This document shows, one piece after another, positions 1 to 64,000 of a stretch of 64,000 nucleotides of DNA. Location: assembly GCF_040958095.1 (NCBI RefSeq), contig NC_091233.1:21521297-21585296 (forward strand). Direction: 5' to 3'. Within the stretch, counting starts at the first letter, position 1; every line of letters begins with the position of its first letter. A model generated the notes under the pieces. That model searched no databases. It was not told the DNA's origin and worked only from the letters and a program-made list of their open reading frames with translations. The DNA comes from Procambarus clarkii (Eukaryota > Arthropoda > Malacostraca > Decapoda > Cambaridae). The position numbers and the translations under genes are program-made.

Positions 1-112
1 CCTGGTGGACCAAACTCTCACAAGTCAAGCCTGGCCTCGGGCCGGGCTTGGGCAGTAGAAGAACTCCCAGAACCCCATCAACCAGGTATCAACCAGGTAA
101 CCAGGTATCGAT
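1..112 (+). mobile_element. LINE 3'-end fragment (SNSLVDQ family)
   Basis: The sequence matches the 3' part of the copies at 1255-1585 and, on the other strand, 37853-38190. It would encode the extreme C-terminus of a non-LTR reverse transcriptase polyprotein, then ends in short repeats of the type ACCAGGTATCA. It is cut by the window edge. Family membership rests on comparison within the window. Confidence 0.7.
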
Positions 113-699
113 TGTTATATTAAAAAAATATATTGTGTTAGATTCAATGCTGTGAGTGAGATTTTTAATTATTGATATGTTTCTCTCGTATTCTCTCTGG
201 TCCTATGTATACCTTATATAATCGATAGGATTATACCTATCACTTGCCTGTGGTCCTATGTACTTTCCGCACACTTAAAAATACAAAACAGTAAAATAGC
301 CTATTCCTACACACCGAAAATGTCTTATTTCGCCCCAAGAGAAGTGCAATTTTAAAAGACCCAATATCTCCCGAATATTGGGTCGAATACAATACCCGAA
401 CACACACACACACACCCGTCCCATACCGATGGAACGGTGTGAATTCGCCTATAAAAATGGAACAGAGAGCCGAGTCGTGATGTCCCGAGATAGACTTTCC
501 TTGGAGAATATTCTTTCGTAGAATAGTTGTAGTTTAAGGAAAGTCCACTCGAATATGAGGCTCCTCTGATGGACTCTGCGTTAGGATTTTATCTAATATT
601 CCGTGTGCTGGATTCTAATCCAATATATATATTGCTTCCCGTACTTGGATTTTATCTAATAAATTTGGATTATATATATAAATTGCATTTCATATTACT
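113..699. other. gene-free AT-rich stretch
   Basis: I see no coding region or recognisable repeat apart from a short CA run near 401-414. Confidence 0.6.
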
Positions 700-905
700 T
701 AGCCTCGTGACTTTGTTTGATTGGTAAATACGAGAGCCTCGCTTCTTGCAGAGTCGGGGTTCGATCCTCGATGGTTCAAGTGATTGGGCACCGTTATTTC
801 AGTCCCTCTTCATATCCCAGCACCTCGTGTCCCAATTCCTTGTCCTCATATCCTAGCTCTTAGACTGTCGCATAACCTTTCCAATTGCTGACCATATTGG
901 GCCAG
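700..905 (+). mobile_element. tRNA-derived SINE (TTGGGCACC-body family)
   Basis: A tRNA-like head with a B-box-like GGGGTTCGATCC at about 755-766 is followed by a body containing GATTGGGCACCGTT and the words CATATCCCAGC and TCCTCATATCC. The same head, in minus orientation, is at 22137-22235. The body words reappear as the repeat unit of the array at 63425-64000. Confidence 0.65.
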
Positions 906-967
906 CGCTTTCACCTAAGCCTCTGCCGACTGACAAAACCTAATAAACCTCGTGTTTCACCTGGGAT

Positions 968-1037
968 ATTACGGGCTCGCCATAGCCCGTGCTACATGGA
1001 CACTTTCGTTCTGTGTAGCTCAATCTGAAACAACAAC
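968..1037 (+). repeat. short interspersed hairpin element (ACGGGCTCACCATAGCCCGT)
   Basis: A small hairpin, ACGGGCTC...ATAGCCCGT, is followed by GCTAC(A/T)TGGA and an AACAACAA tail. Related copies lie at 1861-1929, 9882-9919 (minus), 34054-34114, 53529-53596 and 57831-57900. It is a dispersed repeat of unknown mechanism. Confidence 0.7.
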
Positions 1038-1254
1038 CTGGGATAGCAAACTTCGACCCGGACAAGATTAATGAAGGAGGTTAATGAACAATTAACCTTT
1101 TCTGTGGACAGACATAACAAATCACTGCTTTCTTACAAGAAATAATGGGTAGAGTTTTCACCTAATTTTACCTATTTTACTTAATTATTTGCTGCCTCTG
1201 GTCCCTACGCGTAAGGGCTTTCAGTTTCTCGATTCTGAAATTTCTCTTCTCTAT

Positions 1255-1585
1255 TGCCGGAACAACCGTGGACATCTTCAAGAGAAAACTGGACGGTTTT
1301 CTAAGAGAAGTTCCGGATCAGCCGGGCTGTGGTGGGTATGTGGGCCTGCGGGCCGCTCCAAGCAACAGCCTGGTGGACTAAACTCTCACAAGTCGAGCCT
1401 GGCCTCGGGCCGGGCTTGGGGAGTAGAACAACTCCCAGAACCCCATCAACCAGGTATATGTGGGCCTGCGGGCCGCTCCAAGCAACAGCCTGGTGGACTA
1501 AACTCTCACAAGTCGAGCCTGGCCTCGGGCCGGGCTTGGGGAGTAGAACAACTCCCAGAACCCTATCAACCAGGTATAAGTCTTT
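1255..1585 (+). mobile_element. LINE 3' end with internal tandem duplication
   Basis: The plus strand encodes the C-terminal tail of a non-LTR retrotransposon ORF2: IAGTTVDIFKRKLDGFL, then VPDQPGCGGYVGLRA, then APSNSLVD and a stop. The last ~120 bp (from TATGTGGGCCTGCGG) occurs twice in tandem, about 1338-1457 and 1458-1577, nearly identical. The fragment is 5'-truncated and cannot be autonomous. A full-length minus-strand relative of this tail is at 37853-38190. Confidence 0.75.
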
Positions 1586-1860
1586 CGCCTTAGTTACCCC
1601 TTGAATTTTCTCAAGATAAAACAAATTCCTATCTTAAACCGCTTACAACACTATAAACGCCGAGTCCTTCGCCATTCAGCCAGCAGGGTGCTGTCATGCC
1701 TTCCATTCATATCTTAACTAAAAAAATCTCTAATACCCTTCGTCCTCTTTACATAAAAAAAAATCAGACATAACAATGCCAAACCTTCACAAATCTTAAG
1801 AAAACTGCACCATTTCCACGTAACAAATATACTGCATAGACTCCCAACCAGCAAAAGTCC
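1586..1860. other. no gene seen
   Basis: The stretch is AT-rich with no supported coding region. Small open frames here have no recognisable motif. Confidence 0.5.
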
Positions 1861-1929
1861 ACTACGGGCTCACCATAGCCCGTGCTACTTGGAACTTTTT
1901 GTTTCAAGTAGCGAATCTTAAACAACAAC
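1861..1929 (+). repeat. hairpin element copy (CATAGCCCGT family)
   Basis: Same family as 968-1037, with the hairpin, GCTACTTGGAACTTTTTGTT and an AACAACAACC tail. Confidence 0.75.
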
Positions 1930-1947
1930 CACCCAACCAGCAACAAG

Positions 1948-2252
1948 GAAATGTATATGTTTATCTCTCAGAATGTTCGGTAATATGTTTATTGTTTGTG
2001 ATGTGTTTATATGTATATATTAACACGATGTACTGAACGGGGTGAGAATAGCTTGAGCTACCTCATACGTCAGGCTGCGAGCAGCCGCGTCCAACAGCCT
2101 AGTTGATCAGTCCGGCAACCAGGAGGCCTGGTCGACGACCGGGCCGCGGGGACGCTAAGCCCCGGAAGCACCTCGAGGTAACCTCAAGGTAAGGTACGTC
2201 ATCCCTTTGTGTGTATTTTACCTCAATAAACTTATTTCAATTTCAATTTCAA
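1948..2252 (+). mobile_element. dispersed element ending in (TTTCAA)n, split by an insertion
   Basis: It contains GGAAATGTATATGTTTATCT, TTAACACGATGTACTGAACG and a tail of TTATTTCAATTTCAATTTC. Uninterrupted copies at 9289-9455 and 16343-16512 show that 2073-2201 is an insertion. The CAATAAACTTATTT before the tail resembles a LINE or SINE 3' end with polyadenylation-like AATAAA. Confidence 0.7.
2067..2201 (+). mobile_element. GC-rich SINE-like insertion with 6-bp flanking repeat
   Basis: The GC-rich insert sits inside the element at 1948-2252 and is flanked by ACGTCA at 2067-2072 and 2196-2201, consistent with a target-site duplication. It carries GGCCTGGTCGACGACCGGGC and CGGGGACGCTAAGCCCCG, a core shared with the SINE family at 3084-3323. 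Confidence 0.65.
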
Positions 2253-2382
2253 CCAGAAAATCTAAAAAGAAGGAAATTTCGACGTTTCAGTCCGCCCATT
2301 ATTACTATTATCATTAGTTGAACCATTATCAAGTTGTGTAATTTAAGAGTGGAAGAGAAAGTCAATTTATAAGGGTGAGTGA

Positions 2383-2738
2383 TGGTGAAAGGCGAGGGGG
2401 TTGAAGTATAAGGAAAGGCGAGGGGGTTGAAGTATAAGGAAAGGCGAGGGGGTTGAAGTATAAGGAAAGGCGAGGGGGTTGAAGTATAAGGAAAGGCGAG
2501 GGGGTTGAAGTATAAGGAAAGGCGAGGGGGTTGAAGTATAAGGAAAGGCGAGGGGGTTGAAGTATAAGGAAAGGCGAGGGGGTTGAAGTATAAGGAAAGG
2601 CGAGGGGGTTGAAGTATAAGGAAAGGCGAGGGGGTTGAAGTATAAGGAAAGGCGAGGGGGTTGAAGTATAAGGGAAAGGCGAGGGGGTTGAAGTATAAGG
2701 AAAGGCGAGGGGGTTGAAGTATAAGGAAAGGCGAGGGC
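2383..2738 (+). repeat. 26-bp minisatellite, about 13 copies
   Basis: The unit is GGCGAGGGGGTTGAAGTATA plus AGGAAA, nearly invariant apart from one 27-bp unit near 2670. The minus-strand frames reading SPFPYTSTP-like repeats are by-products of the array. Confidence 0.95.
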
Positions 2739-2761
2739 CGAAACTCTCACTCCTTATCCTG

Positions 2762-2901
2762 GTTGACCAGACCACACACTAGAAGGTGAAGGGACGACGA
2801 CGTTTCGGTCCGTCCTGGACCATTCTCAGGACCATGAGAATGGTCCAGGACGGACCGAAACGTCGTCGTCCCTTCACCTTCTAGTGTGTGGTCTGGTCAA
2901 C
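2762..2901. repeat. perfect foldback, 67-bp arms and 6-bp spacer
   Basis: Arm 2762-2828 is the exact reverse complement of 2835-2901, with spacer GGACCA. Each arm starts or ends with GTTGACCAGACCACACACTA and contains GACGACGACGTTTCGGTCCG. Related copies are at 23283-23350 (single arm), 54302-54365 (single arm) and 59303-59452 (imperfect foldback). It is probably a dispersed foldback or MITE-type element. Confidence 0.85.
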
Positions 2902-3083
2902 TTACTTTAGCCACGTTATTGTGACTCCTCGCCTCCTTACCCTGGTGCTGCACTTCTTAACAAATCTCTCACAATCTGCAGAAGTTCCTACAGCTGGGAT
3001 ATCGACTTCTTGTCTACAAGATATAGCATTCATCATTCAGCCAGAAAGGTACACTATACACCATTCAGCCAGCAAGGTAACTT

Positions 3084-3323
3084 GGTTATCTTAAGATGAT
3101 TTCGGGGCTTAGCGTCCCCGCGGCCCGGTCCTCGACCAGGCCTCCACCCCCAGGAAGCAGCCCGTAGCAGCTGTAACTCGCAAGTACCTATTTACTGCTA
3201 GGTAACAGGGGCATCAGGGTGGTAGAAACATTTTGCCCATTGTCTCCGCCTCCACCGGGGATCGAACCCGGAACTTCAGGACTACGAATCCGAAGCGCTG
3301 TCCACCCAGCTGTCAGGCGCCTC
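3084..3323 (-). mobile_element. tRNA-derived SINE (GACGCTAAGCCCCG-tail family)
   Basis: On the minus strand it begins GGCGCCTGACAGCTGGGTGG, has a B-box-like GGGTTCGATCCCCGG, passes through a body with CCCTGATGCCCCTGTTACCT and CTACGGGCTGCTTCC, and ends GGGGACGCTAAGCCCCGAAA then TCATCTTAAGATAACC. Other copies: 23372-23613, 30248-30500, 50943-51165, 52201-52625 (split) and 53154-53395. Head, body and tail support a SINE. Confidence 0.85.
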
Positions 3324-4682
3324 GCCATCATTGACTGATGGAACACCATCCATCACTCACTGGCTGAATGAGAAACATATTTCACACCTTGGAATACCAC
3401 TAAGGTTTAAAACTGAAGGTCTCATTATCGGTAATACGTCTTGCCAAAGGCCCTGAAGATTTACGGACGATGTTAAATGAATGACTGGGGATCGATGCTG
3501 TCAAACAGCTAAGTATCTTTGAAGCCATCATGCTGCGCATCATTAGAGGGAGAGAGAGAGTGGATACCCAAGATACAAATAACGAAATTATATTTAACCA
3601 AACGTGTAAAAGATTCGATGCAAAAAGTTTTAAGGACGCCTCAGCTTGGTGAAAAGTAGTGTCGGATATTAATAACTTTCCTAGAAGTTAGTTTGAAGAA
3701 TTTCAGGACTTGTGAGGTCTTAGATTAATATTAAGGCTCTTGATTCTTACGAGGTATGTCTATAATTACGAAGCCTCTCAATTCTTACAAATCATCTCGT
3801 TAATTATGAAGCCTCTCCATTCTTCCGAAACATCGTTATTTATGAAGTTCGTTATTTTCTCATTAATGAAGGCGGTAAGAAATTGTCAATTTTTCATTCC
3901 ACTATTAATGAGCTTTCGAATATACACGAAATATTATTATTTCCCTAACACTAGGGGAAATTAGAGCATTCACAACAAATCCAGTTGATCAATGATTGAC
4001 TTCTAAACATAAAAATATTTATACACTATTCGAGTCTGCTCCCATTTCTTAATACCAATTATTTGACTTTATGCAGTTAAATTGTATTGGCAAAGAGTGA
4101 TAAGTTTGTAATAGCGTTGGATATGATTTTTTGTTTATATAATTATTTTATATATGATTTGATTTATATTTTTCTCATATAACGTTCGGGATGAAGGGAT
4201 GTCGAGGGCGATTTGAATCAACTGCCGTGTTGATAAACATTGCAAACAAATTTGTTTCGCGATTTCCGAGTAGAATTTCTGATTTCCATCAATCTTAATA
4301 ATTGATCAAATTATGCCAAGATCGAAGGCAGGCAGTTTGGAAGAGTCACTGACGAGACGAAGTCTTGGTAGATCTTTTATCTATATTTCCGTTGTGTATA
4401 GATATATCTACAGTGACGCAGATGACGGTGACTTAACAAGTATTGTGAAACAAGCACAGGGGTACAAATATCACATACAGGATACTAAGCTCTGAAAATA
4501 ATAATCCTATATTGATAAACAAAAATATAAAATACCTAATTGGCCAGAAAAAATATATATATACACAAAATATAAACGTGGAGAGTCTGCTAATAGGTGT
4601 TATGAATAGGGAAATACTTGAAGACTAGATCCGAACTTTACAGTGATATAACTTCATACTGTAGTGAACGATATGGAAGGAA
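3324..4682. other. no gene seen
   Basis: The interval is AT-rich and unique-looking. Its 60-75 codon open frames show no domain, codon bias or splice context that I can support. Confidence 0.5.
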
Positions 4683-5040
4683 ATGCAGCAGTCAGTGAAC
4701 AGTAGAGGTGACATAGGCACAGTCAGAGAACACCGTATGAACATCAGAGGTCAACGGCTGTTCAATATCCTCCCAGTAAGCATGAAAAACATAGCAGAAA
4801 TAAAATTGGACAGTTTCTTGCATGAAGTGCGGAACCAGCCGGGATGTAATTGGCCTGTAACAGCCTACTACAAGCAACAGCCTACTCCAAGCAACAGCCT
4901 ACTCCAAGTAACAGCCTACTCCAAGTAACAGCCTACTCCAAGTAACAGCCTACTCCAAGTAACAGCCTACTGCACCAAGCTCTCACAAGCCAAGCTTAGC
5001 CCTGGGCCGGGCTTGGCAATTCTAAGAATTCTCCACTGTA
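4683..5040 (+). mobile_element. LINE ORF2 C-terminal fragment with 17-bp repeats
   Basis: The frame reads VREHRMNIRGQRLFNILPVS, then MKNIAEIKLDSFLHEVRNQ and PGC, the C-terminal signature of the SNSLVDQ LINE family. At 4858-4975 the word AACAGCCTACTCCAAGT is repeated about seven times, an expansion of the ORF's terminal CCAAGCAACAGCCT. It ends CAAGCTCTCACAAGCC, then a decayed 3' end. Confidence 0.7.
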
Positions 5041-5324
5041 TCATACATCAAATGTATGTACTTTTGTATAAATACAATATTGATTAATATTATCACTATT
5101 TTATAAAAATGGAAGGAGAACTGTTTCTTGACCTAATACAGAACTCATTTCTCCAGCAGCGTTTGACAGAAAAACCCGAGGTAACAGTGTTACCATCAGA
5201 GAGCACGACCCATCAAATTCGTGACCCATGAAGGCAATAATCCATCAGGGAAGTGATAACTTTCGCGAAGGATTATTTCTCATTTCAGAAAATTCTGACA
5301 TTCAACTAAAATAGGAAAAACTAA

Positions 5325-5665
5325 GTTGAGGCAGTAAGGGGCAGGGACCCCTACTTCAAGTGGCTCTGGGTCGATACAGTAAGGTTTAGGGGCTCGCTAC
5401 TTCAAGTAACCCTTAATCGATACAGTAAGGTTTAGGGGCCCGCTACTTCAAGTGGCCCTGGATCAATACAGTAAGGTTTAGGGGCCCGCTACTTCAAGTA
5501 ACCCTGGATCAATACAGTAAGGTTTAGGGGCCCGCTACGTCAAGTGACCCTGGATCAATACAGTAAGGTTTAGGGGCCCGCTACTTCAAGTAACCCTGGA
5601 TCAATACAGTAAGGTTTAGGGGCCCGCTACGTCAAGTGACCCTGAATCGATACAGTAAGGTGCGC
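5325..5665 (+). repeat. 46-bp minisatellite, about 7 copies
   Basis: The unit is CAGTAAGGTTTAGGGGCCCG, CTACTTCAAGTAACCCTGGA, TCAATA. Copies alternate between CTTCAAG and CGTCAAG variants, suggesting a two-unit higher-order repeat in the right half. Confidence 0.9.
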
Positions 5666-5689
5666 TGACAATTATTGTATATATTTACT

Positions 5690-5880
5690 GAATTTACCCA
5701 AGGGCCACTAACTATCTAGTGACCTCGAAGAGGACAGAAAGCCGGCGGCTTGTTAAAGGGCCCGCCAATTGTCTTAATGATATTTTTTAGCTGGAATTTG
5801 GCATTTACAGCTTCAGCGGGTAGGCGGTTCCATGGGTTTATAGCCCACTTGGTGGAAAAAAACATCTGTTTTCAGTCCTA
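5690..5880 (-). mobile_element. LINE ORF2 C-terminal fragment (CRTENR family), decayed
   Basis: The minus strand keeps the words RTENRCFF and THGTAYPLKL. These correspond to the RTENRRCFFTHRLINPWNCL block found at 30600-30900 and 41285-41750. It is frameshifted and stop-containing. Confidence 0.6.
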
Positions 5881-6510
5881 CTTGAGAGAACATACTCTCC
5901 AACACTATTTCTGTGATTGTCCTGTTATCAGTGACTTCATACCAAATGGTATGATGTATTTTGAGCTCTGTAATTACTTCATACACTCAGGAATATTGGA
6001 AGATATTCTTGTGCTGCACCCAGATTTTGCCAGTGGAGGCTAATAGATCAGCATTAAGTATTTTGTTCTCTCCTAATTCCATGTATGACTGGCCATCCTG
6101 TGAGGTGAGGATGTTGGATGAGCTTGTAGCTGGTTTTTGATCTACACTGTGTGGTCCTTTATACAGAATAGGGAAGCAGCACATTGCTGTGTATACCTAA
6201 ACATGTTTAAAAATACATTGTTTGAGAGGAGTCTTGTAGAAACTGGTAAGAGTAATTATAATATAATGTTTCCATGATTCAGTGCTTACCTCTTGTGAAA
6301 ATTGCTTAGAGTTGTTTAGTCAGAGTTGATTTGTTTTTTGTATTGAGGCTGGTATTTTCTAAATTGATTCCATGTACAGTATGTCTAACCATCCTGTGAG
6401 ATGGGAGTATTAGATAAACTTATAGCTAGTTTTTTATCTACACTGTGTAATATTCCATATAGAATAGGGTAGCAGCACATTGCTGTGTATACCTAATCTT
6501 CTTAATAAAA
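5860..6510 (+). mobile_element. LINE C-terminal zinc-knuckle-like tail and duplicated 3' region
   Basis: The plus frame contains REHTLQHYFCDCPVISDF, then NGMMYFELCNYFIHSGI and LEDILVLHPDFASGG, a His/Cys-containing tail found after the RNase H domain in some non-LTR elements. The following 3' sequence with CAGCACATTGCTGTGTATAC occurs twice (about 6060-6200 and 6340-6500), so the 3' region is duplicated. A minus-strand relative is at 61840-62345. Confidence 0.55.
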
Positions 6511-6935
6511 AAAATCAGTAATAAAAATTTTAAATTATAGTTTGTATTATTACAAATTCAGTACTGTATTATCCTTATTAAATCACGTTGACCATGGATC
6601 ATTAAGATCTCATGTTGATATGTAATAGTCATATTTCTTTTGAACTGCTAATCCATGCTAATCATTCATTAAATTGTGCATTATGTCTCAATTTTTCACT
6701 TCCTTGGATATACTGTACAGTACAAAAAGATAGGATAAAAATAAACCAGTAATATTTCTTTCATTATATTTTTCATTTAAATAACTGCATCAATATTTTT
6801 ACAGCTGACAGGATTTGTTTTACCATACAGGTGCATTATTTGTTAAAAAAAAAATTGGTTTATTGTTACACACAATGGTGCTACATAGCCTTCCCAGCTT
6901 GGTGCCTTCTTTTAATACTTACTGATTAAAAAATA
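6511..6935. other. no gene seen
   Basis: AT-rich sequence without recognisable coding or repeat structure. Confidence 0.5.
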
Positions 6936-6939
6936 AATA

Positions 6940-7495
6940 ATAAATACATTTTATTCAGGAAAAGTACATACAGTTGATTTACAAACAATGTTGGATTTAT
7001 AGACAGAGCTAGTACATACAATACCTAAAGCCACTAATACTCATAGCATTTCGGGCAAGGTGTGGGGGAAAAAACACAGACTAAAACTTAATAGTAATCG
7101 GGATTAGGTATAAATTGTGTTGAAAGAAGGAATAAAAAATACAAAAAGGGGGGTTAACATAGCATAAATCAGCAATTGCACATGTTGGTGAACAGCGTTG
7201 TTTAAAAAATAGCAAGACATGGGTTGCCATTTAGGAGGTAAGTTAGGTTACATGGAGTTAATTAGGCAGTACTTGGTTTAACTCTTAAACTGGTTGAGAA
7301 AGGTACAGCCTTTGACATGATTCGGGAGGTCATTCCACATTCTGGGTCCCTTGATTTGTAGAGCACTTCTAGTTTGGTTACACACAGCCAAATTGAGTAA
7401 CAGGAAGAGGTCTTGGACACAAATTTGTTCCATGCTAAATGTAGAGGAATCAGCTGAGTATTCCTCAAATAAAATAAGTTGCCTCAGCTTATAAG
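6940..7495 (-). mobile_element. LINE 3' end (KGPRMWN family)
   Basis: On the minus strand, around 7260-7410, lies NQTRSALQIKGPRMWNDLPN followed by HVKGCTFLNQFKS and an in-frame stop. Then comes a 3' UTR ending with CCCGAAATGCTATGAGTATT, AGTGGCTTTAGGTATTG and a stretch with ATAAATAATAAAT. The tail is shared with 24594-25147 and many short fragments, which makes this the likely parent LINE family of those tails. Confidence 0.75.
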
Positions 7496-9288
7496 GTAAA
7501 TAAAATAAGCATTTCTCAAATAAGTAGCTGCCTCACCTCACTGCCTTACTGCTACATAGCCTTCCCGGCATGGTGCCTTCTTTTGATAATTACTTGTTCC
7601 ACACCCAAATTGTATAACAGGAAGAGGTCTTGGACCCCTACTTCCCTCTCTCTTTTTTAATAATCTATAAAGTCATAATTATAGCTTTAAGTATTCAATG
7701 AATAAAGTTTGTGACATTTTTACCCTTTTCCTTACCTAACATCATTTGTGCAGCATATTTTTATTTTGTCTCACCCAGATTTAATTTCAAAATAAAACCA
7801 AACTAAATAAATTAGAAATGGGTATGTATAGCTAAGGTACACCCTTACTACTAGGTGAACAGGGGCATTTGGTGATAGTAAATGATCCCATCAGGCAGAG
7901 CTCATCACCTTCTCTCATATTTCATGTTCACCAGTGTTTATTTACTTAATAACTACTGGTATAATATCTTGCTATTATAAAACTAATTCTACTATCATCA
8001 AACACATATTTACTTCAAGTTTCAAGCAGAGAATGCATATATAACTAACACGAAGGACTCCTCTTCACTATATTCACCAGCTATAATATTTTGGTCATGT
8101 TCCAATATCATAAATCGATCCCAGTGTTATGTAGTAGAGAAAAAATTACTTATATCCAGTTTACGTAAAGCTACGAGTGGTCGAAACCACACTTAAATCC
8201 CGGAATGAACTTATGAAGGTTTTTCCACTTAAGGTAGTTAATTGAATACGGACGTAGCCGCCACGAAGGCGCTAAGAGGGAAAACGTTCTTAGCTAAGAG
8301 GAAAAACCTTCGTAAGTACCTTCCTGAATCCGGCCCGAGATATACTAACGCTGACTCTCTGGATAGGAAGTGCTAAGGTACAAAACCCCATGACAACACT
8401 TTCACGGTCAACTACACATGATCGCTGGCTCAGTAAAAAAAAAAAAATTGAAGAACAAGTGATCCGCAGTAAAAAAAAAACAAAACAATGACTTAAAGGG
8501 CAAATTATAATATCCGAGAAAATAATGGTAAAAATCAACTACGTTCGCAGGCTAAGATGTAAGCCACCGACACGGCCAAGTACCATAGCTTATGTCAACA
8601 AATACGACCTGGCAATAATCTAATTTCGACAAAACGAAACATAAAATGTTTTTCTCTCACAACCCGGACTGGTAAGGGTTAATCAACAGTACGGGCGATA
8701 CGTCAGGATCAGTAAGAGCTAAAACCTGTAAACAATATGACGTTATAGTGTCATATTGAATATACGAGGATATGGATATGTACGAGGACTTCACATCTCG
8801 TACATTCCATATATGAAACATTTTATTTTAATTTGAGTTAGGTTAGCCTCGTTGGGTTAGATTTTTTTTCGAATAGGGATGAAGTAGAGTACATACTTTA
8901 CTCTGGGTCCTGACTCTACTCCTTCCGATAGGGGTAGAGATACATATGCGGTTAAGTGGACAATTTAGGAGGGAAAGTGGACAATTTAGGAGCGGAAGTG
9001 TTGGGTGACGAGGGTTTCGTACGAACTGCTTGTCCATAAGAATGGACGGAAAACTTCTAAATGTTTAAGTTTCTACCTGCATTTTCAGTAGGTATTAACT
9101 GGGACCGCAGTGTTTTAAGTTAAATATCTACAGGATTCCGAATGATTATCTCCACAACTTTTGCAATAAAAGAAACTCTGACTTGACAATCTAGTTTGAT
9201 GTATCCAGTTATGTAAGTCAGAAAGAAAACAAAACAATTCTTTATTCCTGCAAATTCGAAAGAACGTAATTTACCATCCTCCCTGCCT
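7496..9288. other. no gene seen
   Basis: AT-rich, unique-looking sequence. A CCTTCGTAAGTACCTTCCTG word near 8306 resembles the MITE termini at 54.9-55.8 kb but is not a clear copy. Poly(A) runs occur near 8437 and 8470. Confidence 0.45.
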
Positions 9289-9455
9289 AGGAAATGTATA
9301 TGTTTATCTCTCAGAATGTTTGGTAATATGTTTATTGTTTGTGATGTGTGTCTATGTATGTATTAACACGATGTACTGAACGGGGTGAGAATAGCTTGAG
9401 CTACCTCATCCCTTTGTGTGTATTTTACCTCAATAAACTTATTTCAATTTCAATT
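9289..9455 (+). mobile_element. dispersed element ending in (TTTCAA)n
   Basis: Uninterrupted copy of the family at 1948-2252 and 16343-16512, with GAGCTACCTCATCCCTTTGT joined directly where the first copy carries its insertion. Confidence 0.8.
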
Positions 9456-9881
9456 TCCTCCCTGCCACATTAACGAAGATACGGTAAATATGTCCGTCAA
9501 CGTTCAACCGTAAGATGACATACTGAAATTGGCAGACTGTCAATTTCGCGAGTCGCTACTATTTTCTAGTACGACAATTCTGGGCCTTAGGTCGAGTATA
9601 CGTCAAAATGCGACGTTCTATTACAAGGACGTGTTGCAAAACACCGTTAGCATACTCTTGCAATACTGCAGCAACAAATACTCTTGCTGCTTCGCCAAAT
9701 TCTCTTTAATCCAGCTGCCAAACCCCTTTATTATTATTCATTCTATCAATTATGTAGTTATATGCTGAATTCGAATTGTTATTACACGTATTGGTTAGCT
9801 TAAGGACCTGTGGGAAACGCTATGTATGCCAATGGCCTCGTAAGGACGTTATTGTTACAGATTTAGCTACTCAGAATGAAG

Positions 9882-9919
9882 TGTCCATGTAGCACGGACT
9901 ATGGTGAGCCCGTAATGTA
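9882..9919 (-). repeat. hairpin element, partial copy
   Basis: TCCATGTAGCACGGACTATG then GTGAGCCCGTA is the reverse complement of the family described at 968-1037. Confidence 0.65.
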
Positions 9920-10027
9920 AGGACGTACCACTCGTCACCAAAGTACTCTCACGTGGTTTGGTCAGGTGTTGGGATTCTTTTGGAAATTATAATTATTTGC
10001 AGTACGTGAGTGCAGCATTTACAGCAA

Positions 10028-10140
10028 AGTGCCTGGGCACGTTTCCTTTCACCTTGCAGTAAATAGATACCCTGGAGTTAGCCAACTATTGTGGGGGTTG
10101 AATCCTGGGAAAGGTCAGTTGTTCGACTTTAGGGGAAATC
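10028..10140 (+). mobile_element. SINE body fragment
   Basis: The stretch has GGGCACGTTTCCTTTCACCT, AGTAAATAGATACCCTGGAG and TGTGGGGGTTGAATCCTGGG, the body of the tRNA-SINE family seen in full at 49021-49260. No head is visible. Confidence 0.65.
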
Positions 10141-10365
10141 TCTATACAAGTAATCATCAAAAGAAGGCACCAAGCCGGGAAGGCTATGTAACAAATCTCT
10201 ATAGAAGCCTAATGTATATACACAGGCTTCTTAACCCAGACAAAACTAAGGCCTATTGGCCCATGCCAGGCAACACCTATTTAAATGAAATCATTAAGAA
10301 CATAAGAACATAAGAACAAAGGTAACTGCAGAAGGCCTATTGGCCCATACGAGGCAGCTCCTATT

Positions 10366-13302
10366 CTATAACCACCCAATCCCACTCATATACTTGTCCA
10401 ACCCGTGCTTGAAACAATCGAGGGACCCCACCTCCACAATGTTACGCGGCAATTGGTTCCACAAATCAACAACCCTGTTACTGAACCAGTATTTACCCAA
10501 GTCTTTCCTAAATCTAAACTTATCCAATTTATATCCATTGTTTCGTGTTCTGTCCTGTGTTGATACTTTTAATACCCTATTAATATCCCCCCGGTTATGT
10601 CCATTCATCCACTTGTAAACCTCTATCATGTCACCCCTAACTCTTCGCCTTTCCAGTGAATGCAACTTAAGCTTTGTTAATCTTTCTTCATATGAAAGAT
10701 TTCTAATTTGGGGAATTAACTTAGTCATCCTACGCTGGACACGTTCAAGTGAATTTATATCCATTCTATAATATGGCGACCAAAACTGAACTGCATAATC
10801 TAAATGGGGCCTAACTAGAGCAAGATATAGCTTGAGAACCACACCAGGTGTCTTGTTACTAACGCTGCGATTAATAAATCCAAGTGTCCGATTTGCCTTA
10901 TTACGAACATTTATGCATTGATCCTTTTGTTTTAAATTCTTACTAATCATAACTCCCAGATCCCTTTCGCAATCCGACTTCGCAATCACAACACCATCTA
11001 GCTCGTATCTTGTAACTCTATCATCATTACCTAACCTCAGAACTTTACATTTATCAGCATTAAACTGCATCTGCCAATCCTTTGACCATTTCAAAACCCT
11101 ATCTAGATCAACTTGAAGTGATAGTGAGTCCTCCTCCGAATTAATTTCCCTACCGATTTTCGTATCATCGGCAAATTTGCAAATGTTGCTACTCAAACCT
11201 GAATCTAAATCATTTATATATATTATAAACAACAGAGGTCCCAGGACAGAGCCTTGAGGCACTCCACTTACAACATTTTCCCACTCTGACTTGATTCCAT
11301 TTATACTAACTCTCTGTTTCCTTTGGTATAGCCATGCCCTAATCCAGCTTAATATAGCACCCCCAATACCATGAGACTCTATTTTTTTAATCAGTCTTTC
11401 ATGTGGCACTGTATCAAAAGCTTTGCTAAAGTCAAGGTATACAACATCGCAATCCTTACCACTATCAACTGCCTCAACAATGCTAGAATAAAAAGATAAC
11501 AAATTTGTTAAACATGAACGGCCATTTATAAAACCATGTTGCGACTCAATTATTAATTTATGTTTTTCAAGATGAAGACGAATTTTATTTGCTATTATAG
11601 ATTCGAGTAACTTTCCCACAATAGACGTTAGGCTAATTGGTCGATAGTTAGACGCAAGTGATCTATCTCCTTTCTTAAAAACTGGTATCACATTAGCAAC
11701 TTTCCAAAACTCTGGCACTCTGCCTGACTCTATTGATTTATTAAATATGGTTGACAGTGGGTCACAAAGCTCCTCTTTGCATTCTTTAAGCACCCTAGCA
11801 AACACTTCATCCGGCCCTGGGGATTTGTTTGGTTTGAGTTTTACTATTTGTTTAAGAACATCCTCCCTGGTAACTGTTAAACTCGTCAACCTGTCCTCGT
11901 CCCCACCCACATAGACTTGTTCGGCTGAAGGCATATTGTTAAGTTCCTCTTTAGTAAATACAGATACAAAATATTTATTAAAAATACTACTCATCTCTTC
12001 ATCACTATCTGTTATTTGACCTGTCTCAGTTTTTAATGGACCTATCCTTTCCCTAGTCTTAGTACGATATAACTGAAAAAACCCTTTAGGATTTGTCTTT
12101 GCTTGCCCTGCTATGCGAACTTCATAGTTTCTTTTTGCTTTCCTTATCTCTTTTTTAACATTTCTAACCAGTTGTACGAATTCCTGTTCTAAAGTGACCT
12201 CCCCATTTTTAATCCTTTTGTACCAAGCTCTCTTTTTACCTATAAGGTTCTTCAAATTCTTTGTTATCCACTTTGGGTCATTAGTATACGATCTATTCAA
12301 TTTGTATGGTATACTACGTTCCTGTGCTTTGTTTAGAATATTCTTAAATAAGTTATATATTGAATCCGCATCGAAATCCCCATTTAAGTCACCTATCGCT
12401 GGGTTCATGTCTCGCTCCAAGACCGGCCCACACCCCATACCCAAGCCATTCCAATCAATTTGACCCAAAAAATTTCTTAGGCTATTAAAATCAGCTTTTC
12501 GAAAATCTGGCACTTTAACAGAATTTTCTCCTACTGGTCTATTCCATTCTATGCTAAATCTGATTTCTTTGTGATCACTGCTCCCTAGCTCACTCCCTAT
12601 TTCGATGTCATTAATTTGCGTTTCCCTGTTAGTTAACACTAAATCTAAAATATTATTTTCCCGTGTTGGTTCCTTAATGTGTTGCGTAAGAAAGCAATCG
12701 TCAATTAATTCTAGAAAATCTTCTGCTTCACTATTCCCTGTTTTGTTCAACCAGTTTATTCCGCTAAAATTAAAGTCACCCATGACATAAATACTGTTAG
12801 ATCTAGATGCTCTAGATATTTCATCCCATAGATGCTTTGCTTCCATTCTGTCTAAATTTGGTGGCCTATATATTACTCCTATTATAATATTATTAGCTTT
12901 TTCGTTTAATTCAATCCAAATAGTTTCTGTGTGTGGCTCTGTTTTGATTCCCTCTTTGAGACTACATTTCAAATTGTCCCTAACATATATGGCTACTCCA
13001 CCTCCTCGTCTAATATATCTATCTGTGTGAAATAGTTTAAATCCATATATTTGATATTCAGCTAATAGTTCTCTATTTTCTACATTCATCCACGTTTCGG
13101 TAAGTGCAATAATATCTATTTTTTCTGTGCAGACAAGAGCATTTAATTCGTTAATTTTATTTCTTAGACTTCTACTGTTAGTGTAATATACCCTAAGTGA
13201 ATTGTTATTTTGCGGACCTTCTCTTTCCCTGATCGTTTTGCCAATTCCTTTCTCCCACAAACACATACTTTTATTACCTCCTTCCTCCAAATCAATTCCC
13301 AT
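10366..13302 (-). CDS. CR1-like ORF2: AP endonuclease and reverse transcriptase
   Basis: The protein is an APE-type endonuclease fused to a reverse transcriptase, the machinery for target-primed retrotransposition. Numbering from the first codon of the open frame (13335): LTETW (catalytic Glu about 80), GDFNFSGINW (about 186) and SSDH (about 252) mark the endonuclease. KSPGPD (about 504), DFSKAFD (about 635), GVPQGSVLGP (691-700) and the catalytic FADD (721-724) mark the RT. The frame of up to 989 codons is uninterrupted. It opens on a non-ATG codon at 13335, overlapping ORF1 by 22 nt. The first ATG is codon 12 at 13302, a few bases after the ORF1 stop, so I use that start. It may be made by termination-reinitiation. 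All core catalytic motifs I looked for are present, so it may be young or active. Confidence 0.9.
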   Translation of the reverse strand: MGIDLEEGGNKSMCLWEKGIGKTIREREGPQNNNSLRVYYTNSRSLRNKINELNALVCTEKIDIIALTETWMNVENRELLAEYQIYGFKLFHTDRYIRRGGGVAIYVRDNLKCSLKEGIKTEPHTETIWIELNEKANNIIIGVIYRPPNLDRMEAKHLWDEISRASRSNSIYVMGDFNFSGINWLNKTGNSEAEDFLELIDDCFLTQHIKEPTRENNILDLVLTNRETQINDIEIGSELGSSDHKEIRFSIEWNRPVGENSVKVPDFRKADFNSLRNFLGQIDWNGLGMGCGPVLERDMNPAIGDLNGDFDADSIYNLFKNILNKAQERSIPYKLNRSYTNDPKWITKNLKNLIGKKRAWYKRIKNGEVTLEQEFVQLVRNVKKEIRKAKRNYEVRIAGQAKTNPKGFFQLYRTKTRERIGPLKTETGQITDSDEEMSSIFNKYFVSVFTKEELNNMPSAEQVYVGGDEDRLTSLTVTREDVLKQIVKLKPNKSPGPDEVFARVLKECKEELCDPLSTIFNKSIESGRVPEFWKVANVIPVFKKGDRSLASNYRPISLTSIVGKLLESIIANKIRLHLEKHKLIIESQHGFINGRSCLTNLLSFYSSIVEAVDSGKDCDVVYLDFSKAFDTVPHERLIKKIESHGIGGAILSWIRAWLYQRKQRVSINGIKSEWENVVSGVPQGSVLGPLLFIIYINDLDSGLSSNICKFADDTKIGREINSEEDSLSLQVDLDRVLKWSKDWQMQFNADKCKVLRLGNDDRVTRYELDGVVIAKSDCERDLGVMISKNLKQKDQCINVRNKANRTLGFINRSVSNKTPGVVLKLYLALVRPHLDYAVQFWSPYYRMDINSLERVQRRMTKLIPQIRNLSYEERLTKLKLHSLERRRVRGDMIEVYKWMNGHNRGDINRVLKVSTQDRTRNNGYKLDKFRFRKDLGKYWFSNRVVDLWNQLPRNIVEVGSLDCFKHGLDKYMSGIGWL

Positions 13303-13313
13303 ACCTCTAACTA

Positions 13314-14165
13314 CTAACAGTTTAAACCCAAACAAACACCTCTAACCACTTCTTCTAGCGAGTTCGCAACAGCAACAACCCCAGCTCTCGATAGATGCAC
13401 CCCATCACGAGCATACATTTCATTTCTTCCATAGAAGTGTTCCCAGTTGTCTATGAAAGATATTGCATTTGATTTGCAATATCTTTCCAGCCGGCAATTG
13501 ACACCAAGTGCCCTCGATATCCATTCATTTCCCACTCCCTTTCTTGGAAGAATGCCACATATGATCGGGATTCCTCCCTTGCTCCTAACTAACTCTATGG
13601 CTGTTTTATACCTCTGAATCAGTTCCTCACTCCTGACTCGACCAACATCATTTCCTCCCACGCTAATGCAAATAATGGGATTGTTCCCATTACCAGCCAT
13701 AATATCATTCATGTTGTTTATAATATCACCAATGCCAGCTCCGGGATAGCAAACCCTTAACCTGTTCCCCCTATCTCTAGCACAAAACGTTCTATCCAAA
13801 TACCTTATCTGGGAATCTCCCACAACTAATGTTTGCTTAGGTACTTCCTTTACTTTCTGAGGGGCCTGCGCTTCCTTTCTCTTCGTTGCTTTCCCTTTTG
13901 CGCGATCCACAGTCTCTCCACAGCACTCGTCCTCCAAAACGTCAAATGAATTTGAAGTTGCTATGGCGTTTGAAGGCGGCTTTATCAAAGTCTTCTTAAG
14001 GCCCCTGTCTTTCGCAACTCTCCAAGACGAGGTCCCTTTACTGCTGGTCTCCTCCTTCGTTACTTCTCGTAGTTTTTTAAGCTGACGCACCTCCTCCCGC
14101 AGAGAGTCCAACTCTGTCCTCAGGGCTCCCACTAGAGTCACCAGGTCCTTCACTACAACTTCCAT
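13314..14165 (-). CDS. CR1-like ORF1: coiled-coil and SGNH/GDSL esterase domain
   Basis: ORF1 of the CR1-like element. Numbering from the open frame start at 14201, a hydrophobic/charged coiled-coil segment lies at about 15-50 (VVKDLVTLVGALRTELDSLR). A basic linker follows, then an SGNH-hydrolase domain: VVGDSQIRYLD with nucleophile Ser about 130, YPGAG about 152-156, SVGGNDVGR with Asn about 184, and RDGVHLS with Asp about 266 and His about 269. The full SGNH set is intact. The frame opens with GTG at 14201; the first ATG is codon 13 at 14165 and is my chosen start. Esterase-type ORF1 is known from CR1-group LINEs. The substrate is unknown, and no zinc knuckle is seen. Confidence 0.85.
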   Translation of the reverse strand: MEVVVKDLVTLVGALRTELDSLREEVRQLKKLREVTKEETSSKGTSSWRVAKDRGLKKTLIKPPSNAIATSNSFDVLEDECCGETVDRAKGKATKRKEAQAPQKVKEVPKQTLVVGDSQIRYLDRTFCARDRGNRLRVCYPGAGIGDIINNMNDIMAGNGNNPIICISVGGNDVGRVRSEELIQRYKTAIELVRSKGGIPIICGILPRKGVGNEWISRALGVNCRLERYCKSNAISFIDNWEHFYGRNEMYARDGVHLSRAGVVAVANSLEEVVRGVCLGLNC

Positions 14166-14230
14166 ATTGCTATAACAACACTCAGGAGCTCCGGTTAACA
14201 CAACCTCTCACTGTGACTTCACCTGACCGA

Positions 14231-14440
14231 CTGGGGCATTCATTCATATGTATGTCTCACTTACGCCTGAAACAATCCAGCGAGCTAAGCTTACTAAAAA
14301 CATGCCACATAGATATGAATTATTACGTGATGTAAATTTGATTGAGAAAAAACTTCTCAATATAATTAGTTATTTTCTGCATCGGTGATCAGTGGGTGTT
14401 TTACATACATATTGCCTTAACACTAATATCATGTTACATG
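14231..14440. other. no gene seen
   Basis: May include the LINE 5' UTR. No other feature is visible. Confidence 0.4.
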
Positions 14441-14464
14441 ATACTAAAAGTGTTAATATCATGG

Positions 14465-14800
14465 TCATAGATGCGTCTACCTTAACGCCTCTATAACCAT
14501 GGCAGGTGACCTTAACGCCTCTATGACTATGGTACGTGACGACATTATTTCTATGACCATTTTTTTTCTTGCAATGTATCCGTTATTTTATTAATTTTGC
14601 TAGAATTTACCATATAAAATTATCTGTTAGATTAAGGACCTGCCCGAAACGCTGCGCGTACTAGTGGCTTTACAAGATTGTAAATACTATGCTATGTATT
14701 CTCACAAACCCAATGTACCTTCTTGTATATAAATAAATAAATAAATAAATAAATAAAACCATGGTAGGTGACCTTAACGCCTCTATGACTGATGGCGTTA
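14465..14800 (+). repeat. short tandem repeat split by a LINE tail
   Basis: The word GACCTTAACGCCTCTATGAC recurs at about 14477, 14509 and 14769. The array is interrupted between about 14563 and 14757 by a LINE 3' tail. Confidence 0.65.
14563..14757 (+). mobile_element. LINE 3' tail (CCCGAAACGCTGCGCGTACT family) with (AAAT)n
   Basis: It contains TTAAGGACCTGCCCGAAACG, CTAGTGGCTTTACAAGATTG and TACCTTCTTGTATATAAATA, and ends in an AAAT microsatellite. Related tails: 31080-31208, 33468-33602, 44880-45027, 52218-52375 and 54992-55464. Confidence 0.75.
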
Positions 14801-15189
14801 CAGTGCCTTCGAGGGCAAGGAAATGTAGCCTATGACAAATGAAAATATAATTTAATATTTCTCCTAAATTGCTTTGTTGTGAACCCTATTTTTATAATTC
14901 ATATGAAACTACCAAAATCCTAGTGAAACAGAAGGCATTTGAAACGTACCTTAGAGCAATTGGTTTTCTGTACCTCGACGACCTGCAAACTCACCTGTAA
15001 ATAGCATGAAAGCATATTATTCACATGATGTATAACATTTATATCCTCATTCACCACAAATACAATAAACACATACATAATCCAACCCACACACACATGT
15101 AAAATGAAAGTGATGATAAAAGCCTAACGTGTATAATACAGTAGGCTGCTTGGCCCCCGATAATAAATTATAACAAGAATTAGGTTTTC

Positions 15190-15290
15190 ATTTTATCCCT
15201 GAGCCTATTATGTGCCTCTGTAACCCTTTCCACTACCACTCACAAGATGGGTATAAGGTACATAATAAATTAACTAAACCTTTTAAATCT
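15190..15290 (+). repeat. dispersed repeat (CACAAGATGGGTATGGGGTG family), diverged
   Basis: It has CCTGAGCCTATTATGTGCCT, TAACCCTTTCCACTACC and GATGGGTATAAGGTACATAA. Better copies are at 35961-36136 and 57957-58135. Confidence 0.65.
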
Positions 15291-16090
15291 ACGTATAAAA
15301 GCAGCCCAGATGATAAGACATTTGAGGTGCTGCTTACGTTTGAAGGAGAAGTAAGTAAGCAATTATCAAAGAAGGCAACAAGCCGAGAAGGCTATGTTGA
15401 AGGAGGCGGCCACTGGACACTACTTCTTCTAGTGAGGGCATCACCCAACTCAAATCTTGCAAGACGTCTTAAACCACTCAACATGAGGCGAGCAACACTG
15501 AACCTGCCGTATAACATATAGTTTTGTCTACAACAGTAAGGGCCTGTCGTCGACTAAACACTTAAACTCTTTAAAATCAACATTTAGTCAAGTACGGAAC
15601 TGGGGTAGTTTTCTGCCCGGTTTCTAACTTATTCTTCACTCTTAAGAATGCACTTTTTAAGACCTTGCTACACAAGGAACGAATAACTGAAGTCCCACGC
15701 CCATTGTATTATATTCAAATTGCCTGTCAACAAGCCAACTGTTTTGAAACAATGTCAACAATCTCTATAACTTACTGTGACTGAATGCGTTTCTCTCTTA
15801 TATCCAGCATCAGTTGTCGTCGAAATTTCTCGTCCCACTTAAGACGTTTCTGGCAAACTCAACCCGTCTTCGCAACCAATAGGTCGTGTTTCTTCCGTCG
15901 TTGTAACATAACAAATCCAACCTATTCACGTTGTCGATGCACAGCATAGGCTAGATGGGTTGCTTAGATTCGTAAGTTCCTGATTAGGCTAAAAGATTGG
16001 ATTTGTTTACAGAGTGTCACATGTAGAAAACGGACCGCGCCACAACACACCCGCCACCACCTACAGCACACGACTGACTGAGCAAACCCG
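15291..16090. other. no gene seen
   Basis: The sequence is unique-looking. The reading frame at 15210-15521 overlaps a repeat and shows no recognisable domain. Confidence 0.45.
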
Positions 16091-16097
16091 CCTAGGT

Positions 16098-16098
16098 C

Positions 16099-16178
<80 letters not shown>
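16098..16178 (+). repeat. (AAT)n microsatellite
   Basis: About 27 uninterrupted ATA/AAT units lie immediately beside a minus-strand LINE tail. Confidence 0.95.
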
Positions 16179-16292
16179 TTATTTAGGTAAGGTACATACA
16201 TACAATAAATTTTTACAAAGATTGGTTGACTTATAGGTAGAGCTAGTACATACAATGCCTAAAGCCACTATTACGCAAAGCGTTTCGGGCAT
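16175..16292 (-). mobile_element. LINE 3' tail (KGPRMWN family), minus orientation
   Basis: GCCTAAAGCCACTATTACGC then AAAGCGTTTCGGGCA is the reverse complement of the family tail, with TTATTTAGGTAAGGTACATA at the terminal end adjoining the (AAT)n run. Confidence 0.75.
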
Positions 16293-16342
16293 TTATAAAA
16301 GTATTTGTGTGTACGTCTGATACCATACTACTTGTGAAGGAG

Positions 16343-16512
16343 GAAATGTATATGTTTACCTCTCAGAATGTTTGGTAATATGTTTATTTGTGATGTGTGT
16401 CTATGTATGTATTAACACGATGTACTGAACGGGGTGAGAATAGCTTGAGCTACCTCATCCCTTTGTGTGTATTTTACCTCAATAAACTTATTTCAATTTC
16501 AATTTCAATTTC
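16343..16512 (+). mobile_element. dispersed element ending in (TTTCAA)n
   Basis: Third copy of the family at 1948-2252, ending in three TTTCAA units. Confidence 0.8.
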
Positions 16513-16574
16513 AAAACCCGCCGAGTTTGAGGGTTCAGGTTTCGGTCTCGAGTTTCGAATCAACACGTTCATAC

Positions 16575-16690
16575 TGCTCGAAACGCTTTGCGTAATAGTG
16601 GCTTTAGGCATTGTATGTACTAGCTCTATCTGTAAATATATCAATTTTTGTAAAACCTCTTGTATGTATGTATCTTACCAGAATAAACAT

Positions 16691-16729
<39 letters not shown>

Positions 16730-16732
16730 TAA
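16575..16732 (+). mobile_element. LINE 3' tail with (ATTT)n
   Basis: CTCGAAACGCTTTGCGTAAT, GTGGCTTTAGGCATTGTATG and TATGTATCTTACCAGAATAA are followed by about 11 ATTT units. Same family as 39405-39550. Confidence 0.8.
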
Positions 16733-16754
16733 ATCCACTCGAAACCAGGTGGTG

Positions 16755-16845
16755 TTTCGTCCAGCCCGTCCTGGTAAACCAGCCCGTCCCGGTAAACCAA
16801 GACGGGCTGGTTTACCGGGACGGTTACTGGTTTACCAAAACCCCT
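16755..16845. repeat. inverted and direct CCCGTCCYGGTAAACCAG motifs
   Basis: CCAGCCCGTCCTGGTAAACC and CCCGTCCCGGTAAACCA are followed by their inverted copies GACGGGCTGGTTTACCGGGA. The block can form a GC-rich stem. Confidence 0.6.
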
Positions 16846-17575
16846 CATAATAAACCAGCTTATCCTAGTAAACAATGGTCAAATGCTCCTTGTTGATTCA
16901 GAACCGATCACGTTCAACAGTGCTTTGCTCTCTTCATGTGTTTGAATTGCACCTCTCTAAATGCTTCACACATGCACTGAAAATACAAATAATTGCTGGT
17001 AAATCACAGCCTGCCTTCAAAACATTGGTCAAATGCTACGCCCAATTCCCGTGCTCGAAATCTTGGGTATTTGGCCCCACGTATTTTATATGAAAATAAT
17101 TCAGCTAGTCCTAATAAAGGTCAACTTCGAACCAGGGCTCGATGGTTCGGCCGCCCCCACCCTTCCTAATCTATCGACCTAATTTATCGATGCTGATAAA
17201 ACGTCGATATTACGGCGTTTTCGTTTTGCCAATACGTTGCAATTTTAACGGATTAGTTGATTCTGTACAAAAATAAGACGAATATGATGGGAGAATCAGT
17301 TGTGACTCACAGCTGATGGCGTTCGAGCTTCTTTTTCGAGTCCAGCCTCGCAGACAGGTAGAGGCAGCCAGCCCTCATGAACAATGACCACAAAACATTA
17401 ACCACAGCCGTGGAGTATTAGCATTATGTCAACATTCAGAATGCAAGCTAAATGTTAGTTAATTTAGCCTGGAGGCAACAATAACAGCTTACTGATCAAC
17501 TCGGGGACTGGTCGATTTGTTTCCTCGGTATAAGTCTAACATGTATATTCACAGGCTGCTTGTGCCCCTGTTAAA

Positions 17576-18335
17576 AAAAAGTAATTGCAGAACTCCAGTT
17601 AGCTATGGTATAAAACCTCATACGCTACCGGGCTTATAGATCAGTGTTTAAAGGAAATTCGGAAGTAATAATAATACAGCTGATGCCATCTGTCGGCACA
17701 AAAGGACACTATCAACTGGCTGGTCAACAGTAGCCATAAGATACAGCTTACGCCATCTGTTGACATCAAATTACACTTATAACAAATCATCCTTCAAAAT
17801 ACTACTAACGCCATCTCTGTTTTTTCCAACGCACTATAAATAGCCAAACAGCAACCCATAAGGCGGGTTGTTGTGCTCGGGTAGGAGGTTCCAAGCTCTG
17901 CCCACAAGAGGTATGGGGTGCATAATAAATGGCATATCATTGGTAGATATTCTTTGTTGACATTCACACAACAGCCAATCACAGGCAGGGATCAGCTAAA
18001 GGTGCCATCCACTTAATAAATCATCTTTATTCAGGACACCATCCTTGCTTAAGACATTCTGCTTCAACTTTAATCTATCTAAAAAGTGAAATGTTAAGTA
18101 TTTAAAAATATTAATATAGTGATAATTAAATATTGCAGGACGTAACGAGTGTTACAGAAACATGGGCTATAGGCTACCTAACTTGTGACGTCATCAGTGG
18201 GTGTTGCCACACACAAATAATATCGGCGATACAATGCCTCCGCCCTCTTATTGGTCTACATTATTCAGTTAGATGGAAATTTCTGTCTTGTATAAAACAG
18301 AAATTGTTGTTCTTTTATACAACAATAAGGTTATT
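17576..18335. repeat. direct duplication, copy 1 of about 0.76-0.8 kb
   Basis: The segment begins AAGTAATTGCAGAACTCCAG and contains CAGCTGATGCCATCTGTCGG, GCTTACGCCATCTGTTGACA, GGGTTGTTGTGCTCGGGTAG and GGACGTAACGAGTGTTACAG. The same order of blocks is at 18797-19600. No coding potential is apparent. Confidence 0.8.
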
Positions 18336-18639
18336 GAGCAAAAAGACATACAGTATTTCTTATTTTGCATTTTATTCATATAAGCGTTGGCATTCCCCGC
18401 AACAGCCAATCACAGGAAGGTATTTGTTGGAAACTGCCAAAACACGTTGATTCCTAATGAACTCTAACAATAAATTCGTTTAATAAACGAGTATTTAGGG
18501 TCAAGCTACAGATGAACATTATAGGATAACGGTGTTTTAGCTTGCAGCTTCGTTAGACAGAATCCCTGGTCTTAATTTTAAAAATAAAGAACTAGAAAGC
18601 GTATTTTATTGCTAACTTTTCGAGAAATAAATCCCAGTC

Positions 18640-18775
18640 TCATATTTACGAACATTTATGCATTGATTTTTTGGTTTAAGTTCTTATCATAATCCCTTTT
18701 GCAATCTCAACACCATCTGGCTCGTATCTTGTAACTATCTTCGTTACTTAGCCTCAAAACCTTACATTTGTCTTA
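18640..18775 (-). mobile_element. decayed CR1-like ORF2 fragment
   Basis: ACGAACATTTATGCATTGAT, CATCTGGCTCGTATCTTGTA and CCTTACATTTGTC parallel 10900-11053 of the intact element but have deletions. Confidence 0.75.
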
Positions 18776-18796
18776 TATATCCTAAACAGTAGATAA

Positions 18797-19600
18797 CAAA
18801 AAGTAATTGCAGAATTCTAGTTACCTAATACCAGCATGGTATAAAACCTTATTATAAGCTACCAGACATATAGATCAGTGTTTAAAGTAATAATAATACA
18901 TTATTATTAATGTAATAATATTAAAATAATAATAATACAGCTGATGCCATCTGTCGGCAGAAGAGAACACTATCAACTGGCTGGTCAACAGTGGCCATAA
19001 GATACAGCTTACGCCATCTGTTGACATCAAATTACACTTATAACAAATTACCCCACAAAATACTACTAACGCCATCTCTGTTTTTTCCAACGCACTATAA
19101 ATAGTCAAACAGCAACCCATAAGGCGGGTTGTTGTGCTCGGGTAGGAGGTTCCAAGCTCCGCCCACAGGTGGTATGGGGTGCATAATAAATGGCATATCA
19201 TTGGTAGATATTCTTTGTTGACATTCACACAACAGCCAATCACAGGCAGGGATCAGCTAAAGGTGCCATCCACTTAATAAATCATCTTTATTCAGCACAC
19301 CATCCTTGCTTAAGACATATTCTGCTTCAACTTTAATCTAACTTAAAAGTGAAATGTTAAGTATTTAAAAGTATTAATATAGTGATAATTAAATACTGCA
19401 GGACGTAACGAGTGTTACAGAAACATGGGCTGCATGGCTACCTAACTTGGGACGTTATTATTGGGGGTTGCCTTACACAAATAATGATACACTGCTCTGC
19501 CCTCTTATGCGAGTAAATTATTCAGTTAGATGGAGATTTCTGTCAGGTGCAAAACAGAAATTGTTGTTCTTTTTCACAACAACCTTGTTGTTGTGCACAA
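18797..19600. repeat. direct duplication, copy 2
   Basis: Counterpart of 17576-18335, diverged by substitutions, an ATAATAATA expansion near 18890-18935 and loss or rearrangement at its right end. The CR1 fragment at 18640-18775 lies between the copies. Confidence 0.8.
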
Positions 19601-19639
19601 GGACCTATTTCTTAGTTGTGCACAAGGACCTATTTCTTA

Positions 19640-20450
19640 GACCATTAGGGCAAATTGAAGAGGGGGGGGGGGGGACCGTTGACAAGTTGCCGGTTTCCTG
19701 TCCTCGGCGAGGCCACTAGAATTAGTGGCTCTCAGGTAAATTCAGGTACTGCCGGTGAGTTTAACTCCTTATTGCTTGTAGCAGATTTTATAATATGGAA
19801 GTTCTTTCTCACACAACTGAGTTAATAATATGGGATAATTACTAAATATAACTAGCAACAGTGATCTGTTGGTTCTTGTATAAATATTTACTGTAATATT
19901 AAAAATAACTATTAATAATTATAATATTAGTATTATTACTGTATTAGCATTCTTATGTATCCTCATATACATGTTCTAATGTTCAAATTTTTGACATGTC
20001 ATTTGAACTATACCAATAGTACATAACATGATTTTTATTTTTATCCAACAGTTCATTTTTGTATACTTGCCTAATAGTTGCAATAATAGCCAACAATTTT
20101 GGAGGATTGGTTGCCTCATAATGAACAATTTTTTTTTAGTCCTTTACTGCCACATTCTTGTTTCCATATCCAATTATTTAGTCTATAGAGTCTTCAATAT
20201 AAGGTTGTTTCTGAGCCCAATATGTATCTTTGTAATTTTTGCCAGTGCCACACACAAATAAGCGATTCACTAAACTTCCATATGTACTACAGAAGAGGCT
20301 TCATTATAGAAGAGGCTGCCATGTTCCCCCGCCCTCCTTTTTCTTTTCCTACACAATTTATACTTTAATCTCAACTAGTATTAAGCTTTAGTTTAAGTGG
20401 TTTTTTTCCCCACAGTACATTGTACAGATAGTATATTTATAGATAAAGCT
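19640..20450. other. no gene seen
   Basis: AT-rich with a (G)12 run near 19662. No supported coding region. Confidence 0.45.
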
Positions 20451-20530
20451 AGTACATTGTATGTACTAGCTCTATCTATAAATCCTATATTATGTTTGTA
20501 ACTCATCTTCCATGTTTGTACTTTTACTTG
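20425..20530 (+). mobile_element. LINE tail fragment with short hairpin
   Basis: GTATGTACTAGCTCTATCTA then AATCCTATATTATGTTTG is the family tail. The preceding TATAGATAAAGCTAGTACAT is its inverted copy. Confidence 0.6.
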
Positions 20531-20632
20531 AAAAAAAAAATTATTTTTATTTTTATTAATATTGAGTGCGAGCGAGTAATGGGAATAGAGAAATCTGCAG
20601 TAATGTAACATGTTCTTGCTATTCTCCACAGA

Positions 20633-20783
20633 CAATTATAAGACCAAGCTGGAAGACTGGATAGTGTTCCAGTACCTACACACAGAGCACATCCGGCAGA
20701 GGCTGGAAGTGCCGGTGACCATCCAGTTGGTGTCCTTTGCCAATGCCTCCACACAACATCTCCCTTATGCATTGCCAAGATGA
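20633..20783 (+). CDS. candidate terminal coding exon, unknown protein
   Basis: A consensus-like acceptor (TTGCTATTCTCCACAG, last base 20632) precedes an open phase-1 stretch that ends in TGA at 20783. It reads NYKTKLEDWIVFQYL, then HTEHIRQRLEVPVT, IQLVSFANAST and QHLPYALPR. The amphipathic, residue-balanced composition and higher GC than its surroundings look exonic. I recognise no family, and no upstream plus-strand exon was found in the window, so it could be a fragment of a processed or duplicated gene. The start is an acceptor, not a start codon. Confidence 0.35.
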
Positions 20784-20857
20784 TTGCAATTACTTAGCCC
20801 TGACAGATGCCAAAACTTTGGGCAGACCTGAGGTATTCTACCATCGGACACGTGTTC

Positions 20858-20978
20858 ACTGAGAAAATATTGAAGTCTTACGATGGGATCGAACCTGCAT
20901 CCATGTGTGCCCGGAGAGTCCAGTAATGAGGGTTCGATCCCATCATGTGACCTAAATATTTTCTCATAGATGCATCAC
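20858..20978. repeat. foldback element (GAGAAAATATTGAAGTC termini)
   Basis: TGAGAAAATATTGAAGTCTT ... GATGGGATCGAACC is mirrored by GGTTCGATCCCATCATGTGA ... AATATTTTCTCAT. The central part carries B-box-like words on both strands. Related copies: 43611-43706 and, partial, 44228-44290. Confidence 0.7.
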
Positions 20979-20989
20979 TTTCTTGTGCA

Positions 20990-22090
20990 TGTGATTACTC
21001 TGTTATATTTTGATAAATAAATTGATGGTTTCATACAGATTATGATTTAAATTGAGATGAGGAATTTTAGGTTTATGCATAAGACAGTATACAGTAGTAA
21101 GAAATGAAATTAGTGTCAAGTCTGTTCAAAGGATAGTAGTTTTATTTCACTCAATTGTTTTGATTTGTATTTTAATTTGCTATTGATACAACATACCAAA
21201 GTAAAGTTAAACGCTTGACAGTTTTGAAAACTTTAATAAACACTCACATTCAATGTTCCATTAAAATTCAGTAAATATAAACTTACATCCAATTTTTTTT
21301 TAGCTTTTGCCATTATTAAAAAATTAATAATTTCACTCATTTAAATATCAATCACACAAGCAAACACATTTGACACAAAATGACACCACAACCACACACA
21401 CACACAAACAAAAACACACACACACACAAACAAAATCGTTTCATAGGAATACTCAACTACTGCACCTCAAATTACCTTGCTCATTAAGTAGTTTCAAAGG
21501 CACAACACTTACCTATATGTGTGAAATTAGTGAATCCCCACTGGGCAAAATAGGCTTGAGAAATTTTAAATCAGTTATATTATTGTTGACATAGGATCAA
21601 TGTTAACATTAGATGAATGTTGATTCAACATTACATCAATGGCATTTGCCCAGATTTGCCTGGGGGGGGGGATATCATTTTGTTCTCATTGTCAAACTTT
21701 ACAAAAGAAGTCAATTTTCTTGGATTAAAGAACAATGCCTCACCATCAGTGACATAGAATGATCACAAACATTTCATTTCTATCTTTTATGACTAGATAT
21801 GTGCCAGCGATTCCTGCATTTGGGGCCGATAATCTGAGTGACTTTCACTTATCACATCTGCATTTATCCATCTTGGAGTAAGCAATTGTTATGCTTTGCC
21901 CTGCTCTACAGGACAGTAAATTCTGAAACAGACAATACATTATTTCAATATTGCACATATATAATATTTAATAGTATCTACTTATATACATTTTCAGCAG
22001 TAGGTGTTTTGAATTTGGGCTATGATGAATATTTTACTCGGTATGTATCAGAATGGAATGGAATCAGGGGGAAGCACCAAGCCATTATGA
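20990..22090. other. no gene seen
   Basis: AT-rich, with CACACA-rich sequence at 21390-21435 and a (G)9 run at 21662. No supported gene. Confidence 0.45.
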
Positions 22091-22099
22091 ATATATAGC

Positions 22100-22240
22100 A
22101 CTTGGAAGGGGTCAGGATAAGGATTGGGGATGGGAAGAGGAAAAGGAATGGTGCCCAACCACTTGGGCGGTCGGGGATTGAACACCGACCTGAATGAAGC
22201 GAGACTGTCGCTCTACCGCCTAGCCCGAGTGGTTGGACAG
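22100..22240 (-). mobile_element. tRNA-derived SINE fragment
   Basis: The minus strand reads CACTCGGGCTAGGCGGTAGA, GCGACAGTCTCGCTTCATTC, AGGTCGGTGTTCAATCCCCG, then CCAAGTGGTTGGGCACCATT. This is a tRNA-like head with A- and B-box-like words and the start of the body seen at 700-905. It lacks the paired acceptor stem of a real tRNA. Confidence 0.75.
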
Positions 22241-23028
22241 TATGTATCAGAGACGGCGCTTTGACTATAGTACGTTTCTCCAGGATTCATTAAGCATTTC
22301 CGTGTCCATTTAAGAAATTTGTAGTTCTTTTCTCAATCATGGTGACAGTTTGTATTTCATAAATAAAAGCACTAGCAAGGTTGTCAATAATAATTATATC
22401 CTTGAGTCAAGAATGATCATGCGGTATTTCCAAGCTTGTAAACTGTTTAACAAATGAAAACTAAGCCACCATAATCGAGGAAAGATGTACATGTTTCACA
22501 AGTAGACATTTAAATGCAGGGCCAGATTTAACTCTACTTGGGCCTTAGGCCAAACTGGTTAAATTTTTCCCACCCTCTGGTCAGTGTGCCTATTGAAAGC
22601 ATAGAGACATGAATGTAGACAGATCATATTATAATATGTATTGATTAATTATCAACATTTTTCAAAATTATATTATGCATAGTTTTGCAGAGGAATATAC
22701 AGTACTGTAATAAGGCTATATTCCTATACTTATATTATTTGATATTTATCCATTTTTATGGTACAAAAGTGTTGGTGCGCCTCCTGGTGCTGGGTGAGCC
22801 TATGCAATGGCCTACTTGGTCTATTGTGTAATTTGGCCCTGTCTAAATGCTCGATGAATCCTGGCCATAAGTGACCGAGTAAGTTCTCACACAACCATCA
22901 ATACACATACATCTTTTCAGGTTACAATTTTATAAACATCTCATTTCAATAATTAAGTTGCATAGAACATTTTGTAACAACCCACTTCAATATATTTATA
23001 ATTTGCTACCAAGCAACATTTTACATAC

Positions 23029-23202
23029 CAGTCGAACGTTTATGAAGCTGACTAGACCTTCTCCGATGACTTAAAAGTTTATGGAAAGCCTCATCAACTT
23101 TGGCTTGATGGTTGAAAAGGAAGTCGGATAGGATGAGCATCTTTGTTCCGTCAGCAAGAGTCACAACTTCCTCTACAGATATGCCATTTACAGTTATTTT
23201 GC
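23029..23202 (-). CDS. exon 16: second half of FAS1-like repeat 5
   Basis: 174 bp to a potential donor G/GTATGT, phase 1. It reads KITVNGISVEEVVTLADGTK, MLILSDFLFNHQAKVDEAFH and KLLSHRRRSSQLHKRST. If the donor is not used, translation ends with Gly-Met-stop at 23021-23023. The basic tail (RRRSSQLHKR) differs from the other repeats. I found neither a downstream exon nor a clear AATAAA signal, so both a terminal and an internal exon are possible. Confidence 0.8.
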
Positions 23203-26200
23203 CTGTAAATATTCAGATTTTATTACAAAAATACCTACACAATATAAGCAGATGAAAAGTCACAATAACGTGGCTGAAAAAATGTTGACCAAACCACACA
23301 CTAGAAATTGAAGAGACGACAACGTTTCGGTTCGTCTTCGACCATTATCAAGTTCATTATCACTATCTTCTTGAGGTTATCTTGAGATGATTTCGGGGCT
23401 TTAGTGTCCCCGCGGCCCGGTCCTCGACCAGGCCTCCACCCCCAGGAAGCAGCCCGTGACAGCTGACTAACACCCAGGTACCTATTTTAACTGCTAGGTA
23501 ACAGGGGCATAGGGTGAAAGAAACTCTGCCCAATGTTTCTCACCGGCGCCTGGGATCGAACCCAGGACCACAGGATCACAAATCCAGCGTGCTGTCCGCT
23601 CGGCCGACCGGCTCACTAAACAATATAACATTTCAATTTGTGTAGAAATCTGCCAAAAAGTAGAAACACAGTAATATTATTCTAGCTTAGATTAATTTGG
23701 GACACATTACAGTTACAGTATTATTTTCACATCTCTGATACCTGATTCTCTTCAGGAACTCATCTCAATAGAAGACAGTATAGCCAAAATAGAAGAAGCC
23801 TACGAGCTGCATTTATATATACAGTATATATATATGCAGGTATGCTGATTACAATTAATTTTGTCTGTAAATATACAGTTATGATTTTACTGAACAAAGG
23901 CCAATAATGTACAATATAAAATTTAAGTTTGTTTGATTTAATCTTGATTGAATTTTAAGCTTTTTTGAATGCAAATGTCTTAAGATTTTGCATTCAAATT
24001 AAGAACAATTTACTAACAAACATCTATACATTTTCTGTTGGAATGTCTTACAGTTTTGCATTGGAACATCTCACTTTTAGGTTATACAAAAAAATCTAAA
24101 TGCAACACTAACCATCATCACCATTTTTAAAAGTGAGCTCATGTCCTCCAAGGTTAGTAAGAGTGAGACCCTGAGGTTGCGCCATCCTGGGGTCCTGGCC
24201 GCTGACTGACTCTTGGACGAGGTGATCTGCTACAAACTGAGTAAGGAGAGCCACATTCTCGGGACTGGAATCATAAAGAGGGTGTGGAGCATCTTGAGGC
24301 ACCAAGTTCACCATTACATGGTGAGCGGGTGAGAGAATAGTCTTGGGCTCTGGAAAACAGTGAATTGAATTATTGTATCATAAAGTCTATGCACTGTAAT
24401 TTGTGTATTTACACACTCAGTTAAAGAAGGTACAGTATTATGTTGTGTAGAACTGTCACAATGTATTGTATAGTATAGGGGGTAAGCAGCACAAAGGACC
24501 ATGTCCTTGGTTCAAAATCAAGGAACCTGGGTTCAGACTCCGGGTAGGACAGCAACAGTTGGGCATATTTCCTTTCACTTATAATAATAATAATAATTTA
24601 TTTAGGAACAGTACATACATAGTTGCAGCATTACAGTACAAACATTCTGTTAGATTTAAAGATAGAGGTAGTACATATAATACCTAAAGCCACTAGTACG
24701 CATAGCGTTTCGGGTAAGGAGAGGTGGGGAAAAAAACACTTATACTAAAACTTAATAGTAATTGAGCTTAAAGTATAAATTGTGTTGAAGGAAAAAAAAA
24801 TAATAATAAAAGATAAAAAAAAAGGGGGGGGGGGAACATGGTAGAAAATAGCCAATATACAAGTTGGTCAACAAACAGCATTTTTTTTTTTTTTTTTTTT
24901 TGTAAATAGTAAGACATGGGTTGACATTTAGAAGTAAGGTAGGTTACATGGAGTTAATTAGGTAGTACTTAGTTTTCATCTTAAACTGGTTGAGAGAGGT
25001 ACAATCTTTGACATAATTGGGAAGGCCATTCCACATTCTGGGTCCCTTGATTTGTAGAGCATTCCTAGTTTGATTAAGTCTAACTCTTGGAATATCAAAT
25101 AGGTATTTGTTTCTGGTGTGGTGCACATACTTGATACCTGTGTTCACCTAGCAGTTAAACAGGTGCCTGCAGTTAGCTAATTGGTGTTGAGTTGCATCCT
25201 GGAAAAGGTCCGTAGTCAGCCTACGGCACCTCTGAATGCCTTAGTACAGACTTGCACTCCCTGGCAACCGGAATTACATGTATTGTAGCTTATTGAAAGG
25301 AGCGAAATCATATAATTGCTGTTCAAATGTATAACTACCAAATAATGCATCAATACCTGTACTACATGGCTTCACATCACTGTAGCAAGGAACGAGAGAC
25401 ATCTTATAATTACATTATCAGACGTGTAAAGGCATGTTAATAAGTACTGTATGTTAAAATTTATGAATGCGTCTGGGAAGGACAGCCACTGCTTTAAACA
25501 GCCTAGTGTGAGGACAAGTTGTAGTGTGATACTCTCTGTGTATTATTATTATTACACAGAAAAATCACATTAATGTGATATATCAAACAACAAATCCACA
25601 GGAGCCTTGATGAGGGTTCGAACCTAAGTGTTGAGTGTTTCTAGACGCACTTTAGTCAACTGTACTACGACATGGTCAAAAGAATTGCAACCTGGAGTGC
25701 TACTGCACTCACGTTGCAATTCACTCACGAGTTGCAAGCAACTCTCCAAGTTGCAATTCTTTTGACCCTGTCATGGTACAGTTGATGAGAGCGGGTCTGG
25801 GAATACTCGGCGCATGGGTTTGAACCCTCATCAAGGCTCCTGTGGACTTGTTCTATTATTATTATTATTATTATAAAAGAAGAATTTTATGAGCATTTCT
25901 AACATTCCTACATAAATGAAATTAAATAAACACAGTACATACTATATGTAGATGAGTAGTCTTGGAAGGTAAGGGCCCGGTCCCAGAAAGCCAGGAGCGA
26001 GGGGTTAGCCTCCTCCACAAGCAGGGGGATGCTGGGGAGTGTCAGTGTTGCCTCTGCCACAGATGCTTCCTTGGAGATCAATGGGGTATCTACTGCAGAT
26101 GTTGGTAGTTCTGATTCACTTGTGGGATGCTCTTTTCTAACTGAGGGTTCATCTATTTCAAATGTGGGTAATTTTGCTTCAAAGGTAGGCTCGTGTGTTT

Positions 26201-29200
26201 CAGAGGTGGGTACTTCTGCTTCAAAGGTAGGCTCGTGTGTTTCAGAGGTGGGTACTTCTGCTTCAAAGGTAGGCTCGTGTGTTTCAGATGTGGGTACTTC
26301 TGCTTCAAAGGTAGGCTCTTGTGTTTCAGATGTGGGTACTTCTGCTTCAAAGGTAGGCTCGTGTGTTTTAGATGTGGGTACTTTTGCTTCAAAGGTAGGC
26401 TTGTGTGTTTCAGATGTGGGTACTTCTGCTTCAAAAGTAGGCTCATTTGTTTCAAAGATGGATACTTCTGCTTCAGAGATGGGTAAATCCACTTCAGGAA
26501 CTTGTAATTTTGTCTCAGGAACGACCTCAGGAACTGGATTTGCTTGAGTCAGGGATTCATTTACTTCAGACACTAGAGTTTCTGCTTCAGAGTCTTGTGC
26601 TTCTGAGACTAGTACTGGTGCCTTTTCTCCATGGTGTAGTAATTCTTCTGGCACTAGTGCCTCTTCTCCAAGGTCTGGTACTTCTACAGGCACTGATGCC
26701 TCTTCTCTAAGATCTGTTACTTCTACATGCAATGGTGCCTCTTCTCCAAGTTCTGGTGCATCTAAAAGCACTGGTGCCTCTTTATGTTTTGGCACCTCTA
26801 CAGGCACTGGTGCCTCTTCTATATGTTCTGGCACTTCAACAAGCACTGGTGCCTCCTCACGTTCTGGCAATGCTACAGGCACTGGTGCCTCTTCTATATG
26901 TTCTGACACTTCAACAAGCACTGGTGCCTCCTCACGTTCTGGCAATGCTACAGGCACTGGTGCCTCTTCTATATGTTCTGGCACTTCAACATGCACTGGT
27001 GCCTCCTCACGTTCTGGCAATGCTACAGGCACTGGTGCCTCTTCTATATGTTCTGACACTTCAACAAGCACTGGTGCCTCCTCACGTTCTGGCAATGCTA
27101 CAGGCACTGGTGCCTCTTCTATATGTTCTGGCACTTCAACAAGCACTGGTGCCTCCTCACGTTCTGGCAATGCTACAGGCACTGGTGCCTCTTCTATATG
27201 TTCTGACACTTCAACAAGCACTGGTGCCTCCTCACGTTCTGGCAATGATACAGGCACTGGCGCCTCTTTTATATGTTCTGACACTTCAGCAAGCACTGGT
27301 AACTCCTCCCGTTCTGGCAATGCTACAGGCACTGGTGCCTCTTCTATATGTTCTGACACTTCAACAAGTACTGGTGCTTTTTCTATATATTCTAATGCTT
27401 CTGCTTCCAAAATGGGTGCCTCTGACTCAGACATGTCTACCTTTGCTGCAGATTCTGATACATCTGCTTCAAACCCTGGTTGGTGAGCTTTGGGCACTGG
27501 AGCTTCAATCGATATTGGTATTTCATATGTTTCAGACAATGGGAATTCTTCCTCAAACACCAGTGTTTCTGTTTCACGTTCTTGCAATGCTGCTTCAGAC
27601 AGATTAACATTTGTTTCAGACAGTGGAACATTTTCTTCAGACAGTAGAACCTCTCTTTCAGACAGTGGAACATTTGTTTCAGACAGTGGAACATTTGTTT
27701 CAGTCAGTAGAACATTTGTTTCAGACAATGGAACTTCTGCTTCAGACAGTGGAACATTTATTTCAGACAATGGATCCTCTGCTTCAGACAGTGGAACGTT
27801 TATTTCAGACAGCTCAACCTCTGCTTCTGACAGTGGAACATTTATTTTAGGCAATGGAACCTCTGCTTCAGACAGTGTAGCCTCCGATTCAAGATCTGCT
27901 TCAGGGTATGAAATCTCTGCTTCAGAAAGTGGAACCTTTGCTTCAGACCATGAAACATTTCTTTCAGACAGTGGTACCTCTGCTTTAAGGTCTGAAATCT
28001 TTGCTTCATGCAGTGGAACCTCTGTTTCAGACAGTGCTACTTCTGCTTCATAGAGTGGTACCTTGTATTCTACCACAGGCACCCTTTCTTCCAAAACCTT
28101 TATCTCTGCTTCAGATAATGGCAACTCTGCTTCAAATACCAGGTCATATGGTGCAGACATTGGTATTTCTGCTTCAGATAGTGGCACATCTGCTTCAGAT
28201 AGTGGCACATCTGCTTCAGATAGTGGCACATCTGCTTCAGATAATGGCACATCTGCTTCAGATAGTGGCACATCTGTTTCAGATAGTGGCACATCTGCTT
28301 CAGATGGTGGCACATCTGCTTCAGATAATGGCACATCTGCTTCAGATAATGGCACATCTGCTTCAGATAGTGGCTCTTCTGCTTCTGATTCTGATATGTT
28401 GCCTTCACGTGCTAGAACCTCTGGTTTGGACAGTGGTATCTCCATGTCAGATACCAGCACACCTTTGTCAAACACTGGTGATCCTCCTTCAAACGCTGGC
28501 ACCCTTTTGACAGACACTAGTGATCCTTCTTCAAATGCTGGCACCCCGCCATCAGACACTAGTGCTTCTCCTTCAAACGCTGACACCCCTTCATCATACA
28601 CTGGTGCTTCCCCTTCAAACGCTGACACCCCTTCATCATACACTGGTACTTCTCCTTCAAACGCTGACACCCCTTCATCATACACTGGTGCTTCTCCTTC
28701 AAATGCTGACACCCCTTCATCATACACTGGTGCTTCCCCTTCAAACGCTGACACCCCTTCATCATACACTGGTGCTTCCCCTTCAAACGCTGACACCCCT
28801 TCATCATACACTGGTGCTTCCCCTTCAAACGCTGACACCCCTTCATCATACACTGGTGCTTCCCCTTCAAACGCTGACACCCCTTCAACAGACACTGGTG
28901 CTCCTCCTTCAAATGCTGGCACCCCTTCATCATACACTGGTGCTTCCCCTTCAAACGCTGACACCCCTTCATCATACACTGGTGCCTCCCCTTCAAATGC
29001 TGACACCCCTTCAACAGACACTGGTGCTTCCCCTTCAAATGCTGGCACCCCTTCATCATACACTGGTGCTTCCCCTTCAATTGCTGGCACCCTTTCAACA
29101 GACACTGGTGCTCCTCCTTCAATTGCTGGCACCCTTTCAACAGACACTGGTGCTCCTCCTTCAATTGCTGGCACCCCTTCAACAGACACTGGTGCTTCCC

Positions 29201-31611
29201 CTTCAATTGCTGGCACCCTTTCAACAGACACTGGTGCTCCTCCTTCAATTGCTGGCACCCCTTCAACAGACACTGGTGCTTCCCCTTCAATTGCTGGCAC
29301 CCTTTCAACAGACACTGGTGCTTCCCCTTCAATTGCTGGCACCCTTTCAACAGACACTGGTGCTTCCCCTTCAATTGCTGGCACCCCTTCAACAGACACT
29401 GGTGCTTCCCCTTCAATTGCTGGCACCCTTTCAACAGACACTGGTGCTCCTCCTTCAATTGCTGGCACCCCTTCAACAGACACTGGTGCTTCCCCTTCAA
29501 TTGCTGGCACCCTTTCAACAGACACTGGTGCTTCCCCTTCAATTGCTGGCACCCTTTCAACAGACACTGGTGCTTCCCCTTCAATTGCTGGCACCCCTTC
29601 AACAGACACTGGTGCTTCCCCTTCAATTGCTGGCACCCTTTCAACAGACACTGGTGCTTCCCCTTCAAATGCTGGCACCCTTTCATCAGACACTGGTGAT
29701 CCTCCTTCAGACACTGGCACCCCTTCATCAGTCACTGGCACCTCTACTGCAGATTCTGTAATAAATATTATCTTGCCTTAATTCTTGCAGGAAAGTATTT
29801 ATTTGGGGGATAACCTACAATAAACAATGAATACAAAGTGACTAAAATTACTTATACAGTATATGTTATATCTATAATGTTTTCTCCCTGTAAAAAGTAT
29901 TGTAAAGATGCACTTATTCACTCAGTGATGCTTGACTATTAATAAAAAGAAAGAGGAATTACATCTACTGTCCAAGAGATATTATATTTATTTACTGTAT
30001 ACCTGTACATATATATGTTGTACCTAATAGTCAGAGTGCACTACTTGGCCTAGTATGCAAGGCCTGATTTGCCCAACAGGCAGATTGATTTTTATATTAT
30101 TTTCAAATATTTCCTTTCAAATTGGTGAAGAGTGCTGGAGCAAGGGAGTGGGAGACACACACATGGGCCCTGTGGCACAGTGGTCGGTGCAATCACGCCA
30201 CAGTAGGAAAGTTTCAGGTTTAACTCCCCCCATCCCCCCCAGCAGGAGGTTATCTTGAGATGATTTCGGGGCTTAGCGTCCCCGCGGCCCGGTCCTCGAC
30301 CAGGCCTCCTTTTTGTTACACATTCCTGGGAAGCAGCCCGTAGCAGCTGTCTAACCCCCAGGTACCTACAGTATTTACTGCTGGGTGAACAGATGCATCA
30401 GGGTGAAAGAAACTCTGCCCATTTGTTTCTGCCTCCACCAGGAATTGAAGCCGGAACCTCAGGACTACGAATCCCGAGCGCTGTCCAATCAGCTTTCAGG
30501 ACAAAAGCATTTGGACATTGTTTCCTTTCACCTAAAGCTAAAGTTCAATTAGCAGCAAATAGGTACCCAGGAGTTAGTTTTACTTGATTTACTGGAGGGG
30601 CCACTAATCCTAGTGGCCTTTGACGAGGACAGGAAGCCAGCGGCTTGTCAAAAGTCCCCCCCCCCCCCATTTGCCTTGATCTTTTCCAGGTATATATTAA
30701 ACCTCAACTCAGTTTTGGCGGTTGCGAATTTGGCGGGTAGGCAGTTCCATGGGTTAATAAGCCTGTGGGTGAAAAAGCACCTCCTGTTCTCAGTCCTACA
30801 TTGTGGTTTGTTGAGCTTGAAACCATTGCTCCTTGTTTGTGTTACATCTGACCTTCTGAAGAAAATATCCGGATCAATAACCTCTAACTTTGTTGTCAAC
30901 TACCAATTACCAATTTGTTGTCAACTACCATTTTAAGCTGTCATTGCAATCAATCATAGCTACCTATGTGCTTTAATATACTGTACCTATAATTTTCTCT
31001 CATCTTTTTTTTTTTTCATTCCATGTAATCTGTTATCATTTTTTTGTCTATAAATTTTGCAAGTATTTACCTCCTTAAAATTTTCTTAGATTAAGGACCT
31101 GCCCGAAACGCTGCGCGTGCTAGTGGCTTTACAAGACTGTAATTACCATAATTGTATCCTCACATTCCTTATGTACATTCTTGTATATGCATAAATAAAT
31201 AAATAAATAAAACTTGTTCAGTATTTTAAAAGTTTCAGTGAGCTCCACCCTGTCATGCCTGGTTTGCAGTGTTATATAACTATAGCAAAAAATGCAAATA
31301 AAACAGGAACAAGTAGAAATGAACTAAGAATCAATGTAATTAGACAAGTAGAATACATATGACAAATAAAAATAAGGATTCAATAAAGAATGACTATGTT
31401 TAGAACAAAATAAACTTAGCAAATTACAAAAATTGACACTAATTTTTTTTATTATTCAAATCAAATCAAATCAAATGTTTATTCAGGTAAAAGTACATAC
31501 ATGGAAGCTTAGTTACAAACATAATGTTGGATTTATAGATAGAGCTAGTACATTCAATACCTAAAGCCACTAGTACGCATAGTGTTTTGGGCAAGAGCCT
31601 TTTTTTCGGGC

Positions 31612-31669
<58 letters not shown>

Positions 31670-33536
31670 GAACAAATCCACAGGAGCCTTGGTGAGTGTT
31701 CGAACCTATGTGTCGAGTGTTCCCAGATGAGCTTTAGTCAACTGCACCACGACATGGTTCATGTACCCATGACCATGTCATTGTATAGTTGACTAGAGCA
31801 CGTCTGGTAACACTCGGTGCATGGGTTCGAACCTTTATCACGGCTGTGGATTTGTTCCTTGATATATCATGTTATTAATGTAATTTCCCTGTGTATTATT
31901 ATTATTAAGATGTGGTCCCTTCAGTCCTCTGATCAACACATAATACAAAAATAAAATATGCTTCATGCTCACCAAATTGATTAGTGAAGTAGTTCGTGTT
32001 GACTCTCGAGTTCAGTCGCTCAAAAGCCTCCCCTACTCTTGCCCGATGGTCAAATAGGAAGTCAGTCAGAATGTAAACTTGAGTTCCATCAGTCAGTTCC
32101 TCAGCTGTTTCTATTGGGATGCCATTTACACTGACAGTTCCTGAAATTATAGCTAATGTTAGATAAGATATAAAATGTAAATGAATATCAGAATATTTAT
32201 GTTCAGTGAACATTGTCTATTTTGATGGCTTCCTGTCAGAATAGGCTTTAAATATATTTGTCTTCTGTGAAGTGCCAAACATCTTTTATTTTTACAACTT
32301 ACCAACAGCGTGTATTTTAAATGTATAATATTTCATGGAGAAGCCACCAGGACTCACCTAGAAATTGGCATTTCATTGCATTCAACTGTTTTTTTTTTTT
32401 CAACGAAGTACCAAACATTGCCTAATTTCACTACTCACCATCGGCATGTGCTTTAAATGTGAGTTTCTTCCCGGCAAGGTTGGTTACAGTGATACCCTCT
32501 GGTGCAGTTGTCCTGGGATCATGGGTGTCCAAAGGGTCCTGAACAAGGTAGTCAAGTAGGAACTCTGTTCGGAGAGCTACATTCTCATCACTGTCGTCAT
32601 ACAGAGGGTGCGCTACATCTTGAGGTACCAAGTTCATCATTGTGAAGAAGTCGGGTGATAGAAGCATCATAGGGACTGTTGAAGCAATGAAGCCAGGTGA
32701 TAGAAGCCTCACAGAGACTATTGAAACTAAGGTGGTGAGTGAAAGAATCAAAGATACAGTAATTGAAGCTAAAATATTGCCCTTAATTAAAAACTAAACA
32801 ATACTATATATGCATAAATTTATACTTAATGAAAATAAGAAAACAAGACAAGGCTTACATAATAATAATGGAGGTTGAAGGCAAATTTACAGTTTAATAA
32901 ATCCTATGTCTTTACTTACAGGTAGCCTAGTGTTTCTGTTTTGAAATCCTTAATTCTCAATATAAAATATTAGTTACCTAAAAGCTTTTTAAGATGACTG
33001 TGGACTTAAACACCAGGTATGGTGTTTTCACACATTTCAGTTCTACTATGAGTTTCAAACATCTTCTTGAAGATATAGTCGTACCACTAACGAGACAACT
33101 TTAGGACATTCTTTTCAACGTTGAGTAATATACAAAATTGTTAATATTTTGCATTCCCACTGTCATAGTTAGCTAAATGAACTGTGGGGTTCAGTCCCTG
33201 AGCCCATTATGTGCTTCTGTAACCCTTTCCACTACTGCCCACAAGATGGGTATGGGGTGCATAATAAATATGCAGTCTCCGTGGTGTAGTGGTAAGACAC
33301 TCGCCTGGCGTTCCGCGAGCGCTATGTCATGGGTTCGTATCCTGGCCGGGGAGGATTTACTGGGCGCAATTCCTTAACTGTAGCCTCTGTTTAACGCAAC
33401 AGTAAAATGTGTACTTGGATGAAAAAACGATTCTTCGCGGCAGGGGATCGTATTCCAGGGACCATAGGATTAAGGACTTGCCCGAAACGCTACGCGTACT
33501 AGTGGCTGTACAAGAATGTAACAACTCTTGTATATA

Positions 33537-33604
<68 letters not shown>

Positions 33605-36600
33605 AACTAAACTAAACTAACTTAAACTGTCATATGCAGGAAGCCAGTTAGGGTTACTGTGGTCTCTTTGACTAGGTCAAGAGCTAAACATGGGATAAAA
33701 CCCATGTTCAGAATAAACCACAAATGAAAGGTGAAAATGGAATTGTTATTACCATTAACTGTTATAAATAACATGTAGTGGGCTGATCAGAGGCTTAAGG
33801 CCTGCACAGGAATGTTCTTAAAAACAAAAAAGAAACTAACAAACCTTGTGCGTCTCTGAGAGAGAGCGAAGAATCTTGGCTCCAGAGTGCATGGCGCCAC
33901 AGGTTGAGTAATGGCAGGGAATCATCCTCCTCCACAACTTGGGGTATTTCAGGCACGACTGCCACATTATGAGCCGCTGGTGTCTCATTTATGGGTTCTG
34001 ACACCTCAAGTTCTAGGAGTAATTTCAATTCACTCATTATCTACAGTTATATAATGGGGCTCACCATAGCCTGTGCTACTTGGAACTTTTTGTTCCAGGT
34101 AGCAAATCTTTAACAATAACAACATATAGTTATACCCAAAGTGCTGCATGTAGTTACAAGTTTTCATAAAATATACAAAAACTGCACCTACTAAGTCTGT
34201 AAGGGATACATTGTATATCTTATAATATAATTTTATTGTATTAATAGTAGTAGTAGTAATAATAATAATAATAAATCCAGCAAGAAATTATATGAACTGA
34301 GGCTAAAATTACTTATTATTGTTCATTTATTTTTGTTTCATTTTGGTCCTTCACTGTATTGAGTTGCAAGATACAGCTGATGTACCTCCATTGATGTGGG
34401 GTAAAATATGAGCGATGAGTTGTAGTTTAGTTGAAATGAAAGCATGACGTTTCTTAGGTATCTTTGCAAAACCTAATTAAATGTGTGAAATAGGAAATGC
34501 TAAGGAAACAGCATTTTGATCTTAAAATGAAAACTTCATCCTGACATCAAAAAGACAAATTTTGATGGAAGGATGAAGTTTATATTGTAATTTTGAATAT
34601 GTATTGAACATTTAAAATACATATCATAAAGCAAGCTAAAAATTATCAATTTATTCATTACTATGGACCATCAAATCCTACCTCGCGCACTTGGAAGTGG
34701 AACGATGCCCACAGCAAGATTCTCTCTAAGGAGCTGCTTGAAGGCATCCTCCACCAGAGCTCTGTGGTCAAAGAGGAAGTCATCGACAGTGTACACCACA
34801 GTCCCGTCTGGCAGCTGCTCCACTTGAGTCGCGCTAATGCCATTCACAGTCATCTTTCCTGGAGACATAACAAATGGGAGTAAGTGGGGACATGAGGGTA
34901 ATGCCGTTTATAGTCATCTTTACTGCTGGGATAACACACTCAAGTTAAGTTTGAAATGCTGTTCATGTCATTAACAGCATTAATTGTACAGTATTTCTTA
35001 CAATTAAAAAAGATGTGAGTTGGGGGGGGTTGTGGTAAGGCACACTAAATCTTTATCAGTAAATATACAGTACAGTATATTATTCTGTAAACATAATATA
35101 TCTATAATTTTATCTACCTATGAGTTAATCTATTAATATATCTATTAACATTGTTTCAATCACAGCACAATAGGAAAACAACAGGAATACTTAACCAATA
35201 TGCCTCCACACACACTCTGCCATCTATTAACAAACAAAGAGCAAGGATGTCCAATGAACCAAGACGCTTTAGTATTAAAAACATTAATTAATAATTGCGG
35301 GTGTCAAAATCCAGAAGCCTTGAGAATGATTGGTTTTGCTTAATAAAAGATGTGGTGTGGAATACAGAAATAAAATTGAAATACGTACAGTAATTGCACT
35401 GAAATAACAATCTCGGCAGCAAACCACTTATTTGAATTTAACATTTATAAAGACTATGAAACGAATACCTGCACTGTACAACATTGTTTTGTAAAAATTA
35501 AATTCTTCCTAACTAGCCTGCTCACATTTTTGGAAATGACAACCAACTACACAATTAAAGAACTTCAAATCAATTTAGCATACAAGGATTTCCTCTAAAG
35601 CTTTTGATAAGCAATCACATGAAAGACTAACACACACAAACTGCAAGGACATGGAATAAATGGATAAACAATTGTTAAAACAAAGAAAGCAAAAGTTCAT
35701 TCTAAATGGATATAAATCTTGCTGCAAAAATGTTAAGTTCAGTACCACAAAGTTCCATCTTGGGGGCCAACCCTTTTTTGCAATATACATCAATGACATA
35801 GATGATTAAATTATATATGCATCATCAAATTTAGGGATGAAGCAAAGATCTATGGTTAAGAAGGAAGCAAAAATGATATAGAGGCCATACAAAGGCCTCG
35901 ATATGGTCAGATGACTGGAAAAGCTTTTCAAAACTGAAAAATGCAAGATCTTGCATGTAGCCCATTGTTGATGTGATGACTTATATTGAATTTTGTAACT
36001 AGCTCATCAAGATTGTAACTTGCTTAGCTAAATGAATTGTGGGGTTCAGTCCCTGAGCCCATTATGTGCCTCTGTAACCCTTTCCACTACCGCCCACAAG
36101 ATGGGTATGGGGTGCATAATAAATGAACTAAACTAAAAAAAAAAAAAACTAGAGCATAACAACATAAATCATAATTATCATATCAACAACACTGCAATGC
36201 AGAAGATTGATGAAAAAAGATTCTAGGAGTTATGATGATTTTTTCAAGCTAGACTTTAAAATTCAGCAGTATTTATCATTTATGGCTTTGGCGAATCGGC
36301 AGTTCCATGGGTTAATAACCCTTTGGGTGAAAAAGAATCTCCAAAACTTGAATATGTAGCATTGGTGTGGTACCCAAATCTCAAGAAGAAAATGTACAAT
36401 TTATAAAGGATGCCAAGACCTGCTACTAAATGACCCCCAGAACTAAAAAACATTTGCTATGAGGAGAGGCTTGAGACATTAAACATGTCAAGGATAGAGG
36501 ATAGGAAGAAAATGAGGGGATATGATCACTATATACAAAATACTGTAGTAACAGGAATAACAAAATAAATGAAGAGGAATTTTTCAAATTTACAATTTAA

Positions 36601-39512
36601 AGACAAGAGGTCATAGATTCAATCTAAGGAAACAAAATCATCCTTCCCAGTGCTATATACAGTACTTATATTGGTTTGATACTTTCTCCTGATAGTTCCC
36701 TTCCCTTCCCTTTTGCAAAAAGAGTGGTAGACAGTTGAAACAAGTGAGAAGACCCAAGTTGAAGTGAGAACGCCCAAGTGGTAGACAGATGAAACAAGTG
36801 AGTGGTTTTGGCTGATGCCAAAACCATCAGTAGTTTCAAAGTGCTATATGACAGTTTCAAAGATAGATGACAGAGTACTGTACAAGGAAGATGGGACACC
36901 ACAATCATAACTCTCATCCTGTAACTACACTTAGGTAATTACGCAACTTTGATAGCATTCTTCTCTTCTTCTAATAGCTACTGGGATAATAACCAAATTC
37001 ATATTTTAGTTAATTACCATCAGCATCTCTCTTGAAGGTAAGAGTTTTCCCAGCAAGGTTGGTAACAGTGAGCCCATCTGGTTGGGCCAGCCTGGGGTCA
37101 TTGGCCCTTATCGGGTCATGCACAAAGTAGTCAAGCAGGAAACGTGCACGTAGGGCCGAGTTGCGGTCGCTGTTGTCGTAGAGAGGGTTGGGAGCATCCT
37201 GAGGAATCAAGGTTACCATCACCCCATGGCCAGGTGATACCACGGTCCCTGGAACTATTGATCAGATTTAAGTAATGAATACTTGTTTTACCTAGGAATT
37301 CTCCACTCTTCTTCTTCTACACCATGCATGTATGTATTTGTGTCTAAATCAAATCAAATCAAATGCTTATTCAGGTAAAAGTACATACATACAAGATGAG
37401 TTACAAACATAATGTTGGATTTCTAGATAGAGCTAATACATACAATGCCTAAAGCCACTAATACGCACAGCGTTTCAGGCAAATAAATAAATTATTATTA
37501 TTAAGATGAATTGTTTACGAGATGTGAATATAAGATAATACTTGCATATATATACTACTGTACCTGTATTGATTATGAGAGATATGGTTCATACTAGGTA
37601 TCCATGCTTAAAATCTAGTCAAATGTCTCTAGAATGAGTTATTTTCATGAATTTACCTGAAGATCACCATCTTCAGTGGCCTCAACAGGGGCAAGGAGCT
37701 GACAGCTTATCAAAGGTCCCATCCCTCATTGTTTTTGAAGATTTGATTCCATCTGAATTTTAAATTGAAATGCTGCCCTAGCATTTATAGTTATACTATA
37801 GTTAGAAAGATAATTGAAACTGGTATGCTGTAGGAGATACAAATAATTGTTGTCTGGTTGATACCTGGTTACCTGGTTGATGGGGTTCTGGGAGTTCTTC
37901 TACTCCCCAAGCCCGGCCCGAGGCCAGGCTCGACTTGTGAGAGTTTGGTCCACCAGGCTGTTGCTTGGAGCGGCCCGCAGGCCCACATACCCACCACAGC
38001 CCGGTTGGTCCGGCACTCCTTGGAGGAATAAATCTAGTTTCCTCTTGAAAATGTCCACGGTTGTTCCGGCAATATTTCTTATGCTTGCTGGGAGGACGTT
38101 GAACAACCGCGGACCTCTGATGTTTATACAGTGTTCTCTGATTGTGCCTATGGCACCTCTGCTCTTCATTGGTTCTATTCTACATTTATATCTATTCTAC
38201 ATTGTCTGATATTGTTCTAATCTGTGTGGATAAAATATTGTAAGGAAAGGATCACAGAACTTCTCATATTTCTGTGTTTGTGTATAGTTGCCTAATTCAT
38301 TTGTTATACTATGTTGTACTTTACTCTTATGTTCTTTTTACACACATTCATCATCATTATTGATCAAATCCACAGGAGCCATGATGAGGGTTTGAACCTA
38401 TGCGCTGGGTGTTCCCAGATGCACTCTCTAGTCAACTGCACCACGACATGGTCAAAAGAATTGCAACCTGGGGTACTACTGCACCCACAAGGATCCCGAG
38501 GCTTCCGCTGAAGCCGAATTTGTGGATTTGTTCATTGATATATCACGATAATGTACTGTGATTTCTCTGTGTATCATCATTATTATTATACTGTACTAGA
38601 AGCTCTGGAGATGCTCGCATGTTACTGAGAAGCAAGGATGTGGTTGCAATGAAGCATAAGTTTGAATAATGCAGAGTCTAGATTGAATAATCCTGCCCCC
38701 CCCCCTTTTATTTTACTGTATTGCCATATACTTCTTGACTTTTTGCATGTGTTACCTGTAGGCCAAACCTAAGTTGTAGAGTGTAAATTCTCATGTAAAT
38801 TTAATGGGGAGACCTTTGATAAGCCACCAGCTTCCTGACCTCATCGGGGTCAATAAGAGTTTTAGCGGCCCTCAGGTAAAACTTAGGAAAATGTGTAGTC
38901 CCCAGCCTCGATCCTTAATTTTTAAATTAAAGATATGGATGTAGGTAGTGACTCAGAATGTTATTGTTTAGTGATAGAGTTTTAGATGTTCTTCAATTAC
39001 CCAAACAAAATAATTTTATTCAAGTATGCTAAAGTGAAATACACATACATTATTTAAAAATGGCGAGTTGCCCGAGTAAGATGGGCCCCTCACTTGGCTC
39101 TCGTACCAATTCAAGCTGGTGATTTGACAAGGAGTGCTGCATGCCAGTCTTCCTTCTTGACTTAGATTTACAATTCTCTAATCCAGATAAGCCACTCATA
39201 TCATTCATACTCCTTCAGTGTTAATTACAGACCTAAATCCATTTGTTACAGCTCAAAGGTTGTTTTGAAAGGCCAAGAATTCATCTCCCCTTATGAAAGT
39301 TACAATAAATATTTAAAAGTTTCAATAAATATTTGTATTTGTTCTCAACACTTTTTATTCTTTATGCTCAATTAGTATTAAGTTCTAGATATTAATGTTT
39401 TTCTTGCCCGAAACGCATTGCGTAATAGTGGCTTTAGGCATTGTATGTACTAGCTCTATCTATATATCAATCCATTAATGTAACATCACTTGTATGTATG
39501 TACCTTACCTGA

Positions 39513-39545
<33 letters not shown>

Positions 39546-42500
39546 TTTATAACATTCTTACATGAGCTAATGCTACTTACTGACAATTATCTTGAACTAA
39601 AATATATACTGTATGCATATTATGATGGAGTTATTTATGTAATTGCACACTAACATTGATGGTCGATGTACATACCACGGATGAAACAACCTTGGTTGAT
39701 ATAGGCAACTGAAGGAATAATTATAGCCTACCATCTACAAGTCCTAGACAGAACTACCAGCTTACACCACCCCTTCTGCTTCAGCTAGCTAATGTAAACA
39801 GTTAAAAATAACATGAAATTTGAGGATTAAACCTATTAGGGGAAGTATCACCTGTGGAGTCATTAGTGGCAACAGCAGATCCTTGGTTTCTTAAGGTGTG
39901 ACGCCAGAGATTGTACAGGGAGGAGGTCCTGGACTCCAGGGTGGCTGGCATAGGTGGAACCACCAGCAACAAGCTCTCAGCCTGGAAGTGTTTGATAAAG
40001 GAAAAGCAATACTACTTTACTTTCAAAAAAACATATCCAGATCACATCAAGACATATGCAACATAACATACTGCTCATATTAGCATAATTCTTTATCAAA
40101 ATAGCAGAGTGATAGTTTTCGTAATTTCATGACGTACCTGCTCCGAATCGCTAGGTGATTCAACATCAGCTTCTGGTGCATCAGGAAGCAGGACTGTACT
40201 CGATTCTTCTGTTCTGGTTGTTGATTCTTGAGCTACATAAATGGAGACATATCCTTTGAGATTAGTATGATACATCCATAATTATTTAATATGTACTGCA
40301 TAACAATTTATTTAATATGTACTGCATAACAATTATGGTTCACTTGTCTGGGGCAGTCTATTTGACTTATTGGAACCCACTTGGGCTAATGACAGACTTT
40401 TCCCAAGATGCAACTCAGAATAGCCACCTAACTCACAATTACATATTACTGCTAGGTGAACAGGGTCATCAAATGCAAGGAAACGTGCTTAAATGTCTCC
40501 TTCTGTCTGAGATTCTAACTAGGGTTCAATAAATTATGAAAATCGACTGCATTATTCATTATGTTAAAGGACATAATGAGTAATGCATTACTCATTATGT
40601 TTTGTTAAAGGATAATGAAGCATGCAAGACCAGCTTGCTGCTCACCTTGATCCCAAGTGTCGGGAGTGAGGGTGGTGTCTGGGTTGTCGAGCGGGGGTGA
40701 GGACTGGTATAATATGGCTCTGTGGTCAAAAAGGAAGTCACTCAGAATGTAAACTTGCGTCCCGTCAGGAAGGATCTGATGATCCACCACAGGGATGTCG
40801 TTGACCACAATGTTACCTGAAGGACAAATTAATTTTGTGTTAACAAGATGGCTAGTGGAGCAAAGTATTATTTTATACAATTGTGTATGAATATGAAACA
40901 TGTTTGTGGTACATTTAGTCTCGACTCTAACATGGCAGGTATCAGCGGAAATGGTCAGAGAGCTCAAGGAGACCAACCACTTTGGACTTGCCTTATGAGT
41001 ATGTAAACACAAGTGTTTGTGCCTCTCATTCCTTCCTTATGTACTCACCTAATTATGCTTGAGGGGTTTGAGCTCTGGCTCTTTGGTCCCGCCTCTCAAC
41101 CGTCAATCAACAGTTGTACAGGTTCCTGGATTACTCATGACATGACATGTATGACTGGTGACTTGCATTTGCCTAACCCTTGTCTGGTGAATGTGTGAAG
41201 ACTAAGAAAGATGCAACTATAGAAGTACTGTAATGCATAGCATACTAAAGAAAAAATGCCACTGGAGATTTTATCTACCTGAATTTATCCGAGGCCCACT
41301 ATTTCTCTAGTGGCCTCGATGGGGACAGGAAGCTGGCAGCTTGTCAAAGGTCCCCCCAGTTTTTCTCGAGTATTTTTTCCAACTGAACTTTGATCTGCAG
41401 TACTGTCTTGACATTTATGGCTTCGGCAAGCAGGCAGGCAGTTCCGTGGGTTTATAACCCTATAAGTGAAAAAGCATCTTCTGTTTTCTGTCCTACATTT
41501 TGGCTTTTCGAGCTTGCAGATGGTACCCCTTGTATGTGTTACACCTGACCCTTTAAATAAGTAGTTTGGATTAATATCCTCTAACCAGTTAAATATTTTT
41601 ATAATTTCAATATCAGCTCTGCTATGTCTGGTTTGCAGTGCTGTTAGTCCTGTGGCCCTTAACTGTTCCTGGTATGAGAGTCCACTTAGTTTTGAGATGA
41701 TTTTTGTTGCTCTGTGTTGAACTGTCTTCAAAGTAGCTATATCATCCTACAGATGAGGTCCCCATGCATGGACACAGTAGCCCAAATGGGAGTGCACCAG
41801 AGATTTATTTATTTAATTTTTATATATATACAAGAAGGTGCAATGGGTATTGAAAGTACAAACATTGGTAATTAAGTGTCATCAAATACATGTATGGGAA
41901 AAGCTCGCCCCTTCGTGTTATCACAACATTCTAAAATGAATTACAATTATAGGAACCCATGTAAAGGTCTAGGATGATAACTTTCTGGAATTCTGTCGAG
42001 GAGCCTATCATGGAATGAGAGAGAAATTGCAAAACACCTCCTGGATGGAGTTCAGATGAGATCAAGTCATGGAAGTATTATGGGAAACTTAAAAAAAGGT
42101 CATCACTGAACTTGTTCAAAAATATGTACCAAGAAAGAGTAAGAAAAGAAAGAGAACACACAGGCAGTAAAACAAGCTCTAATAACTAAGTGAAACCTCT
42201 GGCATTTCACTTAGAGTAATTTCTGAAATCAATCCACAAAGAACATGGATTATGAGATACTGTATAGAGAAAAACTTTAAATTCAGCCACCCAAAAATCA
42301 AATTAGCCAAAAGGACTACTCTCCCGTGGTAAGTCTCCAAGTGAGCCAGGACCTGGAGCAACAGCTGAACTGGAGGGAAGAAGGAAAAGGTGTTCAAAAC
42401 ATAAAGAATGATCCAAAGTCTTTCTATGTCTATATACGAAGTAAAACCAAAACAAAAGACTCAGTAAAAACTTTAAAATTTGAGATCAACCAAGTTGTAA

Positions 42501-45500
42501 CAGACGATTAAAGGGCAGCCAGCACTCTGAATAAAAACGTTACATCAGTGTTCACACTAGAGATTGGATAACATTCCATTACTCAACACAAATGTATGAA
42601 GCAGGTGAAGAGAGCAAATAACGTGCAATGTAATCAGGAAGACCATTGACAAACTAAAATGACTCGAAAGCCCCAGGTGTGGATGGAATTCAATCCAAAG
42701 TCATAAAGGAACTGGCAAAGAAAATATGCCTACCACTGAAATTTCTTTTCAGAAAATCTCTGGGCCAAGGAATAGTTCCCCCCTAGATTGGAGATATGCA
42801 AATGTTACCCATATTTCAAAAAGACAGAAAGATCTCAGCAGAAAACTATCATCCAATCAGCTTGACCTCACACATCTGCAAACTCATGGAGAGAATCATA
42901 AGGCTTCCTGTCAGCTTCCTGTCCCCATTAGATATACTGGCCTTCGAGTAAAAAAAAATTAAAAATAAAAACTCAAGTACAGTATAGTGTAGAAGGTATG
43001 GCAGAAGAATGAATTTGTCCTGTGAGATCAGTACATTTGGGGATAAGCCATGTGACCTTAGAGGAAATGATCAGAAGAAAGAATTATAGTTATACAGGAA
43101 TAATGTCATGCTTTCCTGTAATCCTCACACCTTTGGATGGTAATTCATATGGGAGAACAAGGCAGGCAAGAGATATTTATCGAGATCCATACACAGTAAC
43201 TGAAATGGTGATCATCAATTATCTCTCACTTTTCTATAAATTTTCCACCTTGTTTCCTTTCCATTTTCCATTCCTATACTTACCAATTCAGGAGTAATGA
43301 CCACAAAGATCACACCACAACTCACCCTGCTTATCCACCTTGAATGTGAGTTCCTTGCCAGCCATGTTAGTGATGGTGAGCCCCTCGGGTTGAGCCAGCC
43401 TGGGATCCTGGTCAATCACGGGATCGAGTACCAAGTAGTCGAGCAGGAACTTAGAACGGAGAGCCTGGTTGTCAGCACTGCTGCCATAGAGCGGGTGAGA
43501 GGCATCCTGTACCACCAGCTTCACCACCTCCAGGTAGTCGGGTGACAGAATTGTCATCGGATCTGATGAAAGAGTACAATGAAATCACAAGAACGTGCAT
43601 ATATCTATAAGAAAATATTGAAGTCGTATGGTGGGATCGAACAAACCTAAGAAGTCCAGGGATGCCAATTCAATCCCATTGTATGGCTTCAATATTTTCT
43701 CAGGAAAAATGGCAATTGATTATATTTGACCTAAATATATCAGTATGTCAAAGAGAGCAAGAAGAGATACATATAAAAAGAGAAAGAAAGAATGCAAGTC
43801 ACTTTCAATTAAGGGAAAGAGTGGAGAGAAATCTAAGTTAATGTGAAATTAACATTAAACTGCACTGTTAGGTTTCAGCTTTGGAACCAATTTGTTGGTT
43901 AGATTTAGGACTAGGAATCAGTAGGTTTATTATATTTAGGCCTTGGAGCCAATTAGTTGGGTAGTTGGCTAAATTTAGGCCTTGAAAGAGGAAACAATTG
44001 GAATAGGATATTAGTGTTCTTCAGAAATTAAATTAATTTTATTCTACTAGATTTACTTCATCATTTAAGAGGCTATAAGCTCATGCAAGGGAGCCCCTAT
44101 TTATTTTCAAATATTGCCAATCATGTATTTACCCAATCTATATGCATGAAACTGTCAACGGAGTTTGCTTCCATAATGAGGCACCATTATGGCACCTGGT
44201 ACACAATGAAATCACGATAACATGATCTATGAGAAAATATTCAGACACTGTGGTGAGGTAGAACCAACATGCCTGGACTTCCCGAACAGTGTGTAATGCA
44301 CGTCTCTGGGAAGTCTATATGGACAAGAGTTCTATCCTACTCTGGTGCCTCATTTTTGTATATGGTGAATTCTAAAGGTACCATGACAGAGCCCTTAGGC
44401 ACTCCATTTGTAACATTTTCCCACTCTAACTTGGCTCCATTTATGCTGACCCTTTCTTTCCAAGAAAATCCTCTGTATCTTTATTAATCCTTTATCCTCT
44501 GTATCTGTATCTGTATCCATTATATCTGTATCCACTATATCTGTATTTTGTGCTATCCGATCCCCCAATATAAGCCATATAACTTTACCTTTGTAATCAT
44601 TGATATCATCTTATATCATGGTTGTTATATTGAACACATATTGTGTGCTACCCAATCCCCCAATATACATATCTAAGCCTTACAACTTTACCATTAAACA
44701 TTGCTGTTATCTTATCTTATATGTGATATCAGTGTGCTTTAATGTGCCTACTAATCTTTGTCATATTATCAATCAAGCTATCAATGCTATCAATCAAAGC
44801 TTTCAATGTGCTTTAATGTGCCTACTTATCTTTGTCAAATTTTCTAACAATGTACCTATTAACATTTTATAAATTTTGCTAGAAATTACCTACTTAATAT
44901 TATCTGTTATACTAAGGACCTGCCCGAAACGCTGTGTGTACTAGTGGCTTTACAAGAATGTGAACACATGATGCTTTGTACTCTCATAAAGCCAATGTAA
45001 CTTCTTGTATATATATAAATAAATGTGATAAGCATGATGTAATTAAGGAGGAATTTCACAGGAGGTGGTGCAGGGAATGAGCTGAGAATGGGAAAATGAT
45101 ATTGTTGGACACACCTGCAGAGTCTTTGGGAGAAGTCAATGCATCCTGGTTTGTGAGGGCATGGTGCCACAGGTCAATCAGTGTGGAAGCCTCAAATTCC
45201 TCTACTAGAGGGGGAATCCTGCCAATCTTCACTGCCATACCAGACACTCCCACCTCTGGTTCAGATTCAGATTCAGGCTGTAGTACTTTTGTTTCCGGCT
45301 CTGTAATATCTGATTCTGAAAGCGATTTTTCTGTTAAAGGCACTGTAATATCTGCTTTTGAAAGAGATATCTCTGTTACAGGCAGTGTAATGTCTGCTTC
45401 TGACACTGGAGCCTCTAATTCAGATTCTGCCAATTCTGTTTCCTCTGGAACGTCAATTTCGGAAATTGATTCCACTGTTTGAAGCTCTGCAGTAACTGCA

Positions 45501-48500
45501 TCTGATGATATTAGGTGTTTTTCAAGTGCCTGTGTTTTAATTTCAATTACTGCATCTTCTTCATCAAAAGCTCGTTCATCTCTTTCAGGTTCAATGACTT
45601 TGGATAGAGGAATGGTTTTGTTTGTTTCAGGTACTTCCACTTCATGGACAGTGAACACAGAAGGGCTGTTAGTTGTAAGATGAAGGTTATCTTCTGCTTC
45701 TGAGAGTACAGCTGTATCCACAGATGCTTCAGGTGAGATTTCAGAGCTTGATACAGAACCAGCGGAGCTCTCAAACGAAATTTCAGTACTCGGGTTAGTA
45801 TCTGCTGCTATTTCAATTGCTGACACAGGCTCTGTAGTATTTGAGTCTTCAACTCCATCAGGCACATCGTAACTTGCGCTTAGCGATTTAGCTTCTCTGC
45901 TTGGATTATCATCAATTTCTTGCTCTGGTTCCTCCAATGGAATAAAATCAAGTTTTCCATCTGGTGTGTGAGCATTCAATGTAGAATCCTGAAGAAGCAG
46001 AACAGAATCATCCATCTCAGGGTTGGGTTCTCTGTTTGTTGGTGTCTCTAAATTATCTGCATATAGCATCTTTTCCTCGGGTAATAATCCATAACTAAAG
46101 TCGCCCATTGGCATTGCTTTGAAATTTTCATAATCAAGTACTACTTCAGTGGTAGTGGAAGGCGAATATCCATCAAAGGTTTCTGTGACCAGATTTGGTT
46201 CAACAAGGGACTGAGTTTCTGGAACATATGCGACATTAAGAGATTCAGTAAGAGGGAGGATATCTTCAGGGACAGATGCAATGGATTCAGTAACTGGGAT
46301 GATGTCTTTGAGCTGAGAGAAGGCCGTTATTGGAGGGGACGTTTCAGATGAGATTTCCGTCACTTGACTGACCACGACAGAATAGCGAGCAGTGTCATCT
46401 TTTTCAACGGAGGAGGGTCGAGGTACCTGCACTGGTCCCACGGATGGCTCGCCTGCATGCTCTTGTGACGCCTTGCCTGACCACAGGAGATAACACAACA
46501 TAAATTATACAAAACCTAATGAGTAATTGGATGAATGGATACATACTAGCCAAGTGGATTCACACTGACTAAGTGACTATGCACTGGTCAAGCGGCTACA
46601 CACTGGCTGAGTGGGCACTAATCTTTTATAAATGTAAACAGGTTAATTTAAATAAAATTGGTCATTACAGCAAATTTAAGTTTGAAAGGCATGCAGTAAA
46701 CATTACCGAGAAGTGAGGATGACGGCCTGGTCTCACTGGCATGGGAGCTGAGGAACTGGAAGGCTTCATCCAGGCGGTCCTTGTGGTCTTCCAGGAAGCG
46801 CTCCAGGGTGTAAATCTTGGTACCATCATCTAACGTCTTCAGGCCCTCCACTGGCGACCCATTGACGTTAACCTTCCCTGGAAAAATAGATGACCAGTTT
46901 GTAGTTCCATTTTAAAGCTACATTGTATCAGTATCTGATTGTATCTGTAACCTAGACGTAGTCTATATAACCGAACTGCTATTTCCCTGTGGATTAATTT
47001 TGGGAAATATAACCTTTCTAACTTGGTTGCCTGAAGATACCAGAGGGCGAACCTTCTGCTACTCTCTGGAGTAGATAGGCTTTGTTGAGGTGTGAGTGTT
47101 TTTTGGTGATGATATTTTTTATGTTCTCTAGGCTGGATTGAATTGTTTTATGTATCACTGGATGACGAGTTGCCAATTTAGCAATTTCATCGGCTTTCTC
47201 ATTTAATGGGCTTCCAACATGGGATGGGATCCAGTTTAAGGTGATGCCTTTAGCATCACCTTAAACTGGATCTTTGTCTTTTGCCTTTAGCGACTGCTCC
47301 AAGATACAAAATGGTGGTAATTATTTCCACGTTGTCTTTCCACTGCTTTTGTCCTAATATTTGAGGTGCAGCTTTTGAGTCTGTGTGTTTGATTGCATTT
47401 TGAGTGTTTTGTGCAATCACATATGCGAATGCCTGTTGTATGGCAAACAGCTCAGTTTGGGTTGATGATACTGGTCCTCCCAGTCTCCAATATGCCTGTT
47501 TGCTGTCCGTGCAAAGAACAGCACCAGCACTCATATTCTGTGTCAACCGATTCGTCTGTGAAGATGTGAGTGGCTCCTGCTACTGCGCATTTGCTTTCTA
47601 TTATGCACCTTAGGATTGTTGGATCATAAGCAGCCTTTTTCATTGGGAGACTTTCTATTACTATTTTGAAGGTAGGCCCCTCCCACAGTGGGGAGGAGCC
47701 TACCTTCAAAATAGGTAGCCTATACCTTCTTTTCCTTAGTCAAAGGTACGCTTAATTATTCCGCGATAATATTCCGAGATTTATTAAGTGATAATGTAAG
47801 CTTTGTCACAAGTTACATATCATCATTCAATTTTGTTGTTTATGTAATAAAGTTTCATTGTAATTATTAATTTGATAAAAAAACAGTAAGGGTATTTATT
47901 AATTTTGTTGTTTTCATTAATATAAAATAATTATTATGTTTTAATTATGCATATAATTATTATTACTTTATTGAAACAGTAATAATATAATGAAATATTT
48001 ACAAATTTGGAATAAATGAGAAACGTACTGATAATGTGGCATGGAAAGTGAGGTTATTGAAGATGGCCCAAAAGATGGTTGATGAAAATGACCCGAAAGT
48101 GAGGCTGATGATCTGAAAGTGAGGTTGATGACCCGAAAGTGAGGTTGATGACTAAAAAGTGATTGATAACCCGAAAGTGAGGCTGATGATCCGAAAGTGA
48201 GATTGGTGATCCGAAAGTGAGGTTGATGACCCGAAAGTGAGGCTGATGATCCGAAAGTGAGATTGGTGATCCGAAAGTGAGGTTGATGACCCGAAAGTGA
48301 GATTGATGATACGACAGTAATTAAAGTTGGTGACCCAAAAGTGAGCTTGATGGCCCAGAAGACTTACCCCGGGGGTCTCTGGTAAAGACCAAATCGTCGC
48401 CAGTGTGAGAGGCCATCTTAAGTCCTCCAGGCTGGCTGATCCTCGGGTCGTGGGCATCAAGAGCCTCCAGTTGCAGGAACTCCAGCAGCTCCTTCATCCC

Positions 48501-50409
48501 TTTGGCAGGTACCTTCTGGCCCGCCACGCCCTCGGGATGCGGGTCCTGCCCTCCTTCTGCATCATACACAATAGACAGAGGAGTTAGTGAGTGTTGGACC
48601 TCTCTCAGTTATGATGTACTAGGTGCTGCCTTCCTACTAGTTATGTACTAGGTGCTGTCTTCCTACTAATGTACTAGGTGCTGCCCTCACACTAGTGATG
48701 TACTGGGTCCTTCCCTCCCACTAGTGATGTACCAGGTTCTGTTGGGGTCAGGAAACCTGTATATTTAGGTTTATATCGAGGTCTTCCTCCTAGGTCATCT
48801 ACTGACCTTTTCTAAGATGCACCCACCACAACAATTTACTAACTCTCAGGTACCCATCTACTGCTAGGTGAGCAGACGCATTAGGTGAAAGTAAAGATGC
48901 CCAACAATTTCTGCCCTGCCCGGGATTCGATCCCGAGAGTAGCGATTGTGAGTCCAGAACGAACCAACCTATACTCGGAGACCCATATACCAACTACGAA
49001 AACTCATATATAATGAATAAAGGGTCGCCAGGAGTACAGTCGGGTTCGAATCCCGGACGGAACAGAAATGGTTGGGCACCTTTCCTTTCACCTAATGCCT
49101 CTGTTCACTTGACAGTGAGTAGGGACTCGGGAGTTAGTCAGCTTGTTGTGGGTTTGCATCCTGGGCTGGGTCGGGCCAGTTCCTTAATTCGGCCTTGGAA
49201 AGGGGGGATATCCCTCCCTCGATAAAAGCCAAACGTGTATATATACACTCTGGCTTCCTGTCCCCCCAACACACCGAATTACTCAAATTATAACATCCCA
49301 TTTGCACCATTTGAGGACAAAGGCGCTCTGATGTCAGTGGGGGGATTACCTGTTTCGACTTCTTTTTTCCCTACTTCAACGTGTTTTTTCTGTCTGCTTG
49401 ACCTATATATTACCTAACAGTAAACTCAAGCATGAACAAAAACATGTACTTTGTGGCAAGGGGCCTTTGAACCCGTTTTAGAAGGGGTCAGAAAATGCCA
49501 TCACCAGTGACTATGAGCCTAGTCACTGTGTCAAGATATGATATATTTACTGCATAGCTTTATTGCAGTAAACAGCTAAAACTTGATGTGAACAGGTTAT
49601 GCTTCAAGTAAACAACTTTCATTATACTTGTAGTAGTTCACTTACATTTACAGTAAAAACTTATACTTTGGATAATTATAAATTATACTTATAATTATAA
49701 ATTATAATTATAAATATACTTATAATTATTTATACTGCGAGTATAAATAATTTATTGTGAGTAAGTGGATTACTCACAATAAATTATTTATACTCGCAGT
49801 AAATAACTTATACTGAAGTAAGCTACTTATACTTGCAGGAAATAACTTATACTGCAGTAAGCTACTTATACTTGCAGGAAATAACTTATACTGAAGTAAG
49901 CTACTTATACTTGCAGGAAATAACTTATACTGAAGTAAGCTACTTATACTTGCAGGAAATAACTTATACTGAAGTAAGCTACTTATACTTGCAGGAAATA
50001 ACTTATACTGCAGTAAGCTACTTATACTTGCAGTAAATAACTTATACTGAAGTAAGCTACTTATACTTGCAGGAAATAACTTATACTAGTAACAAAGGAC
50101 TTATACTTGCGGTACTCACCTAGTTGTGCTTGCAGGGAGGTTGAGCTCTGGCTCTTTGGTCCCGCCTCTCAACTGTCAATCAACTGGTGTACAGGTTCCT
50201 GAGCCTACTGGGCTCAATCATATCTACACTTGAAACTGTGTATGACAAAAAATAAAGGAAGGCTGTGTGCGGATGCGACTCACCTGGATGTGTATGGTTG
50301 CTGGATGCATGGTTGAGGGTATAGGAGTGGGCGGGGGTCCTGGGTAGCGTGGCCCCATGTAGGGTAGCCACCAGTACGCCCATCACCACCACCACCCTCG
50401 CCGCCCACA
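23029..50409 (-). CDS. giant modular FAS1-like protein gene (16 exons recognised)
   Basis: Model, 5' to 3' on the minus strand: 50409-50284, 48556-48368, 46877-46707, 46476-45115, 43562-43326, 40816-40646, 40232-40138, 39981-39852, 37248-37018, 34858-34682, 34012-33845, 32675-32439, 32140-31973, 29755-25943, 24349-24113, 23202-23029. Every junction has AG/GT borders and preserves frame (phase 1, except phase 0 between the seventh and eighth), giving about 2,562 codons. The product has a signal-like N-terminus and five FAS1-like repeats separated by acidic disordered linkers. The repeats carry QDAxxPLY, DPRxxQPxGL, a LAGKTLTF-like strand, VNGI and FLFDHR-like motifs. FAS1 domains are typical of secreted or membrane-anchored adhesion and matrix proteins; that role here is inferred. 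The first coding exon upstream is missing. The last exon either continues downstream or stops two codons past its donor. Confidence 0.8.
23283..23350 (+). repeat. single arm of the GACGACGTTTCGG foldback family
   Basis: TTGACCAAACCACACACTAG, GAAGAGACGACAACGTTTCG and TTCGACCATTATCAAG are diverged from the arm at 2762-2828. Lies within intron 15. Confidence 0.7.
23372..23613 (-). mobile_element. tRNA-derived SINE (GACGCTAAGCCCCG family), subtype 2
   Basis: Tail ACACTAAAGCCCCGAAATCA, body CCCTATGCCCCTGTTACC and head GAGCCGGTCGGCCGAGCGGA with GGGTTCGATCCCAGG. It differs in the head from 3084-3323 and matches 53154-53395. Lies in intron 15, after exon 15. Confidence 0.85.
24113..24349 (-). CDS. 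exon 15: first half of FAS1-like repeat 5
   Basis: 237 bp, acceptor CTGTTTTCCAG, donor G/GTTAGT, phase 1 at both ends. It reads KPKTILSPAHHVMVNLVPQD, APHPLYDSSPENVALLTQFV, ADHLVQESVSGQDPRMAQPQ and GLTLTNLGGHELTFKNGDD. Same length as exons 5 and 12. Confidence 0.9.
24475..24590 (+). mobile_element. SINE head/body fragment
   Basis: GAACCTGGGTTCAGACTCCG then GACAGCAACAGTTGGGCATA and TTTCCTTTCACTTA resemble the body at 49040-49100. Ends at an (AAT)5 run. Confidence 0.55.
24594..25147 (-). mobile_element. LINE 3' end (KGPRMWN family)
   Basis: The minus strand encodes YVHHTRNKYLFDIPRVRLNQ, then TRNALQIKGPRMWNGLPNYV and KDCTSLNQFKMKTKYYLINS, then stops. The 3' UTR ends CCCGAAACGCTATGCGTACT, AGTGGCTTTAGGTATTATAT and TAAATAAATTATTATTATTA. 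It is the best C-terminal copy of this family in the window. Lies in intron 14. Confidence 0.8.
25137..25235 (+). mobile_element. SINE body fragment
   Basis: TGTTCACCTAGCAGTTAAAC, TGCATCCTGGAAAAGGTC and GTAGTCAGCCTACGGCACC, abutting the LINE fragment. Confidence 0.55.
25591..25853. repeat. large tRNA-like foldback
   Basis: ACAAATCCACAGGAGCCTTG, ATGAGGGTTCGAACC and TCAACTGTACTACGACATGG lead to a centre with inverted GTTGCAA words. They are then mirrored by CATGGTACAGTTGATGAGAG, TTTGAACCCTCATCAAGG and CTCCTGTGGACTTGTTC. The right arm reads like a tRNA-SINE head. Related foldbacks: 31669-31860 and, half, 38365-38540. Lies in intron 14. Confidence 0.75.
25943..29755 (-). CDS. exon 14: giant 3.8-kb acidic tandem-repeat linker exon
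   Basis: 3,813 bp and 1,271 codons without a stop; acceptor ATTTATTACAG, donor A/GTATGT, phase 1 at both ends. From the N-terminus: about 28400-29755 encodes 14-residue (42-bp) repeats of the type APVSVERVPAIEGE, grading into APVYDEGVSAFEGE. About 28164-28370 encodes heptads PLSEADV; 27610-28040 has looser heptads (PLSETNV). 26720-27380 encodes 25-residue (75-bp) repeats (EAPVLVEVSEHIEE then APVPVALPERE). 26165-26470 encodes 14-residue EVPTSETHEPTFEA. It ends with LLVEEANPSLLAFWDRALTF, the start motif of repeat 5. The composition (Pro, Glu, Val, Ala, Ser; very few aromatic or Cys) predicts an extended acidic disordered chain, loosely like PEVK segments but poor in Lys. Elastic, spacer or calcium-binding roles are only guesses. 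Confidence 0.85.
29800..30160. other. intron 13 part without recognisable repeat
   Basis: AT-rich intron sequence upstream of the exon 14 acceptor. Nothing else is seen. Confidence 0.5.
30165..30240 (+). mobile_element. tRNA-like SINE head fragment
   Basis: GGCCCTGTGGCACAGTGGTC, GCAATCACGCCACAGTAGG and TTTCAGGTTTAACTCCCC resemble a tRNA-like head with a damaged B box, adjacent to another SINE. Confidence 0.45.
30248..30500 (-). mobile_element. tRNA-derived SINE (GACGCTAAGCCCCG family)
   Basis: GGGCTTAGCGTCCCCGCGGC at the left end, GGAAGCAGCCCGTAGCAGCT in the body and GGACTACGAATCCCGAGCGC at the head side, all reverse complement of the SINE. The B-box region is mutated (GGAATTGAAGCCGG). Confidence 0.85.
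30505..30585 (+). mobile_element. SINE body fragment
   Basis: TTTCCTTTCACCTAAAGCTA and AGCAAATAGGTACCCAGGAG are body words of the family at 49021-49260. Confidence 0.6.
30595..30905 (-). mobile_element. LINE ORF2 C-terminal fragment (CRTENR family)
   Basis: The minus strand reads IDPDIFFRRSDVTQTRSNGF, KLNKPQCRTENRRCFFTHRL and INPWNCLPAKFATAKTELR, then FNIYLEK. It matches the C-terminal region of non-LTR ORF2 proteins (RF..R....WN.LP.....). Lies in intron 13. Confidence 0.75.
30925..31208 (+). mobile_element. LINE 3' UTR and tail with (AAAT)n
   Basis: AGCTGTCATTGCAATCAATC, TACCTATGTGCTTTAATATA, TTAAGGACCTGCCCGAAACG and TGTACATTCTTGTATATGCA match the longer copies at 44500-45027 and 54992-55464. 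Ends in (AAAT)5. Confidence 0.8.
31459..31592 (-). mobile_element. LINE 3' tail with (AAATC)n
   Basis: TCAAATCAAATCAAATGTTT begins the terminal end, then GTACATACATGGAAGCTTAG, AGCTAGTACATTCAATACCT and AAAGCCACTAGTACGCATAG. Same type as 37344-37482. Confidence 0.8.
31615..31668 (+). repeat. (ATT)n microsatellite
   Basis: About 18 perfect ATT/TTA units between a LINE tail and a foldback in intron 13. Confidence 0.95.
31669..31862. repeat. tRNA-like foldback
   Basis: GAACAAATCCACAGGAGCCT, GTGTTCGAACCTATGTGTCG, AGTCAACTGCACCACGACAT and then, inverted, TAGTTGACTAGAGCACGTCT, TGGGTTCGAACCTTTATC, GTGGATTTGTTCC. Imperfect arms of about 95 bp. Same family as 25591-25853. Confidence 0.75.
31973..32140 (-). 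CDS. exon 13: second half of FAS1-like repeat 4
   Basis: 168 bp, acceptor AGCTATAATTTCAG, donor TTTG/GTGAGC, phase 1 at both ends. It reads TVSVNGIPIETAEELTDGTQ, VYILTDFLFDHRARVGEAFE and RLNSRVNTNYFTNQF. The usual arrangement of VNGI, DGTQVYIL and DFLFDHR is complete. Confidence 0.9.
32439..32675 (-). CDS. exon 12: first half of FAS1-like repeat 4 (alternative acceptors)
   Basis: 237 bp when the acceptor TGCTTCAACAG is used; donor G/GTGAGT, phase 1 at both ends. It reads PMMLLSPDFFTMMNLVPQD, VAHPLYDDSDENVALRTEFL, LDYLVQDPLDTHDPRTTAPE and GITVTNLAGKKLTFKAHADG. A 42-bp direct duplication of the exon's 5' edge supplies a second in-phase acceptor, so the exon may also start at 32717, adding 14 residues (SVRLLSPGFIAST). 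Confidence 0.9.
33171..33270 (+). repeat. dispersed repeat (CACAAGATGGGTATGGGGTG family)
   Basis: GAACTGTGGGGTTCAGTCCC, CCCATTATGTGCTTCTGTAA and GATGGGTATGGGGTGCATAA. Partial relative of 35961-36136. Lies in intron 11. Confidence 0.8.
33271..33602 (+). mobile_element. complete tRNA-derived SINE with LINE-type tail and poly(A)
   Basis: The tRNA-like head CTCCGTGGTGTAGTGGTAAG, ACACTCGCCTGGCGTTCCGC, GGGTTCGTATCCTGGCC has A- and B-box-like words. The body follows (GTAGCCTCTGTTTAACGCAA, GGATCGTATTCCAGGGACC). Then comes the tail TTAAGGACTTGCCCGAAACG, TACTAGTGGCTGTACAAGAA, and about 61 A residues. The tail is the same as the LINE tails at 31080 and 52218. Confidence 0.8.
33845..34012 (-). CDS. exon 11: short linker and repeat-4 start motif
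   Basis: 168 bp ending at donor CAAG/GTTTGT. It reads ELEVSEPINETPAAHNVAVV, then PEIPQVVEEDDSLPLLNLWR and HALWSQDSSLSLRDAQ. The acceptor was chosen as AATTACTCCTAG because it alone keeps phase 1 without a stop. The stronger-looking TAACTGTAG upstream would put TGA in frame. The start is therefore less certain than the end. Confidence 0.75.
34054..34114 (+). repeat. hairpin element copy (CATAGCCCGT family)
   Basis: GGGGCTCACCATAGCCTGTG then TTTTTGTTCCAGGTAGC. Lies just upstream of exon 11 in intron 10. Confidence 0.7.
34115..34670. other. intron 10, no repeat recognised
   Basis: AT-rich. Contains an (AGT)/(AAT) run at 34243-34275 and nothing else identifiable. Confidence 0.5.
34682..34858 (-). 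CDS. exon 10: second half of FAS1-like repeat 3
   Basis: 177 bp, acceptor GTTATGTCTCCAG, donor GAG/GTAGGA, phase 1 at both ends. It reads KMTVNGISATQVEQLPDGTV, then VYTVDDFLFDHRALVEDAFK, then QLLRENLAVGIVPLPSAR. MTVNG...LPDGTVVYTVDDFLF follows the FAS1 pattern of a VNG strand, an isoleucine-rich turn and the final VxVIDxVL-type strand. Confidence 0.9.
34870..35635. other. intron 9 portion, no feature
   Basis: AT-rich. Part of the sequence just after 34858 repeats exon-edge words (CCGTTTATAGTCATCTTTAC), a small duplication of the exon 10 start region. Confidence 0.45.
35640..36950 (+). pseudogene. decayed LINE ORF2 (RT to C-terminus) split by a repeat
   Basis: Frameshifted plus-strand remnants occur in order: SSVPQSSILGA-like (RT motif), NPFLQYTSMT (for LFxIYINDI), WSDDWKSFSKLKNA, then after 36136 EKRFLGVMMI, LEYVALVWYPN, PELKNICYEERLETL and SRIEDRKKMRGYDHY. 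These follow the usual C-terminal order of jockey/CR1-type polymerases. The repeat at 35961-36136 interrupts it. Not translatable. Lies in intron 9. Confidence 0.7.
35961..36136 (+). repeat. dispersed repeat (CACAAGATGGGTATGGGGTG family), long copy
   Basis: From CCATTGTTGATGTGATGACT through GGTTCAGTCCCTGAGCCCAT to GGTGCATAATAAATGAACTA. Almost identical over its whole length to the reverse complement of 57957-58135, so both are recent insertions. Part of a SINE or LINE 3' end; the head is not visible. Confidence 0.8.
37018..37248 (-). CDS. exon 9: first half of FAS1-like repeat 3
   Basis: 231 bp, acceptor ATAGTTCCAG, donor G/GTAATT, phase 1 at both ends. It reads TVVSPGHGVMVTLIPQDAPN, PLYDNSDRNSALRARFLLDY, FVHDPIRANDPRLAQPDG and LTVTNLAGKTLTFKRDADG. 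TLIPQDAP occupies the place of the TVFAPTNEAF-type strand of canonical FAS1 domains, and LLDYFVHDP that of the YHVV segment. NLAGKTLTF fits the conserved FAS1 strand. Confidence 0.9.
37344..37482 (-). mobile_element. LINE 3' tail with (AAATC)n
   Basis: CAAATCAAATCAAATGCTTA, TAGATAGAGCTAATACATAC and GCCTAAAGCCACTAATACGC. Same subtype as 31459-31592. Lies in intron 8. Confidence 0.8.
37670..37800 (-). mobile_element. LINE C-terminal remnant (CRTENR family)
   Basis: GTGGCCTCAACAGGGGCAAG, GAGCTGACAGCTTATCAAAG and the following TTTTTGAAGATTTGATTCC match the ends of 30600-30900 and 41285-41500 but are decayed. Confidence 0.45.
37853..38190 (-). mobile_element. LINE ORF2 C-terminus (SNSLVDQ family)
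   Basis: The minus frame reads SRGAIGTIREHCINIRGPRL, FNVLPASIRNIAGTTVDIFK, RKLDLFLQGVPDQPGCGGYV and GLRAAPSNSLVDQTL, then the 3' end with GGTAACCAGGTATCAACCAG. It is the cleanest copy of this family here. Lies in intron 8. Confidence 0.8.
38365..38545. repeat. tRNA-like foldback, partial
   Basis: CAAATCCACAGGAGCCATGA, AGTCAACTGCACCACGACAT and CAAAAGAATTGCAACCTGGG match the left arm of 25591-25853. The right side is shortened to GCCGAATTTGTGGATTTGTT. Confidence 0.7.
38800..38885 (-). mobile_element. LINE C-terminal remnant
   Basis: GGGGAGACCTTTGATAAGCC, ACCAGCTTCCTGACCTCATC and TAGCGGCCCTCAGGTAAA correspond to the terminal words of the CRTENR family. Confidence 0.45.
39405..39550 (+). mobile_element. 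LINE 3' tail with (ATTT)n
   Basis: TTGCCCGAAACGCATTGCGT, AATAGTGGCTTTAGGCATTG and TATGTACCTTACCTGAATAA, then ATTT units. Close to 16575-16732. Lies in intron 8. Confidence 0.8.
39852..39981 (-). CDS. exon 8: linker and repeat-3 start motif
   Basis: 130 bp, acceptor ACACTTCCAG, donor ACAG/GTGATA, phase 0 in and phase 1 out. It reads AESLLLVVPPMPATLESRTS then SLYNLWRHTLRNQGS and AVATNDST. LYNLWRHTLRNQ matches LIDLWHHALTNQ of exon 4 and LLNLWRHALWSQ of exon 11. Confidence 0.8.
40138..40232 (-). CDS. exon 7: short acidic linker
   Basis: 95 bp, acceptor TCCATTTATGTAG, donor CAG/GTACGT, entering in phase 1 and leaving in phase 0, the only non-phase-1 exit in the gene. It reads QESTTRTEESSTVLLPDAPE then ADVESPSDSEQ. 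The phase fits exons 6 and 8 exactly. Confidence 0.75.
40646..40816 (-). CDS. exon 6: second half of FAS1-like repeat 2
   Basis: 171 bp, acceptor AATTTGTCCTTCAG, donor AAG/GTGAGC, phase 1 at both ends. It reads NIVVNDIPVVDHQILPDGTQ, then VYILSDFLFDHRAILYQ, then a short acidic tail PPLDNPDTTLTPDTWDQ. VNGI of the other repeats is VNDI here. Confidence 0.9.
41043..41140 (+). repeat. dispersed repeat (GTCCCGCCTCTCAACYGTCA family)
   Basis: ACTCACCTAATTATGCTTGA, TCTGGCTCTTTGGTCCCGCC and GTACAGGTTCCTGGATTACT. A second copy lies at 50113-50215. Lies in intron 5. Confidence 0.75.
41285..41780 (-). mobile_element. LINE ORF2 C-terminal fragment (CRTENR family)
   Basis: The minus strand reads MKTVQHRATKIISKLSGLSY, QEQLRATGLTALQTRHSRAD, IEIIKIFNWLEDINPNYLF, CKLEKPKCRTENRRCFFTYR and VINPRNCLP. 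This is the region downstream of the RT palm in jockey/CR1-type ORF2. 5'-truncated. Lies in intron 5. Confidence 0.8.
42060..42905 (+). pseudogene. decayed LINE reverse transcriptase
   Basis: Remnants such as SPGVDGIQSKVIKELAK, NPKSFYVYIRSKTKTKDSV (in DPKSFYVYIRSKTKTKDS form) and, frameshifted, the NYRPISLT-like region can be read in order on the plus strand. Several stops and frameshifts make it non-functional. Opposite orientation to the host gene, intron 5. Confidence 0.65.
43326..43562 (-). CDS. exon 5: first half of FAS1-like repeat 2
   Basis: 237 bp, acceptor TCTTTCATCAG, donor G/GTGAGT, phase 1 at both ends. It reads DPMTILSPDYLEVVKLVVQD, then ASHPLYGSSADNQALRSKFL, then LDYLVLD, then DPRLAQPEGLTITNMAGKEL. 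Length and phase are identical to exons 12 and 15, a strong sign of domain duplication. Confidence 0.9.
43611..43706. repeat. foldback element (GAGAAAATATTGAAGTC termini)
   Basis: AAGAAAATATTGAAGTCGTA then GGTGGGATCGAAC on the left, AATCCCATTGTATGGCTTCA then ATATTTTCTCAG on the right. Copy of 20858-20978. Lies in intron 4. Confidence 0.7.
44228..44290. repeat. partial copy of the same foldback family
   Basis: TATGAGAAAATATTCAGACA, TGTGGTGAGGTAGAACCAAC. Only one arm is recognisable. Confidence 0.5.
44360..44475 (-). mobile_element. CR1-like RT fragment
   Basis: CCTTAGGCACTCCATTTGTA, ACATTTTCCCACTCTAACTT and GGCTCCATTTATGCTGACCC parallel 11250-11310 of the intact CR1-like ORF2 (the SINGxKxEWENV...GVPxGSV region), diverged. 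Confidence 0.75.
44500..45027 (+). mobile_element. LINE 3' UTR and tail
   Basis: Contains two tandem partial copies of GCTACCCAATCCCCCAATAT-like and TCAATGTGCTTTAATGTGCC words, then CTAAGGACCTGCCCGAAACG, TAGTGGCTTTACAAGAATGT and ATATATATAAATAAATG. Longer relative of 54992-55464. Lies in intron 4. Confidence 0.75.
45115..46476 (-). CDS. exon 4: acidic disordered linker and repeat-2 start motif
   Basis: A 1,362-bp exon with acceptor CTCCTGTGGTCAG and donor CAG/GTGTGT. It encodes 454 residues rich in Glu, Ser, Thr, Val, Pro and Ala. Near the C-terminus there are irregular heptad or 14-residue repeats such as ADITLPVTEISLS, ADITVPLTEKSLS and SDITEPETKV. The exon ends with IPPLVEEFEAS then TLIDLWHHALTNQD. 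This W-containing motif recurs at the end of exons 8, 11 and 14 and appears to be the first helix of the following FAS1-like repeat. The wording resembles the giant exon 14, suggesting common ancestry. Confidence 0.85.
46707..46877 (-). CDS. exon 3: second half of FAS1-like repeat 1
   Basis: Acceptor TTTTTCCAG, donor G/GTAATG, 171 bp, phase 1 at both ends. It reads KVNVNGSPVEGLKTLDDGTK, then IYTLERFLEDHKDRLDEAF, then QFLSSHASETRPSSSLLG. VNVNG and the DGTKIY strand match the C-terminal beta region of FAS1 domains. The same positions read MTVNG and DGTVVY in repeat 3. Confidence 0.85.
46990..47715 (-). pseudogene. LINE RNase H domain remnant with hairpin rearrangement
   Basis: The minus strand keeps an RNase H domain in pieces: THIFTDESVDTEYE (first Asp), STQTELFAIQQAFAYVIAQN (Glu), IKHTDSKAAPQIL (Asp), then after a hairpin at 47228-47272, ITLNWIPSHVGSPLNEKADE (His and last Asp) and IAKLATRHPVIHKTIQS. 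Two frameshifts break it. RNase H of this type belongs to I-group LINEs. Lies in intron 2. Confidence 0.75.
48060..48330 (+). repeat. 20-bp minisatellite next to exon 2
   Basis: The unit is TGATGACCCGAAAGTGAGGT with variants (GATCCGAAAGTGAGATTGG). About 12 copies, beginning some 40 bp beyond the exon 2 donor. Confidence 0.9.
48368..48556 (-). CDS. exon 2: first half of FAS1-like repeat 1
   Basis: Acceptor GTATGATGCAG, donor G/GTAAGT, 189 bp, phase 1 at both ends. It encodes AKGMKELLEFLQLEALD, then AHDPRISQPGGLKMAS and HTGDDLVFTRDPRG. It aligns with the back part of the first-half exons of repeats 2-5 (DPR..QP.GL), but lacks their N-terminal LVPQDAPHPLY-like strand, so repeat 1 is shortened or more diverged. 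Confidence 0.75.
48600..48745 (+). repeat. short tandem repeat, unit about 32 bp
   Basis: ACTAGTGATGTACTAGGTGC then TGCCTTCCTACTAGT-like, about four to five imperfect copies in intron 1. Confidence 0.75.
48780..48985 (-). mobile_element. tRNA-derived SINE (TTGGGCACC/ATC body)
   Basis: The minus strand reads GGTCTCCGAGTATAGGTTGG, GGATCGAATCCCGGGCAGGG, TTTCACCTAATGCGTCTGCT, GCAGTAGATGGGTACCTGAG. Faces 49021-49260 as an inverted pair. Confidence 0.75.
49021..49262 (+). mobile_element. tRNA-derived SINE
   Basis: GGTTCGAATCCCGGACGGAA is the B-box word. Body GGTTGGGCACCTTTCCTTTC, GGGACTCGGGAGTTAGTCAG, GGGTTTGCATCCTGG. 3' part AAAGCCAAACGTGTATATAT then CTGGCTTCCTGTCCC. Confidence 0.75.
49263..49670. 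other. intron 1, no feature
   Basis: No recognised repeat. TTTATTGCAGTAAACAGCTA-like words foreshadow the array at 49815-50095. Confidence 0.45.
49676..49815. repeat. AT-rich cruciform-prone inverted repeat
   Basis: Alternating ATAATTATAAATTAT words are followed by TTATTTATACTGCGAGTATA and AATAATTTATTGTGAGTAAG. The latter is mirrored by TTACTCACAATAAATTATTT and ATACTCGCAGTAAATAA. Confidence 0.85.
49815..50095 (+). repeat. 39-bp minisatellite, about 7 copies
   Basis: The unit is TTATACTTGCAGGAAATAAC, TTATACTGAAGTAAGCTAC, with CTGCAG/CTGAAG variants. It contains repeated ACTTGCAG 3'-splice-like words on the plus strand, probably coincidental. Lies in intron 1, between exons 1 and 2. Confidence 0.9.
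50113..50215 (+). repeat. dispersed repeat (GTCCCGCCTCTCAACYGTCA family)
   Basis: Second copy of 41043-41140, with GGAGGTTGAGCTCTGGCTCT and CAACTGGTGTACAGGTTCCT. Confidence 0.75.
50284..50409 (-). CDS. exon 1 of model: signal-peptide segment
   Basis: The acceptor TTTCTCCTGCTACAG precedes it and the donor CAG/GTGAGT follows. It reads VWAARVVVVMGVLVATLHGA followed by TLPRTPAHSYTLNHAS and SNHTHPG. The hydrophobic core followed by small residues looks like a secretory signal with cleavage near HGA. An N-glycosylation-type NHT is present. The exon opens in phase 1, so one base and the initiator Met should come from an upstream exon I did not find. The internal ATG would leave a very short signal. 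Confidence 0.7.
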
Positions 50410-50590
50410 CTGTAGCAGGAGAAACACACAAGGGAACTCAGTCATGGTGGCATTTATAATCTGAATAATATAATCAACATACATGCATGGGATATATAGA
50501 TATGTATACTGAGAGGCTTACATTTCTTCTCTGAATATATACACCTAAGTATTGTGTGTATATCACGAAAATAAACACGTGATTAAGAAT

Positions 50591-50701
50591 GTGACAATGT
50601 CAGACCACGGAGGAAAATGAAACAGGAATTTCCTTAAATTCCTGTTTCATTTTCATAAGGAAATTCCTGTTTCATTTTCCTCCGTGGTCTGACATTGTCA
50701 C
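50591..50701. repeat. perfect 45-bp inverted repeat
   Basis: Arms 50591-50635 and 50657-50701 are exact reverse complements (GTGACAATGTCAGACCACGG ... TCCTT). The 21-bp spacer repeats AAATTCCTGTTTCATTTTCA from the arm, a local foldback. It lies about 180 bp upstream of exon 1. Confidence 0.9.
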
Positions 50702-50942
50702 ACCTAAGTATTCTATAGTCATAGACTGTGTTCAGAACTAAAGCATATTTAGTTGTTGGTCTCTTCAGGTGAATTTTAAAACCTAATTTTGGATGCCACA
50801 CTCCATGAGAAGGGTCTAAGACCTGTACCGGAATGACTATTGTCTCGTCATATCTCGTGTACATCATATATAAAACAACATTTCATCTGTATTTTCATAA
50901 GGTTGTGATAAGTAAGATCACGTTAGGTGAGACAGGGTTATC

Positions 50943-51165
50943 TTCTTGAGGTTATCTTGAGATGATTTCGGGGCTTAGCGTCCCCTGCGGCCCGGTCCTC
51001 GACCAGGCCTCCTTTTTGTTACACATCCCCCAGGAAGCAGCTCCGTAGCAGCTGTCTAACTCCCAGGTACCTATTTTACTGCTAGGTCAACAGGGGCATC
51101 AGGGTGAAAGAAACTCTGCCCATTTGTTTCCACCTCCACCGGGGATCGAACCCGGAACTTTAGGG
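50943..51165 (-). mobile_element. tRNA-derived SINE (GACGCTAAGCCCCG family), head-truncated
   Basis: The tail CTTGAGGTTATCTTGAGATG and TTCGGGGCTTAGCGTCCCCT lead to the body and B box GGGATCGAACCCGGAACTTT. The tRNA-like 5' part beyond the B box is missing. Confidence 0.85.
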
Positions 51166-51287
51166 TTAGTTTAGGGTCGTTTATAGAATCTCCATGACAT
51201 AGGGGGTGTGGGTGTGGCATACATTGTTCAGGTCTTAGACCCTACTCGTCTCTTTCCTCCTGTCGACATGGGGTAGCTTCCCTTACG

Positions 51288-51665
51288 TTGTTGTGAGGTT
51301 GTGACGCAGTTTCAGTGTTGTGAGGTTGTGACGCAGTTTCAGTGTTGTGAGGTTGTGACGCAGCTTCAGTGGTATCAGGCTGTGACGCAGCTTCATTGTT
51401 GTGAGGTTGTGACGCAGCTTCAGTGTTGTGAGGTTGTGACGCAGCTTCAGTGTTGTGAGGTTGTGACGCAGCTTCAGTGTTGTGAGGTTGTGACGCAGCT
51501 TCAGTGTTGTGAGGTTGTGACGCAGCTTCAGTGTTGTGAGGTTGTGACGCAGCTTCAGTGTTGTGAGGTTGTGACGCAGCTTCAGTGTTGTGAGGCTGTG
51601 ACGCAGCTTCAGTGTTGTGAGGCTGTGACGCAGCTTCAGTGTTGTGAGGCTGTGACGCATCTTCA
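51288..51665 (+). repeat. 27-bp minisatellite, about 14 copies
   Basis: The unit is GTTGTGAGGTTGTGACGCAG, CTTCAGT. Being divisible by three it leaves long open frames on both strands (CCEVVTQLQ-like and LTTLKLRHN-like), which I regard as incidental. Confidence 0.95.
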
Positions 51666-52200
51666 TTGTTGCCAGACTACGATACATCTTCATTGTTACA
51701 AGGTTACAACACATCATTGTAGCGAAATAATGTCATATCATTGTTGTGAGATAACGTCACAACATCTTTGTAAAATTGCAAGTCAAAGGCACAAAAGTAT
51801 CTTTGCAACATCTCGTTGAAAACAAGTTATTGACACAGGGGGCAACGGTCCACACGATTGTAAAAATGACGTTGCAATTACATCCTATTTTTTGCAGACA
51901 ACTCAAATTAGCTGCTTGGCAATCTGGTTCAATCAGTCATATTGTGGCTGTTATACCACTCCTCTCACCTATTATATCGCATTTTTCTACTGAGTGGTAG
52001 AGAGAACGGGTTGAAATGTGTGTGTGTGTACATGTAACCATTACACCACGCTATCACAAAATAGGCTACTGCTTCTCGAATTGGGTTTTATACGGTCGGG
52101 AACAGGAAATCTTATCGAGGTCCCTCTAGGCTAGCTAGGCCCAAAGGTCAACGGACTGATTTCCAGGATGGACGCCACAAACAGCCGACTATCATCTATC
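51666..52200. other. no gene seen
   Basis: Decayed versions of the 27-bp unit continue to about 51780. The rest is unique-looking. Confidence 0.45.
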
Positions 52201-52625
52201 TTGAGGTTATCTTGAGATTAAGGTTAATCATTATCTTAAATTTTCTTAGATTAAGGACCTGCCCGAAACGCTGCGCGTACTAGGGGCTTTACAAGAATGT
52301 AATTACTATGCTATGTATCCTCACAATCCCAATGTACCTTCTTGTATATATATAAATAAAATAAATAAAATAAAAATAAGATGATTTCGGGGCTTAGCGT
52401 CCCCGTGGCCCGGTCCTCGACCAGGCCTCCTTTTTGTTATACACCCCCAGGAAGCAGCCCGTAGCATCTGTCTAACTCCCAGGTACCTATTTACTGCTAG
52501 GTAACAGGGACATCAGGGTGATAGAAACATTTGGTCCATTTGTCTCCGCCTCCACCGGGGATCGAACCCGGAACCTCAGGACTACGAATACGAAAAGCTC
52601 TCCACCCAGCTGTCAGGCGTCCTGG
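52201..52625 (-). mobile_element. tRNA-derived SINE split by a LINE tail
   Basis: The SINE end TTGAGGTTATCTTGAGA at 52201-52217 resumes at about 52376 with AAGATGATTTCGGGGCTTAG and runs to GCTGTCAGGCGTCC. Removing 52218-52375 restores the normal family sequence. Confidence 0.85.
52218..52375 (+). mobile_element. LINE 3' tail inserted in a SINE
   Basis: TTTTCTTAGATTAAGGACCT, GCCCGAAACGCTGCGCGTAC, TACCTTCTTGTATATATATA, then an AAAT-rich end. Same tail as 55300-55464. Confidence 0.85.
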
Positions 52626-52700
52626 CGTAACCTAGCATTTTAAAAGCACTACAATCACCTTCTGTGGTTGATTGTTCAATAAATCCCTGAACTGAATGTT
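52626..52700 (+). repeat. LINE 3' fragment (AGCACTACAATCACCTT family)
   Basis: AAAAGCACTACAATCACCTT then GTGGTTGATTGTTCAATAAA is the reverse complement of words at 61465-61525. Confidence 0.55.
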
Positions 52701-52889
52701 TGACAAATTTCTCACCCTGTCCATGGAGGACAGAAGAAAATGTAAATATGCTGGTTAGCATTGTTAATGTGTGGCCACGTCTGTGGTTAGAAAATAATAC
52801 TAATAATAAAAACTGATTGCTACGAGATGAACAAAAACATCAGGTGTATGGGCAACACGAAGCCTAATGGAGTTTTCCAATGCACTGTG

Positions 52890-53025
52890 GCAATTAACGA
52901 AGGGAAGGAAGAAACTTGCACCAAGGTAATTCCTTTTTGGTGAAGGTTCCAGACACCGCCTGTGGCAATGGCTGTCGCGCCAAGCCCTGTCTAGCCGACC
53001 CTCAGAGCACAGTTTGGAGATGACC
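52890..53025 (-). CDS. possible cysteine-containing exon, unknown
   Basis: A GC-richer island reads, on the minus strand, EESEVISKLCSEGRLDRAW, then RDSHCHRRCLEPSPKRNYLG. A plausible acceptor (GAGGTTCCTGTAG) precedes it and a weak donor (GCAA/GTTTCT) follows. Composition and Cys spacing look like coding sequence, perhaps from an upstream neighbour or an unlinked 5' exon. I recognise no domain and cannot connect its phase to exon 1, so it may be spurious. Confidence 0.22.
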
Positions 53026-53058
53026 TCACTCTCCTCTACAGGAACCTCAACAGGGGAC

Positions 53059-53145
53059 AATAGTAATCAGTAATATAGATATGCATAGTGTCTGATTATC
53101 CATTAATCAGTAATATAGCTATGCATAGTGTCTGATTATCCATTA
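53059..53145 (+). repeat. two-copy tandem repeat of about 39 bp
   Basis: TAATCAGTAATATAGATATG, CATAGTGTCTGATTATCCAT occurs twice with one substitution (GAT/GCT). Confidence 0.85.
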
Positions 53146-53153
53146 GCCACAGT

Positions 53154-53395
53154 GGTTATCTTGAGATGATTTTGGGGCTTTAGTGTCCCCGCGGCCCGGT
53201 CCTCGACCAGGCCTCCACCCCCAGGAAGCAGCCCGTGACAGCTGACTAACATCCAGGTACCTATTTACTGCTAGGTAACAGGGGCATAGGGTGAAAGAAA
53301 CTCTGCCCAATGTTTCTCTCCGGCGCCCGGGATCGAACCCAGGACCACAGGATCATAAGCTCAGCGTGCTGTCCGCTCGGCCGACCGGCTCCCTG
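53154..53395 (-). mobile_element. tRNA-derived SINE, subtype 2
   Basis: Close to 23372-23613: GGGACACTAAAGCCCCAAAA tail, GAGCCGGTCGGCCGAGCGGA head and a GGGTTCGATCCCGGG B box. Confidence 0.85.
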
Positions 53396-53528
53396 TGCCT
53401 AGGGCTTACGAAAAATAAAACGCGAGTTTTTCTTCTCATTTTTTTCTATTGGATATTATTAAATTGATACTGAGGTAACTTGTCCATTTATTTATTATTT
53501 AATCCAAATAGTATCTATTTAAAGTTCA

Positions 53529-53596
53529 CTACGGGCTCACCATAGCCCGTGCTACTTGGAACTTTTTTTTCCAAGTAGCTGAATCTAAAACAACAC
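53529..53596 (+). repeat. hairpin element copy (CATAGCCCGT family)
   Basis: ACTACGGGCTCACCATAGCC, GTGCTACTTGGAACTTTT, AAGTAGCTGAATCTAAAACA. Confidence 0.8.
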
Positions 53597-53599
53597 AAA

Positions 53600-54300
53600 C
53601 AACAATAGTATCTATTTATGCTAATTCTTGTCTACTATTCTATTTAAGCATATTATGGCCATAAATGAAAGCAAAATACTAGGTAACAGCTTGTGTTATT
53701 AATGAATATGCTCTCAAATCTCGCCCAATGTCTTGAAGGTGTCTACGAGAGCTTTCTTCCGGACATGCAAATGTAGGATAAACTGTTAAAAAGATATCTA
53801 AACAGTTTATGCTAAATTTCTTTAAATTTGTTGCTAAATTTCTAATAAATTTATGCTAAGTTTCTTATAAAACAACCCTTGTCCTGTATGGCCAATAGGA
53901 AAGGTGTATTTAAAAAAAAAAGTTACTGCAATAAGACCTAACAATTATTCTGAATAGGCAAATGTTGTTTATAAAATAATAAAAATATTATAGAAATAAC
54001 AGGGGGCAATAATGGTGCTTCACAACCGGTAGCATGTTGAAGAGGTGTTGTAAAGTATACTTTGATAACTCATTTGACTTTGAGAGCCATTGACCTATGG
54101 TACATCAGCAATGTCTCTTTTTAATAAAGAAAAAAAAGGTAGCCAAGCAAAGGTTAACATATGAAGATATCATTTATATTATATATTTAAAACAGAAAGT
54201 TATATTGAGTCATATACCAATGCGTTCGGATTTTTACTTTGACTGGCGTTCATTTAAATCATTTAAAAATATATTTTGGTTAAAAGAAAATCTCCATCAC
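53600..54300. other. no gene seen
   Basis: AT-rich. Short direct repeats of GCTAAATTTCTTATAAA type lie near 53815-53870. Confidence 0.5.
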
Positions 54301-54301
54301 T

Positions 54302-54395
54302 GTTGATCAAACCACATGTGAAGGGACGACGACGTTTCGGTCCGTCTTGGACCATTCTCAAGTCGATTGTCACTGTTGCTAAGAATGTGGCAACA
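54302..54395 (+). repeat. single arm of the GACGACGTTTCGG foldback family
   Basis: GTTGATCAAACCACATGTGA, AGGGACGACGACGTTTCGGT, CTTGGACCATTCTCAAGTCG. No opposing arm nearby. Confidence 0.75.
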
Positions 54396-54720
54396 GTGAT
54401 GTCCAGCCAAGGCAAGGGTGCAGCCCAAGAAGCTGCCTCTGGCAAAGCCATCTTTGTACTTCCTACTTGTTCACCTTCTCCAGTCCTCCGTCCATGGCTC
54501 TGGGCATATCAGATCTTAGGAGTCCACTTGCAAGCTCTGTACCTCTTCGATACAGCTTTCTTTGTATTTATTGACCAATTTACTACACCCAAGCCTCTTC
54601 AGGTCATTCTTAACCCAAGATTTGTTATGGATGTCCTCGTATCGTTTCGAAACTCTCAAACTGATTAATAAGTCGTCATGATCGATTGTGAGAGGTTCAA
54701 ACCTCTTAAGTTGACATCTT
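54396..54720 (-). other. unidentified possibly formerly coding segment
   Basis: The minus strand has LRVSKRYEDIHNKSWVKNDL then KRLGCSKLVNKYKESCIEEV and a stop, with a neighbouring open stretch. It looks protein-like (charged, balanced), perhaps a transposon-encoded fragment, but I recognise no family. Confidence 0.25.
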
Positions 54721-54912
54721 TGAGTACTCGGTGAAGCCTATTTGGCAGGACATGTAGCATCTTATAATTTGTCACCTTCATCGTTAAAACTGCGACGTAT
54801 CACTTTCCTGAGAAGAATCGGGGACTATAGCAGTATCACTTTATGGCCGTAACTCGAGGAATATAAATTGATTTCATAAATAATCGATTTTGCCATTTTA
54901 AGGGTCTGGGGC

Positions 54913-55391
54913 CAGATTCACGAAGCAGTTACGCAAGAACTTACGAACGTGTACATCTTTTCTCAATCTTTGGCGGCTTTGTTTGCATTTATTATCTTGA
55001 AATAACATAGATACTTGCTCTGTATCTAGTGTTACCCAATCTCCCAATCTTTATTTACTTAATCCAAACAACTTTATCATTGTGTTCATTGCTGTCTTCT
55101 TTTATGTGCTAGCTATATGCTGTATTGTGCCTATTATTTTTGTTAAACTAGCATTCAAGCTGTCATTGCAATCAATCTGAGCTACCTATGTGCTTTAATA
55201 TACCTACAATTTTCTTTCATCTTTTATTTTTTCTTGCTATGTAACTTTTATCAATTTTATAAATTTTGCAAGTATCTACCTACTTAAAATTTTCTTAGAT
55301 TAAGGACCTGGCCGAAACGCTGCGCTTACTAGTGGCTTTACAAGAATGTAATTACTATGCTATGTATCCTCACAATCCCAATGTACCTTCT

Positions 55392-55459
<68 letters not shown>

Positions 55460-55596
55460 TAAATTAAACAGTTTACGAGCATGAAACCTTTCCAATCAAC
55501 TGTTGTTATTGTTATAAACAGCCTCCTGTTGCTTCAGAGCTATTAACTGTCTAATAATTGTAAACAAAGCCGCCAAAGATTGAGAAAAGATGGACT
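54913..55596. mobile_element. MITE copy 1, interrupted by a LINE tail
   Basis: The left terminus GATTCACGAAGCAGTTACGC ... TCAATCTTTGGCGGCTTTG runs to about 54991. The interior resumes at 55465 (AAACAGTTTACGAGCATGAA) and continues to AAAGCCGCCAAAGATTGAG. The right terminus is truncated where copy 2 begins. Confidence 0.75.
54992..55464 (+). mobile_element. LINE 3' UTR and tail with (TA)n and (AAAT)n
   Basis: CTGTATCTAGTGTTACCCAA, CATTCAAGCTGTCATTGCAA, TTAAGGACCTGGCCGAAACG, AATCCCAATGTACCTTCTTG, then about 30 TA units and (AAAT)n. It is the longest copy of this 3' region. Confidence 0.8.
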
Positions 55597-55847
55597 CGGA
55601 TTCACGAAGCAGTTACGCAAGTACTTACGAGCGTATACATCTTTCCTCAATCTTCGACGGCTTTAATTACATACATTAGACAGTTTACAAGCATGAAAAC
55701 TTCACAATCAACTGTTGTTATTATTATAAACAGCCTCCTGGTGTTTCGGAGCTCATTAACTGCTTAATAATTGTAAACAAAGCCGCTAAAGATTGAGAAA
55801 AGATGTACAGGTTCGTAAGTGTTTGCGTAAGTGCTTCGTGAATCCGG
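55597..55847. mobile_element. MITE copy 2, about 250 bp, long terminal inverted repeats
   Basis: GGATTCACGAAGCAGTTACG, CAAGTACTTACGAGCGTATA, CATCTTTCCTCAATCTTCGA, CGGCTTT on the left is mirrored by AAAGCCGCTAAAGATTGAGA, AAAGATGTACAGGTTCGTAA, GTGTTTGCGTAAGTGCTTCG, TGAATCC on the right. Inverted repeats of about 67 bp are imperfect. No coding capacity. A DNA-transposon derivative is the likely origin. Confidence 0.8.
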
Positions 55848-56055
55848 GTCCTGGAACCTGGCAGAATACGGCAACAGCTGGGTCATTGGCATCGCATTCA
55901 CAGACGTAATATTACGGTGAACTTGCAGAGCTGGTCAGGTGTCTTTCCCAGCGTGTGAGTTTTTACCTCGTGGTCAGAAGAGCAAGCCTTAGATGAGACA
56001 ATTATTATTTTTTCAAGTAGGTCTTCATACTGTTTGTGTGAAACATTAACTGGAG

Positions 56056-56279
56056 CAAAGTTAGGCTAAGTTAAGTTAGGCATTGTAGACTAGGCTAGGG
56101 GCTTAGGTTACGTAGAGTAGGCTAGAACTTGAGGTCACTCTTGTACCCTTCTAGAGCGTGAACCATGGAGACACATCGCTCTAGAAGGGTACAAGAGTGA
56201 CCTCAAGTTCTAGCCTACTCTACGTAACCTAAGCCCCTAGCCTAGTCTACAATGCCTAACTTAACTTAGCCTAACTTTG
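56056..56279. repeat. perfect 103-bp inverted repeat with 18-bp spacer
   Basis: Arm 56056-56158 (CAAAGTTAGGCTAAGTTAAG ... TTCTAGAGCG) is the exact reverse complement of 56177-56279. The arms include TTAGG-type words and GTCACTCTTGTACCCTTCTA. Words from an arm recur, decayed, at 60930-61000. Confidence 0.95.
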
Positions 56280-56559
56280 GTGATGCAAAATAAAACTCAC
56301 CAAAGACCATAAAGAAAAAAAAAAGCAGGACGACTGAAGCTATTTAAAAAAGTTTAATTATTATGTACTTTGGGGCTGGTCGTGAGTCTGAAATTTTAAA
56401 GCTTCAGTCAGATAGGTTTTGCAGTCATAGAATATGGTACTAACACAACTACTGTACTCGCAATGCTCGGAACTGAGAACCCAGCAAGGCCGGACACTTC
56501 GTTAACCGCACTTGCTAATCATACCATTCCCTCCTGAATACGCTCCCCCTAATACACTT

Positions 56560-57640
56560 ACATCCAAGTCTTTTTTTAACATCAAGACACAGAGGACTTT
56601 TGAGATTACCAGAGATGAAGTAAGGATGCACCTGCTGGAGTTGGACACGACTAAAGCTGTGGGACCGGATAGAATCGTACAGTGGATATAGAGAGGCGGC
56701 TAAAGCCTTGTGATAGCGACTTTCTATATATAGAAACAGTAGCTGAAAACAAGAAACTACCAAAGAGTTGGATGGCAGTCGTTGTAGAGAAAATATACTA
56801 AAGGGGAAACAGACAAAAGGCTCTAAACTGCAGGCCAGTATCCCAAACTTGCATATCATGCAAGATGATGGAACAGATTATATGCAAAAGACTAGCAGAA
56901 CATCCGGAAAGGCGGCTCGCAATACTGTGACATCGACATGGATTCAGAGACGGGAAATGCTGCCTCAAACACGGGATATAATTATTTGGCTGTATGAAGT
57001 TGATCGGACAAAACACAAAGGTAAGACATAGTTAACGTTTTTGGACTGTCCAACATGGTTAATGCTATATTATGGCTTATATTATTCCTGATATATATGA
57101 ATGATCTCACAGAGGAAACTAATTTCTTCTCGATATTTGTTGATGACACGAAAATTATAAATATGGAAGGGAAGAGGAAGCCTGATATATGCAAGGACAT
57201 GGCAGAGGAAACTTCTTGAATCGGATAGAGAAAAATAGCTGACGGTTGATTTCATACCGAACATATCAAGCCTACATTACATATATTATCAGCTGCATAT
57301 GACATATGTCTTTACAAACCTGAATTAGGAATTACTCAGAACTTTGTGTACCACATATGTCGGACCAATTCTGTATATGCTACCCCAGCATAATGCCATT
57401 TTCACATTACAAACAATTATCACCACATTCAGAATTCTGAGATAGGACAAACAAGAACAGACTACTAAGCATGGTTGGAACACAAACAAGGGAACACAGG
57501 TGGAAACTAAGTATCCAAATGAGCCACAGAAACATTAAGATTTTGGATGAAACTTTGTATGTCAAAGCATTTAACAAATGGAAATCGTTAATAAGAGGAA
57601 GACTGTGTGCAGATATGACAGATCCTCATATTCTCTTTAA
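56560..57640 (+). pseudogene. decayed LINE ORF2 (reverse transcriptase)
   Basis: Frameshifted plus-strand remnants in order: FEITRDEVRMHLLELDTTKA then VGPDRIV, KLPKSWMAVVVEKIY, NCRPVSQTCISCKMMEQIIC, KRLAEHPERRLAI, then FVDDTKIINMEGKRKP (catalytic box with Phe-Val-Asp-Asp) and PDICKDMAEE. Motif order is right for a non-LTR RT. Numerous stops. Confidence 0.65.
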
Positions 57641-57830
57641 CCTATCAATTAAAAGTAGTAAGGCGGACCCAAGAGGTGAAGCTCAGCTCCCTCAAAACAC
57701 AAGTGTGTGTACTATGTTCCATGTCCCAAGGAAAATCTAGCCGTGGATGCATTGCATGTAACTCAAAGTGTCATGTGGAATAGCAGGTAATGACTGATGT
57801 ACGGGCTCATCTCCTGTGCCTGGTGAGTAC

Positions 57831-57900
57831 GACGGGCTCACCATAGCCCGTGCTACTTGGAACTTGTTGTTCCCAGTAGCTGAATCTAAAACAACAACAG
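57831..57900 (+). repeat. hairpin element copy (CATAGCCCGT family)
   Basis: GACGGGCTCACCATAGCCCG, TGCTACTTGGAACTTGTTGT, CAGTAGCTGAATCTAAAACA. Confidence 0.8.
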
Positions 57901-57956
57901 CAACTGATATCCATGAAGTATACAAGTTGCATCCGAGGTATTTGATCTGATCATGT

Positions 57957-58135
57957 TTAGTTAGTTTAGTTCATCTATTATGCACCCCATACCCATCTTG
58001 TGGGTGGTAGTGGAAAGGGTTACAGAGGCACATAATGGGCTCAGGGACTGAACCCCACAATTCATTTAGCTAAGCAAGTTACAATCTCGATGAGCTAGTT
58101 ACAAAATTCAATATAAGTCGTCACATCAACAATGG
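57957..58135 (-). repeat. dispersed repeat (CACAAGATGGGTATGGGGTG family), long copy
   Basis: TTAGTTCATCTATTATGCAC, CCCATACCCATCTTGTGGGT and GCACATAATGGGCTCAGGGA. Reverse complement of 35961-36136. Confidence 0.8.
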
Positions 58136-58800
58136 GTTCGAGATCGACCTCAAGTACAGGTTCTAAATTAAGCAACTGACTAGCTCTCCACATCTGATCC
58201 TGACTCCCTAATTTGTTACTGGCGGAGAATGTAGGAGTGGCTGATTATGTCCCCCCGATATCTTAGTGCTGGTATGTGTACCTGCATCAGTACTCTGGCA
58301 TGTCAACCCAGCCCGTTCTCTCTCGACTTGCAACCTGTCCTGACTTAGGCTCATCGACCTCAAAGATACATTTATCAGTTCTACAGCCCATCATCAAAAC
58401 AAAGGGGTCACAGCGCTAAAGTCAAATGCTAACTACAAAAACTCTACACAAGTCAGTATTTGGACTGACTGGCTAGGTGGGCTGAATCCACCCACAAAGC
58501 CATGTTCGAGGATATTATTATTATTAACATCTTTATTTACAAAATTAATTACAATTTTGCCTAATCTGAAGATTTCAATTAAGTCTTATTAAAGTGAGGA
58601 TAATGCTGGTATTCACTGCCACGCAGGCCAGAGGGTCATACACACGACAATAGGTCTAAACTGTAGGCTGAAGCACATATATATATCATGGTTACAATCA
58701 ATGTTTTGATGTATGAATATGTAAAAACAACTTGTATGAAAACTTCTATGACTTGAAACGCACTTCGTTCACCTTCAGCCTGTGAACACTCCTTAAATCA
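58136..58800. other. no gene seen
   Basis: No recognised repeat. TATTATTATTAACATCTTTA near 58515 begins a short AT-rich stretch. Confidence 0.45.
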
Positions 58801-58804
58801 CCGT

Positions 58805-58937
58805 AACCAAAACGCCTTACCTAACCTAACCTTACCTAACCTAACCTAACCTAACCTAGCCTAACCTAGCCTAACCTAACCTAACCTAGCCTAGCCTAAC
58901 CTAGCCTAACCAAAACGCCTTACCTAACCTAACCTAG
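58805..58937 (-). repeat. interstitial TTAGG-like repeats
   Basis: The plus strand reads CTAACCTAACCTTACCTAAC and CTAACCTAGCCTAACC; the minus strand is mostly TTAGG with GTTAGGTTAG spacing and GGCTAGG variants. The flanking word AAACGCCTTACCTAACCTAA occurs at both ends. TTAGG is the common arthropod telomere unit, but here the register is irregular. Confidence 0.7.
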
Positions 58938-58939
58938 AT

Positions 58940-59300
58940 TTAACTAAACACACAATATATCATAATATTAATTCATATTTAAAAAAAAAAAAAACTTTTT
59001 TATTATACTGTATGGAAGATTCATCCTGTCAATTTGTTGTCTGTTGAATAAATAAAAAAAATCGCACTAACTTATAAACAACTAAGTTAGTATTTGACTT
59101 ATCGCTTGAACTAGAGGATAGATTGAAATTTTAATGTACTATATATTTAAAATTTGTATTTTCACATATTTTGATACTGCAAAAAAGTTTACTTTCTGAT
59201 GAAAAGAATGTGATACGTGAGTTATCTAAGATAAATAATTGCAAAATGGATAAAATATTGACTTGAATACATCTAAAATTCATTTCAGTTAGATGTAAAG
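58940..59300. other. no gene seen
   Basis: AT-rich with a (A)14 run near 58981. Confidence 0.5.
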
Positions 59301-59302
59301 AT

Positions 59303-59470
59303 GTTGACCAGACCACACACTAGAAGGTGAAGGGACGACGACGTTTCGGTCCGGCCTGGACTATTCTAAAGTCGATTGTCGACTTGAGAATGGTCCAGGA
59401 CGGACTGAAACGTCGTCGTCCCTTCACCTTCTTGTGTGTGGTCTGGTCAACATACTTTAGCCACGTTATT
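59303..59470. repeat. imperfect foldback (GACGACGTTTCGG family)
   Basis: GTTGACCAGACCACACACTA ... GACGACGACGTTTCGGTCCG on the left, and GACTGAAACGTCGTCGTCCC ... TGTGTGGTCTGGTCAAC on the right, around a centre with AGTCGATTGTCGACTTGAGA. It is followed by ATACTTTAGCCACGTTATTG, as at 2762-2930. Confidence 0.85.
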
Positions 59471-59474
59471 GTGA

Positions 59475-60115
59475 CTCTTCGCCTGCATATGTAAAGATGT
59501 CGTACTGGGTGCGTCTGGATCTGCAAATCTCTCATCAAGGTTAGAAACCTCTCTCGTCCTCCTGTTAGCAAATACTAATCACTCATCCACTCATTACAAC
59601 CCCCCCCCCCTCCTCTGTGTCACGCCTATGACCTGAATGAACGCAGCTGAACTAGAGGGCCATGTGAATAGACACACCTCTGTTCACCACTGGAGCGTGA
59701 GCCGCGATTGCAATCCACTACTCAATCTGTGTGGTGTAAGATGCATTGCAAGTTGAGCTTCCTGTGTAAACATACACCCCTTCACCACCATCATCAGTTC
59801 TCGCTATTTCTCACACGTTCCTCGTTTTTTTCCTTTCAGTTTTGTTTCTGTAATTGATTGTTGCAGAGAGTGCAAACATGGTAGGCTCGCATTGACTGCA
59901 AGTTTCTTATTTCTTATGGCATGTCCGTGCACTGAAACATTAACTGTATTACTGTTATTATGTCGCCCTTTGTAACGTGATCACACGATTAACTGTAACT
60001 GGAACACTGTAACTAATCACATATGTAAAGCGCTAAGATTATACAATACTGGGGATTGCTAAGATTACAGAACACCAGTTCATGAATATAGGGGTCCGCT
60101 ACTGCCCATAAGATG
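59475..60115. other. no gene seen
   Basis: (C)10 run near 59600. No supported gene or repeat family. Confidence 0.45.
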
Positions 60116-60117
60116 GG

Positions 60118-60745
60118 TATTGGGTCCGCCACCACCCCCCAGGATGAATATGAGGTCCACCACCGCCCCCAGGATGAGTATGGGGTCCGCCATCACCCCC
60201 AGGATGAGTGTGGGGTCCGCCATCACCCCCAGGATGAGTGTGGGGTCCGCCATCACCCCCAGGATGAGTGTGGGGTCCGCCATCACCCCCAGGATGAGTG
60301 TGGGGTCCGCCATCACCCCCAGGATGAGTGTGGGGTCCGCCATTGCCCCCAGGATGAGTGTGGGGTCCGCCATTGCCCCCAGGATGAGTATGGGGTCCAC
60401 CATCACCCCCAGGATGGGTGTGGGGTCCACCACCACCCCCAGGATGAGTGTGGGGTCCGCCACCACCCCCAGGATGAGTGTGGGGTCCGCCATCACCCCC
60501 AGGATGAATATGGGGTCCACCATTGCCCCCAGGATGAGTATGGGGTCCACCATTGCCCCCAGGATGAATATGGGGTCCACCATTCACCCCCAGGATGAGT
60601 ATGGGGTCCACCATTGCCCCCAGGATGAGTATGGGGTCCACCATTGCTCCCAGGATGAGTATGGGGTCCACCATTGCCCCCAGGATGAGTATGGGGTCCA
60701 CCATTGCTCCCAGGATGAGTATGGGGTCCACCATTGCCCCCAATA
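60118..60745 (+). repeat. 30-bp minisatellite, about 21 copies
   Basis: The unit is CCCCCAGGATGAGTGTGGGG, TCCGCCATCA, with GTATGGGGTCCACCATTG variants dominating the right half. Open frames on both strands are by-products of the 30-bp period. Confidence 0.95.
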
Positions 60746-60749
60746 TACA

Positions 60750-61835
60750 CAATCAGGTACGCAACATGAAGTGTAATTTTCAGAGTACACCGCGAGTCTA
60801 TGTTACTCCTAAACTCGGTTTGGGATTATCATATACTTGAAGGCTGAAATAAAAAAAAATTGTGACCTTAGTGATCCGTTAGAGTAAACTTACTGTAAAC
60901 ATTAACCCCCCAAACTAAAAAAAACCTTGCCTCAAGTTCTAGCCTCAAGTCCTAACCTAAGCCCCTAGCCTAGTCTACTATGCCTAACCTAAGTTAACCT
61001 GAACCCTAATGTAATCTACCCAACGTAACATAAGCATATTTTCTTCAAGCATTACTTCGTGAAGACTTCATGTATAGTGCAAAAAAAGAACTGGACCAAT
61101 TGAATGCAGCGGCATTCAATTGGAATACCGAAATATATACTCCTTTCACCAGCCAAGTGCTTTCAACAGCTCGTCCTACCAGAGGAATCTCTCACGTTTC
61201 AACACCACCGCTGTTCAGCGAGTAGTGAAGAATGTTACACTTGCAGTTTCTCTGACCTTCAATGGTGTCAAGACATGTTTGTGATGATTCAGAACGCAGC
61301 CCACCACGCCCCTTTCCCCATATTTCCATCTCTTGTTTGAAGTTTTATTATTAATATTATTTTCTACCACAGACGTGACCATACATTTACAATGCTAATC
61401 AGCATATATATGTATTTCCTCCTGCCCTCCATGGATAGGGTTAGAGATATGGTAAACATATAGTTCAGTGATTTATTGAACAATCAACCACAAAAGGTGA
61501 TTGTAGTGCTTTTACAATGCTAATCTAACCTACATTTATAAATATATAGATTTACGTCTGTCCTACATAAATAGTGTTCGAGGTATGTTCTTTTTATACA
61601 TGATAAGATTTATCTGCGTTCACAAAGGTGAAAGGAAATTCTGACCAGCTTATACTTATACATACACACATATATATACTGATACATTTATATATTTGCC
61701 TCTCCTACTTTGAGAGGGGTAAGATACCTGCTACAGAAACTAGTGTGTCATTAAGCATTTAACCACAGAACGTGATTAAGATGCTTTTACAAACTTAAAC
61801 TTTAGTTACATCACAAAACTGATCCATTACATAGT
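60750..61835. other. no convincing gene
   Basis: Contains CCTAACC-rich sequence at 60930-61010 related to the 56-kb inverted repeat. A Cys-containing open stretch at 61180-61340 (HRCSASSEECYTCSF, then SDLQWCQDMFVMIQN) has no recognised domain or splice sites. Confidence 0.4.
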
Positions 61836-61839
61836 CAAT

Positions 61840-62345
61840 CTTGGGTACAAGTTCAGTATATCATCAAGTGCTCCAGTATTCAGATAGTATTTACAGAGTT
61901 CAGCATATCTTAACCCAGGGGGAACGAAAGTCAGTCAACATGGGACATTCTACAATATAGTGTTCAATGGAATGCATGTTTTCTCTTTCACAAAGTTAAC
62001 ACACATGGTGTATTCGACATTTGAGTTTTGAGAAAGCTGCCAGATACGTCTATATCCCAAGCGTATTCTGGCCACTATAACATTACATTGCCAAGTTCTT
62101 GCTGTATTAGTTCTATATATAAATGTCTCCTCACTGTACTCATCACAATGTTTAATGCTATAGCTTTCAAGTCTTTGTGAATTTGTTGGGTCTGTAAGAT
62201 TTTCATCAGACTATCGTTTAAGTATTCTATTTGTCACTGCTGATGAAATACTCATAATAATTTCTACTTCAGGTCTACTATAGGCTGTCTTTGCAAGCAT
62301 GTCAACAGTATCATGCTTTGACATGCCAACAAATAATATCCAAAG
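61840..62345 (-). pseudogene. decayed LINE RNase H C-terminus and His/Cys tail
   Basis: Minus-strand order: VGMSKHDTVDMLAKTAYSRP (end of RNase H with Asp), EVEIIMSISSAVTNRILKR then a stop, ARTWQCNVIVARIRLGYRRI, CVNFVKEKTCIPLNTI, LRYAELCKYYLNTGALDDIL. It matches the layout of 5860-6050. Stops and frameshifts are present. Confidence 0.6.
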
Positions 62346-62454
62346 GAATTTAATTTAAATTATGTTGTGTTTTTAGCAGCTAAAACATTCACTCGTCTTT
62401 TGGAGTGGTGGATGAGTTTCGAAGTGGGAGGGTGTTGAAGAAGGATGGTAGGTT

Positions 62455-62860
62455 AATATTGGAGTGGGTGCATGAATATTGGAGTGGGTGGGTTAGTATT
62501 GGAGTGGGTGGGTTAGTATTGGAGTGGGTGGGTTAGTATTGGAGTGGGTGGGTTAGTATTGGAGTGGGTGGGTTAGTATTGGAGTGGGTGGGTTAGTATT
62601 GGAGTGGGTGGGTTAGTATTGGAGTGGGTGGGTTAGTATTGGAGTGGGTGGGTTAGTATTGGAGTGGGTGGGTTAGTATTGGAGTGGGTGGGTTAGTATT
62701 GGAGTGGGTGGGTTAGTATTGGAGTGGGTGGGTTAGTATTGGAGTGGGTGGGTTAGTATTGGAGTGGGTGGGTTAGTATTGGAGTGGGTGGGTTAGTATT
62801 GGAGTGGGTGGGTTAGTATTGGAGTGGGTGGGTTAGTATTGGAGTGGGTGAATGGGTATT
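62455..62860 (+). repeat. 20-bp minisatellite, about 20 near-identical copies
   Basis: The unit is GGAGTGGGTGGGTTAGTATT. From about 62481 to 62840 the copies are identical; the flanks decay into GGAGTGGGTGAATGGGTATT and similar. Confidence 0.97.
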
Positions 62861-62861
62861 G

Positions 62862-63420
62862 GAATGAGAGGGTGAGCAAGTGTTGGAGAAGGACGGTGGG
62901 TGAGTGTTGGAGTGGGTGGGTGAGCATACGTGCAAGAATGCCACAAGGACAACACCCCGAGATGTGTTGCGGGAGAGACACTCGACGACTCCTCAGGCAA
63001 CACAGGGACCGCAAGACAACACTGGTGCAGGCTTCTCAGGCAACACGTATTGACGCCACTCCGTAAAAAAAATGTGACGTGTTAGGTGACACAGAACGGA
63101 TAAAAATTGTATTTACAGTCGTAAGGACAAAGGTTTAGGCTTTTACTCTAAACAAAACCCCAATTATATTCGAAGACGGATAACCAGCAGTAATCTTAGT
63201 GACGATAACCGGTCCTCCTGTTTACCGGGGTATACTGTCAAGCAGTCACTACCGATGGTGTTCGCCTAACCGGTTCAGTAATCTGCTAGGATATGTAAAC
63301 ACGTTGCCTCACCCTGTTAGCAGAAAAAAAGGTGGAAGTTTTGTGATAAGAGAACAAATAACGAGGCTTTTGGAGGGTGGAGGTAGTTATGAGGAGAAAT
63401 CACTAAGCCAGTACGACTAC
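62862..63420. other. no gene seen
   Basis: Decayed GAGTG repeats to about 62930, then unique-looking sequence. Confidence 0.45.
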
Positions 63421-63424
63421 AATA

Positions 63425-64000
63425 TTAGGAGCTGGGATAGGAGGACGACGAGCTGGGATATGAGGACGAGGAGCTGGGATATGAGGACGACGAGCTAGGA
63501 TATGAGGACGAGGAGCTGGGATATGAGGACGACGAGCTGGGATATGAGGACGACGAGCTGGGATATGAGGACAAGGAGCTGGAATATGAGGACAAGGAGC
63601 TGGGATATGAGGACGACGAGCTGGGATATGAGGACAAGGAGCTGGAATATGAGGACAAGGAGCTGGGATATGAGGACGACGAGCTGGGATATGAGGACGA
63701 CGAGCTGGGATATGAGGACGAGGAGCTGGGATAGGAGGACGACGAGCTGGGATATGAGGACGAGGAGCTGGGATAGGAGGACGACGAGCTGGGATATGAG
63801 GACGAGGAGCTGGGATAGGAGGACGACGAGCTGGGATATGAGGACGACGAGCTGGGATATGAGGACAAGGAGCTGGGATATGAGGACGACAAGCTGGGAT
63901 ATGAGGACAAGGAGCTGGGATATGAGGACGAGGAGCTGGGATATGAGGACGACAAGCTGGGATATGAGGACAAGGAGCTGGGATATGAGGACGAGGAGCT
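63425..64000 (+). repeat. 21-bp minisatellite, continues past the window
   Basis: The unit is GAGCTGGGATATGAGGACGA C with GACAAG and GACGAG variants, about 27 copies. The minus frame (SSYPSSS repeats) is a by-product. The unit resembles the reverse complement of SINE body words at 795-860. Confidence 0.95.

Follow-up and report, generated by a model that had tools for sequence, protein, structure and literature searches.

A crayfish gene deposited as a titin homolog predicts a divergent FAS1 protein with a half domain and giant acidic linkers

The locus and its gene model

The window analysed here, a stretch of 64,000 nucleotides from the crayfish Procambarus clarkii, carries on its minus strand a large gene whose coding exons are collected in Table 1. 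Between positions 50409 and 23029, 16 exons with AG/GT borders form, when joined, an uninterrupted frame of 2,562 codons, and 14 of the 15 introns between them are in phase 1, the remaining one (between linker L2 and exon A of repeat 3) being in phase 0. This joining had been proposed in a sequence-only reading (about 2,560 codons) and is confirmed by a deposited protein, "titin homolog isoform X2 [Procambarus clarkii]" (2,575 aa, hereafter P0011), which was returned by the third of three protein searches. A letter-by-letter comparison shows that P0011 differs from the joined exons only by carrying 13 extra residues inserted at three places: TRLRKV (6 residues) close to its beginning, VP (2) within repeat 3 and EFTVL (5) as its final residues; it is the same gene product, and only its name says titin. 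In addition, residues 1-1150 of the joined protein are 55% identical over 98% to a protein of the crayfish Cherax quadricarinatus (P0014). Because of the near-identity of P0011 and this match to P0014, the joining of the exons is not a matter of chance, and the window gene is, to judge from its sequence, a genuine P. clarkii gene; P0011 itself may be a computed gene model. The protein had also been considered undescribed-looking, which does not hold for its sequence since that is already deposited, with relatives in other decapods.

According to P0011, the acceptor of exon B in repeat 3 lies 6 bases further upstream, which moves the exon start to 37254 and adds VP; Cherax P0014 likewise has P before GTVVSP at this junction. 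Exon C of repeat 5 is not terminal and splices at CTG/GTATGT to 21922-21906, where a pyrimidine-rich acceptor is present, and the gene therefore runs beyond the lower limit of 23029 that had been given to it. At the other end, P0011 starts with MTRLRKV and has V where the ATG of the signal exon had been assumed. Pattern searches upstream of 50409 within the window did not find the first exon (MTRLRK) in one piece; this exon presumably lies beyond position 64000. The span first assigned to the gene (23029 to 50409) is correct for the 16 exons inside it, the first and last coding exons being outside.

Table 1. Coding exons of the gene within the window
Feature	Position	Strand	Evidence or remark
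Signal-peptide-like exon, second coding exon	50284..50409	-	P0011 match; hydrophobic peak at residues 7-25
Half-FAS1 repeat 1, exon B	48368..48556	-	Joined exons, P0011 match, domain profile
Half-FAS1 repeat 1, exon C	46707..46877	-	Joined exons, P0011 match, domain profile
Acidic linker L1 (421 aa) and FAS1 repeat 2 exon A; contains the VVVSQVTEISSE stretch	45115..46476	-	P0011 match
FAS1 repeat 2, exon B	43326..43562	-	Joined exons, P0011 match
FAS1 repeat 2, exon C	40646..40816	-	Joined exons, P0011 match
Short linker exon L2, followed by the sole phase 0 intron	40138..40232	-	Joined exons, P0011 match
FAS1 repeat 3, exon A	39852..39981	-	Joined exons, P0011 match
FAS1 repeat 3, exon B	37018..37254	-	Start set by P0011; alternative acceptor gives 37248
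FAS1 repeat 3, exon C	34682..34858	-	Joined exons, P0011 match
Short linker and FAS1 repeat 4 exon A	33845..34012	-	Joined exons, P0011 match
FAS1 repeat 4, exon B	32439..32675	-	Joined exons, P0011 match
FAS1 repeat 4, exon C	31973..32140	-	Joined exons, P0011 match
3,813-base exon: 1,239-aa acidic PEVA linker (tandem repeats) and FAS1 repeat 5 exon A	25943..29755	-	P0011 match
FAS1 repeat 5, exon B	24113..24349	-	Joined exons, P0011 match
FAS1 repeat 5, exon C	23029..23202	-	Joined exons, P0011 match
Last coding exon, EFTVL and stop	21906..21922	-	P0011 end; outside the span 23029..50409

Titin is built of arrays of Ig and fibronectin III domains and has a kinase domain. Up to an E-value of 1, Pfam listed none of these domains on P0011, whereas Fasciclin (PF02469) matches the whole protein with 51.2 bits (cut-off 22), and for this reason the titin homologue was rejected and the name is considered wrong. 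The N-terminus of the protein is, moreover, hydrophobic. With the NCBI name alone speaking for it, a titin homologue is almost certainly not what the gene encodes.

Several other features were observed elsewhere in the window. The arthropod telomere unit CCTAA is repeated approximately 24 times at 58815-58936, probably within the first intron of the gene. A non-LTR retrotransposon with two long open frames occupies 10366-14207 on the minus strand, one frame encoding an endonuclease and reverse transcriptase (991 aa) and the first frame (297 aa) a GDSL lipase-type domain. Two intronic open frames on the minus strand (41285-41746 and 47256-47579) resemble degraded retrotransposon remnants on visual inspection; neither is matched by Pfam at E 0.001. 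A tRNA-Thr with anticodon CGT was predicted at 3247-3320 on the minus strand; no match over the window was listed by Rfam at gathering scores, so that this may be a degenerate copy. Minisatellites outside the coding exons are found at 51289-51671 (27-base unit), 60112-60742 (30), 62447-62850 (20) and 63427-64000 (21).

FAS1 domains and their divergence

Five FAS1-like repeats had been proposed from the sequence alone, and the profile evidence for them differs between the protein and its parts. When the five repeats of the window were scanned singly, none passed the Pfam cut-off that the whole of P0011 clearly exceeds; two of them were matched at all and three gave no match. Among the 19 proteins returned by the protein searches, 14 were scanned with Pfam, and Fasciclin was above the cut-off in 7 and not in the other 7. 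Repeats 2 to 5 each consist of A, B and C parts and can be aligned over approximately 150 residues, whereas repeat 1 comprises only the later part of the domain, the N-terminal half being absent. A domain profile that took repeats 2 to 5 of the window as its seed and was then iterated across the 19 returned proteins finds one half domain and four full FAS1 domains in P0011; the full domains were themselves used to build the profile that gives their E-values, and the half domains are not part of it. Thus, four of the five proposed repeats are full domains and the first is only a half domain.

In 11 of the 19 returned proteins (P0004, P0005 and P0011 to P0019, with P0014 and P0015 counted as two versions of one gene), a half domain was detected that begins at profile position 64 or 66. 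No half domain was found in P0001, P0002, P0003, P0006, P0007, P0008, P0009 (of which P0007 is marked partial) and P0010, the last being a paralogue with other domains.

A search of PDB sequences with the window repeats returned three matches (best E 0.85), which were fibronectin binding proteins, and no FAS1 protein, and a comparison at the level of the fold was therefore needed. The AlphaFold models for the relatives P0002 and P0005 have structural matches to periostin and TGFBIp, with best Foldseek E-values of 1.2e-15 and 6.6e-14, so that the FAS1 fold is predicted for both. In addition, a profile of 64 family domains was compared with the four canonical FAS1 domains of P0010 and reached a probability of 95.2% (E 2.6e-8), against at most 1.11% for the controls (one reversed and ten shuffled). 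The proposed relationship to FAS1 is supported by the whole-protein Pfam score of P0011 and by the models of the two relatives.

TGFBIp and periostin are secreted vertebrate matrix proteins with four FAS1 domains. The P0011 family would share with them the FAS1 fold in several copies, as far as the models indicate, although identity in those alignments is 11-14%; neither long acidic linkers nor a half domain are known from the two vertebrate proteins. Several FAS1 domains are what defines multi-FAS1 matrix proteins such as TGFBIp, periostin and fasciclin I, and P0011 has one half and four full domains.

With regard to the motifs of the domain, a loose pattern for H1 (T...P type) fits 55 of 60 family domains, with T in 97% and P in 95% at the respective consensus columns, which we read as the H1 motif. 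The YH motif is frequent in FAS1 domains and not obligatory. Only 2 of the 60 family domains fit its pattern and the H is mostly lost; the family consensus near this place is DY, with Y in 90%. Since the YH motif is not obligatory, the P0011 family is, on the sequence evidence, classified as a divergent FAS1 subfamily that is distinguished by a half domain, which is conserved, and by acidic linkers of giant size.

Acidic linkers and the N-terminal segment

The joined protein contains no cysteine, has a computed pI of 4.12 and carries an overall net charge of -0.148 per residue, an acidity as expected of acidic biomineralisation proteins. Its largest linker (L4, 1,239 aa, before repeat 5) is composed of 21.4% E, 15.1% V, 12.3% P and 10.9% A, and its 302 acidic and 48 basic residues amount to a net charge of -0.205 per residue, which bears out the acidic PEVA-type linkers proposed earlier. 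The same holds for the proposed signal-like start: the 19-residue hydropathy mean of P0011 peaks at 1.8 at residues 7-25, the next best value elsewhere being 1.07, and such a hydrophobic N-terminal segment fits a protein predicted to be secreted.

The linker of Cherax at the same place (637 residues) has a net charge of -0.204 per residue and different repeat units. As the charge is the same and the repeats are different in the two crayfish, charge and disorder rather than sequence seem to be kept in the big linker. In the model of a Homarus relative, blocks of the long linker have a pLDDT of 24-34, which is consistent with disorder and may also stem from a shallow alignment (13 sequences). 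An exception to this trend is a conserved stretch in linker L1 (QVPRP...VVVSxVTEISSE), whose VVVSxVT core is present in 7 of the 19 proteins (P0004, P0005 and P0011 to P0015), from penaeid shrimps, lobster and two crayfish.

Comparison of linker repeat units by codon position gave a mixed outcome. Among 25 units of 14 residues, differences at codon positions 1, 2 and 3 numbered 442, 388 and 286, and because there is no third-position excess, the exact sequence of these repeats may not be under selection. The corresponding counts were 30, 18 and 24 in 7 units of 25 aa, 4, 0 and 10 in 5 units of 14 aa, and 181, 0 and 217 in 16 units of 7 aa. Ser-x-Glu marks phosphorylation sites in secreted mineral proteins. 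An enrichment of this motif was rejected, since it exceeds shuffled sequences in none of four linkers (8 versus 7.6 in L1, 20 versus 21.6 in L4, and 2 versus 11.7 and 3 versus 7.6 in two Cherax linkers). Open frames on the plus strand over 25.9-29.8 kb were also discarded as genes, because they overlie tandem repeats and P0011 keeps the minus frame.

Relatives among crustaceans

The three protein searches named relatives in shrimps, crayfish, lobster, porcelain crabs and an isopod; they scored 7,995, 7,995 and 7,980 candidates of similar length, respectively, and say nothing on absence outside Malacostraca. Cherax quadricarinatus OTU49_006211 (P0014 and P0015, named FAS1 domain-containing protein in UniProt) shares with P0011 the order of the half domain and the four full ones and differs in the linker before the last domain, where 637 residues correspond to the 1,239 of P. 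clarkii and other repeat units are used. The two versions of this Cherax gene differ by one 84-residue insertion in the repeat linker. Penaeus japonicus LOC122265196 (P0012) and P. chinensis LOC125035460 (P0013) resemble P0011 in the half domain, the FAS1 domains and VVVSxVTEISSE, but have eight full domains each, compared with four in P0011 and Cherax.

A second P. chinensis protein, LOC125046925 (P0010), was recovered in a protein search with an E-value of 1.8e-39 (a 177-bit row with E 1.7e-39 belongs to P0009). Its first domain belongs to the divergent type (domain E 1.9e-49, from a profile that included it), and it differs from P0011 in having canonical FAS1 domains further on, where four stretches pass Pfam with 257.5 bits.

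A quick tree was built from 57 of the 65 collected domains, leaving out P0001, P0003, P0015 and rows shorter than 120 residues; it flags long branches that meet. Domain 1 of Procambarus groups with domain 1 of Cherax and domain 2 of Homarus (SH-aLRT 99). Procambarus domains 2 and 3 each group with the Cherax domain of the same number (96 and 94, respectively), and the last Procambarus domain has no resolved grouping.

Published crustacean FAS1 proteins

Fasciclin-2-like transcripts belong to another kind of protein than the FAS1 family. It is such transcripts to which the term fasciclin refers in the relevant passage of one report (PMC9391574), and a secreted fasciclin of a fish louse is mentioned in the corresponding part of another (PMC7029603). 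Barnacle adhesive contains FAS1 proteins, which are called adhesion proteins in the passage concerned and for which an adhesion function is suggested there (PMC8371367). In the salmon louse, the FAS1 protein Contig9 of maturing females is called egg-related, and its database match, as given in that section, is the Artemia cathepsin L-associated protein (PMC2329643). These barnacle and salmon louse proteins may be regarded as parallels to the P0011 family by analogy. For P. clarkii itself, an ig-h3-like transcript appears in a table of PMC6165390 and is possibly linked to the window gene. In the open literature, no paper was found under the locus names or under "titin homolog" together with Procambarus clarkii, and among the matches listed we recognised no functional study of the P0011 family.

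Possible roles of the protein

The gene model, the match to P0011, the FAS1 relationship of the whole protein, the FAS1 fold in the models of two relatives, the charge and the relatives are directly supported; the tissue, mineral binding and adhesion of P0011 are what we infer. Our preferred reading, held with moderate confidence, is that of a structural protein of the extracellular matrix that is secreted, lacks cysteine and is very acidic. The matrix would most plausibly be that of cuticle or another epithelial secretion, the cuticle being suggested by the animal group and the chemistry alone; a cuticle, gastrolith or matrix role had been put forward tentatively in the sequence-only reading as well. 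Judging from the single hydrophobic N-terminal segment, a signal peptide would export the protein; the folded FAS1 domains (the half domain and the four full ones) may serve as binding heads for each other or for other matrix molecules, and the disordered, strongly negative linkers (approximately 420 and 1,240 residues) would act as flexible, hydrated, cation-binding spacers between these heads. The combination of FAS1 heads and long polyanionic, probably disordered spacers fits a matrix scaffold.

Other roles were considered, here in decreasing rank. The charge of the 1,239-residue linker (-0.205 per residue, matched by the Cherax linker) and the occurrence of relatives in Decapoda and an isopod would also agree with a protein that controls mineral in calcified cuticle or gastrolith, in which the linkers bind calcium and stabilise amorphous calcium carbonate and the FAS1 heads anchor to chitin or matrix; as the linkers are rich in E rather than D, Ser-x-Glu is at shuffled level or below in all four, and no link to mineral appeared among the literature matches listed, we regard this role as possible but rather unlikely. 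An egg or embryo protein, analogous to the Artemia cathepsin L-associated protein and salmon louse Contig9, appears improbable, although these two crustacean FAS1 proteins are reported, in the part of the source concerned, to occur in large amounts in encysted eggs and embryos or in females during maturation (PMC2329643).

The PEVA linkers may alternatively form an entropic spring in a stretchable matrix, analogous and unrelated to the PEVK region of titin, as the sum of P, E, V and A (approximately 60% of L4) and the database name would suggest. The PEVK region of titin is of mixed charge, whereas L4 is a strong polyanion with few basic residues, and we consider such a spring quite improbable. 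Binding of a hydrophobic ligand such as astaxanthin by the FAS1 domains, by analogy with green-algal AstaP, is highly improbable: TGFBIp and periostin chains equal AstaP by Z, and the fold is therefore uninformative on the ligand. In the relevant part of the AstaP study, moreover, a cyanobacterial homologue of similar domain structure cannot bind carotenoids (PMC10147662).

The half domain itself invites a more speculative idea, to which we give little credence: it might be an assembly module in which the unpaired half is completed by another chain, yielding a charged matrix polymer whose spacing is set by linker length. This idea rests on the half domain being kept in decapods with the same part missing. 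If true, it would describe a crustacean matrix polymer that assembles itself and differs from TGFBIp or periostin, and linker length would evolve fast through the tandem repeats.

Significance

Procambarus clarkii is a farmed and invasive crayfish, and the present analysis corrects a wrong name (titin homolog) on one of its large proteins. It also outlines a FAS1 family across shrimps, lobster, crayfish, porcelain crabs and an isopod. Injection of double-stranded RNA has been reported in Cherax, as the pertinent passage of one study states (PMC11594818). If the protein is a component of the cuticle matrix, it would give access to the way in which crustaceans organise their cuticle, which is rebuilt at each moult, and the P0011 family may represent little-studied crustacean proteins that help to build an extracellular matrix.
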